NCBI GenBank assembly: GCA_038363925.1
Contig: JAQQWL010000004.1
Span: 1,054,001-1,118,000 of the forward strand
DNA: 64,000 nucleotides
From: Apiospora phragmitis
Taxonomy: Eukaryota > Ascomycota > Sordariomycetes > Amphisphaeriales > Apiosporaceae
Reading direction: 5' to 3'
In this document: positions 1 to 64,000 of the stretch, piece after piece
Numbering within the stretch: the first letter of the stretch is position 1
How the letters are laid out: each line of letters starts with the position of its first letter
Program-made: the position numbers and the translations under genes
Notes under the pieces: generated by a model
Told to the model about the DNA's origin: nothing
Database searches by the model: none
What the model saw: the letters and a program-made list of their open reading frames with translations, nothing else

Positions 1-3000
1 TTATTATAAAGGTTATATTCGTTAATTACTTTAACTACTTATTTTTTAAAATTCTTATAATCGAATTACTTATTAATTCGCTTCTAAGTTTTAAAGATTC
101 CTTAATATTTATAGGCGAGGTATATATAGAACTTTTTAATAAACTCTTTTTAATACTACTCGGAAATATCGATCTTACCGTAGTAATACCTAAATCTATC
201 CTAATTTATAAAGTCGGTATTCTTAGTAGTATATTCTTTAAATTTTTTAATCTATTTTTTATAGAGCTGTACCTTATAAATAATTTAGATGTATCGCGAT
301 AATATTAGGTTCCTATTTTTATCGTAAGTAAGGATTGTACGTATTTTTGATAGCACGTTTTATTAATGGTTTAGTCTTTAGTTTAAAGCGTCGGCCCTGC
401 CGTTGTTGCTACTCTTTCGGTAGATAATAACGAAGTTAAATTGCGATAAAAATTCTAATTATCGTATTTATTATTTATTTAGTTTTTTATTAATAATAAA
501 TATAATAAAGTTCTTATAATTTATATAAACCTTTATTAGTTTTTTTATATTATTTAAATAATACCTTTATTTTTTAAAGGTTTTAATAATAGCTATTAAT
601 TTTTTATTATAAATTTAATAATTAAGTTCTAATTTATTCAGTTTTTTCGGAAAAAAATGCGATAGGGTGCGACTTTTTATTATTATTTCGTTAACTTAAT
701 TATCCTCCGATCGTATAGTTTAATACGTCGGTCTTAACTTTAAAAGGTTTATTAAGATCCGCTACGTAAAGTATTAGTTCGCTAAAAATTCTATTCTTAA
801 TAACTTAAAAGGCCGATTTTTCTTTATTTATTTATTAGAATAATGTATCCTTCCGTGTTAAGTGCGTAAAAAGTATCGTTATTTTATTAAATCTGGGGAT
901 AAAAATCTGGTAATAATTAGCTAGTTTTAAGAAAAATTTAACCTTTATAACGCTTATAGGCCTCGGCTATTCTCGTATTATTAATATTTTAAAAAGTTTT
1001 ATTCTGATTTTTTTAAAAATATTATATATTTTATAAAGGTAACTAATTTTTTATAAAACTCGTTTTTTAAATTAATTAGAAATTCTATATCTTATAATTT
1101 TTAAAGTATTATTTTAACGTGTTCTTTATATTATTTCTCGTTTTCGGAATAAATAAGGATATTATTTAGGTAAATTATTATAAACTTATTAAGATATTCT
1201 TATAAAATATAGTTAATTATACTTTAAAAACTCGTAAATACGTTAATAAGTTTAAAAGGTATAACTTAATATTTAAAATACCCGTACTTAGTTCGAAATA
1301 CCGTTTTCTATTTTTTTCTTTTTTTAATACGGATTAGGTTATATATATTAAATAGGTTAAATATAATAAAAATTATTACTTTATATAATTTATTATATAA
1401 ATTACTAATTAAAAGAAATAGGTATTAATTTTTAATAGTAATTTCGTTAAGTTTCTAGTAATCGATATATAATCGCTATTTCTTTTTTCCGTTTTTACTT
1501 TTTCGAAAAACGAAAAGAATAAGGTATCTTATTAATAAAGTAGATAGTTATATAACTCCTTTTTCGAGGTTTTTTTTAATATATTTTTTTAAAACTTTTT
1601 TACATTTTTAATTAAGCTTATATATTAATATAAACTATAATTCTTTCCTTTTTTTAAAAGGTATTTCGTAATTTTATTATATATAAAGCGGTAAACCCGT
1701 TTTTAATTTCTTATTAAAAAGGTTTATAAACTACCGATACTTTTTTAATATAATCGTTATAATATTCGGCTTAAGTTCTTTAATAATAATATATATTTTA
1801 AATATTTTAAACTTATTTAAGGGTCTTTTTTTAAAACGTTACCTAATAGTTAAACCTTTTTTAATATATTTTATTAAAGTTAGCCTATTTTTTAATTAAT
1901 TTTAAAATTACTTACTTATAATTAAAATATTTTTAATATTATATCGTATTTTAATACTTTCGTAATATTACACGTAATTCGTTTATAATATCTTTCGATA
2001 TTAACCGAAAGGTTCGCGACTTCCTTTCGTACTTCTTTATTTTCGTAAGTTATAAATCCTTTATTAACGGTTTTAAATCGGTATAGGGCGTCTTTTTCTT
2101 ACTAGTTTAATTCTAAGCTATTAACGATTCTTAGTAAGATATAATTTCTTTACGCTCCGCTATTTAGTAACGCTTTAATAGTAACTCCTTTAACGTCTAT
2201 TAATAATACGATATACTCGTAAATATCTTATCCATTCGTCGTGGCATATAGGGACCTGTCTTGTCCCGCCTGATGTCGTCCCTCTATATTCGGCGGCATC
2301 CATTCCCGACTGCTATTAGAACCTGACTCGTTCTTTAGCCAGTCTTTAGTGGCGTCGAATCTGCTCGTACGGCGTAGCTCGCTCGTAAGCAGGGGGTGGT
2401 GTATTAGATCTAGTCGTTATGGCTGGTCCTCGTATCTGGGATTCGGGTTCCTCAATAAACCTTAATTTCGTCTATAATCCTGCGGGGTTATTAACCCGTC
2501 TTTATTAAATTAGGATAACTTCGCCGTCGTTATTAATACGGCTATTAATAATATCGGCTACCCGGAGTAGTCGTTTATTCGTGTTTTAGAATACTCGATT
2601 CGGAGTTCTTCGTCCTCTTGGGGGCGCGGATCGTATATTTCGTAGGTATCGATCGTGGTAGAGGATCGTTGTTCTCGCGACATTTATAGTTATCGGAAGG
2701 CTCGGGATTTTTCCTATACATAATCGAGGCACCGGTCCTTATCGTATATTATTTAATACTACCCTTCTAGGTGGCATTTCCTTAGCTACCGGGGGTCTTT
2801 TTATACTAATAGGTATGCTCGCCGTAGATCGGGAATAGTAGTCTTAATTTTTCTAATTATGTAGTCTAGGTGTAGGCGCGTGATAGGTTTTCTGCCGATT
2901 TTTCGGAGAAACTAATCGTTCTTTAGTTTCTCCGCAAAGTACTCTATATAAGCGTCGTATATATAAGAGATCTATAATAAAGTAAAGTAAGCCTCGTAAA

Positions 3001-5171
3001 TAAGAGATATTCGGGGGTTATTTCTTATAGAATAATTACCGTATACTCCTTACTTAAAACTATAAGTAATAAGTATTTATCGTAATTTCCGGGATTGGGG
3101 GGATAAAATATTAGGGATAATAAGCTATCCGTCGATCTCCTAAGTCCCGTAGTTTCGCCACTTTTATTATTAACTCGTTTATAAATATATTAACTAATCG
3201 TTTATATCCTTTTAGGTAGGAGTTTTCGTCCTTTAATTCGTAAGGTATAAGGTCGGTATTTCTTATAGGTTCCCTCCTAGTTATAATAAGTATTCGTATC
3301 GGGCGGCCTCCTTTCTTTAAAGTTTTAGGGAACTATCCGGTTCCTTCCTTATTTACTAAGTAAACGGGGCACTTATCGTCGTAATAAACTATTTAGGATA
3401 AGCTACCGTGTAACACGTCGGGCGTATTATTAGCGCTGCTTTTCTTAATAACTACTAGGGCTTCCTCTACTTTAATAGCGTTAACGTGGCGTTTATTAAA
3501 AATATATTAAAACGCTTTCTTAAGGCTTTTATAATCCCGTATAAAGTATTTATCCTTTTTATAATTATAATAAATAACGTCCTTTTTACGCTTACCCTTA
3601 CTATCCCGTTAAGTAATATCGAGGTCTATAAGTCCGCTATACGATTTATAAGATATTTTTTTTTAAATACGCTAAATAGGTCGTCCGCTATTAACCCGAG
3701 GTTTATTATCTAATTATAAAGCTCGGTTACCCGACTTCTTTAAGCGTTATTTATATAAGCGGTTATCGATCTTAACTACTCTCTTTACGTATTTATTAAA
3801 TTAATCGGGGCAATCCTCTTAATTAATTTCGTTCTTCACGTTTCTTCGTAAACCTACGTAAAAAAGTATTATTAAAACGTTATCGTTACTTTAATCCGTT
3901 CGTAAAAAGATTTATTTAAATTTCGCGGTATACGCGAAAACTAATCCTTTTTATTTAAACTATATAAGCTATCTTTTTATAATCCGAGCTTTATTTAAAT
4001 TTCCGAAAATAGCTTATAGTTTTTCCTCGAAAATAAAGTAGTAACGGAAAATACGGCGTATCTAAATATCTTATTCCTTATCGAGGAGGTTATTAAAATA
4101 ATTTCTTATAATAGGTTCGAATTATACGAAAGCGTCCCCTTTAAAGTATCTTACGGCGTAAAGGATTCGATCGGCCTCCGAGTTAAAATCCTTAGTATAA
4201 AAGCGTAGGTACGCCTTTATTTAAATTAAAAATCTATAAACGGTCCCTTTCTTACCGTCGTAAGTTTACGGCGCGGTAAGTTTATATTTAAAACGTCGGT
4301 GTCCCCGTAGTAGTATCGAAGTTACTTAATTAATAAGTTATTTATTATTATTAATTAATTAATTAATTCGTTCTTATAACTATTAAACGAGCTAAAAAAC
4401 GTCCGGTTTTCCGGTTAAATTATTTATATTGCTTTAAACGAGAGCTCCGTTATTATTAAGATTTTAAGGTATTATAATACTTTTATAAAATATTATTTAA
4501 AAGTTTAAATAATAACTTATAAAAATAAAAGCGATTAAAATATAATGAACGGTTATCGAGGTTTAAAAAAAACCTTATAAACGTACTAAGGTTTTATATT
4601 AATTAAAACGAGAAAATATTTAAATATATAAACGAGTACGTTCGTTTAATATAATAAATAATATTTTTAAATTAATTATAAAACTTAATAAAAAGTATAA
4701 TAAGTTCGTTAAAATAATATACCTTATTAATATATTAAATTAATACTTAAATTAATCGTTAAAATAAAAAGTATTTATATAAAATATATAGGAAAAGTTT
4801 ATTATTATATATTTAATTTCTCTTTCCGCGATCCGTAAGCTTACTTCTTACTTACCGGTCGATCACGTTTTTATTTTAAGTAATCCTCGACTGGATTACG
4901 TTTATTAACCCCTTATAATTACCTTTAAATCCCGGTAATTAATTACGTAATACGTTCGTCGTAATCTATTAATACGGTCGTATATATTTATCCTTTCTTA
5001 ATTATAATTAAATATAATAAAAAGTACTTAAATTAATTATTACTCGTAATACCGATCGTAATAAGTTTTATATAATTACTTAGCTCGGTCGAGCAAGTAC
5101 GCGCCGCGGGGTATTATAATACCGTTCCGTAAAAGTGGGTCTAGGCCGTATAATTAGGCTAGGTCGTAACA
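1..5171 (-). mobile_element. RIP-degraded Ty3/Gypsy LTR retrotransposon relic (left end outside window)
   Basis: This is a retrotransposon remnant whose coding sense is on the minus strand. The reverse complement of about 1141-1190 reads like the Gypsy reverse-transcriptase core, an IYLNNILIYSE-type peptide that corresponds to the family motif YLDDILIYSE with D changed to N. The same order of segments recurs in the more complete Gypsy copy at 17201-24845: a GC-richer gag-like stretch near 2230-2700 here matches about 21840-22000 there, and the RNase H-like stretch near 340-600 matches about 19975-20150. All frames are full of stops. The right side ends in an LTR at 4541-5171. The integrase end and the other LTR must lie left of base 1. 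It is inserted in a Fot1-like element, because the bases right after it (5172 on) are Fot1-like sequence. Confidence 0.8.
4541..5171 (-). repeat. LTR of the left Gypsy relic (5' LTR in element sense)
   Basis: The segment starts TATAATGAACGG and ends near GGTCGTAACA. Both ends match the LTRs of the second Gypsy element (17201-17828 and 24206-24845), and its length of 631 bp fits theirs. The middle is more diverged. TTACG at 5172-5176 is the presumed 5-bp target duplication; the other copy would be outside the window. Confidence 0.65.
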
Positions 5172-5394
5172 TTACGCTATAAAGTTTTTAATAAAACGTA
5201 ATAAATTAATATAGCTTTTTATACGCTTAAAATTAAGTTTTTTTAAAGCGCTTAAAACGCTAGAATTATATCACTTTCTTTTTAAAGTTATAGCATTTTC
5301 GGATATAAAAAAATATAAAAAAAAGTTAAGGCTATAAAGAAATTTATAAAAGTAGGACATTCGTTTATATAAGATATTCGTTTATAGGATACGT
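5172..5394 (-). mobile_element. Fot1/pogo-like DNA transposon, right-end fragment (copy A)
   Basis: This is the transposase 5' end of a minus-strand Fot1-like element. It aligns by eye base for base, allowing RIP changes, with about 26555-26774 of copy D and with 16515-16738 of copy B. It ends in the family terminal inverted repeat (TATTCGTTTATAGGATACGT) followed by the TA target dinucleotide at 5395-5396. The left part is missing in this window because the Gypsy relic is inserted at 5171/5172. Confidence 0.75.
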
Positions 5395-6033
5395 TATATG
5401 TACTATTTCGTGAGAACATAATTGAAGGAAAATGGATTTGGTGGCTGTGTTCGCCTTGAAGCTGTGGCGTATCGGCCGTTTGTTGTCACCCCTTATTTCT
5501 ATAACGCTATAAGCACCCCTATATAACTAATTAACCTTGGAAACATGTTGCCTGGCAGCCTAAGGATGATAAGGCGATCTGAGTTTTATATTAAAAACTA
5601 TAAACGTTATAATATCGAAATATGTGATATTTAAAAAGTAAGCCACATTTTTTATTAACGCATTATTTATTTAATATAATAGTTTATATTTAACTTTTTT
5701 AAAATATATATAGGTTATTTTAATTAATAATATATAAAAAATTAGTTTATATATTTAAAATATAAAAATTAATTAATTATAATATAAAAAGTTTAATTAT
5801 AAATTAATATAAATAAATAAAATTAAAAGAAAAAAAGAGGAATCTTTAAATTTAATTAAAAGTTTATTAATATATAAAAAGTTAAAAGAATTTAAAAAAA
5901 ATTAATTAATAAATATAAGTAGTTAATTAATGTGATAAGTTTTAAAAAGCGAGGGTTTAAAGCTTTAAGTTTTATATTATATATATAAGTTTTTAATATT
6001 TAAACATATATTAATTTATTTCTTTTAAATATA
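5395..6033. other. Spacer between transposon copies; partly unmutated patch
   Basis: Bases 5398-5600 are clearly less AT-rich than everything around them and keep CA and TG dinucleotides (for example GGTGGCTGTGTTCGCC). This suggests single-copy host DNA or a young insertion that escaped RIP. From about 5600 to 6033 it is again very AT-rich. I see no open frame or RNA gene in it. Confidence 0.5.
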
Positions 6034-6928
6034 ACGTATCTTATAAGCGAATATCTTATATAAGCGAATGTTTTATTCTTTTACACCTTTTTCGATAAAA
6101 TATAAGTTAATTTTATTATAACGTATTTAATATATTAAAATTAATCGGAATCTTTATTTTTAAATACTTTTATATTATTTTAATGAGTGCGCGTATTATT
6201 CCCGAGCTTTCCGTAGATTTTATAGCGTTATAAGCGTGTCTTAAATATCCTTATACGATTACTCCTCCGATGCGATTCGTTTTATAACTATTTATTAACG
6301 TTTTTTTAAAACTATAGATTTTTTTAATTTATATACGAAGTGATCCTTTATTTTATAGCCCTTTTTTTTATACGGCGGCGCCGGCTAAGTATTTTATTTA
6401 CTTTTCGAAGTATCGCGTTCTTATTTTTTAAAAGAGTAACTTAGTATATAATATACGTTATAACTTTTATAATTTAGTTAAAATTAATTAAAATAAACGT
6501 TAAAAAATTATTTTAATATTATATAATACGGTTTTAAACGTATTCGGTTTAAGATTAAGCTTTAATCGAATTATTTAAAGTTTTTAATTTTTAAGGAATA
6601 AATAAGCCGAAAAAAGTCCCCGGAGGTGTTAAAATATATAGCTTTATATTAAATTATAAAATAATATATTCCGGATTATACGAGACGAGTCCTATTTTTT
6701 AAAAGCTTTTTTATATATTCGAAACGGTGAAAATCGTTTAGAACGCTTTTAAAAACGTTAGTAGGAAGTCCTCCTTTAAGATATAAGTGATATGCGCCTG
6801 TATAAAACATTTAATTTCTTTCTCGTACGCTTTTTTTAACGTACGAAAATAGCTAATATTAAGAGGCTAGAACTTATATAATAAGTAAGAAGGTATATAA
6901 AGTATAATAATCGAGTTCTTTTTATAAT
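6034..6928 (-). mobile_element. Fot1/pogo-like DNA transposon copy B, left half
   Basis: The terminal inverted repeat ACGTATCTTATAAGCGAAT starts right after a TA at 6032-6033. The segment then follows copy D (24938 onward) as far as TCGAGTTCTTTTTATAAT. At 6924-6928 the element is interrupted by the Copia element, and it resumes at 15789 with AGAGTTCGAAAGCTATCGAG. Copy D shows the uninterrupted site at the same place (near 25800-25830). This half corresponds to the transposase 3' end. Confidence 0.85.
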
Positions 6929-7134
6929 TATTAAATAGGCTCTCGTACGTACGGTAGTTCCGGTTTTAATCGGGGTTTAATCGTTCTTATTCTATTATTT
7001 ATATTTATTTTTAATACGAGCTACGGGGGTATCGTATACCTCTCTTAATAAAATAGGAAAGGGGTTCGTACGCGTAAGTACGTGGCACCCTTTTTAAAAT
7101 AATATAAACAGCTTTAGTTTTAGCTATTCTAATA
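6929..7134 (-). repeat. Copia 3' LTR (left copy)
   Basis: It starts TATTAAATAGG and ends TTCTAATA. This is the expected TG...CA LTR border after TG-to-TA and CA-to-TA changes. It matches 15577-15783 over its whole length, for example the shared blocks AATATAAACAGCTTTA and GGTTTTAATCGGG/AATCGGGATTTAATCG. Confidence 0.85.
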
Positions 7135-8409
7135 TTAGTAGTTTTCTGTTTTAGCGATAGAATTAGCCTGTTCCCCCTTTTAGATACGAGTCTTCCTTTT
7201 ACGAGGGTCTCGTACGGTTAGGTTGCTCTAATCCGGTATTAGGTACCTGCTTAAACCGTATAGGTAATGCTATACCTTCTTGACGTCGTTTTGGTTAAGT
7301 AGTAGGTCTACTCGATTGGTTATTTTAGTTGTTTATCCGAAAGTAGTAATAGTGGTAGGAGGACTGTCGTATATCTTAATACGTTATACCCCGTAAGGGA
7401 TTAGTAAGAATAGTTTTATAAATAAATATTTCTTTATACGTAAATAATTCGTATAGTATAAATTCCTTTTTTTTTTATATATATATATATTTTTTTTTTA
7501 AAATATTATATAAAAATAAATTATATATTTATATATATATTTATAAATATATATATATATATTTACGCGATATTTAATTAATAAGTCGTTAATTTTTTCG
7601 GCGCTATTATTATTAACGTAGTCGATCGTAATTAACGCTAAATAACGTTACCGACTTTTTTAATTTAAAATTAATAAATTATACTTATATTTTATATTAA
7701 TATATAATATTTTATTTCTTTTTTAGTTTTTAATATTTATTAATTTTATATAATAAAATAAGGAAGTTCGCGTTTATAACTTACCGAGCCGCGATATCGA
7801 AATACGCGTATTAATAAACGACGATATTCGCCGCTTGTTCGCTTATATTATTCGTTATTAAGGCTATTTCTATACGGTTTTCGTCTAGTCGCGCGGTAAT
7901 ATTAATAGCGTTTATAATAATCGGTACGTTTAATCCTATATTCCGTTCCGTAAGTACGTTTGTTTCGACGGATACTAAAACGGCGCTTATGCTTCGTGCG
8001 TTTAAGCTTCGCACGGTAACCGGTATTCGTATTATAGTTTACGATTCATGAACTTTAATCCCGATAATAACGAAAATAAAAATAATAATAATAGAATTAA
8101 AATAATAATCGTATAATAATAAATTAATAATAAATAAAATAAATAATTCTCGTATATATATAAATAGCGTTCTCGTACGGTTATTTTTATCGTATTACCC
8201 GTTTAAATTATAATATATTACGGTTCTCTTTTTAACCTTTATACAATACCTAATAAATAAAATATATCGGTAATAACTATATAAAAAAGGATTAATAAAA
8301 AAAATCTCCCTCTTTTTTTATATCTTTTCTTTTTTAATTACTCGCCGTACGAGTCTAGCCTCTCGATATACGCTTCCGTGCGTACGGTGAGGCTGTTCGT
8401 TAAAACTAG

Positions 8410-8618
8410 CTACTCGAGGGCCTTATTTAGGGATACCTTAGTAAAGGTATCTGCCGGATTATCTCTATTATCGATATAATAGACCTCTAATATCTCCCTT
8501 TTTTTATACGACTCCTGGAGGGATATAATATCGATTATAAGCTTCTTCTCGTTTATCGTACCTAGCTTAATTAGGTAGTCGTAGAGTGATCTCGAATCTA
8601 TACAGAGGGTTATTAAAA
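8410..8618 (-). pseudogene. Copia RNase H C-terminal fragment
   Basis: The minus-strand frame is still open and reads TLCIDSRSLYDYLIKLG followed by EKKLIIDI and, near its end, DNRDNPADTFTK. In Ty1/Copia polyproteins the RNase H domain ends with exactly this pattern (a CTDSRSLYD-like block, then an NPADxxTK block). The frame was split after its first preserved residues by insertion of Fot1-like copy C at a TA at 8619-8620, so the first codons of the longer open frame (to 8646) belong to that transposon. No function remains. Confidence 0.8.
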
Positions 8619-8620
8619 TA

Positions 8621-10481
8621 ACGTATCCTACAAGCGAATATCCCATACAAGCGAATATCCCATTTTCATAAATTTCTTTATAGCCTCAACCTTTTTTTAT
8701 ATTCTTTTACGTCCGAAAATACTATAACTTTAAAAAAAGAGTAATATAATTCTAACGTTTTAAGCGCTCTAAAAAGATTTAACTTTAAACGTACAAAAAG
8801 CTGTATTAATTTATTACGTTTTATTAAAAACCTTATAACGTAAACGAAATAATTAACCTATATAACGCGAAATACTTATAAATTTTTAAAAGCTTCTAAA
8901 TTCCGAAAAAAATATAATTATTTAATATATTATTAATTTAAATATGTGATCGTTTCTTCCCCGATTAAATAATATAAAAGATATAACGAATCGATTATTT
9001 AATTTACGCAACGCGGGACGCGTCGATATTAATTAAGCCTCTAATTTCATATAATAATAATCAGACCTCTAAACGCGTTTTAACCGAAAAATCGATTATT
9101 AAAAAATCCTTTATAAAGATCCCGACGCGTATTACGCGTAATTTATCTTCGTACAGAATATAATTTATAAATACGGGATTTAAAAAGAGGATATTTATAA
9201 CTTCGATAAAACCGGCTTTCTTATAAATTAAATCTCGTTCGAAATAATCGTAACCACCTCCGATTAACGCGGAAAGCCTAAGGTAATATAATAAAAAAAC
9301 CGGAAATAAGTTATAATTATTTAAGTCGTCGGATTATATAGTTACGCTATCCCTCTATATATTATCTTTACCAGGAAAACGTACCTCTTTTCTTAATACG
9401 AAAATAGCTTATTACCGAAGAATTAAGTGATCGCAATTACTAAAAATAACTAGACCACGAATAAAAAAGGTAAAAACTAGATTCGACACTTTAATTAATA
9501 TACTAGGTCTTATATAAAAAATTATTATCGCCTCTTAATCTTAAACGGCTACGAAAGTTACTACTCGATAATTTTCGAGCTCTACTATAAAAAGAACTCG
9601 ATTATTATACTTTATATACCTTCTTATTCGTTATATAAGTTCTAGCCTTTTAATATCGGCTATTTTTATATATTAAAAAAAGCGTATAAAAAAGAAATTA
9701 AATATCTTATACGGGCGTATATTACTTATATCTTAAAGAAAGACTTCCTACTAACGTTTTTAAAAGCGTTTTAAGCGATTTTTACCGTTTCGAATATACG
9801 AGGAAGCTTTTAAAAAATAAGACTCGTTCCGTATAATTTAAAATATATTATTTTATAATTAAATATAAAGCTACATACTTTAACACCTCCGGGAACGTTT
9901 TCCGGCTTACTTTTTCCTTAGGAATTAAAAACCTTAAATAACCTGATTAAAGCTTAATCCTAAACCGAATATGTTCGAAACCGTATTGTACGGTATTAAA
10001 ATAACTCTTTAATATTTATTTTAACTAGCCTTAACCAGATCGTAAAAGCTATAACGCATATTATATACCGAATTACTCTTTTAAAAAGTAAGAACGCGAT
10101 ATTTCGAAAAATAAATAAGATACTTAGCCGGCGCCGCCGTACGAAAAAAAAACGACTATAAAATAAAAAATCACTTCGTATATAAGCTAGAAAAAACCTA
10201 TAGTCTCAAAGGGACATTAATAAACAGTTATAAAACGAATCGCGTTAGAGGAGTGGTCGTACGAGAACGTTTAGGACACGCTTATAACGCTATAGAATCT
10301 ACGGAGAACCCAGGTATAATACGCGTACTTATTAAAATAATATAAAAGTATCTAGAGATAAAAATTCCGATTAATTTTAATATTTTAAATACGTTATAAT
10401 AAAATTAACTTATATTTTATTAAAAAAAGTATAAAAGAATAGGATATTCGCTTATATAAGATATTCGCTTATAGGATACGT
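8621..10481 (+). mobile_element. Fot1/pogo-like DNA transposon copy C, full length, nested in the Copia element
   Basis: It is 1861 bp with inverted terminal repeats (ACGTATCCTACAAGCG at the left, CGCTTATAGGATACGT at the right) and TA on both sides. Reading the plus strand near 9530-9800 gives a degraded Fot1-type DDE transposase: LNGYESYYS (family form LDGHESHHS), then IPSYSLYKF-PFNIGYF (family form PPHSSHxLQPLDVGCF), then a KKAYKKEIKYLIRAYITYILKKDF-like stretch that is recognisable in pieces. Many stop codons interrupt it, so the enzyme is dead. It lies opposite in orientation to copies B and D. Confidence 0.88.
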
Positions 10482-13400
10482 TATCTTAAAATCTTAATAT
10501 TTATATAATTCTCCTAAGCGTAATACTTAATATAATGCCGTTGTTTATACCGGAAGTTATATTGTATAGTTCGCTAATTAGTATGCTCCTAATAACTCTT
10601 TTATATTTAATTGAGCTTTAATAAATAATATTACCTTAAATTTAGAATTTATCCTTTATATAATAAATCTCTTAGTTTAATAAGATCAGGTATCCGAGTT
10701 AAGAGGTTAGGTCTTTATTATTTATAAACGAGCCGTCGGTAAAGATATATATCTTCGTATAATAAAAGTTAAGCGGGATATATTTTAGGCCGCGTATCTA
10801 ATTCTGGATCTACTAATTAATCCGTATATTTAGGTTTTTAATATCTTTATCCTTTAAGGTCTATACTTAAGCGGCGGTAAATAGGTTGTACGCTGCTTCT
10901 AATTAATAAATAAATACGAAATATACCCCTCTTGTATATTAAAAGACGTACTACTAGCTTTTATTAATAATTTTCGAGTCGATAAGCTTTAATTAATTAG
11001 TTTATTCTTTTTATTCGAAAAAGATATTATACGATTTTAATCGAATTTTACCTCCGTTAAATTCGATCGGCGTGTTTTCGGTTAAAATATTTTTTAATTT
11101 TATACGGAATTATTTCTTTACTAGCTTTTTTTCCTTTTTTTTAAAAAAAAGGGCTATAACGAAACTAAATATATTGTCGGTTTATATTATTATAATATTA
11201 AAAGTATCCGGTTTTTCCGTAATAAATAATAAATAGGCGTCGTATATTAATATGGTTATTTTTAAATTTTATATATAATAATTATAATATGTTTTAAATT
11301 AATAAAGTCTTAATTTTATTAATTTATATAGAGGTAATACGATTTAAAATAATATTTTTTCGAAGTATTAAATTTTTAACTTTATTAATAAACGTATATA
11401 AATTAATCGGTTTAACTTATTATATAATTAAATATACGCCTATATAATATTGCGTAGCTCGCTTTATATGTTAAAGTCTCGGATTAGGGTTGGTCCGAAA
11501 GTTAAAAGGAGTCTTTAGCTCATCCGCTGGATTATTGGTAACTAGGTTAAAATAGCCTCCTTTTCTATATCTCCGTAGCCCTATATTACGAGCCTAGATT
11601 TCTCGTACGGCTTCGTAGTTTTACCCTTAATCTCTCGTACGAGCTATGTTTTAAAAATTTTCCGGCCGGTATACTTATTCGGGTCGAATCGAATAAATTC
11701 GAAAACCCCTCGTACGGCGAGATTATTAATCTCCTCTATGTCGGACTCCTAGAACGGGTATCCGGACGAGGTAATAACCCCGTCCTGTCGGAGTTTGATT
11801 ATTAGTTCGTAATTCTTTTATTCCTTTTAAATAAGGAATATAGCGGCTCGAGCGTTCCGGAATAGGTATTTTCTAGATCGTCCTCGGCCGCGTCGTATAA
11901 GAGCTACCGTAATTTCCTCGGCTATCGGTTTAGTATTTGAGGTATTTGCCGGCTATTCCGGATCTGGTTATATATTCGGCTTGTTGCGCGGTTTTTCGGC
12001 TTTTTCCCGGTAGTACGGCTTAATTTAGGTTATTCGAAAGGCTTTTAAACCGTTTAAAGTATCTATTCGGATCGTATAGTTTTTGATAACTATTATTTTA
12101 TATGGTCTAGTTTATCCTTTTTTTTTCCCGCTAGACTAGGATTTTATTCCGGAGCGGGAGTATTAAGATATTTTAAATAATTAATCTATTCCGGGTATTT
12201 AGAGCTCGGTAAATATCGATATTTATACGTATTTTCCGAAATATTTTTATTATTTTTTGTATAGTTTCTCTTCGTATTTAAATCTTTAGTAACGGTAATA
12301 AGTTCCCGTCGATACGAGGGTATACTTTAAATATAAGTAAAGTAAATATTAGGCTATTAAGGCTAGCCGTATTATTTAAAGTTTTAATTATTATTTAAAG
12401 TATTATTTCGGTATTTATATAATAATCGAAATTTTTTTATAAAATATTAAAGATTTTATATAATAGAACGTATATTCGTTTAATTTTATTTATTATTTAA
12501 TAAGTTCTAATAAATATTTATTTATAAGTAATTCTTATTATTTATATATAATCGTGAAACTTTTTTTAAAAGTATATACCTAGATTATATGAGATATAAT
12601 TAAAAGGTTTTTAATATATATATATTTAATATTTATAAAAAATATTTTAAATATTTTATATATTAAACGAATATAAAAATATAACCGTTTAAAAAAACGT
12701 ATTCGAATCGATTACGTAAAGTACGTTTTATTTATTAATATAAATAACGTTTATAATAATTTCGTAATTAAAATCGTATTCGTTTTATAACGAGAATTTA
12801 AATTTTTATAATACCGGATCGTACGCTTAATATTAAAAACAGAACTTTTAAATCTCGTCGAGAATAGCAGGGTTAACGTTATTATAACCGGCGTTTTTTA
12901 AGAAAATATAAAGCTTTTTTATATAAGGGTGTTTAAAACGTTAGTAGAGGTGTCGAAGCTGTTTTTCGGTAAAATATAACGTCGTTTCTGTACGGCCGGT
13001 ATTAAAGAACGGGTATCCTTATTTTTTAATTATAAAGAATATTTCGCCGTTTTTTCGTATAATAAAATTAAAGATATTATTATAATACGTTTTAAGCCGG
13101 TCGGCGTTATATAATGAGAATAAGAAAAGGGTTATAATATTTAAAATATAATACCTTATTATTTTTAATAGGTTCCGTACGTTGATTATTTTAATTAACG
13201 AAATAGGCTTTAAACTTTTGAACTTGATTTCGGCGTTTTCCGGGGTTTAGTTGATTTATACGTCTGGGTTCTTTCGTACGTAAGCCTTTGCTTAAGGCTT
13301 TCTGACTATTAAAAACAGGGCGGCGCCGGTATTTTAAAGCTTTTTTTAATAAGTCTGGTTATACGGGCTATTAAGGTTAAATTAGTCGGCTTGTATAATA

Positions 13401-15576
13401 GTTTCCGAATAAATATCCTCGTTAGTAAGCCGGTAATAGAACGCGGCGTCTGTTAAATAAATAATATTTTATTATATATTTTTTAAATCGAAATATTCGT
13501 ACTCTTTTTCGTTATTTTCTAACTCTTCTTTATTTTTTTTTTTTAATTTTAAACGAACGTTTCGTATTTATTTTAAAAAAAGGGGCCTTATTTAATACTA
13601 TTATACGTTTAAAAATATTAATTTTTTATTTAAAACTATTTTTCGGCTAGGTAGTTTATTAATTAATAGCTTTATTTATAATAAATTCGGTAAGTTCTTT
13701 GTTTGAACTTCTAGTTTTTATATGGTAATTTTAATCGGAAGGTGCCGGCGGGTCGCTAGATCCTTTCTTATTCTGATGGTCGGCTATTATATGATAATTT
13801 GTTACCGTAAGCTGGTTAGTTTCTTTTCGTATAATTATTTATAAACCGTTTATTAATTAAGTATGTATTTATAGCTAGGTTTTGATATAATTCCTCCGTT
13901 AAATATTATTCTAATAATATTTAATCCGTTATTATATTTAATAATATGCGAAAGTTTAAAAATAACGTTTTATATATTAATTTTTAATAAATAAAAGTTA
14001 ATAAAAGTTCCGGAACTCCTCGATAAACTCTTATAACGAAGGTATAAAAAGCGATCTTTCCTTCGAATCCTTTTCCGAAAGCTCGTTATACGAATTAAAG
14101 CTTATTTAGCAGGATTTTTAAAACCTTAATAAGTTATTTCTCGGCGTTCTTATTTTTTATTTATATGAAAGAAGTTATTATTTAATTTATAAAATATTAT
14201 ATATAATTTATTATCGTATTAAAATATAAATCTATTAAATAATATATCTCGTTTTATTTTTTTTTTTAGGTCCGATATAATTAAAATAGAATACCTTCGT
14301 ACGGCCGGAAAAAATATTTAAAAAGATTATATAATATTAGTTTTTTAATATATCTAGCCGTTAATATATTCCGATAAATATCTATACTTTATTATAAAAG
14401 ATATTATATAACTTGCCGGTATAGTTCTTTTCCTTCCTTTATACCTTCGAAAAAATAACCACCTTATTTTAATCGATTTTACCGTTATAAATAGCTCGGC
14501 TTAGAGGGATATCGTATTCCGTAACGTACGCTAAACTAGATAATCGTGCCGTTTAGTCCGGCGGTATTAAAGTCGGAGAAGGAAAAAGGATAACGTCTTA
14601 CGACGTTTAGGTAATTAGGAATCTAGGGTTAAACGTCGGGCTTAAAGTGTTTAAAACTTTAGGATTAAACGTCGGTCTTAGAGTGCCTTGTAATGTCGCG
14701 AACGATTGCTTCGTACGGAGATCGGGTATTTCTCGCTTAGGCGGCGGTTTTTCGACTATTTATTCTCGGGAAGAGTATAGAATATCCTCTTTTCGGGTTT
14801 CCGAAATCGGTTCTGCCGGTCGGTCTTATTAATATGTAAAATTAGTTAATAATATTAAACTTATAAGCTTAGTTTTAAAAGATCCGTTTATTAATATATC
14901 GACTCCGTATTTTTTAAAGTAATTAAAAAGCTTTTTTTAAAATATATAATTAATTTAACCGAATTAATATTCGGTTTATCCATTAAATTTTATAATAAAC
15001 GACTTTTTAAAGGAGGTCTTTTTTATTTTTAATATATAATATTTTAAAAAGTATTATATAAAGTACGTTATAAATAATTTAAGTATTATTTTTTCGAAAA
15101 ATACGTTTAAAAGTTCGAATTCTTAAAAAGCGAGGTTAACGTTTCTTTTTTAAATTATTAAAAGGATTCCGGTATTTTAAAATATTTTTTTATACGTAAG
15201 CGGTTCGGGGTCTAGGGTTATCGGTCTATTTAAGTTCAGTACGTCCGGGCTCGATCCCGATTCGCTAACCGCGATTAACTCTATTTAATAAGGGTTATTA
15301 TTTTATAAATTATATAATAAAGTTATTTAAATATATAATTATATATAACTTAATTAATTTCGTATATAATTTAAAACTTAATCTCCTTTTTATAATATAT
15401 ACTCGGAAAAAAGGGTTCCTCCTCGTACAGTTAATTTAGTTTAGCTCTTCCTCCAAATCTCTAATAGGCGGAAATTCTCGGGGCTCCTTAATACGGTCGC
15501 CTTTATATTAATAAAGGCGTAAAACCGTCTCTTCACTTTTACTAATTTATAATCGCTATAAATAACTATTAATTAA

Positions 15577-15783
15577 TATTAAATAAATTCTCGTATATAT
15601 AATAATTCCGGTTTTAATCGGGATTTAATCGTTCGTATTTTATTATTTATATCTATTTTTAATACGAATTATACGGGGTATTATATACCCCTTTTAATAA
15701 AATAAGAAAAGGGTTCGTACGTATAGGTACGTAACACCCCTTTTAAAGTAATATAAACAGCTTTAATTCCAGCTGTTCTAATA
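15577..15783 (-). repeat. Copia 5' LTR (right copy)
   Basis: It starts TATTAAATAAATTCTCG and ends GCTGTTCTAATA. It pairs with the LTR at 6929-7134; the differences are nearly all C/T or G/A, as RIP produces. The duplicated target ATAAT follows at 15784-15788. Confidence 0.85.
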
Positions 15784-15788
15784 ATAAT

Positions 15789-16738
15789 AGAGTTCGAAAG
15801 CTATCGAGTAGTAGCTTTCGTGGCCGTTTAAAATTAAGAGGCGATAACGATTTTTTATACGAGACTTAATATATTAATTAAAGTATCGAATCTAGTCCTC
15901 GCTTTTATTATTCGTAATTTAGTTATTTTTAATAATTATAATTACTTAATCTTTTAATAATAAATTATTTTTATATTAAAAAGAGAGGCGCGTTTTCCCG
16001 GTAAAGATAATATACGAAGGGATAGCGTAACCGTGTAATCCGACGCCTTAAATATTATAACCTATTCCCGGTTCTTTTATTATATTACCTTAGGCCTTCC
16101 GCATTAATCGGAGGTGGTTACGATTATTTCGGACGAGATTTAGCCTATAAGAAAGCCGGTTTCGTCGAAGTTATAGATATCCTCTTTTTAAATCTTATAT
16201 TTATAAATTATATTTCGTATAAAAATAAACTACGCGCGATACGTGTCGAGATTCTTATAAAAGATTCTTTAATAATCGATTCTTCGGTTAAACCGTGTTT
16301 AAAGGTTTAATTATTATTATATAAAGTTAAAGGCTTAATTAATACCGACGCGTAAATTAAATAATCGATTCGTTATATCTTTTATATTACTTAACCGAGG
16401 AGGAAATAATTACGTATTTAAATTAATAATATATCGATTAATCGTATTTTTTTCGAAATTTAAAAGCTTTCGAGAATTCGTAAATATTTCACGTTATATA
16501 AGTTAATTATTTCGTTTATGTTATAAAGTTTTCGATAAAATATAATAAATTAATATAGCTTTTTATACGTTTAAAATTAAGTCTTTTTAAAGCGCTTAAA
16601 ATATTAAAATTATATCACTCTTTTTTTAAAGTTATAATATTTTCGAACGTAAAAGAATATAAAAAAAGGTTAAAGCTATAAGGAAATTTATAAAAGTAAA
16701 TCATTCGCTTATATAAGATATTCGCTTATAAGATACGT
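15789..16738 (-). mobile_element. Fot1/pogo-like DNA transposon copy B, right half
   Basis: This continues copy B after the Copia insertion and ends in the inverted repeat CGCTTATAAGATACGT with TA at 16739-16740. The two halves add up to about 1845 bp, the same as copies C and D. Its minus strand near 15800-15830 carries the transposase block that reads GYESYYS-like in copy C. Confidence 0.85.
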
Positions 16739-16909
16739 TATATTTATTATATAAAATATATAAAGCTTTTTTAAACTTTAAAATACTTTTATCTCGTATT
16801 AAATTATATATTTTTAATTTAATTTTATTAATTTTTAATTAATGTTTTTAATTTATTATTATAATATAATAATATTATTTTTTATTTATTATATTAATTA
16901 AATAATATA

Positions 16910-16960
16910 AGCCAGCTAACGGTGCTACGGTCACCTCATGCAACGGCGACCCTAAAAACT
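16910..16960 (+). repeat. Terminal inverted repeat, left, of the second pogo-like element
   Basis: The core GGTGCTACGGTCACCTCATG is followed by AACGGCGACCCT. It is repeated in inverse orientation at 28270-28317 with only RIP-type differences (C/T). It keeps several CA and TG steps, so it is less mutated than its surroundings. Confidence 0.85.
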
Positions 16961-17200
16961 AATAATAATATTATATAATAATAATACGAATAATTTAATT
17001 AAAAATTAATACATAATCTTAAAAATACTATTTCAGTCCCGAAACGTTTTTATAACACTTTTAATCTTAGATTTAGAGTTAGATTTAATTATAACGGCTT
17101 TCGGCGCCGACGATAGAGGAGTAACAGCCTGGGGTTTTAATATAACGCCATTTATCTCCTTTTTAATTACTATAGCATCTCGTATACGCGTAAACTTTTA

Positions 17201-17828
17201 TATAACGAACGCTATCTAGGTTTTAAAAGAAACCTAGTAAGACGTACTGGGGTTTATATTAGTAATATAAAAGAGTATCCGAACGTGTAATAGAAGTCGC
17301 TTTTATTAATATAATAGGTAATAGTTTTATAAAACTAAAGGTAATTAAGGTGCGTAAATTTAAAGGTGTTTATAATAGTTTTATTAAAATTATTTATTTT
17401 ATTAATAAATTAAGATTAATATTTAAATTAATTATTAAAATAAAGAGTATTTATATAAAATATATAAGGGATATTTATAGTTATATATTTAACCCTTTTT
17501 TTATTAATTCGTTATTACTTAATAATCTCGCCTAATTACGTTTTACGCTACTTAATAATTTCGCTTAATTACGTTTTACGCTGCTTAATAATCTCGCTTA
17601 AGCGTTCGCCGTGCCACGTGGCTTATTAGCGATCGCCGTTATTTTATAGGCGTATTCGCCTTATTACCGGGCGTGGTATTATTATTTATTATTGAGGAAG
17701 GTCTAGCTTCGTATTAATATAGCTAGCGGTGCGGTCCGTAGTTATGGTATCGTAGCTTATTTAGGGTATAGTAGTTCCGTGCCGGTAGGTAGGGTTTTTT
17801 AGCCGTATAATTAGGTCGGGTTATAATA
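17201..17828 (-). repeat. Gypsy 3' LTR (left copy) with internal 33-bp tandem repeat
   Basis: It begins TATAACGAACG and ends GGGTTATAATA. It contains a tandem array of a 33-bp unit (CTTAATAATCTCGCCTAATT plus ACGTTTTACGCTA) at about 17518-17607, with two full units and a partial one. It pairs with 24206-24845. Confidence 0.8.
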
Positions 17829-18107
17829 TTATCCTCCTTTTTTTAATTATTTTATTTTTAAAGTATCGATTTTATAAATACCCTAGCCGTCCGCTATCGT
17901 GATTTATTAATAAGTTCTTTTTTCTTTATCGTTTTTTATTATAATATATACTTATTATAAATAATTATATCGAAAAATCTCGAATTAAGCTTAATCGTTC
18001 CTCTACCGTTCGTTATATAGATTTTATCGAAGCTTTTTTTAAATTTAGTTTTAAAGTTATGCCTTATAATCGCTACTTTATAAAAGGGTAGTTTTATATA
18101 ATAATAA

Positions 18108-18470
18108 AAGGCGTCGGTAAGTGTAAGGAGTGCACTCGTGCTAACTATGCGTGTAATAGTACCGGAGTCTTACTATCCTCCTTGCGGCGTATACAAGATG
18201 AGCACGACCGCCTATCTCGGGAAGAGTCCGCCGTAGAGGCCTATTTCTTGGAGCTTTAGTGCTAAACTAACAAGGCCGTTACCCGTTTTATTCGTTTCCG
18301 TAAATAAAAAGAGATAGCTCGTATTTAAAGGGTAAAGTTAGTATAGCGTGGTTTGCGTTCCTTAAACGAATTAGAGGAGTAAGAGTGTCGGGAGTTTAAA
18401 GCCGTTATAGCCGTTTAAATTTATAGAGGTTTTAATATTATTAATTAAAACGCGACCGATTTGTTTTTTA
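18108..18470 (+). pseudogene. Antisense accessory ORF relic inside the Gypsy element, Cys-rich
   Basis: Between integrase and the 3' LTR a plus-strand frame, opposite to pol, reads GKCKECTRANYACNSTGVLL and then a charged helical stretch with EHDRLSREESAVEAYFLEL. CxxCx6C followed by a coiled-coil-like region is seen in small extra ORFs of unknown role in some fungal Gypsy elements; that comparison is from general knowledge. Stops follow at several sites, so it is broken here. The 280 bp around it are noticeably less AT-rich than the rest of the element. Confidence 0.45.
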
Positions 18471-21400
18471 AACCGATCTCCGACGTTATTATTTAAACGC
18501 CCGTAGTTTTTTAATAATATTCGCTAAGTATTTTTTAAGTTTTTAAGTATTATTTTTTAATAAGTAATTTTTTTATTAAACGAAGTATTAAAAGCTTTAT
18601 TTTTTTTATTAATAATTTTATACTCGTACTAATCTATTTTAATTCTTAGTTATATATTGATTAAGTTTTTTTTAACCGTTAACTCGAGTAATAAAATATA
18701 AAATATAAGGTATATTTATATTATTTTAAATAGTAATAATTAGTAATTAGTTTTTAAAATAGTTTTTATAATTTTAAATAATCTTATCCTTTTAAAATTT
18801 AATTTATTATTTAATTATTTTATTTTAATATTTCGTCGTAAGAAATAAACTTTTTCTCCCTTTTTAAAAATTAATCCCTTTAACCTTGTCTAGTCGGCGT
18901 ATCCCTTTATTCGTTATTAAAAGAAAATAAGGTCTTATTATAATATAATTTAGAGTTCCTTTAGTTTTTCGATTTATATAGTCGCGATTAGTATTAGTTC
19001 TCTTTTTAAAAGCTTTTTAATAATTTCCGGGTTATATTTATAGTTTGTTTAAAATAATAAAATACGCGTAGCTTCGTTATTTACGTTATTATAAATAAAT
19101 TAAGTTATAAGTAATAGTTATACCTAATTATTTTGTTCGTAATTAATATAGTAGCGTAGGTATTATTTTAAAGTTTAGTTTATCCGCTCGGTTTATTTAT
19201 CTATTTAGAGGTGGTAAGCCGTAAATAGTTTATATTTAATTCTAAGTTATGTTATAAGTAATTTTTAGAATTTAGTGGTAAATAGTTTATCTCTATCGGA
19301 GATGATTATTTCGGGTAGCCCGTACTAGTTGACGATTATTCGGAAGAATATATATATTAGGTCATTAATATCGCTAAACTTTTTATACGGTAGGAAGTAG
19401 GTATATTTCGTGAGTTTATCTATAATTATTAAGATGTTATTATACTCGACCTTAATTAGGGGTTTTTTTAATAAAAGTAGCTTAATAATAAAGTTAAGTG
19501 TAATAGTTTTTTATATTTTATTTAATAATAAGATCGGCTATAATTCTTTATATAGCCGGTATTAAATAGCTTTAATTTTATTATAGAGGTTGTATTTATT
19601 AATTACTTTAGCTACGGTTAGTTTAAGGTTTTTATAATTAAATTATTTAGTAATCAGTTTCTAGGTTTTAAATATTTTTTAGTATCCGTGTGTAGGGTAT
19701 TTATAAAATTCTTTAATAAAGTCTTCGTGATACCGTTTAAGGATATAGATTTTATTTCGGTAAAAAGTGAGACCGTCGTGATTTTCGAAGTAATTCTTAA
19801 AGTGGTTCGCGGGGTCGGGGGTCTAGTTAAGTCGCCGGAACTTAATAACCTACTCGTTATTATATTAGACATAGTTCGTAACGTTTAATTATTTCGACGG
19901 TGTAAGGTTATCGTTTTAATTATAAATAAGAATAATCCGTATTTCAGGCGGGACCTTTTCTTAATAATTCGGTTATCGGCTTAATATGTCGGCGCGACCG
20001 TTCTCGTTACTTTTCCGGTAGATAATAGTAAGGTTAAATCTTAATAAGAACTTAGACTATTATATTTATTATTTATTTAATTTTTTAATAATAGTGAACG
20101 TTATAAGGTTTTTATAATCGGTATAAACTTTAATTAGTTTTATTATTTTATTAAAATAATGTTTTTATTTTTTATAAGCTTTAATAATAATTATTAATTC
20201 TTTATTATAAATTTAATAATTAAGCTTTAATTTATTAAGTTTTTTTAAAAAGAATATAACCGGGTGTGATTTCCCGTTATTATTTCGTTAATTAAGCTAT
20301 CCTCCGATCGTATAGTTCGATATATCGGTCTCGATTTTAAAGGGTTTAAACGGGTTTATTATACGAAGTATTAATTCGTTAAGGATTCGTTCCTTAATAT
20401 CGTAGAAGGTTTTATTTGTTTTCTCCGTTTATTAAAATAGTTCGTTCTTTTTTATTAGATTTGTTAGGGGTATCGCTATTCTATTAAATCCCGGGACGAA
20501 AATCCGGTAATAATTAATTAATCTTAAGAAGGATCTAACTTCTGTAGCGTTTATAGGCGTAGGTTACTCTTTAATTATTAAGATTTTCGAAGGTTTTATT
20601 CAAATTTCGCCCGAGGATATCACGTATCTTATAAAAGTGACGGATCGTTAGTAGAATTCGTTCTTTTTTAAGTTAATTAGTAGGTTAGTGTTTTATAGCT
20701 TTTAAAATATTAGTTTTACGTATTCTCGGTATTATTCGTCGTTTTCGAAATAAATAAGGATATTATTGAAATATATTATAACGAACTTATTAAAATATTT
20801 TTATAAGATATGGTTAATTATAGATTAAAAGCTAGCTAGTATATTAATTAAGTTAAACGGCATAGCTTAGTATTCGAAATAGCCGTACTTAGTTCGAAAC
20901 GCGGTCTTCCACTTTTTTCCTTTCTTAATTCGGATTAGGTTATATATATTAAGGAGGTCGAGTACCGTAAAGATTTTAATGTGTAACAGCTTATTTTATA
21001 AATCGCCGATTAATAAAAGAAGGTATCGGTTTTTAATAATAATTTCGTTAAATTTCTAGTAATCGATATATATACGTTATTTAAGTTTCCCGTCCTTACT
21101 TTTTTTTAAAACGAAGAGGATAGGGAAGCCTGTTAGTGATATAAATAGCTAGATAACTCTTTTCTTAAAGTTTTCCGTAATATACTCCTTTAAGGCTTGT
21201 TCGTACTCCTGGTTAAGTTTATATATAGATATAAATAGGGGTTCCTTCTTATTTTTAAAAGGTATTTTATAATCTTATCGTATATAAGGCGGTAAGCCTA
21301 TTTTTAATTTCTTATTAAAAAAAGCTTCGAATTATCGATACTTTTTTAATATAATTATTATAACGTTTAGCTTAGGTTTTTTAATAATATATACTTTAAA

Positions 21401-24205
21401 GATTTTAAGTTTATTAAGAGGTCGCTTTTTAAACTGCTATTTATTAATTAAACCTCTTTTTAATATATTTTATTAAAATTAGTTTATTTTTTAATTAATT
21501 TTAGGATTATTTACCCGTAATTAAAGTATTTTTAAAATTATATTATAGTTTGTAACGTCCGTGATATTATACGTAATTTATTTATAGCGTCCTCCGATAT
21601 TAATTAAAAAGTTCGCGATTTCTTTCCGTACTTTTTTATCGTTATAAGTTATAAATCCTTTATTAACGGTTTTAAATCGGTATAGGGCGTTTTTTTATTA
21701 TTATTTAAATTTAAAGTAATTAATAATTTATAATAAAATATAATTTCTTTACGCTCCGCTATCGAGTAACGCTTTAATATAGACTCTTTTTACGTTTATT
21801 ATTAATATAATATACTTATAGATAGCTCGATTATCTATTGTTTAGTATAAGGACTTATTTTAGTCCGCTTATTATCGTCCTTTTATAATAAGCGGCGTCC
21901 ATTTCTTGGATACTGCTCCTATAGGTAAGTAATAATTTCTTACGATCGGTCCTCGTATCGTTATTATTGTTCTCTCCGTTTTTTATAAGGCGTTTCTTGG
22001 TGTATTAATAAGGGTGTTTCTATATTCCTTTTTATGTGAAGTACTGTCCTTAATACTTAAAATTCGGGTTTTTTAAGCGATTCGAAGGTTTATTAAGTTC
22101 GCGGTAATTTATAAACGTTTTATAGGTTTTTTAATATATTAAAGGGGTTTTTCTATTAAGTATATATTTATATGTTTTAAAAGCGTTAAGCGCTCTTTTT
22201 TAAACGTTTATAAGCTCGCGATTTTTTTTAAGCGTATTTAAGGTATTAATTTTCGAAATACTCCCCTTAATCTCGTCCTTTTAAATAATATTATCGTAAC
22301 TACCGTAGATTTTTTTATATTAATAAGTATATACGTCGTTTATTAAGAATTAATGTTTAGATTTTTTCGATAGTATAGTTTAGGTATAGTTACGTAATAA
22401 GTTATTTATTAATCCTTTAGAGAAACTATTTATATTTAAGTTTTTTCGCAAGGTATTTTATATAAGCGTTATATACGTACGAAATTTATAAAAACGTAAA
22501 GTTTTTTTTATACGTAAGAGAAATTTATAGGTCGTCTTTTACGGCATAATTATTATAAATTTCTTAATTAAACCTGGCCGCGATAAATACTTAATATAAA
22601 TGTTTAAAGTCGGGGTAAAAAATATTAGGAATAATTAATTATTTATTAATTTTTAAATCTTTAAATTTAGCGATCTCGTATATTAATTCGTTTATAAATA
22701 TACTTATTAAACGTTTATAATTTATAAATTATTTTAATTAATTTATAATATTATTTATTAAATCGTTATTTTTATTATAAAGGGGGGGTTGTTCCCTTTA
22801 TATTATTATAATACCTCGGCTATAATCCTTTTTACCTCTCAGGGCTTTAAAGAATTATCCGGTACTTTCTTTATCCGCTAAATAAGAGGTGCACCCGTTA
22901 TCGTAATAAGCTATTTAAAATAAATTACCGTGTTTAATAATAGCGTTATTATTTTTAATAATTATTATAAAGGTATTTTTTATTTTAATAATATTAATAT
23001 ATCGTTTTTTTAAAATTTGTTAGAAATCTTTCCTCGGTGTTCGATATTTTCGAACGTAATATCCTAGTTTTTAATAGTTATAACAGGTGCCGCGTAATTT
23101 CTTATTTTATTTATTATACTTAATAACGTTAAAATTTATAAGCTTATTATAATAATTATACGCCGTAATATTTTTAAGCGTTATATAATTATATTAATAT
23201 AATCGCCCCGTATTAGTTTAGGTTTAATTAATTTACCGTTAAAGTCCGCTTTATTTTTCGCGGCGTTACTCGTATATATAAATATCGATTTTAATAATAA
23301 ATTCTATATACGAAAAGAAGTTATTAAAGGCGTTAAGCCGGTTAAGTTCGTTTTTAATATCGTCCTTTAGTTCTTAATAATATATTATAATTTTCGTAGC
23401 TTCGGTATAATTTAATCGAGCTATAATACATTAGAACTCGGCTATATAAAAAGCGGCTAATCCTTTTTACTTAAAGGTCTCAAGTTCTCTCTCCGCCTGT
23501 CGCTTTTCGTCGGGGTTTTAAAAAAGTGACTTAAAAGCTTATTCAAAGCCGTTATAACTTTCGAAAATACGTTATACCTTTATACGGTATAGCTTAACTT
23601 AATAATCGTTTTTTATAAGTTCGTTTAAATAAAGCTCGAACTAAACGAGTATTTTATTTTTAAAAAACGAGGCGGCGTAAATAACTCGCTAGGTAACGTT
23701 TTAAAACGTCTTTTTATAAAACCGTTAATAAGCCTTAACCTAAATAAAAAAACCTCAAAGGTTTCCGCTTATCTAGTTAAAAAGGGTTAACGGGCTAATT
23801 TTTATACCCTTTTTTAATACGATAGGGGTCTAGATAATATTAATAGCTATACGGAAGAGACGTACCTCCTCGCGTAGCTTATTAATATTATAAGGTATTT
23901 ATCTTAAAGTACCCTTAATTAAGAGCTCGTTACGCTCTTTTTCGAACTTAATATAATAATATTAATAATTAGCGCTTTCTTGCTCGAATTCCTTAATTCG
24001 TTTAACTAACGCTTATCGGGTAGGCCTATCGTTATTATCGTCGCTATCGATATCTATAACAGGGTCCCGTTAAAAGGTACTAGGGGTAGCGGAAGGAGTC
24101 TTTCCTTATCGGGCGGTGTTATTAAGGCCAGGTATAAATATAGTTTTTATAGTATTATTATTTAAAGGTTTAAATAATAACTTATAAGAATAAAAATAAT
24201 TAAAA

Positions 24206-24845
24206 TATAACGAACGTTATTTAAGTTTTAAAAAAAACTTAATAAAACGTATTAAGATTTATATTAATAATATAAAAAAGTATTCGAATATATAATAAAA
24301 GTCGCTTTTATTAATATAATAAGTAATAACTTTATAAGAATAAAAATAATTAAAATATATAAATTTAAAAGTATTTATAATAATTTTATTAAAACTATTT
24401 ATTTTATTAATAAATTAAAATTAATATTTAAATTAATTATTAAAATAAAAAGTATTTATATAAAATATATAAAGAATATTTATAATTATATATTTAGCCC
24501 TTTTTTTATTAATTCGTTATTATTTAATAATCTCGTTTAATTACGTTTTATATTATTTAATAATTTCGCTTAATTACGTTTTACGCTACTTAATAATCTC
24601 GTTTAATCGCGCTCTACGCTACTTAATAATCTCGCTTAAACGTTCGCCGTGCTACGTAGCTTATTAGTGATCGCCGTTATTTTATAGGCGTGGTGTTATT
24701 ATTCGTTATCGAGAAAGGTCTAGCTTCGTATTAGTATAGCTGGCGGTGCGGTCCGTAACTGTAATATCGTAGCCTATTCGAGGTATGGTAGTTCCGTGCC
24801 GGTAGGTGGGGTCTTTTAGCCGTATGGTTAAGTCGGGTTATAATA
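24206..24845 (-). repeat. Gypsy 5' LTR (right copy)
   Basis: It starts TATAACGAACG and ends GGGTTATAATA. It matches 17201-17828 throughout and carries three full units of the 33-bp tandem repeat (about 24525-24635) compared with two in the left LTR. Confidence 0.8.
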
Positions 24846-24937
24846 TTCTAGTTAAGGTTAAGTATTACTCTTTTTTTCTTTTTACCTCTTTCTTTTTTTA
24901 GATTACTTTCTAAAACTAACTTCTCGTGCTCTAATTA

Positions 24938-26774
24938 ATGTATCCCATAAGCGAATATCCTATATAAGCGAATGTCTCATTCTTTTACACCCCTTTTAAT
25001 AAAATATAAATTAATTTTATTATAACGTATTTAAAATATTAAAATTAATCGGAATCCTTATTTTTAAATACTTCTATATTATTTTAATAAGTACGCGTAT
25101 TATGCTCGGGTTCTCTATAAATTCTATAGCGTTATAAGCGTATCTTAAACGTCCTTGTATAACTACTCCTTTAACGCGATTCGTCTTATAATTATTTATT
25201 AACGTTTTTTTAAAACTATAAGTCTTTTTTATTTTATAGCCGTTTTTTTTTCGTACGGCGGCGCCGGCTAAATATCTTATTTATTTTTTAAAATATCGCG
25301 TTCTCATTTTTTAAAAAAGTAACTCGGTATATAATATACGTTATAACCTTTATAATTTAATTAAAACTAATTAAAATAAACGTTAAAAAATTATTTTAAT
25401 ATTATATAATACGGTTTTAAACGTATTTAATTTAAAATTAAGCTTTAATCAGGTTATTTAAAATTTTTAATTCTTAAGGAAGAAATAGGCCGGAAAATAT
25501 CCCCGGAAGTATTAAAATACGTAGCTTTATATCTAATTATAAAATAATATATTCCGAATTATACGGAACGAGTCTTATTTTTCGAAAGCTTTTTTATATA
25601 TTCGAAATAATAAAAATCGCCTAGAACTCTTTTAAAAACGTTAATAAAAAGTCCTCCTTTAAAATATAAATAATATACGCCCGTATAAAATATTTAATTT
25701 CTTTTTTATACACCTTTTTTAATATATAAAAATAACCGATATTAAAAGGCTAGAACTTATATAATAAATAAGAAAGTATATAAAGTATAATAATCGAGTT
25801 CTCTTTATAATAGAGCTCGAAAACTATCGAGTAATGGCTTTCGTAGCCGTCCAGGACTAAAAGGCGATAACAACCCTTCGTACGAAACCTAATATATTAA
25901 TCAAAGTGTCGAATCTAATCCTCGCCTCTTTCATTCGTGGTCCAGCTATTTTTAATAACTACAATCACCCAGTCCTTTAATAATAGGCTATTTTCGTACT
26001 AGGAAGAGAGGTACGTTTTCCCGGTAAAAATAATATACGGAGAAATAGCGTAACCGTGTAATCCGACGCCTTAACTAATTATAACCTATTCCCGGTTCCT
26101 TTATTATATTACCCTAGGTTTTCCGCGTTAATTAAAAGTAGTTACGATTATTTTAAATAAGATTTAATTTATAAAAAAGCCGGTTTTATTAAAGTTATAA
26201 ATATCCTCTTTTTAAATCTTATATTTATAAATTATATTTTATATAAAAATAAACTACGCGCGATACGCGTCGGGATCTTTATAAAAGACTTTTTAATAAT
26301 CGATTTTTCGGTTAAAACGCGTCCGGAAGTCTAGTTATTATCGTATAAAATTAGAGGCCTAATTAACGCCGACGCGTCCCGCGTCGCGTAAATTAAATAA
26401 TTAATTTATTATATCTTTTATACTACTTAACTAGGGAAAAAACGATCGCGTATTTAAATTAATAATATATTAAATAATCGCATCTTTTTCGAAATTTAAA
26501 AGCTTTTAAGAATTCGTAAATATTTCGCGTTATATAGGTTAACTATTTCGTTTACGTTATAAAGTTTTCAATAAAACGTAATAAATTAATATAACCTTTC
26601 GTACGTTTAAAGTTAAGTCTTTTTAAAACGCTTAAAGCGTTAGAATTATATTACTTTCTTTTTAAAGTTATAATATTTTCGGACGTAAAAGAATATAAAA
26701 AAAGGTTAAGGCTATAAAGAAATTTATAAAAGTAGGACATTCGCTTATATAGGATATTCGCTTATGAGATACGT
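24938..26774 (-). mobile_element. Fot1/pogo-like DNA transposon copy D, full length
   Basis: It is 1837 bp, begins ATGTATCCCATAAGCGAAT after TA (24936-24937) and ends CGCTTATGAGATACGT before TA (26775-26776). On the minus strand around 25810-25970 the transposase reads GCYRLLVLDGYESHYSIVFE, the Fot1 DDE signature (family LDGHESHHS), and is preceded by a WTTNERGED-like block. It is the best-preserved copy and shows the uninterrupted site into which the Copia element of copy B went. Stops still disrupt the frame. Confidence 0.88.
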
Positions 26775-26776
26775 TA

Positions 26777-28200
26777 ATCGATCTAGCCGTTTAAAGTATC
26801 TAAACTCTTTTAAAGCTTCCGAAACAAAACCCGGCGCGTCGCGCTATTAAAAATAATATTATTATTATTAAGCGTATCCGTTAACTCTTTAATCTAGTAG
26901 CTAATTATAAGTATTAATAACGCTATAAAGGAGAATTATTTATTAAAAACATCGAGGGGAGGCTTAAATAGTCTTATCTCTACCTGGTCTTCTATCCTCC
27001 GATTCCGGCTATTAAAGGGCTTATTAATATCGCGAGGGAATATATTAATTACGGCTTAGCCGCTAATTATTATATACGGCCGAAAAGTAAACTTTTTAAT
27101 TAACTCGTAATATTAGAAGAAGTCTTTTTTACTTATATTTATATTATTAAGCCCTATATAATATAAGGTTATTTTCCGGTGGTAAATATCCTTTAATATA
27201 TTAAAGGAATTAAAATCTAGGGGTTATAATAAGTACAACGAGTATACCGGGAAAAAAAAAGCTATATTTTATACTTTAAACACGTTATAATAAAGTCCTC
27301 GCTTACGTGGCTAGCGTAACTATCTAGAATAATAAGCCGTTATTAGTCCTCGTTTTCAGGCTTTATATAAAGGATAAAAACCTTATTTAGCTATATTAAG
27401 GCCAGCTCCTTATTGGTCTAGCCTTTAGGGGATACCGCAAAGACCTAATCCTTTATAGCATCCGTTAGCGAGTCCTCCTCCTCTAGAAACTATTACTACT
27501 AAACCTATTAACCCTTAAATATAATAAGAGGAGGCAAGGCTCGGCCTAAAGCGTTATTATATTCGACCGCAGAAGCTTATTTTCGGTTAAAAGAGTTTAT
27601 AACTAGTATTTTTTTTATTTTAATAAGTTTAATAATTATTATATTCGTTTTATAGCCGAGCTAGTTACCGATCTCGTCGATATTAAACCGAAACTCTAAA
27701 AGGATCGATTTTAAAATAAGATTATTAAACCGTTTAAAAAACTCGATAATTTTTTTTACAAAAGTTACGTTAAGCTTTAAGAAATTTATCCTTTTAAAAA
27801 AAGTAGCACCGATAAATAAATAACGAGTAATAAATCTTTTAATTTAATACTTACCGAGGATTATATTAATCTCGTTAATTTAAAAAATTCGTTAAGCGAA
27901 CATCTAAAAAATAACGTACGCCGGTAAGCAGTTTAAATTATATTATATAAAGTACTAAGTTACGATTTAAAACTCTTCCGCTATTATTAAGGCTTAGAAG
28001 GACTTATTCCGTTATTTTATAGTTTTACGGCCGTAAATCCGAGCCCTTAGAGTTATTTTAAAGATATTATACTTCTCGGCGGCTTATTTTATTAACGAGC
28101 TATTTATAACATTTTAAATCGCGCGTTATAATATTAACTCGTTAAGTTTACGGCTTATTAAAAAGAAGAAAAGAAAAGAAAAACGATAATATTATTTAAT
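26777..28200 (-). pseudogene. Degenerate DDE transposase of the second pogo-like family
   Basis: Read on the minus strand, about 27680-27500 gives FRFNIDEIGN-LGYKTN then ASAVEYNNALGRALPPLIIF, matching the pogo/DDE_1 pattern (NxDExG, then ALPPxIIFKG). About 27420-27200 gives TNKELALI, then RLIILDSYASHVSEDFI, then PVYSLYLL-PLDFNSF, matching the second catalytic Asp block (LDxHxSH) and the PxHSSHxxQPLDxG block. Trp and Gln codons have become stops throughout. The gene is not functional. Its catalytic core order (first Asp, second Asp) is clear enough to assign the superfamily. Confidence 0.8.
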
Positions 28201-28269
28201 TAACTATAAATTAAAAGCTAACTAATTTATATACTAATTTATATATGGTGCTATCAAGGGCTATCTAAA

Positions 28270-28317
28270 TTTAAGGGTCGCCGTTACATGAGGTGACCGT
28301 AGCACCGTCAGCTAGCT
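28270..28317 (-). repeat. Terminal inverted repeat, right, of the second pogo-like element
   Basis: AGGGTCGCCGTTACATGAGG then TGACCGTAGCACCGTCAGCT is the inverse of 16910-16960. TA at 28318-28319 is the target duplication. This is the last transposon base before the NRPS gene. Confidence 0.85.
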
Positions 28318-28612
28318 TATTAATAAAAAGTATAGCTTAAAATACGAAAATAACTAACTTATTATAAAGAAATCTATAAAAAGAATATACTACTTCTTAT
28401 ACATATATATACTAATTAATTACAGTTCGCCTTAACTCGATACAAAATAACATAACCAAAAACGTCTGCCCTAGCCGTATGCAAAATAAAGAAATGTTTT
28501 TTTTTCAAATAGCAAAGTAATTCAATGCTGTATCCACCACGTACCCCCTACTCCCCAAGCCGAACGCCCCTTCCCCATCCATTCAAACAAGCCAATAAAT
28601 GTCCCGCCTCGC
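28318..28612. other. Junction between transposon block and gene cluster (NRPS 3' flank)
   Basis: AT content falls stepwise here. Bases 28318-28430 are still AT-rich, and from about 28430 CA and TG dinucleotides return and composition becomes that of host genes. It is the presumed 3' untranslated region of the NRPS. I see no condensation or thioesterase domain, nor any other coding remnant, on either strand. Confidence 0.6.
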
Positions 28613-31600
28613 TTACATATCCAACGCCGCCGGCGAAGTAGCCGCCCGCCGCAGCGGCTTGATCCCCTCCTCCGCGAGCTTCTCGGCCGCCTCGGCCGCC
28701 TGCAGCGCCTTGGCCGCGCGGTACGCCACGTCCTTGAGCGCCTGCTCGTAGTAGCCGGCGAGCCACTTGCGGATCTGCGGCTGCGCGCGCATGTGCCGGT
28801 TCCAGCCGCACTGGATGTGGAACCGGCCCTCGCGCACCTCGGCGCTGACCGACACCAGGCTGAAACATTTCACCTCCTGGCCGTCCGCGCCCAGGCCGTC
28901 CTCGATGGCCCGGCTCATGTCGAAGAAGCCGCCGCCACCGCCCTCGTTGTCGTTGTCATTGTTGTTGCTGCGCGCCTGGCCGTCCGCGACGCCCAGGTAG
29001 TTGATCGACACCTCCATGCGGTCGTGGCAGGCGAAGGCGGCCCGCCCACCCGGGTGGTAGTACCGCGAGGCGAAGTAGCCGAGGCCGTTCATCGGCAGCT
29101 TCTTGCGCGTCTCGATGCCGCGGCGGAGCACGGCGATGCTGTCGTCGCGGCTGTGGACCGTGATGTGCAGCGGCGACAGGGTGGTGAACCAGCCCACCGT
29201 GCCGGACAGGTCGACGCCGCCGATGCTCTCGCGTCCGTGGTTGTATCGGAAAATGGCGGGTGTGGAGCGGTCGCGGAATATGTAGCTGAAGGCATGGGAC
29301 ATGGCGGAGCTGAGGATGTCCATGGGCTCGGCTCCGTATAGCTTCTGGCACGCCGTCAACAGAGCCTTGGTGTCACGTTCCGGCAGCGTAAAGGAGGAAT
29401 GGTCCGTATCCTTGGCGATATTGATGCGGTTCTCCATCCCCCAGTAAGCGTAGTTGGGCTTGGGGATGCGGACAGGGAGCGCCTTCTCCGGAGGGAAGTT
29501 TCGAATTGTATATTCCTTTTGCTTCTTGACCCAGGCTTGGAAGGGGTACGGTGCATCGGAAGTAAAAGTCGATGTGGCAAGGTATTCTTCCAGATCCTTG
29601 AGGATGGTGTTCCAAGAGACCAAGTCAACGACCAGGTGGTGCGCAACGACGAAGAGGTATTGCTCATTCTCACCGAGTGTCACGAGGTCAGCAGCCATGA
29701 TCGGACCATCCTCCATGTTCAATCTTTGACGCGTTTCCTCGATGCTCGGTTTGACCTCGTCTAGTGAGGTGTCCTCCCCAAGAGCGGAAACGATGCGAGC
29801 CTGCAAGGTCGGGCGAGATGTATTGCTTCCAGCCACAAGGTGCAGTAGTGTCCTTCTGGAAGCGAACGCGAAGCATCGAGTGGCGGTTGATCAAAGCCTG
29901 CAGAGCCTCTTGGGCACGGGCGGCGTCGAGGGGCTTCTTGACCGTCAAGCAGAATGTGTGGTTGAACCTCTTGTTTGTCTCGATGGATAGGTAGTCGTCG
30001 TTCAGAGCGTGGTTTGCATAGTACTGCTGAACTGGCGAGAGGTCAAAGAGCTCTTCAATGGGATCCTCGACAGCACTGACGAGCTGCATCGCCGCCGAGT
30101 CGTCTCGTGCAATGCGGGCGGCAAGTTGGGAGATCGTGCGAGCGCTCGCGACATCTGTCATGGTGACTTGGAACCCTTCGGCCCGCAGCTTGCTAACGAC
30201 CACCATGGCCAAAATGGAGTCGCCCCCAAGAGAAGTGAACTCCTGCCCAACACCGATTTCCTCTACTGGCAGTTTGAGCACCTCGACCCAAACCTTGTGG
30301 ATCTTCTGCTCGGCCAGTGTGGTTGGACCTTGGACTCGGAGGCCATTGGCAAGTGCGCCAATGCTTTGATGAGTGTCGTTATCCATAGAGACGAGCCACT
30401 GCTCCACGCGCCTCCTGTTCAGCTTGCCGCTCGGGAGAAGAGGGAAGCTGCGGATGACAATCCACACTTGAGGAACCATATAGGTAGGAACCAGGGTAGC
30501 GAGGTTGCCGCTGATCAATGCTAGCTCGTCCGCAGCACTAGCAGACTGGGAAGGATCAATCATCTCTACCATAGCATTGGAGTTGGTCGTCGCCCCCAGC
30601 TTGGCAATGGAGACGATACCGACAAGTTGTCGGCGGCATGGTCCGGCCTTGGGGTACATGACCATGGCGTGCTGGATGTTTTTGTTGAGAGTGAGGTGTG
30701 TCTCGATCTCTCCTAACTCCATTCTTTGACCACGGACTTTGACTTGGGTGTCTTTTCGACCGCAGAACATGATGTAACCGTCGACGTTGAAGTAGGCCAG
30801 ATCACCGGTCTTGTAAAGTCTTCTCGTCTTTCCGTGGACTGTCTTGGCCCATGCGGGGTTCTCAACGAAGACTTCGGCAGTCTTTTCCGGGTTGTCAAGA
30901 TAGCCGCGAGCAACGATGCTGCCTTCGATCAGCAGCTCGCCGATCGTACCGAGAGGCGCAAGCTTGTTGTGGTCTTCGGGGTTTGCAATCCAGCAGATGC
31001 CACCGAGTGCCTTACCAATATTGGCAGGGTCCTCTTCGGGGTTGGTAATACGGTTAGCGGTCGCAGCAATGGTGCATTCCGAGGGGCCGTAACCATTGAT
31101 GAGGGTGACATGTTGAGCCCAAGTCTTGATGTTCTGAGTGATGAGCGCTTCTCCACCCAGAACCAAGGTTTTGAGATGAGGAATGTCGGACGGTTTGATG
31201 AACTTGACGACGGAAGGGGTCAGGAAAGCCCACGTGATGCGGAAGTCATTAATGACATCCACCACACTGCGCTTCTTGATGCGCTCGTTGGGGACACAGA
31301 CACAAGCGCCAACCGTGAGCGCCGTGAGCATCTCCATGACGCTGACATCAAACGAGTACGAGGCACCCTGCAAAACTCTGCTGGACGCTGTCATCCCGGA
31401 GCGGGCGGCCTGCGCCCGAGCACAAGTAAGGAAGGAGTGATGTTCGATGACACAGCCTTTAGGCTTGCCTGTCGAACCTGACGTGAAAATAACGTAGAGA
31501 ACGTTGTGAGGCGTGACTTCGACAGGAGTAACATGCGAAGGGGTAGGGAGAGATTCGATAGAAACATTATCGATGATTAAGACCGGCACGCATGAGTCCC

Positions 31601-34600
31601 TCCAGAGAGGAGCCTGATCGAGGGAAGCTAGGATCACCTTGGCCTTGACTTGGTGGATAATTTCGTTGAGACGAGCCATAGGATAAGCGGGGTCAAGGAA
31701 ACTGTAGTATACCAGCGTTAGAATAACTTGTATGTAAGTGAGGAAAGGGTAGATGACTTACGTAAAAGCGGCGCCAGCCTTCATAATGCCAAGAACAGAG
31801 ACAACTGCCCAGCCGGATTTCTCGAAGCATAGAGGAACAACAGTTTCCGGGCCGAGGCCGAGTGACTTCAGATGATGGGCGAGCTTGGTGGAGAGCTGAT
31901 CCAGTTCCGAATACTTGAAGTCGACATCCCAAGCATTGACGGCCATCGAATCGGAGCGCTGCAAGGCCATCGAGTGGATGACATCGTGCGTGAGGTCGTG
32001 GATATCCTCGGGTAGCTCCTCGTTCATCTCGGCCATCTCGGCCATGTCTTCCGGACTTACGATATCAATGTCGCGGACAAGCATGTCGGGTTCTTCCGAG
32101 AGTTGCTGCACCGCGGTTCGCAATTGGAACAGGAGCCGGCTCATCTGGGCCTTGGAAATGAGACGTTGGTCGTACCCTCCCGTGATCTCAATCGACTGCG
32201 TTTGAAGTACGCACTCGAGACCCATGCCGAAACGAAGGAATCCCTTGTCCTCGACGTCGATGCTCTGAGCACCCAGAAAATCAGAGCCAAGTTGGTCGCC
32301 GGGCTGGATGACCATAATGTTCTGGAAAGCACAGGCCTCGCGGCATTCGCTGCTCATCTTGGCAATATGTTGAAGTCCAGTGTGCTCAAAGCGGATCATG
32401 TCGGTCGCTTGATTTTGGACCGTGTCAAGGAACTTGGCCACTGATACCTCGTTGTCAAGCTGGATGCGCAAAGGTACTGTGGTGATGGTAGGTCCAATCA
32501 TGTCGGAAATCCCTTGAATCGGTACGTTACGACCGGTTTGAATGACCCCAAAGAGCGCATCGCTGGCGCCGGTGTACCGTCCCAGGACAATAGCGTAAGC
32601 GGCCTAAATAATATGTGTTAGTCATGGAATTGTAGCAGAGATCATGGGAGTAGTTGAATACCTTTAGGATTGTCCCGAGGGTGAATGAGGAATCCGGTTT
32701 GCGCATAAGAGGAATCTTGACAGTTATGGTCTGGTCAATGATGGGTTCGAAAGAGGCCGAAGGCAATCTCGGGTATGACTGAGCCTCCAGGCCGGAGAAC
32801 TGGGCGGTCCAGTATGCCTTTTCTTCGGATGCGTTTGTCCCTTGAAGATATTTGATGAAGCGGTTGAAGGGGGGACTAATACTCAGCTGGGGCGCCATGC
32901 CCCTGTAGGCTTGCTCCACCTTCTTCATAATGAGAGTCTTTGCCCATCCGTCGTAGAGCGAGTGGTGGATCGACCAGATGAAATAGCATCCAGTGTACTG
33001 CGTCTCGATGATGGCGAATCGCGCAAGAGGGGTGCCGAATTTGAAGTGATGCTGCTTGTCGCCATCTATATACTCTTGCACTTTGGTCGATGTGTGCCAT
33101 TCAATCTGCTGGGCCATAACGACTTGGAAGCACCCCTCCTGACCTAAGCTGACGATTCGTGTTCTGAGCAACTCCACGTCCTGGATAACCTGTTCCCACG
33201 CGGCTTTGAAGCGGGCGATGTCAATCTTGGAGGGTAGTCGGTACACCTCTCGGAGTACATAGGCTAAGTAACAAGGTTAGCGATACGTCACCACATACGT
33301 GATACGGATTCGAGTACCTTCAGGATCTTTGATGGTCAAGAACAACATTCCCTCCTGTAACGGCGTGCAGGGCAATAAGTCAGCGATTGATTGCCTGTCC
33401 AGCCCGTGCTCCTCACTGATTGATTCCAAGGACGTATTCAATTTGGCTTTGGGCACGAGAGAAAAGGGCACAACAGCCTTCGGATGAACACACGATCCGG
33501 AATGGACGCCTTGTTGTATATTAGCGGCGATACCAGCAATAGTCTTGTGGCGGAAGATGTCCTCGGTCGACAAGCTAATGCCAGAGTTTCGTGCCGCAGC
33601 AACAAGTTGAATAGCCGTGATGGAGTCTCCACCGAGGCGAAAGAAGTTGTCATTGACATGTATGGCGGCGGGATCTTTCGCTAGCGTGCGTGCGACCAGA
33701 TCGAGGATAGTCTTCTCGATGTCGGTCGAGGCTTCTCGCGGGGTGGCCAGAGACTCAGCAGCCTCCAGTGAGTACATCATCACTTGCTCCGCATCTAGAC
33801 CATCAAATAGTGACTTGAGGTATTTGCGGTCGGTTTTACCACTAGCGGCCATGATAGGCATCTTGGAGACTGGGATCCAGAGGCTGGGAACCATATATCT
33901 GGGGAGAGTCGCCCGCATTGCGCTGTCAAGGTCCTGGAATCTGGCACGGAGATCATCGTCCATTTCCATAATCATACCAGGCATTGGCTCCGAGCCATCC
34001 TGGAATTCGATGAAAGCAGCTAATGTCTGCTTGGACTTATCAACCTTGGTCTTGCCGGCCAAGACGATGGCCGATTCGACGTCAGCGCCCTTGAGTTTGA
34101 GCTGTGTCTCAATTTCACCTACAGCACTGTTAGATGAATTCTCAATCTCGCAGATACAATTCACTTACCAAGCTCCAATCGCTGGCCGTTAACCTTAGTC
34201 TGGTTGTCTTTTCGCCCAAGATATGTGAGGGTGCCATCGATAACGTCCTGGCGAACCAAATCACCTGTCTTGTAGAGCAGCTCAGGCTTCGTGTGGCCAA
34301 AGCCCCGAAGCCATTTGGGGTTACTGATGAACACCTCAGAAGTCTTTTCCGGGTTCTTGAGATAACCACGGGTAACGTTGGGCCCCTGGATGAGAAGTTC
34401 GCCGACACAGCCAACTGGGCTGAGGCGCTCATGATTGTTGGGATCTACCACCCAGCCAATGGAGCTCACGGGATGACCAATAGTCTCAGCCTTGTGACGA
34501 CGCTCGTCTTGCTCGTTGGGACCAGGAATATTGTGCGTGACTGTGAAGACACATGTCTCAGTAGGTCCGTACCCGTTCATCAATCGGACCTTGTCGCCCC

Positions 34601-37600
34601 ATACATCAATGCACTCCTGGTTGAGCGCCTCGCCACCGAGAACGACCGTAGTCATGGATGGGATATCCTCAGGCTTCAGAAGACGAACGAAGGAAGGCGT
34701 GAAGAAAGCCCAGTCACACTTGAAGTCTCGGATGAATTGAGCGAGATCGTTCATTCGTTCATGCTCGGTAGGAATGCAAATGCAACCTCCAAAATGAAGC
34801 GCTGTGAATATCTCGGCAATACAGGCATCGAAAGTATATGATGCGAACTGGAGAGTTTTCTTTGGGTGATCGGCGAATCCCATGGCTATGCCATGTCCAT
34901 ATGTCGATGATGCGACCGAGAGATGATGGACTGCGACAGCCTTGGGGCGTCCGGTTGAGCCTGATGTGAAAAGGGCATAAGCAAGGTTCGATGGTGTAGC
35001 TTTAGAAACAACCGGATCCGACTTCAGAGGGCCCCAAGCAGTGATCGCACTAGGGAGAATGATGGACGTGATCTTATCGGCCGGATCAAGGGCGGGAATC
35101 AGGTGCTTGGTCTGCTCAGAGAAGATGACGACCTTGGCTTCAACCTGGTCGATTAGATCTAATAGGCGATCAACTGGGTTCTGGGGATCCAGGGGAACAA
35201 AAGCTCCACCACTCTTGAGGATAGATATCATGGACAACACAGCCTCAGGAGACTTCTCAATGCAAATGGGCACGACATTTTCGGGTCCAATACCGAGGGC
35301 TTGGATATCGTGAGCCAGGTGGTTGGTGAGGTCATCGAGCTCTTTGTAGGATAATTCCACGTCCCTGGAGGCGATGGCAAGGGCGTCCGGGGTGGCAGCG
35401 GCTTGCTTCACTATGATATCGTGCATGGTCTGGCGGATAGTCTTGGGGTAGTTGCCATTCCAAGCGCTGAGATCCTGTCGGTCTGCTGAACAGAACATCT
35501 CCATGTCTTCCAACTTGCTATTGCGGCGGTCTTGGAGTTGATACAGCAAGTGCTCTAGTTGCTGAAGAAGTCTTTCGATTTGAGCGGAGGTTATGGCTGC
35601 AGAGTCATGGTGGGCCGAAAATGAGATTTCGCCGTCACCAAGGGCACACTCGAGCACCAAAGCAAAACCACTGAGGTAATCGGCAGTGGTTGCAGTGTTG
35701 TGGTTTCGGAAAAGTGACGATGGCTGCTCACCCAACTCTCCTGGTTGGATGACGATGAGATTTTGGAATTCGCAAGCGTCTCTAGTTGCTTCACTGATTC
35801 TCTTAATTCTTTGCAGACCAACATGGGAGAACTTGACCATGTCGGCGCTCTGAGACTGAATCTTAGAGATGAAGCCCTTCATCGTGAGCTGCGGGTCGGC
35901 CCTGATGCGAACAGGGACGGTGTTGATCGTGGGGCCATTCATGATATCGATGCCTTCCAGATCCAGGTCACGCCCAGATTGGGTGACGCCGAAGACGACA
36001 TCCTTTGAGTCCGACATTCTGGACACTGCAATACTCCAAGCTGCCTTCAGTAGACTTGTCATGGTAAATCCGGCCTTTCGGTCGAACGAGAATGGCATTG
36101 AGTGGGTGACCGTGTTATCAGCTTGCGACCGATGGCCGGCTGACACGGCAGGGAAAGGAGCCGTCTCCAAGTCCTTGAGCTGTGCCTGCCAAAACGCATC
36201 CGTAGATGCGGCATCGATTTGCTGCAGATGCCGAATGTATTCTCGAAAAGGGCGCGTAGGGGACATTGTGGTCCCAGCATAAACCTGGTCGACAGCTGTC
36301 AGGGTTAGGTCCATGGAGTAGCCGTCGTAGAGAGCGTGGTGGAGAGTCCAGACAAAACTCCTGGTAGACCCATCTTGAACAATAGCGTATCGGGCAAGAG
36401 CAGTTCCGTAGCCCATAGGCTCAGATCTGTCGTTCGCCAGGTAGGCCTCCAAATCGGTGGCCGTCTTCCACTGTATGGATTCGTCACGTACAACTTGGCA
36501 TGAACCAATACCGTCCAGGAAGACGACCCTGGTGCGCAGTATATCATACTCGCCGACAATGGCCTCCCAAGCAGCTTTGAAAGCTTCCAAGTCGGTATCC
36601 GCTGGTAGCTCATAAACATCTCTTAGAACGTAAGAGTTCCCATCGGACGCGGTCAGGGAGATGAGACCCTCCTGCAATGCAGTAGTGGGATATGCATCCA
36701 AAACACTCAGGGGATCCCAGCCATGCTTATCAGCAAGTACTTTCAAGATCTGTTCCCCGGAGAGCTCCCCAGTTAGCATCTGGAATGGTCGGTACACTGC
36801 GTTGTCTTTGGGTCCCTGAGAGGGCGGAACTGATGACGCCGTGATGGGCCGCGAGGAAGGGCTTGAAGGGTGTTGGATGTTTGACTTCCGCGTCGGGGTT
36901 GTGTCTGACAAAGGAGTGAGGGTTCTATCCTCTGGCTCTGAGTCTGACTCTGATGGTGAAGTCAAGTCGGTGAGAGGTTGAGACACATTCTGTGGGACAA
37001 CCAGATCGATACCGGGAATACGTTTGGCAGCCAGGGCCATGTCGGCAAGCTTTGGGGCCTTCATAATACTAGGCACAGATATAGCAAGCCCAGCGGCTCG
37101 AGCCTTACCAGCCAGTTGCATGGCTGTGATAGAGTCGCCTCCCAAATCGAGAAAGCTATCGGTCGGGCTGATGGGATCTTTGTTGACATCGATGTGGAGG
37201 ACAGTAGCCCATAAATCAGCAAGGATCGCCTCGATATTCGTTGAAAATGCAGCTACGGCTGTGTCTTTGGGTGTATGGGCCAAAGAGTACAGGTTCAGCT
37301 GCGCACGATCGAAAGAAGCAGCAGCTTCGCGCAGTTTCTTCCTGTCAATTTTGCCCGAGGTGTTGATTGGCAGGCTGAAAACAGGAACCCATAGGGCAGG
37401 GACCATGTACTCGGGCATCTTTTGGGAGATCTTGGTCTTGAAACTCTCCAAATCGGCACGAAGAGCATCAGACATCGCCATTACGGAAAGATCACTGGCC
37501 TTCACGTCTTGGAATTGGACGAAGGCCGCCAGTAGCTTGCGATTGGCCGATGCTCTAGGGGAGAAGACTTCGACGGCGACCTGCGCGGACTCCGGTGTAC

Positions 37601-40600
37601 GCAGCTGCTTCGTGATGTTGTACTCGATTTCTCCCAACTCTATGCGCTGACCATTAAGCTTGACCTGGTTGTCACGCCGTCCCAGGCAGTCAAGACTGCC
37701 ATCAGGATTGAACTTGGCAATGTCACCAGTCCTGTAAAATCGTCGTGGTTCACTAAGCGACCCCTGGGGAGCCCACGACAGACCGCTGATGAAAGAGACC
37801 TCTGTCTTGGTAGGCTCCTTCAGGTACCCTCGCCCCACGATCGGGCCTTCGATAAGCAGCTCGCCGACTTCGCCGAACGGAAGAAGCTTATTTGGTTCCT
37901 CCAGGTCCACCACCCAAAGCTTGCAGTTTACTGGCCATCCAATGTTGGCACCGGTAGCTTCCCTCTGGAGTGGCTTACTGGAAGTGCATTGTATAGAACA
38001 CTCACTCGGGCCGTACGTATTGAAGAGGTCTATCTTCCCACCCCACGATTCGATGATGTCTTTGGTGAGGCTTTCACCACCAAGAACCAGGGTACGAAGA
38101 CAAGGAACATTCTCAGGGTTGAGCATACGACCAACAGTCGGTGTCAAGTCTGCCCAATTCACCCCCATCCGTCGCATGGCACCTGGCAGGTCGTTGAGGC
38201 GTTCTTCATCTGATGGTATACAGACGCATCCACCATACATAGGGATGATGGTGTTCTCCTCAATGGCGACATCGAAGCTGAAACTTGCGAACTGGATTGC
38301 ACGTGTAGAGGGACCAACACTGAGAATCTCCGAGTTCGTCCGGGAGGTGGTACAGAGTGACCGATGCTCCAGTATGGATCCTTTCGGCGTGCCTGTAGAA
38401 CCGGAGGAATAGACTATCCAAGCTGCGTTGGAGGGCGACACGTCGATACGAGTACTTCCTGGTCGAGGTGGCAGGGAATCCAACATCAGCTGGTCGACTG
38501 CGATGACATGGGGGACCAAGTCGATATTGGCAGCATGCTTGCTGGATGCAACGATCACTAGTGCCTCAGTATCGGCAACGATCTTCTCGTGCCGAGCTCG
38601 TGGGTGTGCCATATCTAGCGCGACGCAGCAGCCGCCAGCCTTGAGAATAGCATGGATAGCAATTGTAGCCCAAGCACTCTTTTCGAAGGCGAATGGAACT
38701 ATCTTCTCGGGGCCTATTCCAAGGCCGACAAGAACCCCTGCGAGGCGATCTGAATACTTATTCGCCTGGCAATACGTCAATTGCGCATCCCATGAGTCAA
38801 TCATGAGAGCCTCAGGTTGTCTCCGAGCTTGGTCTTCGATCATCCAGTGCATGCACTGTTCTAGAGGTTCGACGTCAGGATTAAAGCCTGTAGGAACGAG
38901 GAAATCGAGAGGTATATCGATGTCCAGATCTGAAAGACGACGGGTAGCATTTTCGTCATTGATGAGAAGCTTCAAGATGTGTTCCAGTGTCTGGATCAAG
39001 ATGGCAGTCTTCTTGGAACTCAGGAGGTTCTTATCGAACCCAGCGCGGACCTGGACCTCACCCTGACCAAGGATGCATTCTAGTAGTAGGCCGAAGTTGA
39101 GCATGTCCCCAGTGTTGCGCGACTCGTCATGCTGGAAGAGAGTTGAGTTGATTTCGACTGCAGGCTGTACAACAAGGATGTTGTGGAAGGCGATTGCGCC
39201 AGCAGCCTCATCGCTAGCTTTGCGGATGTGTTGCAAGCCTGTTAACTGATAAGGGATCATGTCGAGGTACTGCTTCTGGACTCTAGACAGGAAGGTGGAC
39301 ACGTTCTCATCCTTTTCAATGGAGATTCGAACTGGTACTGTGCCGAGGCATGGACCAAGGCATTCGTGTACGCCAGGAAGTCCCATGTCACGGCCAGACT
39401 GCGTCGAGCCCATGAGAACGTCGTCTGTGTTGCCGACATGGGAGAGCACAAGTGCCCATGCGGCTCGTATGACGATGGATGTGGTGTGCTTGGACGTAGT
39501 GCGTGGCAGACTGATATTCCGAGTGATATAGTTTGTGACTGACGGCTCATACGTATCATCAAACTGGGGAAACAAAGGGGCCTTAAAACCGGCGAACTGT
39601 GATGCCCAAAAGTCTTTGCCGTCCTGGGTGTCCTTGTCCATAAGATACTTGATGAACTGGTTGTACTGCAAGGTATCCGGGAGGGGGTCTTCATTGTAAG
39701 CCATTTCAATCCGGCGAAGAGCGTCTTGGTTCATGTGACCGTCGGTGATGGCATGGTGGACGGTCCATACCAAGTATTGGCTTCCACTGGGCTCCTGGAT
39801 GATGGCGAACCGGTTCAGAGGATCGCCATAACTCATATGATTGCTCTTGTCTCGGGCAAGATAGGCGACCAGATCCTCGTTATGAGCAATATCCGGGAGC
39901 TCATCATCGGTCATGACAACCTGACAAGTCCCCAACCCTTTGATATGAACAATTCTCGTGCGCATAATAGGGTACGCTTCGGCCACCGCCTCAATGGCAC
40001 CCTCTAACGCGGGAATGTCGACGTCATCGGGGAGTTTCAGAACCTCTTGCAGCAGATAAGCTTCCGGTGAATTTATATTCTCGGCCATCATGCCTTCGAC
40101 AGTAGCCGTGGTAGGGTATACATCTTCCACCCTACCAACGGGTATGCGATACGTCTTTTTGAGTAGATCACGGATAGAGCGAAATGTACTGGGACCTCCG
40201 ATAAGCTCGAAAGGGTCAATATCATCAAGTTGATGACAAGACGTCGCAGCGTCAGTTCCTGTGATTACTTGGGCCAACTCGGCCAAGCTCGAGTGCTGGA
40301 AGATGTCTGCGACAGTGAGATGAAAGTTGTGATTGGCAGCTTCAGAAACCAGTCTCATGGCCGAGACCGAATCCCCACCGAGGGAGAAGAAGCCATCTTG
40401 CCGATGGATGGAGTCTTGTGGAATGCGAAGAATAGAAGCCCAAATGTTACTCAGTGCTACCTCGACTTCCCCGAAGGGCTCTTCCACACGGCCATCATTC
40501 TGGAATGTGGATCCGGTAAACTGATTGAGTTTGTCTATTGGTAAGGCCTTTGCGAAGGCTTGAAGACCCTTCCGGTTGGTTTTGCCTGTTGACCCCAAAG

Positions 40601-42997
40601 GTATGGATATGAGCGGCAATATGAAGTTTGGCACCATGTAGGAAGGGAGAGTGGCAACCAGGGTCTTGTGTAGTTGGAACACGAAATCTTGGACCTGCGG
40701 GTTCGCGGGTACAAGATTGATACCAGACGTTTCCTGGGCTGTGGTAAGACTGGGAAGCGTGATGAAAGCGGCGAGCATCTGTTTAGGGCGCTCATCATCA
40801 CCAATGAGGATCTTGTCAACAACGACATTGGCATCAGCCGGGAGTTCCTGTTTGATCTTTGCCTCGATATGTCCAGCTTCAAGCCGAACACCATGAATCT
40901 TGATCTGCTATAGCATTAGTACCAAGACTGACTGTGATGATGATTGCTCTTACCTGAGTATCGCGACGTCCGATAAAGATAAGTGAGCCATCAGGCTTTT
41001 GCTGGACAAGATCACCCGTTCTGTAGAGGCGACCATAGGCCCGTTGAGGAAATGCATCCTTGAGCCACTGCGGCGCTTCAATGAAAGTTTCTTGCGTCTT
41101 GGCTGGGTTCTTCAGATAGCCATCAGCGAGAATATTGCCTTCAACGACCAGTTCACCAACAGCGCCAATTGGCAACAATACGTTGGGATCGGAACTTTGC
41201 GTAACCCACAGAGCAGATCCCATGTTGGTGCCGATAACGGAGCCCTTGTCGCCGCGAGCCTTCCTTGCAGAACTTGCTCGAGAAGTGCACTCAGCAGGTC
41301 CGTAAGAATTGTAAAGTCTGATTCTATCAGCCCAGAGTTCAATGAACTCGTCTGTCATAGCTTCGCCACCTGTGACCAAGACCTGCAGGGTAGGTACGGT
41401 TTCGGGATCCAGGAATTGAGCAACAGTAGGCGTCGTCACCAGGTGATTAACGCGCATCCGACGGATCGCCCCAACCAAATCATTCATTTTCTCGTGGTCA
41501 GAGGGGACGCAGAGGGTACCACCAAAGGAAAGTGTGGTGAATATATCAGTGATGGATATATCGAACGTAAAAGCGGAAAAGGCGAGGACTCGACTTTCAC
41601 TACTGTTTGATTCGCGTGGCCCATGAGCCAAGATATTGGTGCAAGCCGCAGAGTGCGAACATATTATTCCTTTCGGGACGCCCGTAGAGCCCGAAGTGAA
41701 GATCACATAGGCCGGACTGCTTGGGTCGACTGGGGCGAGCTCAACGTCGAGGACGGGGAGAGCCTCGAAGAAGGCTGCATCAATCACGAGGGCCTCGGCG
41801 TCGTGTTGTTGGAATCGGTGCTCATATTTCTGAGAGCAGACGGCAAAATCAGCATCACAAGCCTGCAGCAGACGAGCTGTATCCTCGGGTTGGTGTGCTG
41901 GGTCGAACGGGACGAATGCCGCTCCCGTCTTTAATATGGCCAATAGCGTAGGGACAACCAAGGGGTTCTTGTTGAACATAAACGGTATAACCTTGCCCGG
42001 CTTGGCTCCATGTGCACAAATGAGCAGTTTTGCCAGCTTGTCCGACATGTCGCTTAACTCTTGATAAGAAAAGGACATACCCATTCCGCATACAGCCTCA
42101 GCAGATGGGGTCTCCTCGCAACTGTGTGCAATAAGATCGTGAAGGCATTGCCCTGAGGGCGGCGGTAGATCTTTGTTCCACGCCATAATCTGTGAGAGGT
42201 CGCTGCTGCTGACAGTGCTGAGTGATCCTACTGGTTTGGTCGCATTTGAAGGTTCGGCGAGCTGCAGGACCATGTGCTCGAAAGTGCCCAGGATGCGCTG
42301 CATCTCATCCCGGCCGACACAAGACAGGTCGAAGAAGGCCTGGACATTGATGCCAACCCTGGTTGGGGTAACCTCGACGTTCATTACCCTGTCTAAAGGG
42401 GTCGAGTTTGAGCTTGGCGCATCTCCTTCGATGACCAGTTGGTTGTCATACTTGGTCGCGTTGAGCATATCGGGCCCCAGTTGCCCGATGCTTTCAAGTG
42501 AAATTGCCTTTCCGTAATGGGGACGAACCTCGCGTGACGAGAACGAATCTAGAATCTCTTGCACAAGCTGATTGGGTTGATAACAGAAACGGAAGGGTGC
42601 CGCCGGAATCGACTGCTCATCCTCGTCGCCCTCAGGCTGATCTTGTTCGTGGTTCATCATCGCCAAACCGAACACCACATCCTCGGCATCGGAGTAGTGA
42701 ACGTGCACAAGAGCCCACGCCGTTAGAGCAATAACTCTGACTGAAGCTTGAGAGGGAAATTTGCCCTGGAATCTGATCTTCCGCCGTACCAAAGTATCTG
42801 GTGTCGGCGCTGACGATAGATTTACCCGGCGGGGGAAGGCCGGTGGCGGCGCACTACACGCAGTCATGATAAGTTTCGCCTGTGTGTCTAAGAGTGAGTT
42901 TCAAGAACCGCTGGGATACTTACTCCGCGAGATATTGTTGCCAAGATTCCATAATGGAGTCAGTGGAAGCACTTGAAGGAGGTGTAGACGCAGACAT
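28613..42997 (-). CDS. Four-module non-ribosomal peptide synthetase, HC-toxin/apicidin-synthetase-like, with a frame break in the terminal epimerization domain
   Basis: It assembles a tetrapeptide on carrier domains in the cytosol. I infer seven exons; introns are 42854-42923, 40905-40953, 34119-34168, 33264-33317, 32604-32661 and 31702-31761. The start at 42997 gives MSASTPPSSAS and joins to a typical YLADAPPP N-terminus. Total is about 4680 residues. Domains by approximate residue: partial C (15-235, no HHxxxDG); A1 (FTSGSTG near 409); T1 (GGDSVSAM, 834); C (HHAITDG, 1041); A2 (1494); T2 (GGDSITAM, 1914); C (HHALYDG, 2184); A3 (2641); T3 (3068); C (HHSLYDG, 3270); A4 (3730); T4 (GGDSILAM, 4147); E (HHLVVDLVSW, 4339; TVGWFT; SINYLG). 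My hand-aligned specificity codes (nine positions before the invariant Lys) are DITVVGSSR, DVEDVGTIQ, DAAFVGGVF and DVMFVGGIA; substrates cannot be assigned. The frame changes at a G run (29776-29779) inside the E domain. No thioesterase, reductase or terminal C domain follows. A Ser/Pro-rich linker of about 70 residues separates T2 from the next C. Confidence 0.9.
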
Positions 42998-44579
42998 CGC
43001 ATGGAGCTTGTAGGGGGTGGCCGTGATGCGGCGAGAAGGAAATAGTACAAGTGGATGCTGGAAACTGTTATATCCAGCGATATGGTGGTCTGCGTCGTTC
43101 TGCGAATGATCGGATATGGCAGCCTGTTCACGTCAGTATATTAAGGGTATCTAAACCGACCTATGTGGATGTAGTGGCGATGGGACTGATTCAACCAGCT
43201 GGCTGGTTACTCTGAAGTCAAGAGGGATATGGTACAGGCTCAATAAGGGACGGTGCGATCATAAGGATCAGGAATGGCAAGTTTCGAAGCCAGCAGAGAG
43301 AACAGGGCAAAAGAAGCAAACGTTGAACGGCGATGATGTCGGGTCTTGGATGACGGCGAGTATATGATTAGATCCTTCACTGTTGCATACATGCCTATCT
43401 AGCCTACCTAGGCTATTGAACGGATGCGCGCGTATCATATGACCTATACAACGCGACATGGTAGGTACGACTGTACGACCAAATTCCATATCGATCCAGG
43501 TGTCAGTCGAAGCATGTTGAGCAGTGCTCATGATGCTGTCAAGCTCTATCGCGCTTAGAGCGTGGACCACGAGGTTTCAGCCTTCCTGGGGTAGACACCC
43601 ACAGCAGGGGTTCTCGTCGGTTGCTGGCGCTCATCTCTGGCGTCCTGACTATTGTTGAACCGGATTGGAGATATGACATGACTCGATTGTATGTAGCAAT
43701 CGGCTTGGACCCTGAGAGCCCAACCGAGACATGCCCGAGTATCGGAACATGGTGTGTGTTGAGTTGTGTTCAGTTGGCATAACGTGTTGAAAAGAAGTGG
43801 AGGACAGCGACAAGCTTTTCGACAGGCTTACTCCCTGAGGGCAGTTGCTAATTACAGTAGCAGCCAGGCACGGCACGTGGGTTCGTTGCCTGCCCCGTGC
43901 ATGTTCATTAGAAAAGCTTAGTGGTAGTGGATTACCTAGAAATGTGAGTACCCCTCCTGCACTCCAACCCTCCAGGGCGCTGTCAAGGGTTGCCTACCCC
44001 AGCTTCTTCGACCCTCCCTCCAGGAACACCTCCAATTGAACGAATCATGTTTTGCCAGCGTCCTCATTTACCAGAAAGGTCAATTTCACGATCTATGTGG
44101 AACAAAACCAACGTTAAACTACGGGCCATTTCCTCTTTCGTCGCATAGTAAGCACCCGAAGCGGCCTTGTGGGACAGTTTCTGGTCCTGGGACTTAGCAA
44201 GGTTCTTAATACGACATGCCACGACTACCTTATACCCAGGAAAATGGAATCATGTCTAGGATCATGATGCGGGCCAAACAAGGCACTGGAAAGTCTGGCT
44301 GTAGCCACGATGCGAGCTCGACGGGGCACATGGAGTTATCCGGTCTTGCCTGATCACGCCTTGTTGCCTTTACGACTGTCGGGTTGTCCCAGCTCCTGTG
44401 GCACCTTGAGGAATCCCGTCAAGTCGCAAGTCACGAAGCCACACCCCAAGCACTGTCGAGCAATCTAGACTTCTTTGCGCCAGTGTCCTCGTTGATGTCC
44501 TCATCTTGGGGCTCCATCTGATCTGCCATCGTTTCTGATCGACAACAGCACTGGTTCAGCGACCTCCCGATTTGACAGG
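42998..44579. promoter_or_regulatory. Divergent intergenic region between NRPS and MFS transporter
   Basis: These 1.58 kb separate two genes that are transcribed away from each other, so it should hold both promoters. No convincing gene lies in it; the longest frame (43268-43570, minus) has no recognisable domain. A palindromic CACGTG lies at 43874-43879. I found no exact copy of the ATCTCNCGNA tox-box known from HC-toxin promoters when reading by eye. Confidence 0.5.
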
Positions 44580-47315
44580 ATGTGGCCTATGTCGAATGCC
44601 CTCTACCCAGGGCTCGGGAATACAGCGGATCGTCCTCTGACCGCCGACAGCTGGAAGAGCCACCGCGGGAACCCGTTCGCCAAAGCCGGCTCTACGCATA
44701 CCAGATCTCGGCGCTCTTCGCGGCGCTTGTCGCAGCCTCGCCCCGCCGTCACTCCTGGCGAGCGTTCGTCTGAGGATTCGGGCAACGGTGCCGATCGCCT
44801 CCGTATCTTGCTCAAGAGATCGCAGGACGCTCTGGGCGCCCTGACGACCAGCACCGAGGATGTCAACGGGCAGCCAGGTCCCAGCCATCAGAATGCTCGC
44901 CGTAATCGCAACTCCGCTCTGACTTTCGGCAGTAATGCCGACTCTGAGCAGTGGCAAGACCCGATGTGGAAGACGCTCTCGCGCCAGTCATCAGCCTTGA
45001 CGAGCTCGTCAAAAGACACGAACGGCAATCAGGTCGTAGCCGAACCAGACGTGATCCAAGAGTCCCCAAATTCAGCATCAGTTGTCCAACCGCGACAGGT
45101 GGAACCTCATGTTGCACACTCATCTGTTATCGAACACCGATCGAGCAGCGCTGAAGAGAAAGAACTGGTGGTGGAGCCATCTTCAGATATAATCCCAGTC
45201 GTGGCGTCGCCACCTGGTAGCTCTGCCGATAGCCAAACAGCGGACCAGACGTCTGTCACGCTTGTGAAAACGAACACTTGGTTGTCTCAAGTGGTTTCTA
45301 GCTCTACTGGAGAATACGGCCATGATCTCAATTCCGCACAGGACGGACACACCGACTCAGTCACTGCTCCACTGTCGCAGGTCTCTGAGAGTCTTCAAAG
45401 CTGCCAGCGCGGAAAGACACAGGACGTGTGTGGGAAATCTGGGACCATGGCTATTGCAGCCAGTGTTACCACCGAGGAGGCTAGTGATGATGATTCCCAT
45501 GAAGGGCTGCATAGTCTATATGACGAGAAGCTAGAAGATGTTATTGCATCGAAGGAAAAGGCCAAACGCCAGGAGAAGGTCGTAAAGTTTGATCAGATCG
45601 ACGAGAAGACCAAAGAGTCATCGTTTTCAGGAGACCCCGAAAAGGCCGAGGCCGACCGTGCAACACCTGCGACACCAGAGGCCCCAGGCATGTACGGTCT
45701 GCCCCTATTCGCCTTGACCGCGGCGTTGTCCATGGCGGTCTTCTTGGTAGCCATGGATGTTAACGTCATCGCCACCGCAGTACCACATATCACGGGCGAG
45801 TTCCGATCGCTAGAAGATGTCGGCTGGTATGGATCCGCGTTTTTGATGACGACTTGTGGGTTCCAAGTTCTGTTCGGGCGTATCTACACCATCTTCCCTG
45901 CCAAGTGGACCTTTGTCTCAGCAATTCTCGTCTTTCTCGCCGGCAGTCTCGTGGCGGCTCTGGCCTCTAGCTCTCCGATTTTCATCGTGGGTCGCGCCAT
46001 TCAGGGCATGGGCACCTCGGGCATCCTCTCCGGCGGTCTCATCATTATCGCCCAGGTCGTGCCACTGCGAATGCGTTCGTTCATTGGTGGTGCTATCGGT
46101 GCCATGGAAGGTGTCGCCATGATTTCTGCTCCCGTCCTTGGCGGCGTCTTGACCGACAAGCTCAGCTGGCGATGGTGCTTTTACATCAACTTGCCCATCG
46201 GCGGCTTCGTCTTGATTGTCGTCTTTCTCTTCCTGCGGATTCCCGAGGGGAACCGACCGAAGATCGCGGAGAAGTCCACCTTTCTTCAAACGTTGTATCA
46301 GCTCGACGTCATTGGGGCTGCTTTGCTCATGCCGCCCATTATATGTCTACTGCTGGCATTGCAGGACGCAGGTGAGTCTCATCTGGTTTTAGTACACACA
46401 TGAAGCAGTTGCTAAATGAAATTCCGTAGGTACTGGGCAGTCCTGGAATAACCCCCAAGTGATTGGCCTACTTGTCACGTCAATTGTTCTCTTCGCCGTC
46501 TTTGCTTACTCCCAGCACCGTCACGCAGATGTTGCCATGATTCCTTTCCGTATCATCAAGCAGCGGTCTGTGCTAGCTGGCTTCTGGTACATCTTATGCA
46601 CCTCCAGTGCCTTGGTCATCATGACCTACTTCCTGCCGCTGTGGTTCCAAGTCGTTAAGGGCGCCTCTCCTATCCAGTCGGGCGTGGGACTGCTACCCAT
46701 GTTGCTGGGCGTCATTTTCTGCGTCATCATCAGCGGTTTCCTGGTATCCTGGCTCGGCTATTACACCCCCTTCATGCTGCTGGGCACCGTCCTGATGTCG
46801 ATCGGAGCCGGCCTCTTGACCACCATCACCCCGGACACCCCAAGGTGCTGCTCGTCCTCTTCCCTGTGCTATTCGGCGCCGGCATCGGCGTGGGCTTCCA
46901 GCAGCCCATCATCGGCTGCCAGGCGGCCCTGCCCAAGGAGGACATCCCCGTGGGCACCTCGATTATCGTGTTCGGCCAGACAATCGGGGCGGCCGTGGTG
47001 CTGTCGGCGGGCGACTCGGTCTTCCAGACCCGGCTCACGGCCAACATCAAGGAGTACCTCGGCATCAGCCTCGAGAACTCGGCCCAGATCCTGCAGGCGG
47101 GGCCGAACTCGGTCGTGAGCATGCTTGCGCCGGAGCAGCTGCCCGTCCTCGTCGCGGCGGTCAACAAGACCATGGACCAGGTCTTTTACGTCTCGCTGGT
47201 CATGGCCGCGCTGTCGGTGTTCGGGGCGTTGGGGATGGAGTGGCGGTCGGTCAAGAACCCCAACAAGGAGAAGAGCAAAGACACTCGCAGCAGAATCTCG
47301 TCTTGGCTCCTGTAA
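44580..47315 (+). CDS. MFS transporter, 14-TM DHA2 type, with a long N-terminal extension and a frame break
   Basis: This is a plasma-membrane drug:H+ antiporter-type exporter, the likely efflux pump for the cluster product (compare TOXA of HC-toxin). One intron is at 46372-46429 (donor GTGAGT, joining LQDA to GTGQSWNN). Fourteen hydrophobic segments are visible: seven before the intron, starting at GLPLFALTAALSMAVFLVAM, and seven after. Family motifs include GRAIQGMGTSG, a motif-C-like EGVAMISAPVLGG and WRWCFYINLPIGG. At the C run 46838-46841, between TM11 (ending GAGLLTTITPD) and TM12 (LLVLFPVLFGAGIGVGF), the frame changes by one base; the rest is read in another frame to the stop at 47315. 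About 375 hydrophilic, Ser-rich residues precede TM1, unusual for the family. An internal Met with a good context at 45447 is a possible alternative start, but the frame upstream stays open for 289 codons. Confidence 0.85.
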
Positions 47316-47799
47316 CGTTGGTTTGCTTTCGATTATCTCTACATGTAACCCCAACATTTCTTTTCCGCGCTCGTTTCAATCTGGTGGAGGGTTGTGCATA
47401 CCAACCAAGGAGTCGGGGGATCTAGTTTGAATTTTATGCAAAATGGTAACTCTCTCTACTACGAGAGTCTCGGGATTGTTTCTAGATTTACATACATACA
47501 TACTTAGCAACAAATCCACTATTATATTTTACTATTACCAAAAGGCAATTACTCCGCCTGTCGTTGAACATTGGAGACCTGTTGAACAAAAATGCAGTCG
47601 TGAGCCGACATTTACATATGGGCTTTTTATAATATGTCTGTATTCCAAATCAACCATAATCTATCTAGCCTATTTATTACGAGTGCCTCGTCACCGTATT
47701 CTCAATTAATTTGCGCGGTCCGTTATCCTAGCAGTTGAGGCATCTACTCAACACCTCATAGTCCTTCTACGTGACTAATTAAATCAGATAGACACACAT
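47316..47799. other. Convergent 3' intergenic region
   Basis: This 484-bp gap lies between the MFS stop and the stop of the minus-strand thioesterase-like gene. It is moderately AT-rich from 47500 on, as expected for two 3' untranslated regions. I see no gene or repeat in it. Confidence 0.5.
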
Positions 47800-48738
47800 C
47801 TATAGCATACAGTCTCGAACGAACTGCATACCATTCTGGACCACCTCCTCGACTTCCTCGGCGCTCAATATGGTAGCTGCCTCCTTCCTGTCCTCCTTAC
47901 CCCCCAATTCCTTTTCGTCGCCGCCCGAGAGCAGCAGCAACCCCGCCGCATCAAACACCTTAGCCGGCGCCACCGTCGCCCGCCCAGCCTTGAAGACGTA
48001 CTTGGACACCAAGATAGCAAACACCTTCCTCCGCAACTTGTCCTCTTTCAGCACGGCATTCGGCCCACCGGGGAGTCCACAAACAGCGCCGGCGTCGCCG
48101 CGCCGCGGGGACACGAAGTACGTCACCGTGTAGAGGGCCTTGTCGGTCCAGGCCAGCACCTGCGACGCGACGGCGTACGCCTGCAGGGGCCTAATCTCGC
48201 GCAGGAATTTGCACTGCGTGCCCGCGAGGACGAACAGAGCACCACCGCGCGCCGCGAGCGCGTCGCTGAGCATCGAGGTCAGCAGCGCGGCGCGCGAGAC
48301 GTCGGCGTCGGCGAAGAAGGTGCTGTTGGACTTGTGCATGTTGAGGTCGAGGTCCAGGGGGATGGCGCGGGAGGATGTGGTGTGGTGGCGGAAGAGGGGA
48401 GGGTGCGCCGCCGCCATCGCGGCTGCTGCTGCTGCTGCTTCTTCTCCCGGCGCTGTTGCTACAGCATTGCTTGGCTGCTTCCTGGCTTTGCCACTACGGT
48501 GACCAAAGAGGCGCGGAGCGAAAAGACGGCCGAGCGAGGGGAGAAGACGCAGCGAGTGGGCCAGGGGCAGCGCCTTGAGGTTCGCGGCGGCGAAACCGAG
48601 CACACTGGCCAGGGCGGCGAGCTCCCAGTAGGACAATAGCTGCAGTCGCCGCACCAGGGCCAACACGCACTCGGGCACCTCCATAGGGAGGAGGCTCCTT
48701 TCGTCTAGGAACTTGTGGACGACTGAGATTCTATCCAT
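47800..48738 (-). CDS. THEM6-like (thioesterase-superfamily, hotdog-fold) protein
   Basis: This is an intronless 312-residue protein. An N-terminal hydrophobic stretch (SYWELAALASVLGFAAANL, about residues 35-54) suggests membrane anchoring. The centre reads IPLDLDLNMHKSNSTFFADADVSR, recognisable in parts as the hotdog-fold thioesterase-like pattern xDxDxNxHxxNxxY found in the fungal and animal THEM6 group. Later FVLAGTQCKFLREIRPLQ and VLAWTDKALYTVTYFV fit the following strands. A polyalanine run near residues 100-110 is coded by the GCT/GCC repeat at 48422-48445. In a pathway with a dedicated fatty-acid synthase it could release or edit an acyl chain; this role is inference. It lies between the transporter and the FAS alpha gene, convergent with the transporter. 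Catalytic activity of THEM6-type proteins is poorly defined. Confidence 0.7.
   Translation of the reverse strand: MDRISVVHKFLDERSLLPMEVPECVLALVRRLQLLSYWELAALASVLGFAAANLKALPLAHSLRLLPSLGRLFAPRLFGHRSGKARKQPSNAVATAPGEEAAAAAAAMAAAHPPLFRHHTTSSRAIPLDLDLNMHKSNSTFFADADVSRAALLTSMLSDALAARGGALFVLAGTQCKFLREIRPLQAYAVASQVLAWTDKALYTVTYFVSPRRGDAGAVCGLPGGPNAVLKEDKLRRKVFAILVSKYVFKAGRATVAPAKVFDAAGLLLLSGGDEKELGGKEDRKEAATILSAEEVEEVVQNGMQFVRDCML
48422..48445. repeat. GCT trinucleotide repeat (polyalanine-coding)
   Basis: A run of consecutive GCT units on the plus strand lies inside the thioesterase-like gene and encodes alanines on the minus strand. It does not break the frame here. Confidence 0.8.
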
Positions 48739-50230
48739 TGTGAGTCAGGTAAGATGGCTTGCTCGGACTTTCTTTTCGAAGATGAGGCAAAGCAAATGAC
48801 TCAACAAATTTCTTTTCTTTTCTTTGCCTTGAAATGGAATAGAAAATATTCTCTTATCGTCAACAAACACCGACCGCGGGGTCGGCGGTGATGATACCAG
48901 CATCTTTAACCCCGAGCCCCGCAGCATTATGCGCCGACAGAGGGTTCTCGGCCACTAAACGAAACATTGAAGCGGCACTAGTTCATCCCGTCTCCCTCGC
49001 GAAACGTGTGCTACCCTACCGCTGTCATTTTCCGACTTCATCTTTAGGCAGGTCACATCGGCCAGCCCAGTTCCATGGCGTGGGTATCTGGCAGAAATCC
49101 CAACAATTGCTGGTAATATGTATTCGCGACAGTGCATTGGTGGAGACAATTGAATCGCTTTGCAGATGAGCTGGGGCGTTCCGTCCTGTCAACCCTGTCC
49201 TAGTTTGTTAAGTAATCACGGAACTCTCCTTGCTTACTCCTACCCACTGTAAGGTACGTGTCTTGCGTGTAAGGCATCTACCGGGATCAGCCAGGGCTTA
49301 CATAAAGGTAAGCAGAACGAGTCATTGGCACCATCGGACGAGTGCACCAGGTACTTATGGTTCCGGGATTGTTCAACACCCGGATGGATGCAAGCAGGCA
49401 CAGGGGTTCTTCGGTATCCAAATCAGGATGCTGATTCAGTCGGAGGAATAAGATACGAGCAGCCAATCTACACGATGCTATCGAGCACGTCATTTAGAGC
49501 CAGCGATTCAGTGGCTGCATGCTGGATGCCGTAAGTAAAATGAAAACCTCTGTGTGTTTGCAGTTTTGGAAACTCGCTGTGATTATGGGCTGCCTAAGGG
49601 TCTGTTCTGCCTCAACCTTAGAGACCTGTCACACACGTGGCCGGCTGTCGAGTCTGGTCCCAGCAAGCCGGTAGTGCTGATCCCTGGGCTGTTCTAGGTT
49701 TCCGTCAGCGGTGTTGCCCCTAATCTGCGGGTACTAGAGCAAGCAACAACAGTCAACTAGCCGCATGTAAAATTGGCAAATTACATGTAGAGGCAGTTGA
49801 CAGAAACGTCAAGAGCGACGCCAAGGCATCTTGAAAGTGCTTGTTTCCGATACCGTGAAATATAGTATTTTCCTCCGTAATGCGGTAACGAGATGGAGCT
49901 GGTTAATCGATGTAAGTGCCAACCCTGCGAGGCAAACCTCCAACTGCAGTGTTAATCAATGCCCCGGCCTTAAGTGAAGCTCTGCCGCTGAATGTATGAC
50001 GATACAGTTTCCTAGCTGTGAACCATGACGTCTTTAGTTGATGACTGGGAATCGGATATCAATAATGTAGACACCGGAAAGTTGACCTCGAGGAAGATAA
50101 AGCGAAGTAGAATTGAAAATCAAACATCGACTGTAAAGCCAAACAAGCCGATGATACTTATATAATACAAACATAAGAACTACACAAGAAAGCTCTCTAT
50201 ATACGTATAATTGAACTCAACCCCTATCCA
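48739..50230. other. Intergenic region upstream of the thioesterase-like gene and downstream of FAS alpha
   Basis: This 1.5-kb region contains the presumed promoter of the minus-strand thioesterase-like gene at its left side and the FAS alpha 3' flank at its right side. Only short unsupported frames occur. A CACGTG hexamer lies at 49634-49639. No repeats or RNA genes were seen. Confidence 0.45.
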
Positions 50231-53200
50231 TCACCGCCGCCGCAAAAGCGTCTCCTCCAAATCCTCATCCCGATAATGACTCTTCTCCTTAACCTGCACC
50301 AACCCCACCCCACCGTAAACCGCATCCTGTAGCCGGCGGTTCGCAGCCGCCATGCGCTCCGCGACCCGCGCGCGATACGCCTCGTACGCCTCCCTCCGAT
50401 CGGCCGCGCCAAACGCGGCGGCGAGCACGTACTTGGCGTGCACGCCGATGACCTGCGCCCCCTTCTGCCCGAACCCGAACGAAGTGACCGAGAAGGCCTT
50501 GACGTCGCCCAGCGGGTGCCGGTACGTCTGGCTCGGGAAGAACAGCAAGTCGCGGTCCCGGAGCTCGGCGTCGATGTTGTCGGCGTTGCGGTTTCCCGGG
50601 ATCAGGCCCGACGCGAGCATCTGCAGGCTCGCGTTGACGGCGAAGGCGCCCGCGGCGCCCTTGCCGTGGCCCAGCAGGCTCTTCTGCAGCACGCAGGGCA
50701 GGACGTTGCCCTTGGTCCTTCCTAAGTGCGCCAGCTGGCTCTGGAGCACGGCCGTCTCGTTGACGTCGTTCTTCTTGGTGCTCGTCCCGTGCAGGTTCGC
50801 GACGTCGAGGTCGTCGATCGTAAGGCCCCAGGTCGCGAGCGCGCCGCGCAGGGGCGAGATCGAGGGCTCGTGCCGCCAGAAGTCGTTGCCGTACATGTTG
50901 CGCACCTCGCGTATGGCGCGCTCGGCGTCCGCTTGGATCTCTCGCCGGTACTCCTCGGCGTACTGCTCGGCGTGTGCCCCGCTTAACTGCTGGTCGAACT
51001 TGGGGTTTTTCGGCCCACCTCCCTGTTCGGTGCTAAAGCTGCCCTTCTCTAGAGCAACAAGGCGTCCCTGCAGCCAGCCCAGTTCCAGCTTGCGCTTCTT
51101 CTCGATCTGGCGCGTGCGATGAAGCAGACGCTGGCGTCGGTGGCTGATGTCCAGCATGCGAGATGGGATGGTAGAAGACTGTTTCCGTTCAGCTGCAATG
51201 GTCAGCACGCCCTTGCCCGGTGCAGGAACGGAGCGCCCGATCTTGTCCGACGCAGTATGGGTCAGAGCAATGATACCGCGGATAGGAAGGCCCATATCCA
51301 ATGCGAGTTGAGCTGTGGTCAATAATTGGATACCGGCACCCTCGCCTTCAACAAACCCGGCCCTCGTAGTGGTGGTTGGGCGAGAAGCTTCCTTCGGAGT
51401 GCGGCCAGTCGCTGCATCTTTGTCCAAGTCAATCGTAGCTTGCATATTGGCAAATTCTGTTTGCTGGTTAGTGTTCTTCGTTTCAAGCAACGGTGGAAGG
51501 AGGAACAAAGACTTACCAGCTGCAATGTCTCGTTCGAGAGCGTCAGTGCCACCCACGAGAACAGCCTTGGCCTTGCCAGTGATGATGAGGTCGTATCCCG
51601 TGTCTATACTTTCGAGTGATGTAGCGCAGGCGCCAACGGGAGTACGAATAGGTCCCGAAGAGCCAAGCAGAAGCATATTGATCCAAGCGGCCGTGGTGTT
51701 GACGAAGGTCTCAGCTAAGATATCCTTTTGCACCTGGCGATCCAGATATCTCCGCTTGAACATCTCATGTAGCGACTTCAGGCCACCAAGTGAAGCGCCA
51801 ACAGCATTGCCGAGCTCCGATACATGTACGTGATCATACAACTCATATGGGTCGGTAATACCCGCACTAAGGAATGCCTCAACTGTTGCCACTAGAGCAT
51901 AGAGTGTAATAGGATCCACCTGAGTGATAATGTCTTCCGGTATACCATAAGCGCGAGGGTTCCAGCCAGCAGGAACCTGAGCTCCAACAGCGTTGCGGAA
52001 ATGGAAGGCTTTGGGGATCAAGAGAGTGGTCCCGGCCTTCAGAGTCGCCGAGAACTGCCCATCTTCTTTCTCTGTTATGACCACATTATCGCCATGCTCG
52101 CGCTTCAAGTCTTGAGCCGTCTCGAGTGACACGTCAAACGGCGCCAGATCCTCGGTGACAGCGATTTCGTGTAACGTCTGCTCTTGATCAGGAGCTGTAA
52201 GATCGTGCTCCTGCTTCTCAATGATGCGAATGCCAGTGTGTTCCATGATGTAGCTCTGGTACTTGGTCTTCACCTCCAAGTCCGTGATGGGGCTCGAGGA
52301 CTCGACGTCAAGCCACCCGCAATAGTCCTTGCCCTTAAGCGGACCGTTGTGGTACTTGATAAGACCCATGATCCAGGCAAGCTCAACACACCCATCAACA
52401 GAGAATGTGTCGCTACACTCAGCTTCCCAACGGGTACGCGCACTTCCACAAGGACCTGTTGTATCCGTTAGTCAGCGATCTAGACAATGCCTTGGTATCA
52501 ATGGGGTACTTACTGATCTCGCCGAATCCGACAGCGACAACGATGCGATCCAAGTTCACCATACCCTGCAACTTGGCACCTAAGGATTCGATTTCACTCC
52601 ACTCAGGCAACGCCGCATCCTGAACCTGAATCTTGGCCTTCTTGGCGAGCTTCCGGGCCACAGGCACCGCGACACCACACGACTTCTTCTCCTGCGCGTC
52701 CTCTCGGGCGATTGCCTTCTTCGTGTCGCTCTTGGAGTTGATCCGCTCCTGGATCTGGTCCAGCACCGGCTTGAGGCTCATCGTGGCCGACAGGCCGCCC
52801 GTCAGGTCCGCCATGAGCGGCTCCAGCTCGCAGAACGCGGCGACGCTGTCGTCCATGAGGCCCGTGATGTGCCAGGCCATCTCGGGCGCCGAGAAGGTGC
52901 GGACACCCAGGTCGGCCTCGATGCCCGTGGCCAGGACATCGTTGTTGCTCATCAGGCCCGTGCCCCGCGTCCAGCCGATGACGGTGCCGCAGAGCGTGAT
53001 GTAGTCGCTCCAGTCCTCGGACCACCACTTGTTCAGCAGGGCCTCGAGCCCGATCTTCGACTCTGCATAGAGGCCGTCCTGGCCAAAGATGCCGTGGTTC
53101 GGGGACAAAGGGAGAACCACATGTGTGGGGTGAGTATGGATGCGCCTTGACTCCTTACAGGACTTGATGCATCCGAGGAGGCGGACCAAGTTGGTCAGCA

Positions 53201-55652
53201 TCACTCTGTGTGCCAACTCCGACTTGTCGTCGATTCCATCAACAGCCCGGCCAGCCTCGCCGAGGGCCGCGAAGGGAATGACGTGGTCTAAATCCCAACC
53301 TATCCCGCCTTTGGACTCGTCGTCATAGATGTATTGGATCAGATTCTGCGTATCTTGGTGACTCCCGCCATTGAAGGGTGCGACGACTAGCTGTGACTCT
53401 CGAGCACCATGCCGGCGGTAAATACTCTGGTAGTAGTCGCACGTCTCTTTCGAGTAGGAGCTGGTGGTCACAATAACCTTGGCGCCAGCAGCAAGACACA
53501 TAGACAGAATCTCCGCACCAATCGAATCTCTGCCCGCACCCGTAATTAAGATGACTTTATCGTGGAACGATATGCCGTCCCTCGCCGCGCGCTGGAACCA
53601 TTTGAGGTAAACCGTGGTGATATCATCGTTGCGACGCCATCCGCTGCGGCCTTTGCTCTGAAGCTCCGGCACCCATCTCAGACCCGCGCCCACATGGACG
53701 GTTCCACCTTCGGACTCCACGCCATCAAAGGCAATGGAATCTGAATAGCCCGAAGTGATCAAGGTTTCCGCGCCATATGTAGGCCGCTCGTGGCGGCAAC
53801 TGAAAACCGCTTCGGACTCCGATGGGTCGAAGTCTGTCGACAGGGATGATATAGGGGATGCATCGTCTAGCTCATCCGGCGATCGAACGGATACACAATC
53901 TGAGGTGCCTCGGGAAACTCGCGGATATTGATCGACACTGACGTTGCCTTTCTCATCAACTCTCAGGACTGGGACCATAGAGCATATGGAGTACTTGAAG
54001 ATTGGCTCGTCCCTCGAAATAGATGCATTGCAGGTCTGCTGCAAATCTTCAAGCCACTCCCTGGTCGCCTCCCTCCTAGGCGACTCTGGAAGATTTTTGA
54101 CTTGGTGGATCATATGGTTGATTGCGTCGAGAAGCTGAGTAGTGACCCTGATGGGGAAAAGTGCCAGTCTCTCCCTGAGAACAGACTCGAAATCATCTGC
54201 GGCACCATTGACAGAAGATGAAACCAGGGCGAGAAGGTCTTGGACAGCCCAATTCCAGTAGGAATTGAACAGACGCACTTTCTTGGCGTCAAACTTGGGT
54301 GAAATGCCTCGCTCGTAGGCTTCGCCGTGCTCAGCTGCCCAAGCATCCATCTTTTCTTGCATCTTTTCGATGACAGACTTGGCTTTCTTGGCTTCGATAT
54401 CGGCGTCGTTCAGGTCGTGACCAACACGCTTAGCGTATATGTTGAGCAAGGCACGATCCTGGTTCCGATGCTCATTCTGGAGAGCATCCAGAGCTTCCGA
54501 CGACACATTCACAGTGGTCGATGACGTTGACTGGCTACCCATTGACAGAGCTTGGGGATCAACACCGATACTGCGCAATACATCTTGAGCAAGACTATCA
54601 AGGAAGGCATGTACCGCCTTCTCGTCCGCTAGCCTCGACGCAGGCTGGCGAGTGATTGCAAGAAGTAATGTCCGATCCTGGAGATCCGACCTAAATGACC
54701 AGCAGCCATCGAGATACTGACGAAGAGTGTTCACACTGGAACCTGCAGGCAATTTGGCAGATGACAACTTTGCGATTAGGGTGTTTGCGCAACCTCCAAG
54801 CTTTGTGCCTAAGCCCGAGTCTGATAGGAGACCTCCCAGATCGGCCAGGGCAATATCTTCTGGCTGATCTGGTAAGGAGCCGAACTCTTTGGTGAGGTCG
54901 CCAATAATCTCATTCTGAACGGTTGAGCGACCTGTGTTTTCGGTAAGCCTCAATAAAGCCAACTGGCATGGAATATGGATTAAAACTCACCACCACATAA
55001 TGCCTTGATCGTTTGAGATACGTCAATCTCAGATGACGCCTTCTTCAATGCCACAGCCACAAGGACAGTAATTGTATCGGTTGGTGTTAGGGGCTTAGGG
55101 GGTAATTCAACTGCAGCTGCGCCCGCAGTTGGTGCCTGCGGTGGTGGGGGCGGCGCTGCCAGAGCTTGCGCAGGAGCCGCACTTGAAGTAGATAATGATG
55201 TTGCTGCTAGCGCCGCGGTAGTAGCGCTAGGTGTTTCCTCTGCTATGTTTCTGTAGTATATGGCATCGGCGTTCTTCTTGTGGCTAAGGAGCTCCCGTCG
55301 AAGGCCAAGAGCGACATCCTGAATGTCGTAATCGGCCTTCATTGTCTTCTTGGCCATGTTGACCAACGTCTCAGCTGGCCCGACTTCGATGAGCCGTTCT
55401 GTGGCCAAATCACACAGGATGGCATCTTGAGTATCAACCCTTCAAATTGTTAGAAATGACTTGGCAGGCCGTCTGGTGGGATCCTATGTTGAGTACAACT
55501 TACCATTTCACGGGCGAACAAAACTGATGTCTGGTAAACTAGGTTAGCTAGAGGCTATGTTAGGGATTGAACACGACATACGCAAGGAGCTCAATAACAA
55601 GGAGCTGCGCAAGCTCCTGTTCGCTGGCTGTGTATTCCCTTTCGCAGGACAT
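50231..55652 (-). CDS. Fatty-acid-synthase alpha subunit, pathway-specific (ACP-KR-KS, no PPTase)
   Basis: This is a cytosolic type I FAS alpha chain that would work with a beta chain to build a short or medium fatty acyl precursor. I infer six exons (55652-55582, 55530-55504, 55439-54991, 54931-52514, 52455-51517, 51456-50231), giving 1709 residues. The start at 55652 gives MSCEREYTASEQELAQLLVI, as in FAS alpha N-termini; an upstream in-frame Met at 55775 is less typical. The short second exon restores the conserved LLAHQFCSPVKW. Residues about 140-215 are the acyl carrier domain (phosphopantetheine Ser in GGRSTVQNEI) after an Ala/Pro-rich linker. The ketoreductase (about 640-890) has ILITGAG and a YAESK active site. 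The ketosynthase (about 1000-1690) has GACATSLES, HGTSTKKND and GHGKGAAGA. Primary FAS alpha chains are about 1850 residues with a C-terminal PPTase; this one stops after the ketosynthase, like HexA/StcJ. Apicidin and similar clusters also carry a FAS alpha gene. All frames are intact. Confidence 0.9.
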
Positions 55653-56391
55653 ATCGCTTCTGATTGTTTGTCTATAAGCCCCAAGGTGGTGTAAGGAACG
55701 GCCCAGATGCACAACGCTCCGATTATTGAAACAAGGTTGATTGATGTTATGGCTTCGCCGAGAACGAAGTTGCACATATGTTTATCTTGGAAACCGAGAT
55801 ACCGTTAGGCAAAGGAAATGCCAGGCACCAATGCGTTACCATTGATATCAGTTCATGGGTTGGGAATAGTGTCCAGTATAGCCGTTCGCATTCACACCAA
55901 GGAGCTGTATCCCTAGCCTGTCACCACTCAGCCAGTCAAGGGCCATCTGAATCCGAAACAGGAAACAGGGCCCAGAATCATTGGTCCCCCGGAGCTGACT
56001 CACACGTGGTGCCCAGCACTTCGCCAACTGATTGTGTTGTCCAGGCTCGCTTGGGGGATGCTTAGTGCGCTCACTCAGTGGGGCGAGTCCCTGCAAACCC
56101 AAATTGACTGCTTACTATTCTATCGCAACCTTCCGAGGCTTTCTGGCCCCAGTAAGTCAGTAACACATAGCAAAAAGTCGATATGACACCGATGCAATTA
56201 TACGGGAAAGACAGAAAAAATACGATGGTCGTATGGTGTTCAGATAATGGTGCAACTGCCGTAAGTTGCTGGACCATCTCATCGGTTCAGCAGGAAGGTT
56301 TCCCACCCGAGATCTGTTGTCTTAACCCGAGAGAAGAAGTGTTGTGTCTTGGGCTTTCGGGCTTTTAGACAGCATCGCATTAGAAACAGCA
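55653..56391. promoter_or_regulatory. Divergent promoter region between FAS alpha and P450
   Basis: This 739-bp gap lies between two genes transcribed away from each other, so it should hold both promoters and lets both be controlled together. A CACGTG sits at 56003-56008. No exact tox-box (ATCTCNCGNA) was seen; the nearest is a poor match around 56308. Confidence 0.5.
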
Positions 56392-58109
56392 ATGGATTAT
56401 CTCGATAGACTCACCATAGCCTCGGCCCAATTGAGCGGAGCTCAGCTTGCTGTACTGGCTTTCGCTGGTGCTCTCAGCCTGGTAGTGAGTGCCTCAAGAA
56501 TGACCAGTGTAAAGGGTTTACTGACTGGTGCACGACAAAGGTGCTCGCAAAGCTCACGTACTTGGCCTTCTTCCATCCGCTCGCGAAATACCCAGGCCCG
56601 TTCCTTGCCAAGTTCACGGATGCTTACGGCGCCTACCATGGCTGGAAAGGCGACATTCATCTCGACATGTGGCGAGCCCACCAGAAATACGGCGATTATG
56701 TCCGCTATGGGCCCAACAAGCTCATGGTCAACACAGCCGAGGGACTCCGTGACATCTACAACGTCGGTGCTGGATCTAAGTTCATGAAAGCCACGGCCTA
56801 TGCACCCATGGTGCACCGAGCACCAAATACACTCACGATCCGTGGAGGAAAGGATCATGCTCGTCGCCGAAGGATCATGGCCCAAGGCGTGTCCGAGAAA
56901 GCACAAAGGGGTTACGAGCGCCGAATAATGTCGCATATCGATAAGCTCTGCAAAGTCGCATACTCAAGTGAAACTGGATCCGAGCCCATGGATATGTCCA
57001 AATGGTGTAAGTGGTTCCCGGGTGTTGAAGCGAGGAAAGCCCCTGACATGTAATCCTTAGGCAACTACCTTTCGTTCGATATCATGGCCGACGTCGTCTT
57101 CGGAGCGAAGTACAACTTGCTGGAGAATGAACGGTTCCGCTACGTAACCGAAGTCATCGACAAATCCAACGTCCGCATGTCGGCCTTGATCCAGTTCCCG
57201 GACTTCGCCGCGCTCAAGATCGACAAGTACATCTTCCGCGAGGCCATCGTGGCGCGCAACCGGTTCGTCAAGTTCATCATGCGCGTCGTCAAGGACCGCG
57301 TCGAAAAGGGCAAGACGGTCTCCATCGACATCGACTCGCCCACGAGCGCGGACGCCGACGTCTTCGCCAACCTGGCCGCCGCCAAGGACCCCGAGACGGG
57401 CGGCAGCTTCCGCCCCGACGAGATCGCCGCCGAGAGCGCGACGCTGATCGTGGCGGGCTCCGACACCTCGTCGACGGCCATGTGCTCGGTGCTCTTCTAC
57501 CTGGCCGACAACCCGGACGCCTACCACCGGGCTGCGCACGAGGTGCGCAGCAAGTTCGCCAGCGCCCGCGACATCGCCATCGGCGGCCCGCTAGCGTCGT
57601 GCACCTACCTCCGCGCCTGCATCGACGAATCCCTCCGCATCTCGCCCCCGGTCGGCTCGTCGCTGTGGCGCGAGGTCACGGCGGACGGCGGCGTCAGCGT
57701 CGACTCCCTGCACGTGCCCAAGGGCTGCGACGTCGGCGTGCCCATCTACTCGATCCACCACGACCCCAAGTACTTCACGGCGCCCTTCGAGTACAAGCCC
57801 GAGCGCTGGCTGGTGGACGACGGCACGGGGAGTATCGAGCGCGGCAGATCGGTGTTCAACCCGTTCTCCGTGGGCATGCGTGGCTGTCTTGGCAAAGGGC
57901 TGGCGAATACCGAGCTGATGCTGGCAACAGCCACGCTTCTCTACCGCGGCGACTTCAAGCTGGCTTCCGGAAAACTGGGCGATATTGGTCGCGGTTCCCA
58001 GGGCGGGGTATTTGGGCGGCATCGAACTCACGAGTACCAGCTGTATGATCACGTCACCTGCCAGAAACACGGGCCATTCTTGCAGTTCTCGCCGCGGGAT
58101 ACATCTTGA
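56392..58109 (+). CDS. Cytochrome P450 monooxygenase
   Basis: This is a heme-thiolate monooxygenase, anchored to the ER by an N-terminal segment (about residues 14-31, AQLAVLAFAGALSLV). I infer three exons with introns 56485-56540 and 57007-57060; the second junction restores the family pattern WCNYLSFDIMADVVFG. The total is 535 residues, usual for the family. The proline region is KYPGPF. The I-helix is AGSDTSST (about 317), the ExxR motif is ESLR (about 375), a PERW block follows, and the heme loop is FSVGMRGCLGKGLA with the Cys ligand at about 461. In the cluster it is a candidate for oxidising the fatty-acyl chain or the 2-amino acid side chain, as P450s do in apicidin biosynthesis; the substrate is inference. 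It is transcribed away from FAS alpha and toward the regulator. The frame is intact. Confidence 0.92.
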
Positions 58110-59045
58110 GGTCAGGGTCTTTTCAAAATGCATGTACGAAGTAGGAGGCAGAACGACGCATAGACGGCATATTCCACGTACAGTGTTGATGCGCGTGTAC
58201 TACTAGATAGATCAAGTAGGTAGAAATTGATAGCGACTCGATGATACGCTGCGAATTAAGCGAGTTTCAGGAACCATTCTTCTTAGGAGTTCACTTCTAC
58301 ATAGGAACTTTTAATGAATATTTAGGGAAGGCGCCGCCTAGCAAGCCAGCATGGATAACCTGGGGAAGTTGCATTGGTCGCTGACCGGCTTTCTCCCGTC
58401 CCTTCTGTTTTCTAGGCGGCTCTGTGCGCACTGGGATTGCCTTCAACGACTGTCACATTGGGAATTATAATGGGTCATCTAGAACGTGATTACATTTCAT
58501 AACGATCTTCCAATTTGCTAACTAAAGGTATCGTATTTTACAAGAGTACTGATATGAAGCCCATGCCTTAACGCCGTCGCTTAAATTACATTGCGAAATA
58601 TCCGTACTCCGTACAAGAATTGAAATGAACAAGAGGGTATGGCAAAAGAACAACGAGGAGTAGCGGAACCCCCCGCGTTTGTTAGCCAGGGGACCCAGGG
58701 GCGCCGACCGCTAAGAGTTCTAGGCGCTTTCAGCGGTGGTCCCCACCTGAGCGCCGGCCGCGGAAGAATGGTTACCCCTTGTGTATTGTAGCGACAGGCC
58801 AGCAGGGTGCCCAGGTACGGGCAAAAACCTCTCCACTCAGTCGTCCAACTGTATTTCCTTATTCCTCCCAAATACACACCTTGCGAGGCAGGCCAAGGAG
58901 GGCAACAGGTTTAGCAAATGGACCCTCTCTGATGGCAGATTGGGCTCGTATTCAATATGTCGAGCAAGTAGGTAGCCACAGAGAGTCCGACGTGTCCAAG
59001 GCGATTTGGCAAGAAAGGGGTCATGGTGGGGTCGAGGGACTTGCC
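58110..59045. other. Convergent 3' intergenic region between P450 and regulator
   Basis: These 936 bp lie between two stop codons. Only short, unsupported frames occur. No repeat, tRNA-like structure or transposon end was recognised. Confidence 0.45.
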
Positions 59046-60652
59046 TTATCGTGAAGCCCCACCACCTGCGCCACGCTCAAGCAAGAGCGCGACCAGGTCC
59101 GTCCGCCCTTCCATCACGGCACATTCCAGCGCAGTGTAGCCCCTATCATCCCGGGCGTTAAGCGCCGCCGCGTCTAGCCTCTGCAGCAGAAGCCGCAGCG
59201 TGTCGACGTGGCCGCCCGCCACGGCGAGGTGCAGCAAGCTGGTCGGCTGTGTCGCTGCTGACGACCCTGCGTTCGTGGCTGCTGCTGGTGCTGGTGCTTG
59301 GTGGTCCGCAGCACCACTTGCGGTCTTATGAATATTGGTAATGAGCATACCGCTGCGGCTCTTGCGGTTGCCGACTTCGTCCTTCTTCTGCTTTTGCCTC
59401 TTCTCCAGGACTGGCGATTTCTCTGGGGAGGGGGCCTCCGTATTGTCGACGCCGAGGACGCGGCAGAGCAGGGTCTGGAGGTCTGGGAATTGGTGGCGTT
59501 CCCAATAGGTGTCATCTTTGGCGATGCGAGTTGCTGTGTATAGCCGGATGGCTTAGCATGCTGGTGTTGCTGGTGATGATGTTGTTGTTGTTGCTGATGC
59601 TGTTGGTGGTGGTGGTGCTGCTGCTGCTGCTGCTGTTGTCGCTGCGATGATTGTGAAGGAGGTCGGGTCGATAATATGGACGGGGATGGTGATGAGAGCT
59701 TGGCCCGCTGCCACACCTGGTCACTCAATTCCGATATTGGTGACGGAAGGTAACCGGGGGCCGTTTCGCTGACTTTCCCACCGTCTGAGGAGAGCCTGAG
59801 CTCCGTATTCAACAGCCTCCCGACCGTTGGCTGGCTTGGCTTGCGCTGGTGGTGCGGGGAGGCTGCCAGGTCCGGCTGTCCGAGGCTCGTGAGAGGAGAG
59901 GGTAACGTCAAGCGCCTGCTCGGTTCCGATCCCATCTGATTGCCGATTTCTTCAAAGGCCATGTTTCGCTGGTTCTGGTGCGGCCAGGGCATTTGATAGG
60001 CCGCTTTGGGGTAGAACATAGATTCGCCCATGGCTCTATTGCTCTGCATCGGATGGTGCTGGTGCGCCAAGGTAGACTGGCCCGGTATTATTATGTCTTG
60101 GCCCTTCGATAGCATCGGCCGCGGCGGTATTATCTGCTGCGGATAGTCGGGGCTCAGCTGGTAATCCGAGTAGCACGCGGCATCGTTCAGGTGCGTCAGA
60201 CTTTCGCCGTTCGCTGCTATGTCCATGCATCCGGCTCTTTCGGGCTCCGTGCTCTCCGGCCAGGCCTGGAAGTATCTCCCGAGCCACTCGGACGTGGCGA
60301 TCGGCGATGCATTCAAGTCGTCCATATGCGCTTCCGAATCCCCCTTCACGCTCGACGTGCTGGAACCAGAGTCTGAGCCGGAGTAATCCTCGTCTTCCTG
60401 TGTCTGGCTCGGAGCTTCTTGTTCCTCTTGTTTTTCTTCTTGCAGTTTCTTGAGTTGGCTCTTCAATTTTTCCACTTCTCTTGTCCTGTCTCTCATATTA
60501 CGCCCTTTGAGAAATCCAAGTTAGTAATGGGAATGATTGGTCCTGATTCAGGGGAGTGAGAACCTACTGTAAGCGCGCTGGGCTAGTCGATTCTGGATTT
60601 TCCGTCGTTCCGAGGCATCAGGGAGGTTCCTCCAATCCTCGTCCGGTTTCAT
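59046..60652 (-). CDS. bANK-type transcription factor (bZIP basic region plus ankyrin repeats), ToxE/Aps2-like, frame uncertain in the middle
   Basis: This is probably the pathway-specific activator in the nucleus. Exon 1 (60652-60568) and an intron at 60505-60567 give the basic region ERRKIQNRLAQRAYR joined to RNMRDRTREVEKL, a classic fungal bZIP basic motif with only a short zipper-like tail. The middle is Ser/Pro/Gln-rich with a Gln/His run (59561-59640). The C-terminus holds about two ankyrin repeats (SLLHLAVAGGHVDTLRLLL and GYTALECAVMEGRTDLVALL). bZIP basic region plus ankyrin repeats without a full zipper is the special architecture of ToxE and the apicidin regulator. The ankyrin part (59046 to about 59550) is in a different frame from the upstream 59560-60504 part. 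Either an intron ends at the CTAAG...ACACAG acceptor near 59537, or the CAG tract changed length. I could not identify a convincing donor. Confidence 0.8.
59561..59640. repeat. CAG/CAC/CAA microsatellite in the regulator gene
   Basis: An imperfect trinucleotide array (TTG, CTG, GTG units on the plus strand) codes for a Gln/His run on the minus strand. It sits immediately before the position where the reading frame of the regulator changes, and such tracts are prone to slippage. Confidence 0.85.
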
Positions 60653-62837
60653 AAGGTCGACGTAGGATATGGTTTGAGTTCGACTGGCCCGAGCGGAGCC
60701 GACACCTTGGGATCCCCCTTCATTTCAACAACAGATGAATCCTTTCGGGACTTTGGGATCGCCAAGGATGAATAGTTCGCAGTAGCCCGAACTCAAACGA
60801 CAAAACGTGTCTAACATGCATTTTTGAGGTTGCTTTACGATGTTGGCATGATCTTGTATTTGAGTTCGGTAACATGCTGTTACTCGGGATTCGCCACGTG
60901 CCGGGGTACAGGGAACGCTGCCATCGAATGCGACCATTACCAACTCGAGGGACCTATCTCCCACCACGTTGCCGCGCTACCGTGAATACCTTCTGATGAA
61001 GGAGCTAGCGCGAGTCGTGCCTGCATCGTTTCGCTGTTATGATACTGCAGCTATACCAGTTCCATGAAAGCCTGTATGGAGCGCAACCGTACCGACATAG
61101 GCGACATTGGGCGCTCGTATGATACAGTCTTTCCTTACAGGGTATATCTTGCTTTCGTGCCGGAGCAGTGCATCCACACCTAACAATCAACGTGACACGA
61201 GTGGAGTTGGCCGACATGGGTCACGATGATTTAACGCCCAGATAGGTATGGCCAGCACTATATGCCAGTTTGGAATGACCAACCGGGTGATCAGGCTCAC
61301 GGCCTGATGCGAAGCACCTAACCTTTTTCTCTGTCGGAAGCTTGGTATGGTGATCTGAATGACAACCAATATGCTCGTATGGGGTATGCTCTATCCGTGC
61401 AGAGTCTAGTATACCTTGCAGGGCTTGTTGGGCTGAAGTAGACTATGAAACTGAGGTAGCAGGGTCCCTCAAGGCTGGTATTACCCTTTTGAGTGTTGCC
61501 CAACAGAAGGCATTTATGGCACCAAGGCTAGGATGTCCTGGGTTCATCAGCCCTGTATCTAAAGATGACAAGGTTAGCGGCCCAGTCTGTTGGGTATGGA
61601 CTAAAGTTGACAGACATGATATCCGAGCGGGAGAGGACCTGATCGGAAAATTGGGATGGCATAATGATAGCTCAATACCACGTGTGCAGCACGCGGGCAT
61701 AGGTTGTTACAGAACGGCAGGCAGGCTATGTATGCCCTGGCCCTGGTTCCTGGGATTCATGTTGCAGCCAGATCAGGTTAGGTTACCACCAAAGGGTCCG
61801 ACCTGTGTCAATAAAAGCTTGGCCCGATGTGTCTCGCTACGCGATGCCGTCCTGTCCTCGTGGTCCCATGACACTCATGAAGTCTACCGACTCAGGGTCC
61901 GTCTGGGGTGGGAGAGCCAATGATTGGGGACGATTCGAGCATACGGGCTGCAATGCCGATCCGCATTTGGCGTAACGTCCGGATACGCAATTGAATGCTT
62001 ACTGTGAACATTGAAACGAGTTGACTGAGTCGGGTCGACCTGTCCAGCATCCACCCGGACCCTGACAAGTCCAATGAAGGTTTTCTTTAGTGGGGTCGGC
62101 CGGGGCGACTGGCGACAGGGGCCGGAGTCGGAGATTCAACGGCTTCGTCCGTGCCTTTTTGGCCATGTCGTGGTCGCAAACTAACTATTAGGTAATCAAT
62201 GGAGTACCGGACTACATACAGTATAGTTGCCCAAAATCCCTATAGGCAGATCTTGCAATGAGGTCCAAATTGAAAAAAGAAACGAGTTGGCTCAACGAAC
62301 TAGCAACAGGCCAGTCAAGTTTCAACAGAGACCAGCCTCCCTCAAAGCCTGTTCCCTGTCCACGTGGACTCTGGCCATGTAACGGCAAGGCCAGTCCCAT
62401 ACCGCCCTGTCGCCTGCTTACTCCGGTACGTACCTACGTGTATGTCTGCTGCAAGATTTCCGACTGCGCAGCATACCCCTACCTCCTAGGCAGTGCTCAT
62501 GTAGTCCTACCCTGTTGGCCATTCAGCGTGTTGGAACGGGTACACGCTTCGGGATTCAAGCCCCAACGGATTAAGTGCAAAGTGTTGTCTCCTTGTGTCG
62601 TGGGCTCTTGGCGACATTCCAAGTGGGAACACGATATTATTGTTGAGCCTGCCCTATATTTGACCATGTCGTTCTATTAGACCTCGCTTGTCCTCCCGAT
62701 TTCGACATACCTCCGTTGGACCCTCTTCCCTTGTCCATGTGAATCTTCGTTTATCTGGAATAAACCTGTCTTCTCCAGATCTAATCGTTCTTGATCAACC
62801 CCACCCGCGCTTCTCCGGAGGCTATACCGCCCTCAAT
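60653..62837. other. 2.2 kb without a recognisable gene
   Basis: The left part should contain the promoter of the bANK regulator (a CACGTG lies at 60895-60900). The longest frames (for example 61489-61923 plus, 144 codons) show no domain, no typical intron pattern and no similarity to known families that I can see. Base composition is that of host single-copy DNA without RIP. The right part should hold the promoter of the RTA1-like gene. Confidence 0.45.
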
Positions 62838-64000
62838 ATGTCCATGCCCGGCGTCGCCAGTTTGGCTGGCGTGGCCACCCGGATGCTCTTACGCCGTGAT
62901 GATTGGGATGATGCTGGTGAACAAGAAGAAAACACGAACTGTGTCAAGGCTGTCCCCGGGCCCAACGGCCATGTGCCTATCGACGCATGCAACTCGTACT
63001 ACAACTACGATCCTCAGTTTGCTCCGGCCGTTGCAGTTGCCATACTCTTCGGTATCTTCACCCTTGCTCATTTGATTCTCGGGATCGCTTATCGTAAGGT
63101 ACGTGGAGGTATATCAGCAATCCTATTGATAGAGAGTACACTGACAACTCCCTTTAGAAGTTCTCATGGGTTGTGATCATGGGCGCCACGTGGGAGACCG
63201 TCTCCTTCGCCCTCCATGCGCTCGGCTCGAAGGACCAGCAGAACATCGCGTACGCCTCGTCGGCGCAGATCCTGTTTCTGTTGGCGCCGTTATGGATCAA
63301 TGCCTTCGTCTACATGACTTTCACTCGCGCGGCCTGGTACTACTACTACCCGCCCGAGGCCCAGCGCCGGCTCTTGGGCATCCCCATCACCGCCCTCACC
63401 AAGATCTTTGTCTGGGCCGATGTCCTGGCTTTCATCATCCAAGGTGTCGGTGGTTCGATGGCATCGCCCGGTTCCAGCGGTGATACTGTTCAGAGGTAAG
63501 CCATCAAACGACTTATGAGATTGTTGATCATCTTGGACCATCTTTGCTAACATATATGTAGTACGTCCTCATTACCGTTACCCATCACAAGTTTGTATAT
63601 AATGGTTTGAAGAACGTGAACTGACAATTGCATTACAGAGGGTCTGAGGGTCTATCTTGTCGGTATGGGTATTCAGCAATTCTTCATCGTGGTATTCTGC
63701 CTTTTCATGATCCGGTTCCATCTTCGCCAGCGACAAGGCTATGGCTACGCCGATAAGAGCAACTGGAGGCCGCTCATATATGCTCTGTATGCAACATTGA
63801 CCTGCATTACTGTAAGTGACATACTCTTTGTCGACCCTCGGAACGACGTGTGTACTCTAGATGCTAACTGTATTGTTAGATCCGCATCATCTACCGCATT
63901 GCTGAGTTTGCTGGCGGCATTACACCTTCTAACCCAATTCCCTTCCACGAAGAGTACTCTTATGCCCTTGATGTATTCCCTATGATGCTTGCGCTTCTGA
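62838..64000 (+). CDS. RTA1-family seven-TM lipid-exporter-like protein (3' end outside window)
   Basis: This is a multi-pass plasma-membrane protein of the fungal RTA1/RTM1 family, linked in yeast to resistance to amphiphilic compounds and sphingoid-base export. I infer exons 62838-63098, 63158-63495, 63562-63590, 63639-63811 and 63880 onward; introns are 59, 66, 48 and 68 nt, with junctions AYRK to KFSWVVIMG and TLTCIT to IRIIYRIAEFAGG. Hydrophobic segments include AVAVAILFGIFTLAHLILGI, IAYASSAQILFLLAPLWINA and QQFFIVVFCLFMI. Family features are the YRIxEF block followed by ALDVFPMMLALL, at which the window ends. The start at 62838 (MSMPGVASL) is chosen over an upstream in-frame Met because the leader before it looks non-coding. 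It lies 2.2 kb outside the cluster and need not belong to it. Confidence 0.85.

What the first reader, a model, noticed from the sequence alone, without database searches (positions are those of the whole stretch)
28613..60652. Cyclic-tetrapeptide-type cluster: four-module NRPS, FAS alpha, bANK regulator, MFS, P450 and thioesterase-like protein
Seen: the NRPS has four A domains, the FAS alpha lacks a PPTase, and the regulator combines a bZIP basic region with ankyrin repeats. Known: that regulator architecture plus a dedicated FAS subunit and a four-module NRPS characterises the HC-toxin (TOX2) and apicidin (APS) clusters, whose products are histone-deacetylase inhibitors. Inferred: this window encodes a relative with its own domain order and gene set. 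The amino-acid branched-chain transaminase, alanine racemase, pyrroline reductase and FAD monooxygenase of known clusters are not present here, so the product would differ or the cluster is split by the transposon block.
Basis: partly seen in the sequence, partly recalled or inferred. Interest (0 to 1): 0.88.

Follow-up and report, generated by a model that had tools for sequence, protein, structure and literature searches.

The report
Fatty-acid tetrapeptide cluster, new ending
The reed fungus Apiospora phragmitis carries a gene cluster that pairs an extra fatty-acid synthase with a four-module peptide-making enzyme ending in an amino-acid-flipping domain; it is predicted to make a small peptide that would carry a fatty amino acid, by logic like that of the plant toxin HC-toxin but with a different, still unknown way of letting the product go.

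Summary
The window is contig C4 of Apiospora phragmitis: four-module NRPS, divergent MFS, 4HBT protein, FAS-alpha without PPTase, P450, bANK-type regulator. Two 'missing' parts lie just past the window's right end: a branched-chain-type aminotransferase (0.6 kb out) and a FAS-beta (3.1 kb out), followed by RAD54. The NRPS is not built like HTS1: no E domain after module 1, no final C domain; it ends T-E. That ending is shared by 20 of the 23 best database hits, from Apiospora to Pestalotiopsis relatives, Chaetomiaceae, Pyricularia and Arachnomyces; in 7 of 11 comparable genomes a same-type FAS-alpha lies on the same contig. The 3' end is natural, not cut by the adjacent AT-rich block. CACGTGG is the only 7-mer found in all six promoter regions examined. 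Five frame changes without an intron (NRPS, MFS, regulator, FAS-beta twice) look like assembly errors: the genome's C13 FAS-beta has one too. Product, release step and HDAC activity are untested. New variant of a known kind.

The parts
1..28500 (.). AT-rich repeat block (RIP-like), left border of the cluster
   Evidence: GC 20-30% over most of it, diverged repeats, TA/AT 1.29-1.38 and (CA+TG)/(AC+GT) 0.17-0.21 against 0.50-0.71 and 1.21-1.31 in four cluster stretches
28613..42867 (-). NRPS gene; domain order (truncated C)-A-T-C-A-T-C-A-T-C-A-T-E; exons 42867-40954, 40904-34169, 34118-33318, 33263-32662, 32603-31762, 31701-28613 (frame change in the last exon)
28700..30084 (-). terminal epimerization (E) domain, borders approximate; frame changes without canonical intron inside 29690-29890
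   Evidence: PDB matches are bacitracin, PvdL, gramicidin S and tyrocidine synthetase chains
34169..35387 (-). third adenylation domain (start and bulk), motif-read pocket code DAAFVGGVFK, candidate for the fatty 2-amino acid
   Evidence: assignment inferred
42868..44579 (.). divergent NRPS/MFS intergenic region; one exact Tox-box (42924-42933) and one Api-box, neither above chance
44580..47315 (+). MFS transporter with a long hydrophilic N-terminus; frame change within 46800-46900
47800..48738 (-). 4HBT_2 thioesterase-like protein, intact ORF
   Evidence: PF13279, 6.3e-9; no PDB relative
50231..55652 (-). FAS alpha subunit, 1729 aa, no PPTase; exons 55652-55582, 55530-55504, 55439-54991, 54931-52514, 52455-50231
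56392..58109 (+). cytochrome P450, divergent from FAS alpha
   Evidence: PF00067; start read directly
59046..60652 (-). bANK-type regulator (basic region, two ankyrin stretches); frame change within 59350-59450, a possible further one just upstream of 60652
62664..63985 (+). RTA1-like membrane protein pieces between the regulator and the aminotransferase outside the window
   Evidence: PF04479 in two of three pieces; membership in the cluster not shown
43874..43880 (+). CACGTGG in the NRPS/MFS region
49634..49640 (+). CACGTGG upstream of the 4HBT gene
56003..56009 (+). CACGTGG in the FAS alpha/P450 region
60894..60900 (-). CACGTGG upstream of the regulator
61678..61684 (-). CACGTGG upstream of the RTA1-like gene (a second, palindromic site at 62360-62367)

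Best explanation
This is a gene cluster of Apiospora phragmitis whose four-module NRPS ends in an epimerization domain and sits with an extra fatty-acid synthase pair, an aminotransferase, a P450 and a bANK-type regulator; it is predicted to make a tetrapeptide that would carry one fatty-acid-derived 2-amino acid. Likely mechanism, all steps inferred from gene content: FAS alpha/beta would build a medium-chain acid, the P450 would oxidise it, the aminotransferase would turn the 2-oxo acid into a 2-amino acid, and one of the two A domains with open, apolar codes (most likely A3) would load it. The terminal E domain would set the last residue to the D form on its carrier; release would then need a separate enzyme, for which the 4HBT protein is the candidate in the cluster, or self-cyclisation. 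The MFS protein would export the product, and the regulator would switch the genes on, possibly through CACGTGG sites. It would work like the HC-toxin/apicidin systems in how the unusual building block is supplied, but its NRPS belongs to a different, conserved family.
For: Gene content and order; aminotransferase and FAS beta just outside the window, RAD54 beyond them; at least three FAS alpha and three FAS beta loci in the genome, so this pair is additional to the one on C13. Terminal E by HMM order and by PDB matches; 20 of the 23 best NRPS hits end T-E. A3 code identical in 14 of 20 family members in which it was read. NRPS and FAS alpha share a contig of identical length in 7 of 11 comparable genomes; identities to the two proteins rank alike in 13 species, Spearman 0.93, which partly reflects species phylogeny. 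CACGTGG in 6 of 6 promoter regions and the only such 7-mer; 7 CACGTG in 7.0 kb against 8 in 54.4 kb of non-coding background.
Against: No product is known. In 4 of 11 comparable genomes NRPS and FAS alpha are on different contigs. The motif was picked after the fact: some 7-mer reaches 6 of 6 in 19 of 300 first-order Markov resamples. A1 and A2 codes look charged, unlike any HC-toxin residue, and the A3/A4 assignments are guesses from pocket size. The 4HBT protein has no PDB relative and could not be folded. Frame changes in four genes could mean decay. Relatives of the regulator were found in Apiospora only, plus one unnamed and one weak Coemansia hit, from a capped list. Whether P450, 4HBT, aminotransferase or FAS beta travel with the NRPS in other genera was not tested.
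Confidence: 0.6

Rival explanations
1. A true member of the HC-toxin/apicidin line: a cyclic tetrapeptide histone-deacetylase inhibitor made by an HTS1/APS1-type synthetase with rearranged domains.
For: Four modules, bANK-type regulator, FAS alpha and beta, aminotransferase, P450, divergent MFS. HTS1 relatives in Setosphaeria turcica and Pyrenophora tritici-repentis also lack the final C domain (PMC3554632, passages).
Against: E is after module 4, none after module 1. The E-domain motif has G, S, D or Q but never R before TVGW in the 20 listed relatives with a T-E ending (own SGTVGWFTT), against the (S/A)RTxGWFT form given for HTS1 and Apf1 (PMC4109984 section 30, part 1). By names shown, no HTS1/APS1-bearing genus among the best 120 NRPS hits apart from an Exserohilum turcicum protein at 35% over 56%, with E after its second A domain. 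No racemase or pyrroline reductase among the 20 flanking and border ORFs scanned.
Confidence: 0.2
2. The FAS pair makes an acyl chain that is attached to the peptide's N-terminus, or a separate lipid, rather than a 2-amino acid.
For: FAS-bearing clusters of other kinds exist (alkylcitric acids in A. arundinis, PMC10999098, passages). No A-domain specificity was measured. The NRPS begins with a C-like stretch.
Against: The N-terminal C stretch is truncated and lacks the HHxxxDG half; no acyl-CoA ligase was seen among the cluster and flanking ORFs scanned; a class IV aminotransferase sits beside FAS beta.
Confidence: 0.2
3. The cluster in this strain is decaying: frame changes have already broken the NRPS, transporter, regulator and FAS beta.
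For: Five frame changes without canonical introns, and a possible sixth at the regulator's start; a RIP-like block abuts the NRPS.
Against: The C13 FAS beta, near the C13 FAS alpha and presumably the essential copy, shows the same kind of frame change without room for an intron, and the C10 FAS beta several. Four of five short intervals hold a run of four or more equal bases, against 27% of random stretches. Same-genus relatives have full-length NRPSs. A sister species was sequenced partly by Nanopore (PMC10999098, passages; this assembly's method was not seen). Speaking against assembly error: the C13 FAS alpha reads about 1460 residues in one frame. I lowered this rival from 0.12 to 0.08 after the C13 FAS beta control.
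Confidence: 0.08

Closest known systems
TOX2 / HC-toxin cluster (HTS1, TOXA, TOXC, TOXE, TOXF, TOXH) of Cochliobolus carbonum
   Same: Four-module NRPS; MFS divergently transcribed beside it; FAS beta and alpha; branched-chain-type aminotransferase; bANK-type regulator.
   Different: NRPS has its E domain at the very end and no final C domain; two Pfam ankyrin stretches instead of four repeats; P450, 4HBT and RTA1-like genes present; no alanine racemase or TOXD-type gene seen among the ORFs scanned; NRPS has introns, HTS1 none (PMC3729494, section 7).
APS / APF (apicidin) clusters of Fusarium
   Same: FAS alpha, P450, aminotransferase, bANK-type regulator, MFS, four A domains (PMC4109984 sections 18, 30).
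   Different: FAS beta is clustered here but not in APS (PMC3729494); one P450 instead of two; no pyrroline reductase, O-methyltransferase or FAD monooxygenase seen among the ORFs scanned; NRPS architecture differs from the E position reported for HTS1.
Terminal-E NRPS family of Sordariomycetes (Seiridium, Truncatella, Neopestalotiopsis, Chaetomiaceae, Pyricularia) and Arachnomyces
   Same: Same domain order, A codes nearly identical, 45-64% identity outside Apiospora, same-type FAS alpha often on the same contig.
   Different: No product or function found for it in the papers searched; presence of the regulator and the other genes outside Apiospora not shown.
fg3_54 (fusaoctaxin) cluster with FGM4
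   Same: bANK-like pathway regulator beside NRPS genes.
   Different: Linear octapeptide from two NRPSs, C-terminally reduced; no FAS mentioned in the passages seen (PMC6389888).

Membership tests
HC-toxin/apicidin (TOX2/APS) clusters | Single NRPS with four modules | tested here: met
[quoted passage not shown] E motif in Apf1, PMC4109984) | tested here: not met
   The only E is C-terminal
HC-toxin/apicidin (TOX2/APS) clusters | Final C domain (present in HTS1 and APS1, absent in the S. turcica and P. tritici-repentis relatives, PMC3554632) | tested here: not met
   same C-terminus in relatives
HC-toxin/apicidin (TOX2/APS) clusters | bANK regulator: basic region plus ankyrin repeats | tested here: met
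   Basic region read directly, two ankyrin stretches; four repeats in ToxE/Apf2
HC-toxin/apicidin (TOX2/APS) clusters | Regulator orthologous to TOXE/APS2 | tested here: inconclusive
HC-toxin/apicidin (TOX2/APS) clusters | Dedicated FAS subunit(s) | tested here: met
   alpha in window, beta in L025; dedication inferred from extra copies
HC-toxin/apicidin (TOX2/APS) clusters | Branched-chain-type aminotransferase (TOXF/APS4) | tested here: met
   L025:631-1680 minus
HC-toxin/apicidin (TOX2/APS) clusters | NRPS A and C domains group with HTS1/APS1 | tested here: inconclusive
   HTS1/APS1 not retrievable; not among the best 120 hits by names shown; A domains form their own clades with the terminal-E family; C domains not put in a tree
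HC-toxin/apicidin (TOX2/APS) clusters | Tox-box or Api-box in the promoters | tested here: not met
   1 of 6 regions each, not above chance
HC-toxin/apicidin (TOX2/APS) clusters | Product is a cyclic tetrapeptide inhibiting histone deacetylases | not testable with these tools
   chemistry needed
Terminal-E NRPS/FAS cluster family | C-A-T-C-A-T-C-A-T-C-A-T-E order and conserved A codes | tested here: met
Terminal-E NRPS/FAS cluster family | PPTase-less FAS alpha of one clade on the same contig | tested here: met
   Own window; 7 of 11 comparable genomes; clade support 1.0 among 60 proteins

The most novel reading that the evidence does not exclude
An undescribed, widely conserved class of fungal NRPS/FAS clusters in which the assembly line stops at an epimerization domain and a separate hot-dog-fold (4HBT) thioesterase releases or cyclises the D-terminated, fatty-amino-acid peptide: a trans-release mode for which I know no fungal precedent, feeding the HC-toxin-type building block into a different scaffold in saprobes, endophytes and plant pathogens alike.
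Probability: 0.22. Interest if true: 0.7.

Novelty: new variant of a known kind. Interest (0 to 1): 0.52.

Why it matters
If right, the FAS-aminotransferase supply route behind HC-toxin and apicidin is not tied to one synthetase line; it is also paired, across much of the Sordariomycetes, with a synthetase that ends in E and lacks the usual fungal release domains. That makes two things directly testable: which A domain takes the fatty 2-amino acid, and how a fungal NRPS without a final C, R or TE domain lets its peptide go. It also corrects a habit of reading 'bANK plus FAS plus four-module NRPS' as HC-toxin-like.

Tried and rejected
NRPS truncated by the repeat block: rejected, because relatives end at the same place. 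Cluster split by the block with the missing genes to the left: not needed; nine selected ORFs to the left gave a bromodomain, HET, SET/TPR, a P450 piece, an MFS piece and others without a clear family; the P450 and MFS pieces were not assigned. Tox-box and Api-box enrichment: not above chance. Structure of the 4HBT protein: single-sequence model at mean pLDDT 40, discarded, no fold search made. PDB relatives of the 4HBT protein: none up to E = 1; two weaker paralogues in the genome were not followed. Paper searches for a known product or for terminal-E release in fungi: none seen in the listings (open-licence PMC only, most papers seen as listings). Regulator frame first read as a possible intron; the A. 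rasikravindrae relative reads through that place. Pfam on the MFS C-terminal piece gave no MFS match, so that frame change rests on reading the translation.
Full report
Where it lies. The window is C4:1054001-1118000 of a 52.67 Mb genome in 19 contigs. A. phragmitis PG994_003481 is 100% identical to the regulator piece over 54% of the query, and PG994_003479 is 99% identical to the FAS alpha; both records sit on a contig of 3,139,291 bases, the length of C4. I take the organism to be Apiospora phragmitis.

What is there. Left of about 28.5 kb is an AT-rich, RIP-like repeat block. The NRPS runs on the minus strand from 42867 to 28613, with five introns of canonical form. HMM-based order is (truncated C)-A-T-C-A-T-C-A-T-C-A-T-E. 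The last domain matches bacitracin, PvdL, gramicidin S and tyrocidine synthetase chains in the PDB and carries HHLVVDLVSW and NHGRE; I call it E from the local HMM, these matches and recalled E-domain motifs. The MFS gene is divergent, 1.7 kb away. Then follow the 4HBT protein, FAS alpha, P450, the regulator and an RTA1-like gene.

What lies just outside. The cluster does not stop at the window's end. L025 (C4:1118001-1128000) holds a class IV, branched-chain-type aminotransferase at 631-1680 minus (PF01063 over its cut-off; NCBIfam branched-chain aminotransferases below their cut-offs; PDB 7lv7 at 3.4e-62) and a FAS beta from about 3121 to 9537 plus. RAD54 follows; I take it as the right border. 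The genome has at least three FAS alpha loci (C13, C6, C4) and three FAS beta loci (C13, C4, C10).

The NRPS family. The search scored 2776 candidates, found 1882 hits and listed 120. Of the best 23 (P0014-P0036), 20 end T-E; the other three are two partial proteins (P0029; P0031, too short for my scan) and an Aspergillus protein of another order. Identities: Apiospora 86-89%, Seiridium, Truncatella and Neopestalotiopsis 62-64%, Humicola and other Sordariales 54-59%, Arachnomyces 49%, Pyricularia 45-46%, and Coleophoma (P0034) 37% with different codes, which I treat as an outgroup. All four A domains fall in clades with the same-position domains of this family. The A3 code DAAFVGGVFK is identical in 14 of 20 members where it was read, one step away in four Pyricularia proteins and two steps away in two. 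Code positions were placed by motif from recalled GrsA numbering, not by structure. A1 (DITVVGSSRK) and A2 (DVEDVGTIQK) hold charged residues; A3 and A4 (DVMFVGGIAK) are apolar. Substrate readings are inference. One hit, P0046 of Penicillium digitatum (31%), is named HC-toxin synthetase by its source; it has no E domain in my scan.

Linkage with FAS. The FAS alpha search listed 120 of 1749 hits; 29 (P0134-P0162) lack PF01648 and form one clade with support 1.0 in a tree of the first 60. Thirteen species appear in both lists; two are not comparable because the representative records come from different assemblies (Truncatella angustata, A. arundinis). Of the other 11, seven have NRPS and FAS alpha on contigs of identical length (A. 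hydei, A. saccharicola, Seiridium cupressi, Chaetomidium leptoderma, Chaetomium olivicolor, Dichotomopilus funicola, Arachnomyces PD_36); four do not (Humicola hyalothermophila, Naviculisporaceae PSN 640, Mycothermus thermophilus, Pyricularia CBS 133598), three of these with a contig under 67 kb. In Chaetomium olivicolor and Chaetomidium leptoderma the locus tags differ by three (3721/3724; 33292/33295), which would fit two genes between NRPS and FAS alpha, as here. Contig identity by length is inference, though a strong one. FAS alpha of this clade also occurs in fungi for which no such NRPS was listed (for example Colletotrichum higginsianum), so the link is not strict.

Regulator and promoters. 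The protein has a bZIP-type basic region and two ankyrin stretches. Relatives found: 11 named Apiospora proteins, one unnamed, one weak Coemansia hit, from a capped candidate list. A second, weaker bANK-like locus is on C9. Exact Tox-box and Api-box each occur once in the NRPS/MFS region, not above chance. CACGTGG is the only 7-mer present in all six regions examined (five serving cluster genes, one before the RTA1-like gene, whose membership is open); 7 CACGTG in 7.0 kb against 8 in 54.4 kb of non-coding background; 0 of 5000 random background sets reach 6 of 6. But the motif was found by looking, and some 7-mer reaches 6 of 6 in 19 of 300 first-order Markov resamples. It is a lead for the regulator's site, no more.

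Frame changes. Five places change frame without a canonical intron: NRPS E domain (within 29690-29890), MFS (within 46800-46900), regulator (within 59350-59450) and FAS beta twice; a further one just upstream of the regulator's start is possible. Relatives that read through exist for NRPS and regulator. Four of five short intervals hold a run of four or more equal bases, against 27% of random stretches. The C13 FAS beta, near the C13 FAS alpha, has the same kind of change without room for an intron, and the C10 FAS beta has several; the C13 FAS alpha reads about 1460 residues in one frame up to the end of the fetched stretch.

Comparison with known systems. TOX2 has a four-module NRPS with E between modules 1 and 2, divergent TOXA, TOXC (FAS beta), TOXH (FAS alpha), TOXF and TOXE (PMC3729494: section 7 and part 1 of section 15 seen). 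APF has FAS alpha, aminotransferase, two P450s, bANK and MFS (PMC4109984: sections 18, 22, 23, 28 and part 1 of 30 seen). The supply genes match; the synthetase does not. bANK regulators also serve fusaoctaxin (PMC6389888, passages), so they do not diagnose a cyclic tetrapeptide. Fungal NRPSs mostly release by a final C or R domain, rarely TE, and some end in T (PMC2823734, passages); a final E is not mentioned in what I saw.

How it most likely works. Shown: genes, order, domains, family and frequent linkage of NRPS and FAS alpha. Inferred: acid by FAS, oxidation by P450, amination, loading by A3 (or A4), D-configuration of residue four, release in trans or by self-cyclisation, export, regulation. 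Not shown: product, activity, expression.

Novelty. The papers searched named no product for this family in what I saw: listings for most, passages or sections for six papers. Subscription journals are not held. I file it as a new variant of a known kind: known logic for the building block, a different conserved synthetase, an open release step.

Noticed in passing
G000 C6:2356.8-2364 kb (L029/L030): Another extra FAS alpha with a branched-chain-type aminotransferase about 1 kb downstream of its ORFs, but no NRPS condensation domain nearby.
   Followed up: partly
G000 C9:3392721-3394015: A second bANK-like regulator locus, basic region and ankyrin part, with no condensation-domain hit on that contig.
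   Followed up: no
G000 C10:334k (L034): A third FAS beta with several frame changes and an in-frame stop, on another contig than the lone C6 FAS alpha.
   Followed up: partly
G000 C13:480.6 kb (L033 about 2650-2690): The C13 FAS beta, presumably the essential copy, changes frame without room for an intron, a sign of indel errors in this assembly.
   Followed up: partly
window 1-28500 and L031: RIP-like AT-rich block of repeats in both orientations, reaching at least 4 kb further left and ending within about 200 bases of the NRPS stop codon.
   Followed up: partly
window 44580-45690: The MFS transporter has an unusually long hydrophilic N-terminal extension of about 370 residues before the Pfam MFS domain.
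   Followed up: no
P0003, P0008-P0012: Several annotated Apiospora regulator models carry out-of-frame stretches in the middle, as if annotation had bridged frame changes with false introns (by eye).
   Followed up: no
G000 C7:1240255-1268678 and C15:1100119-1124791: Two very large NRPS loci with many condensation domains each.
   Followed up: no
P0037, P0038, P0039, P0042: Database NRPSs with the order ...A-T-E-C: E after the last T as here, but with a further C domain behind it.
   Followed up: no
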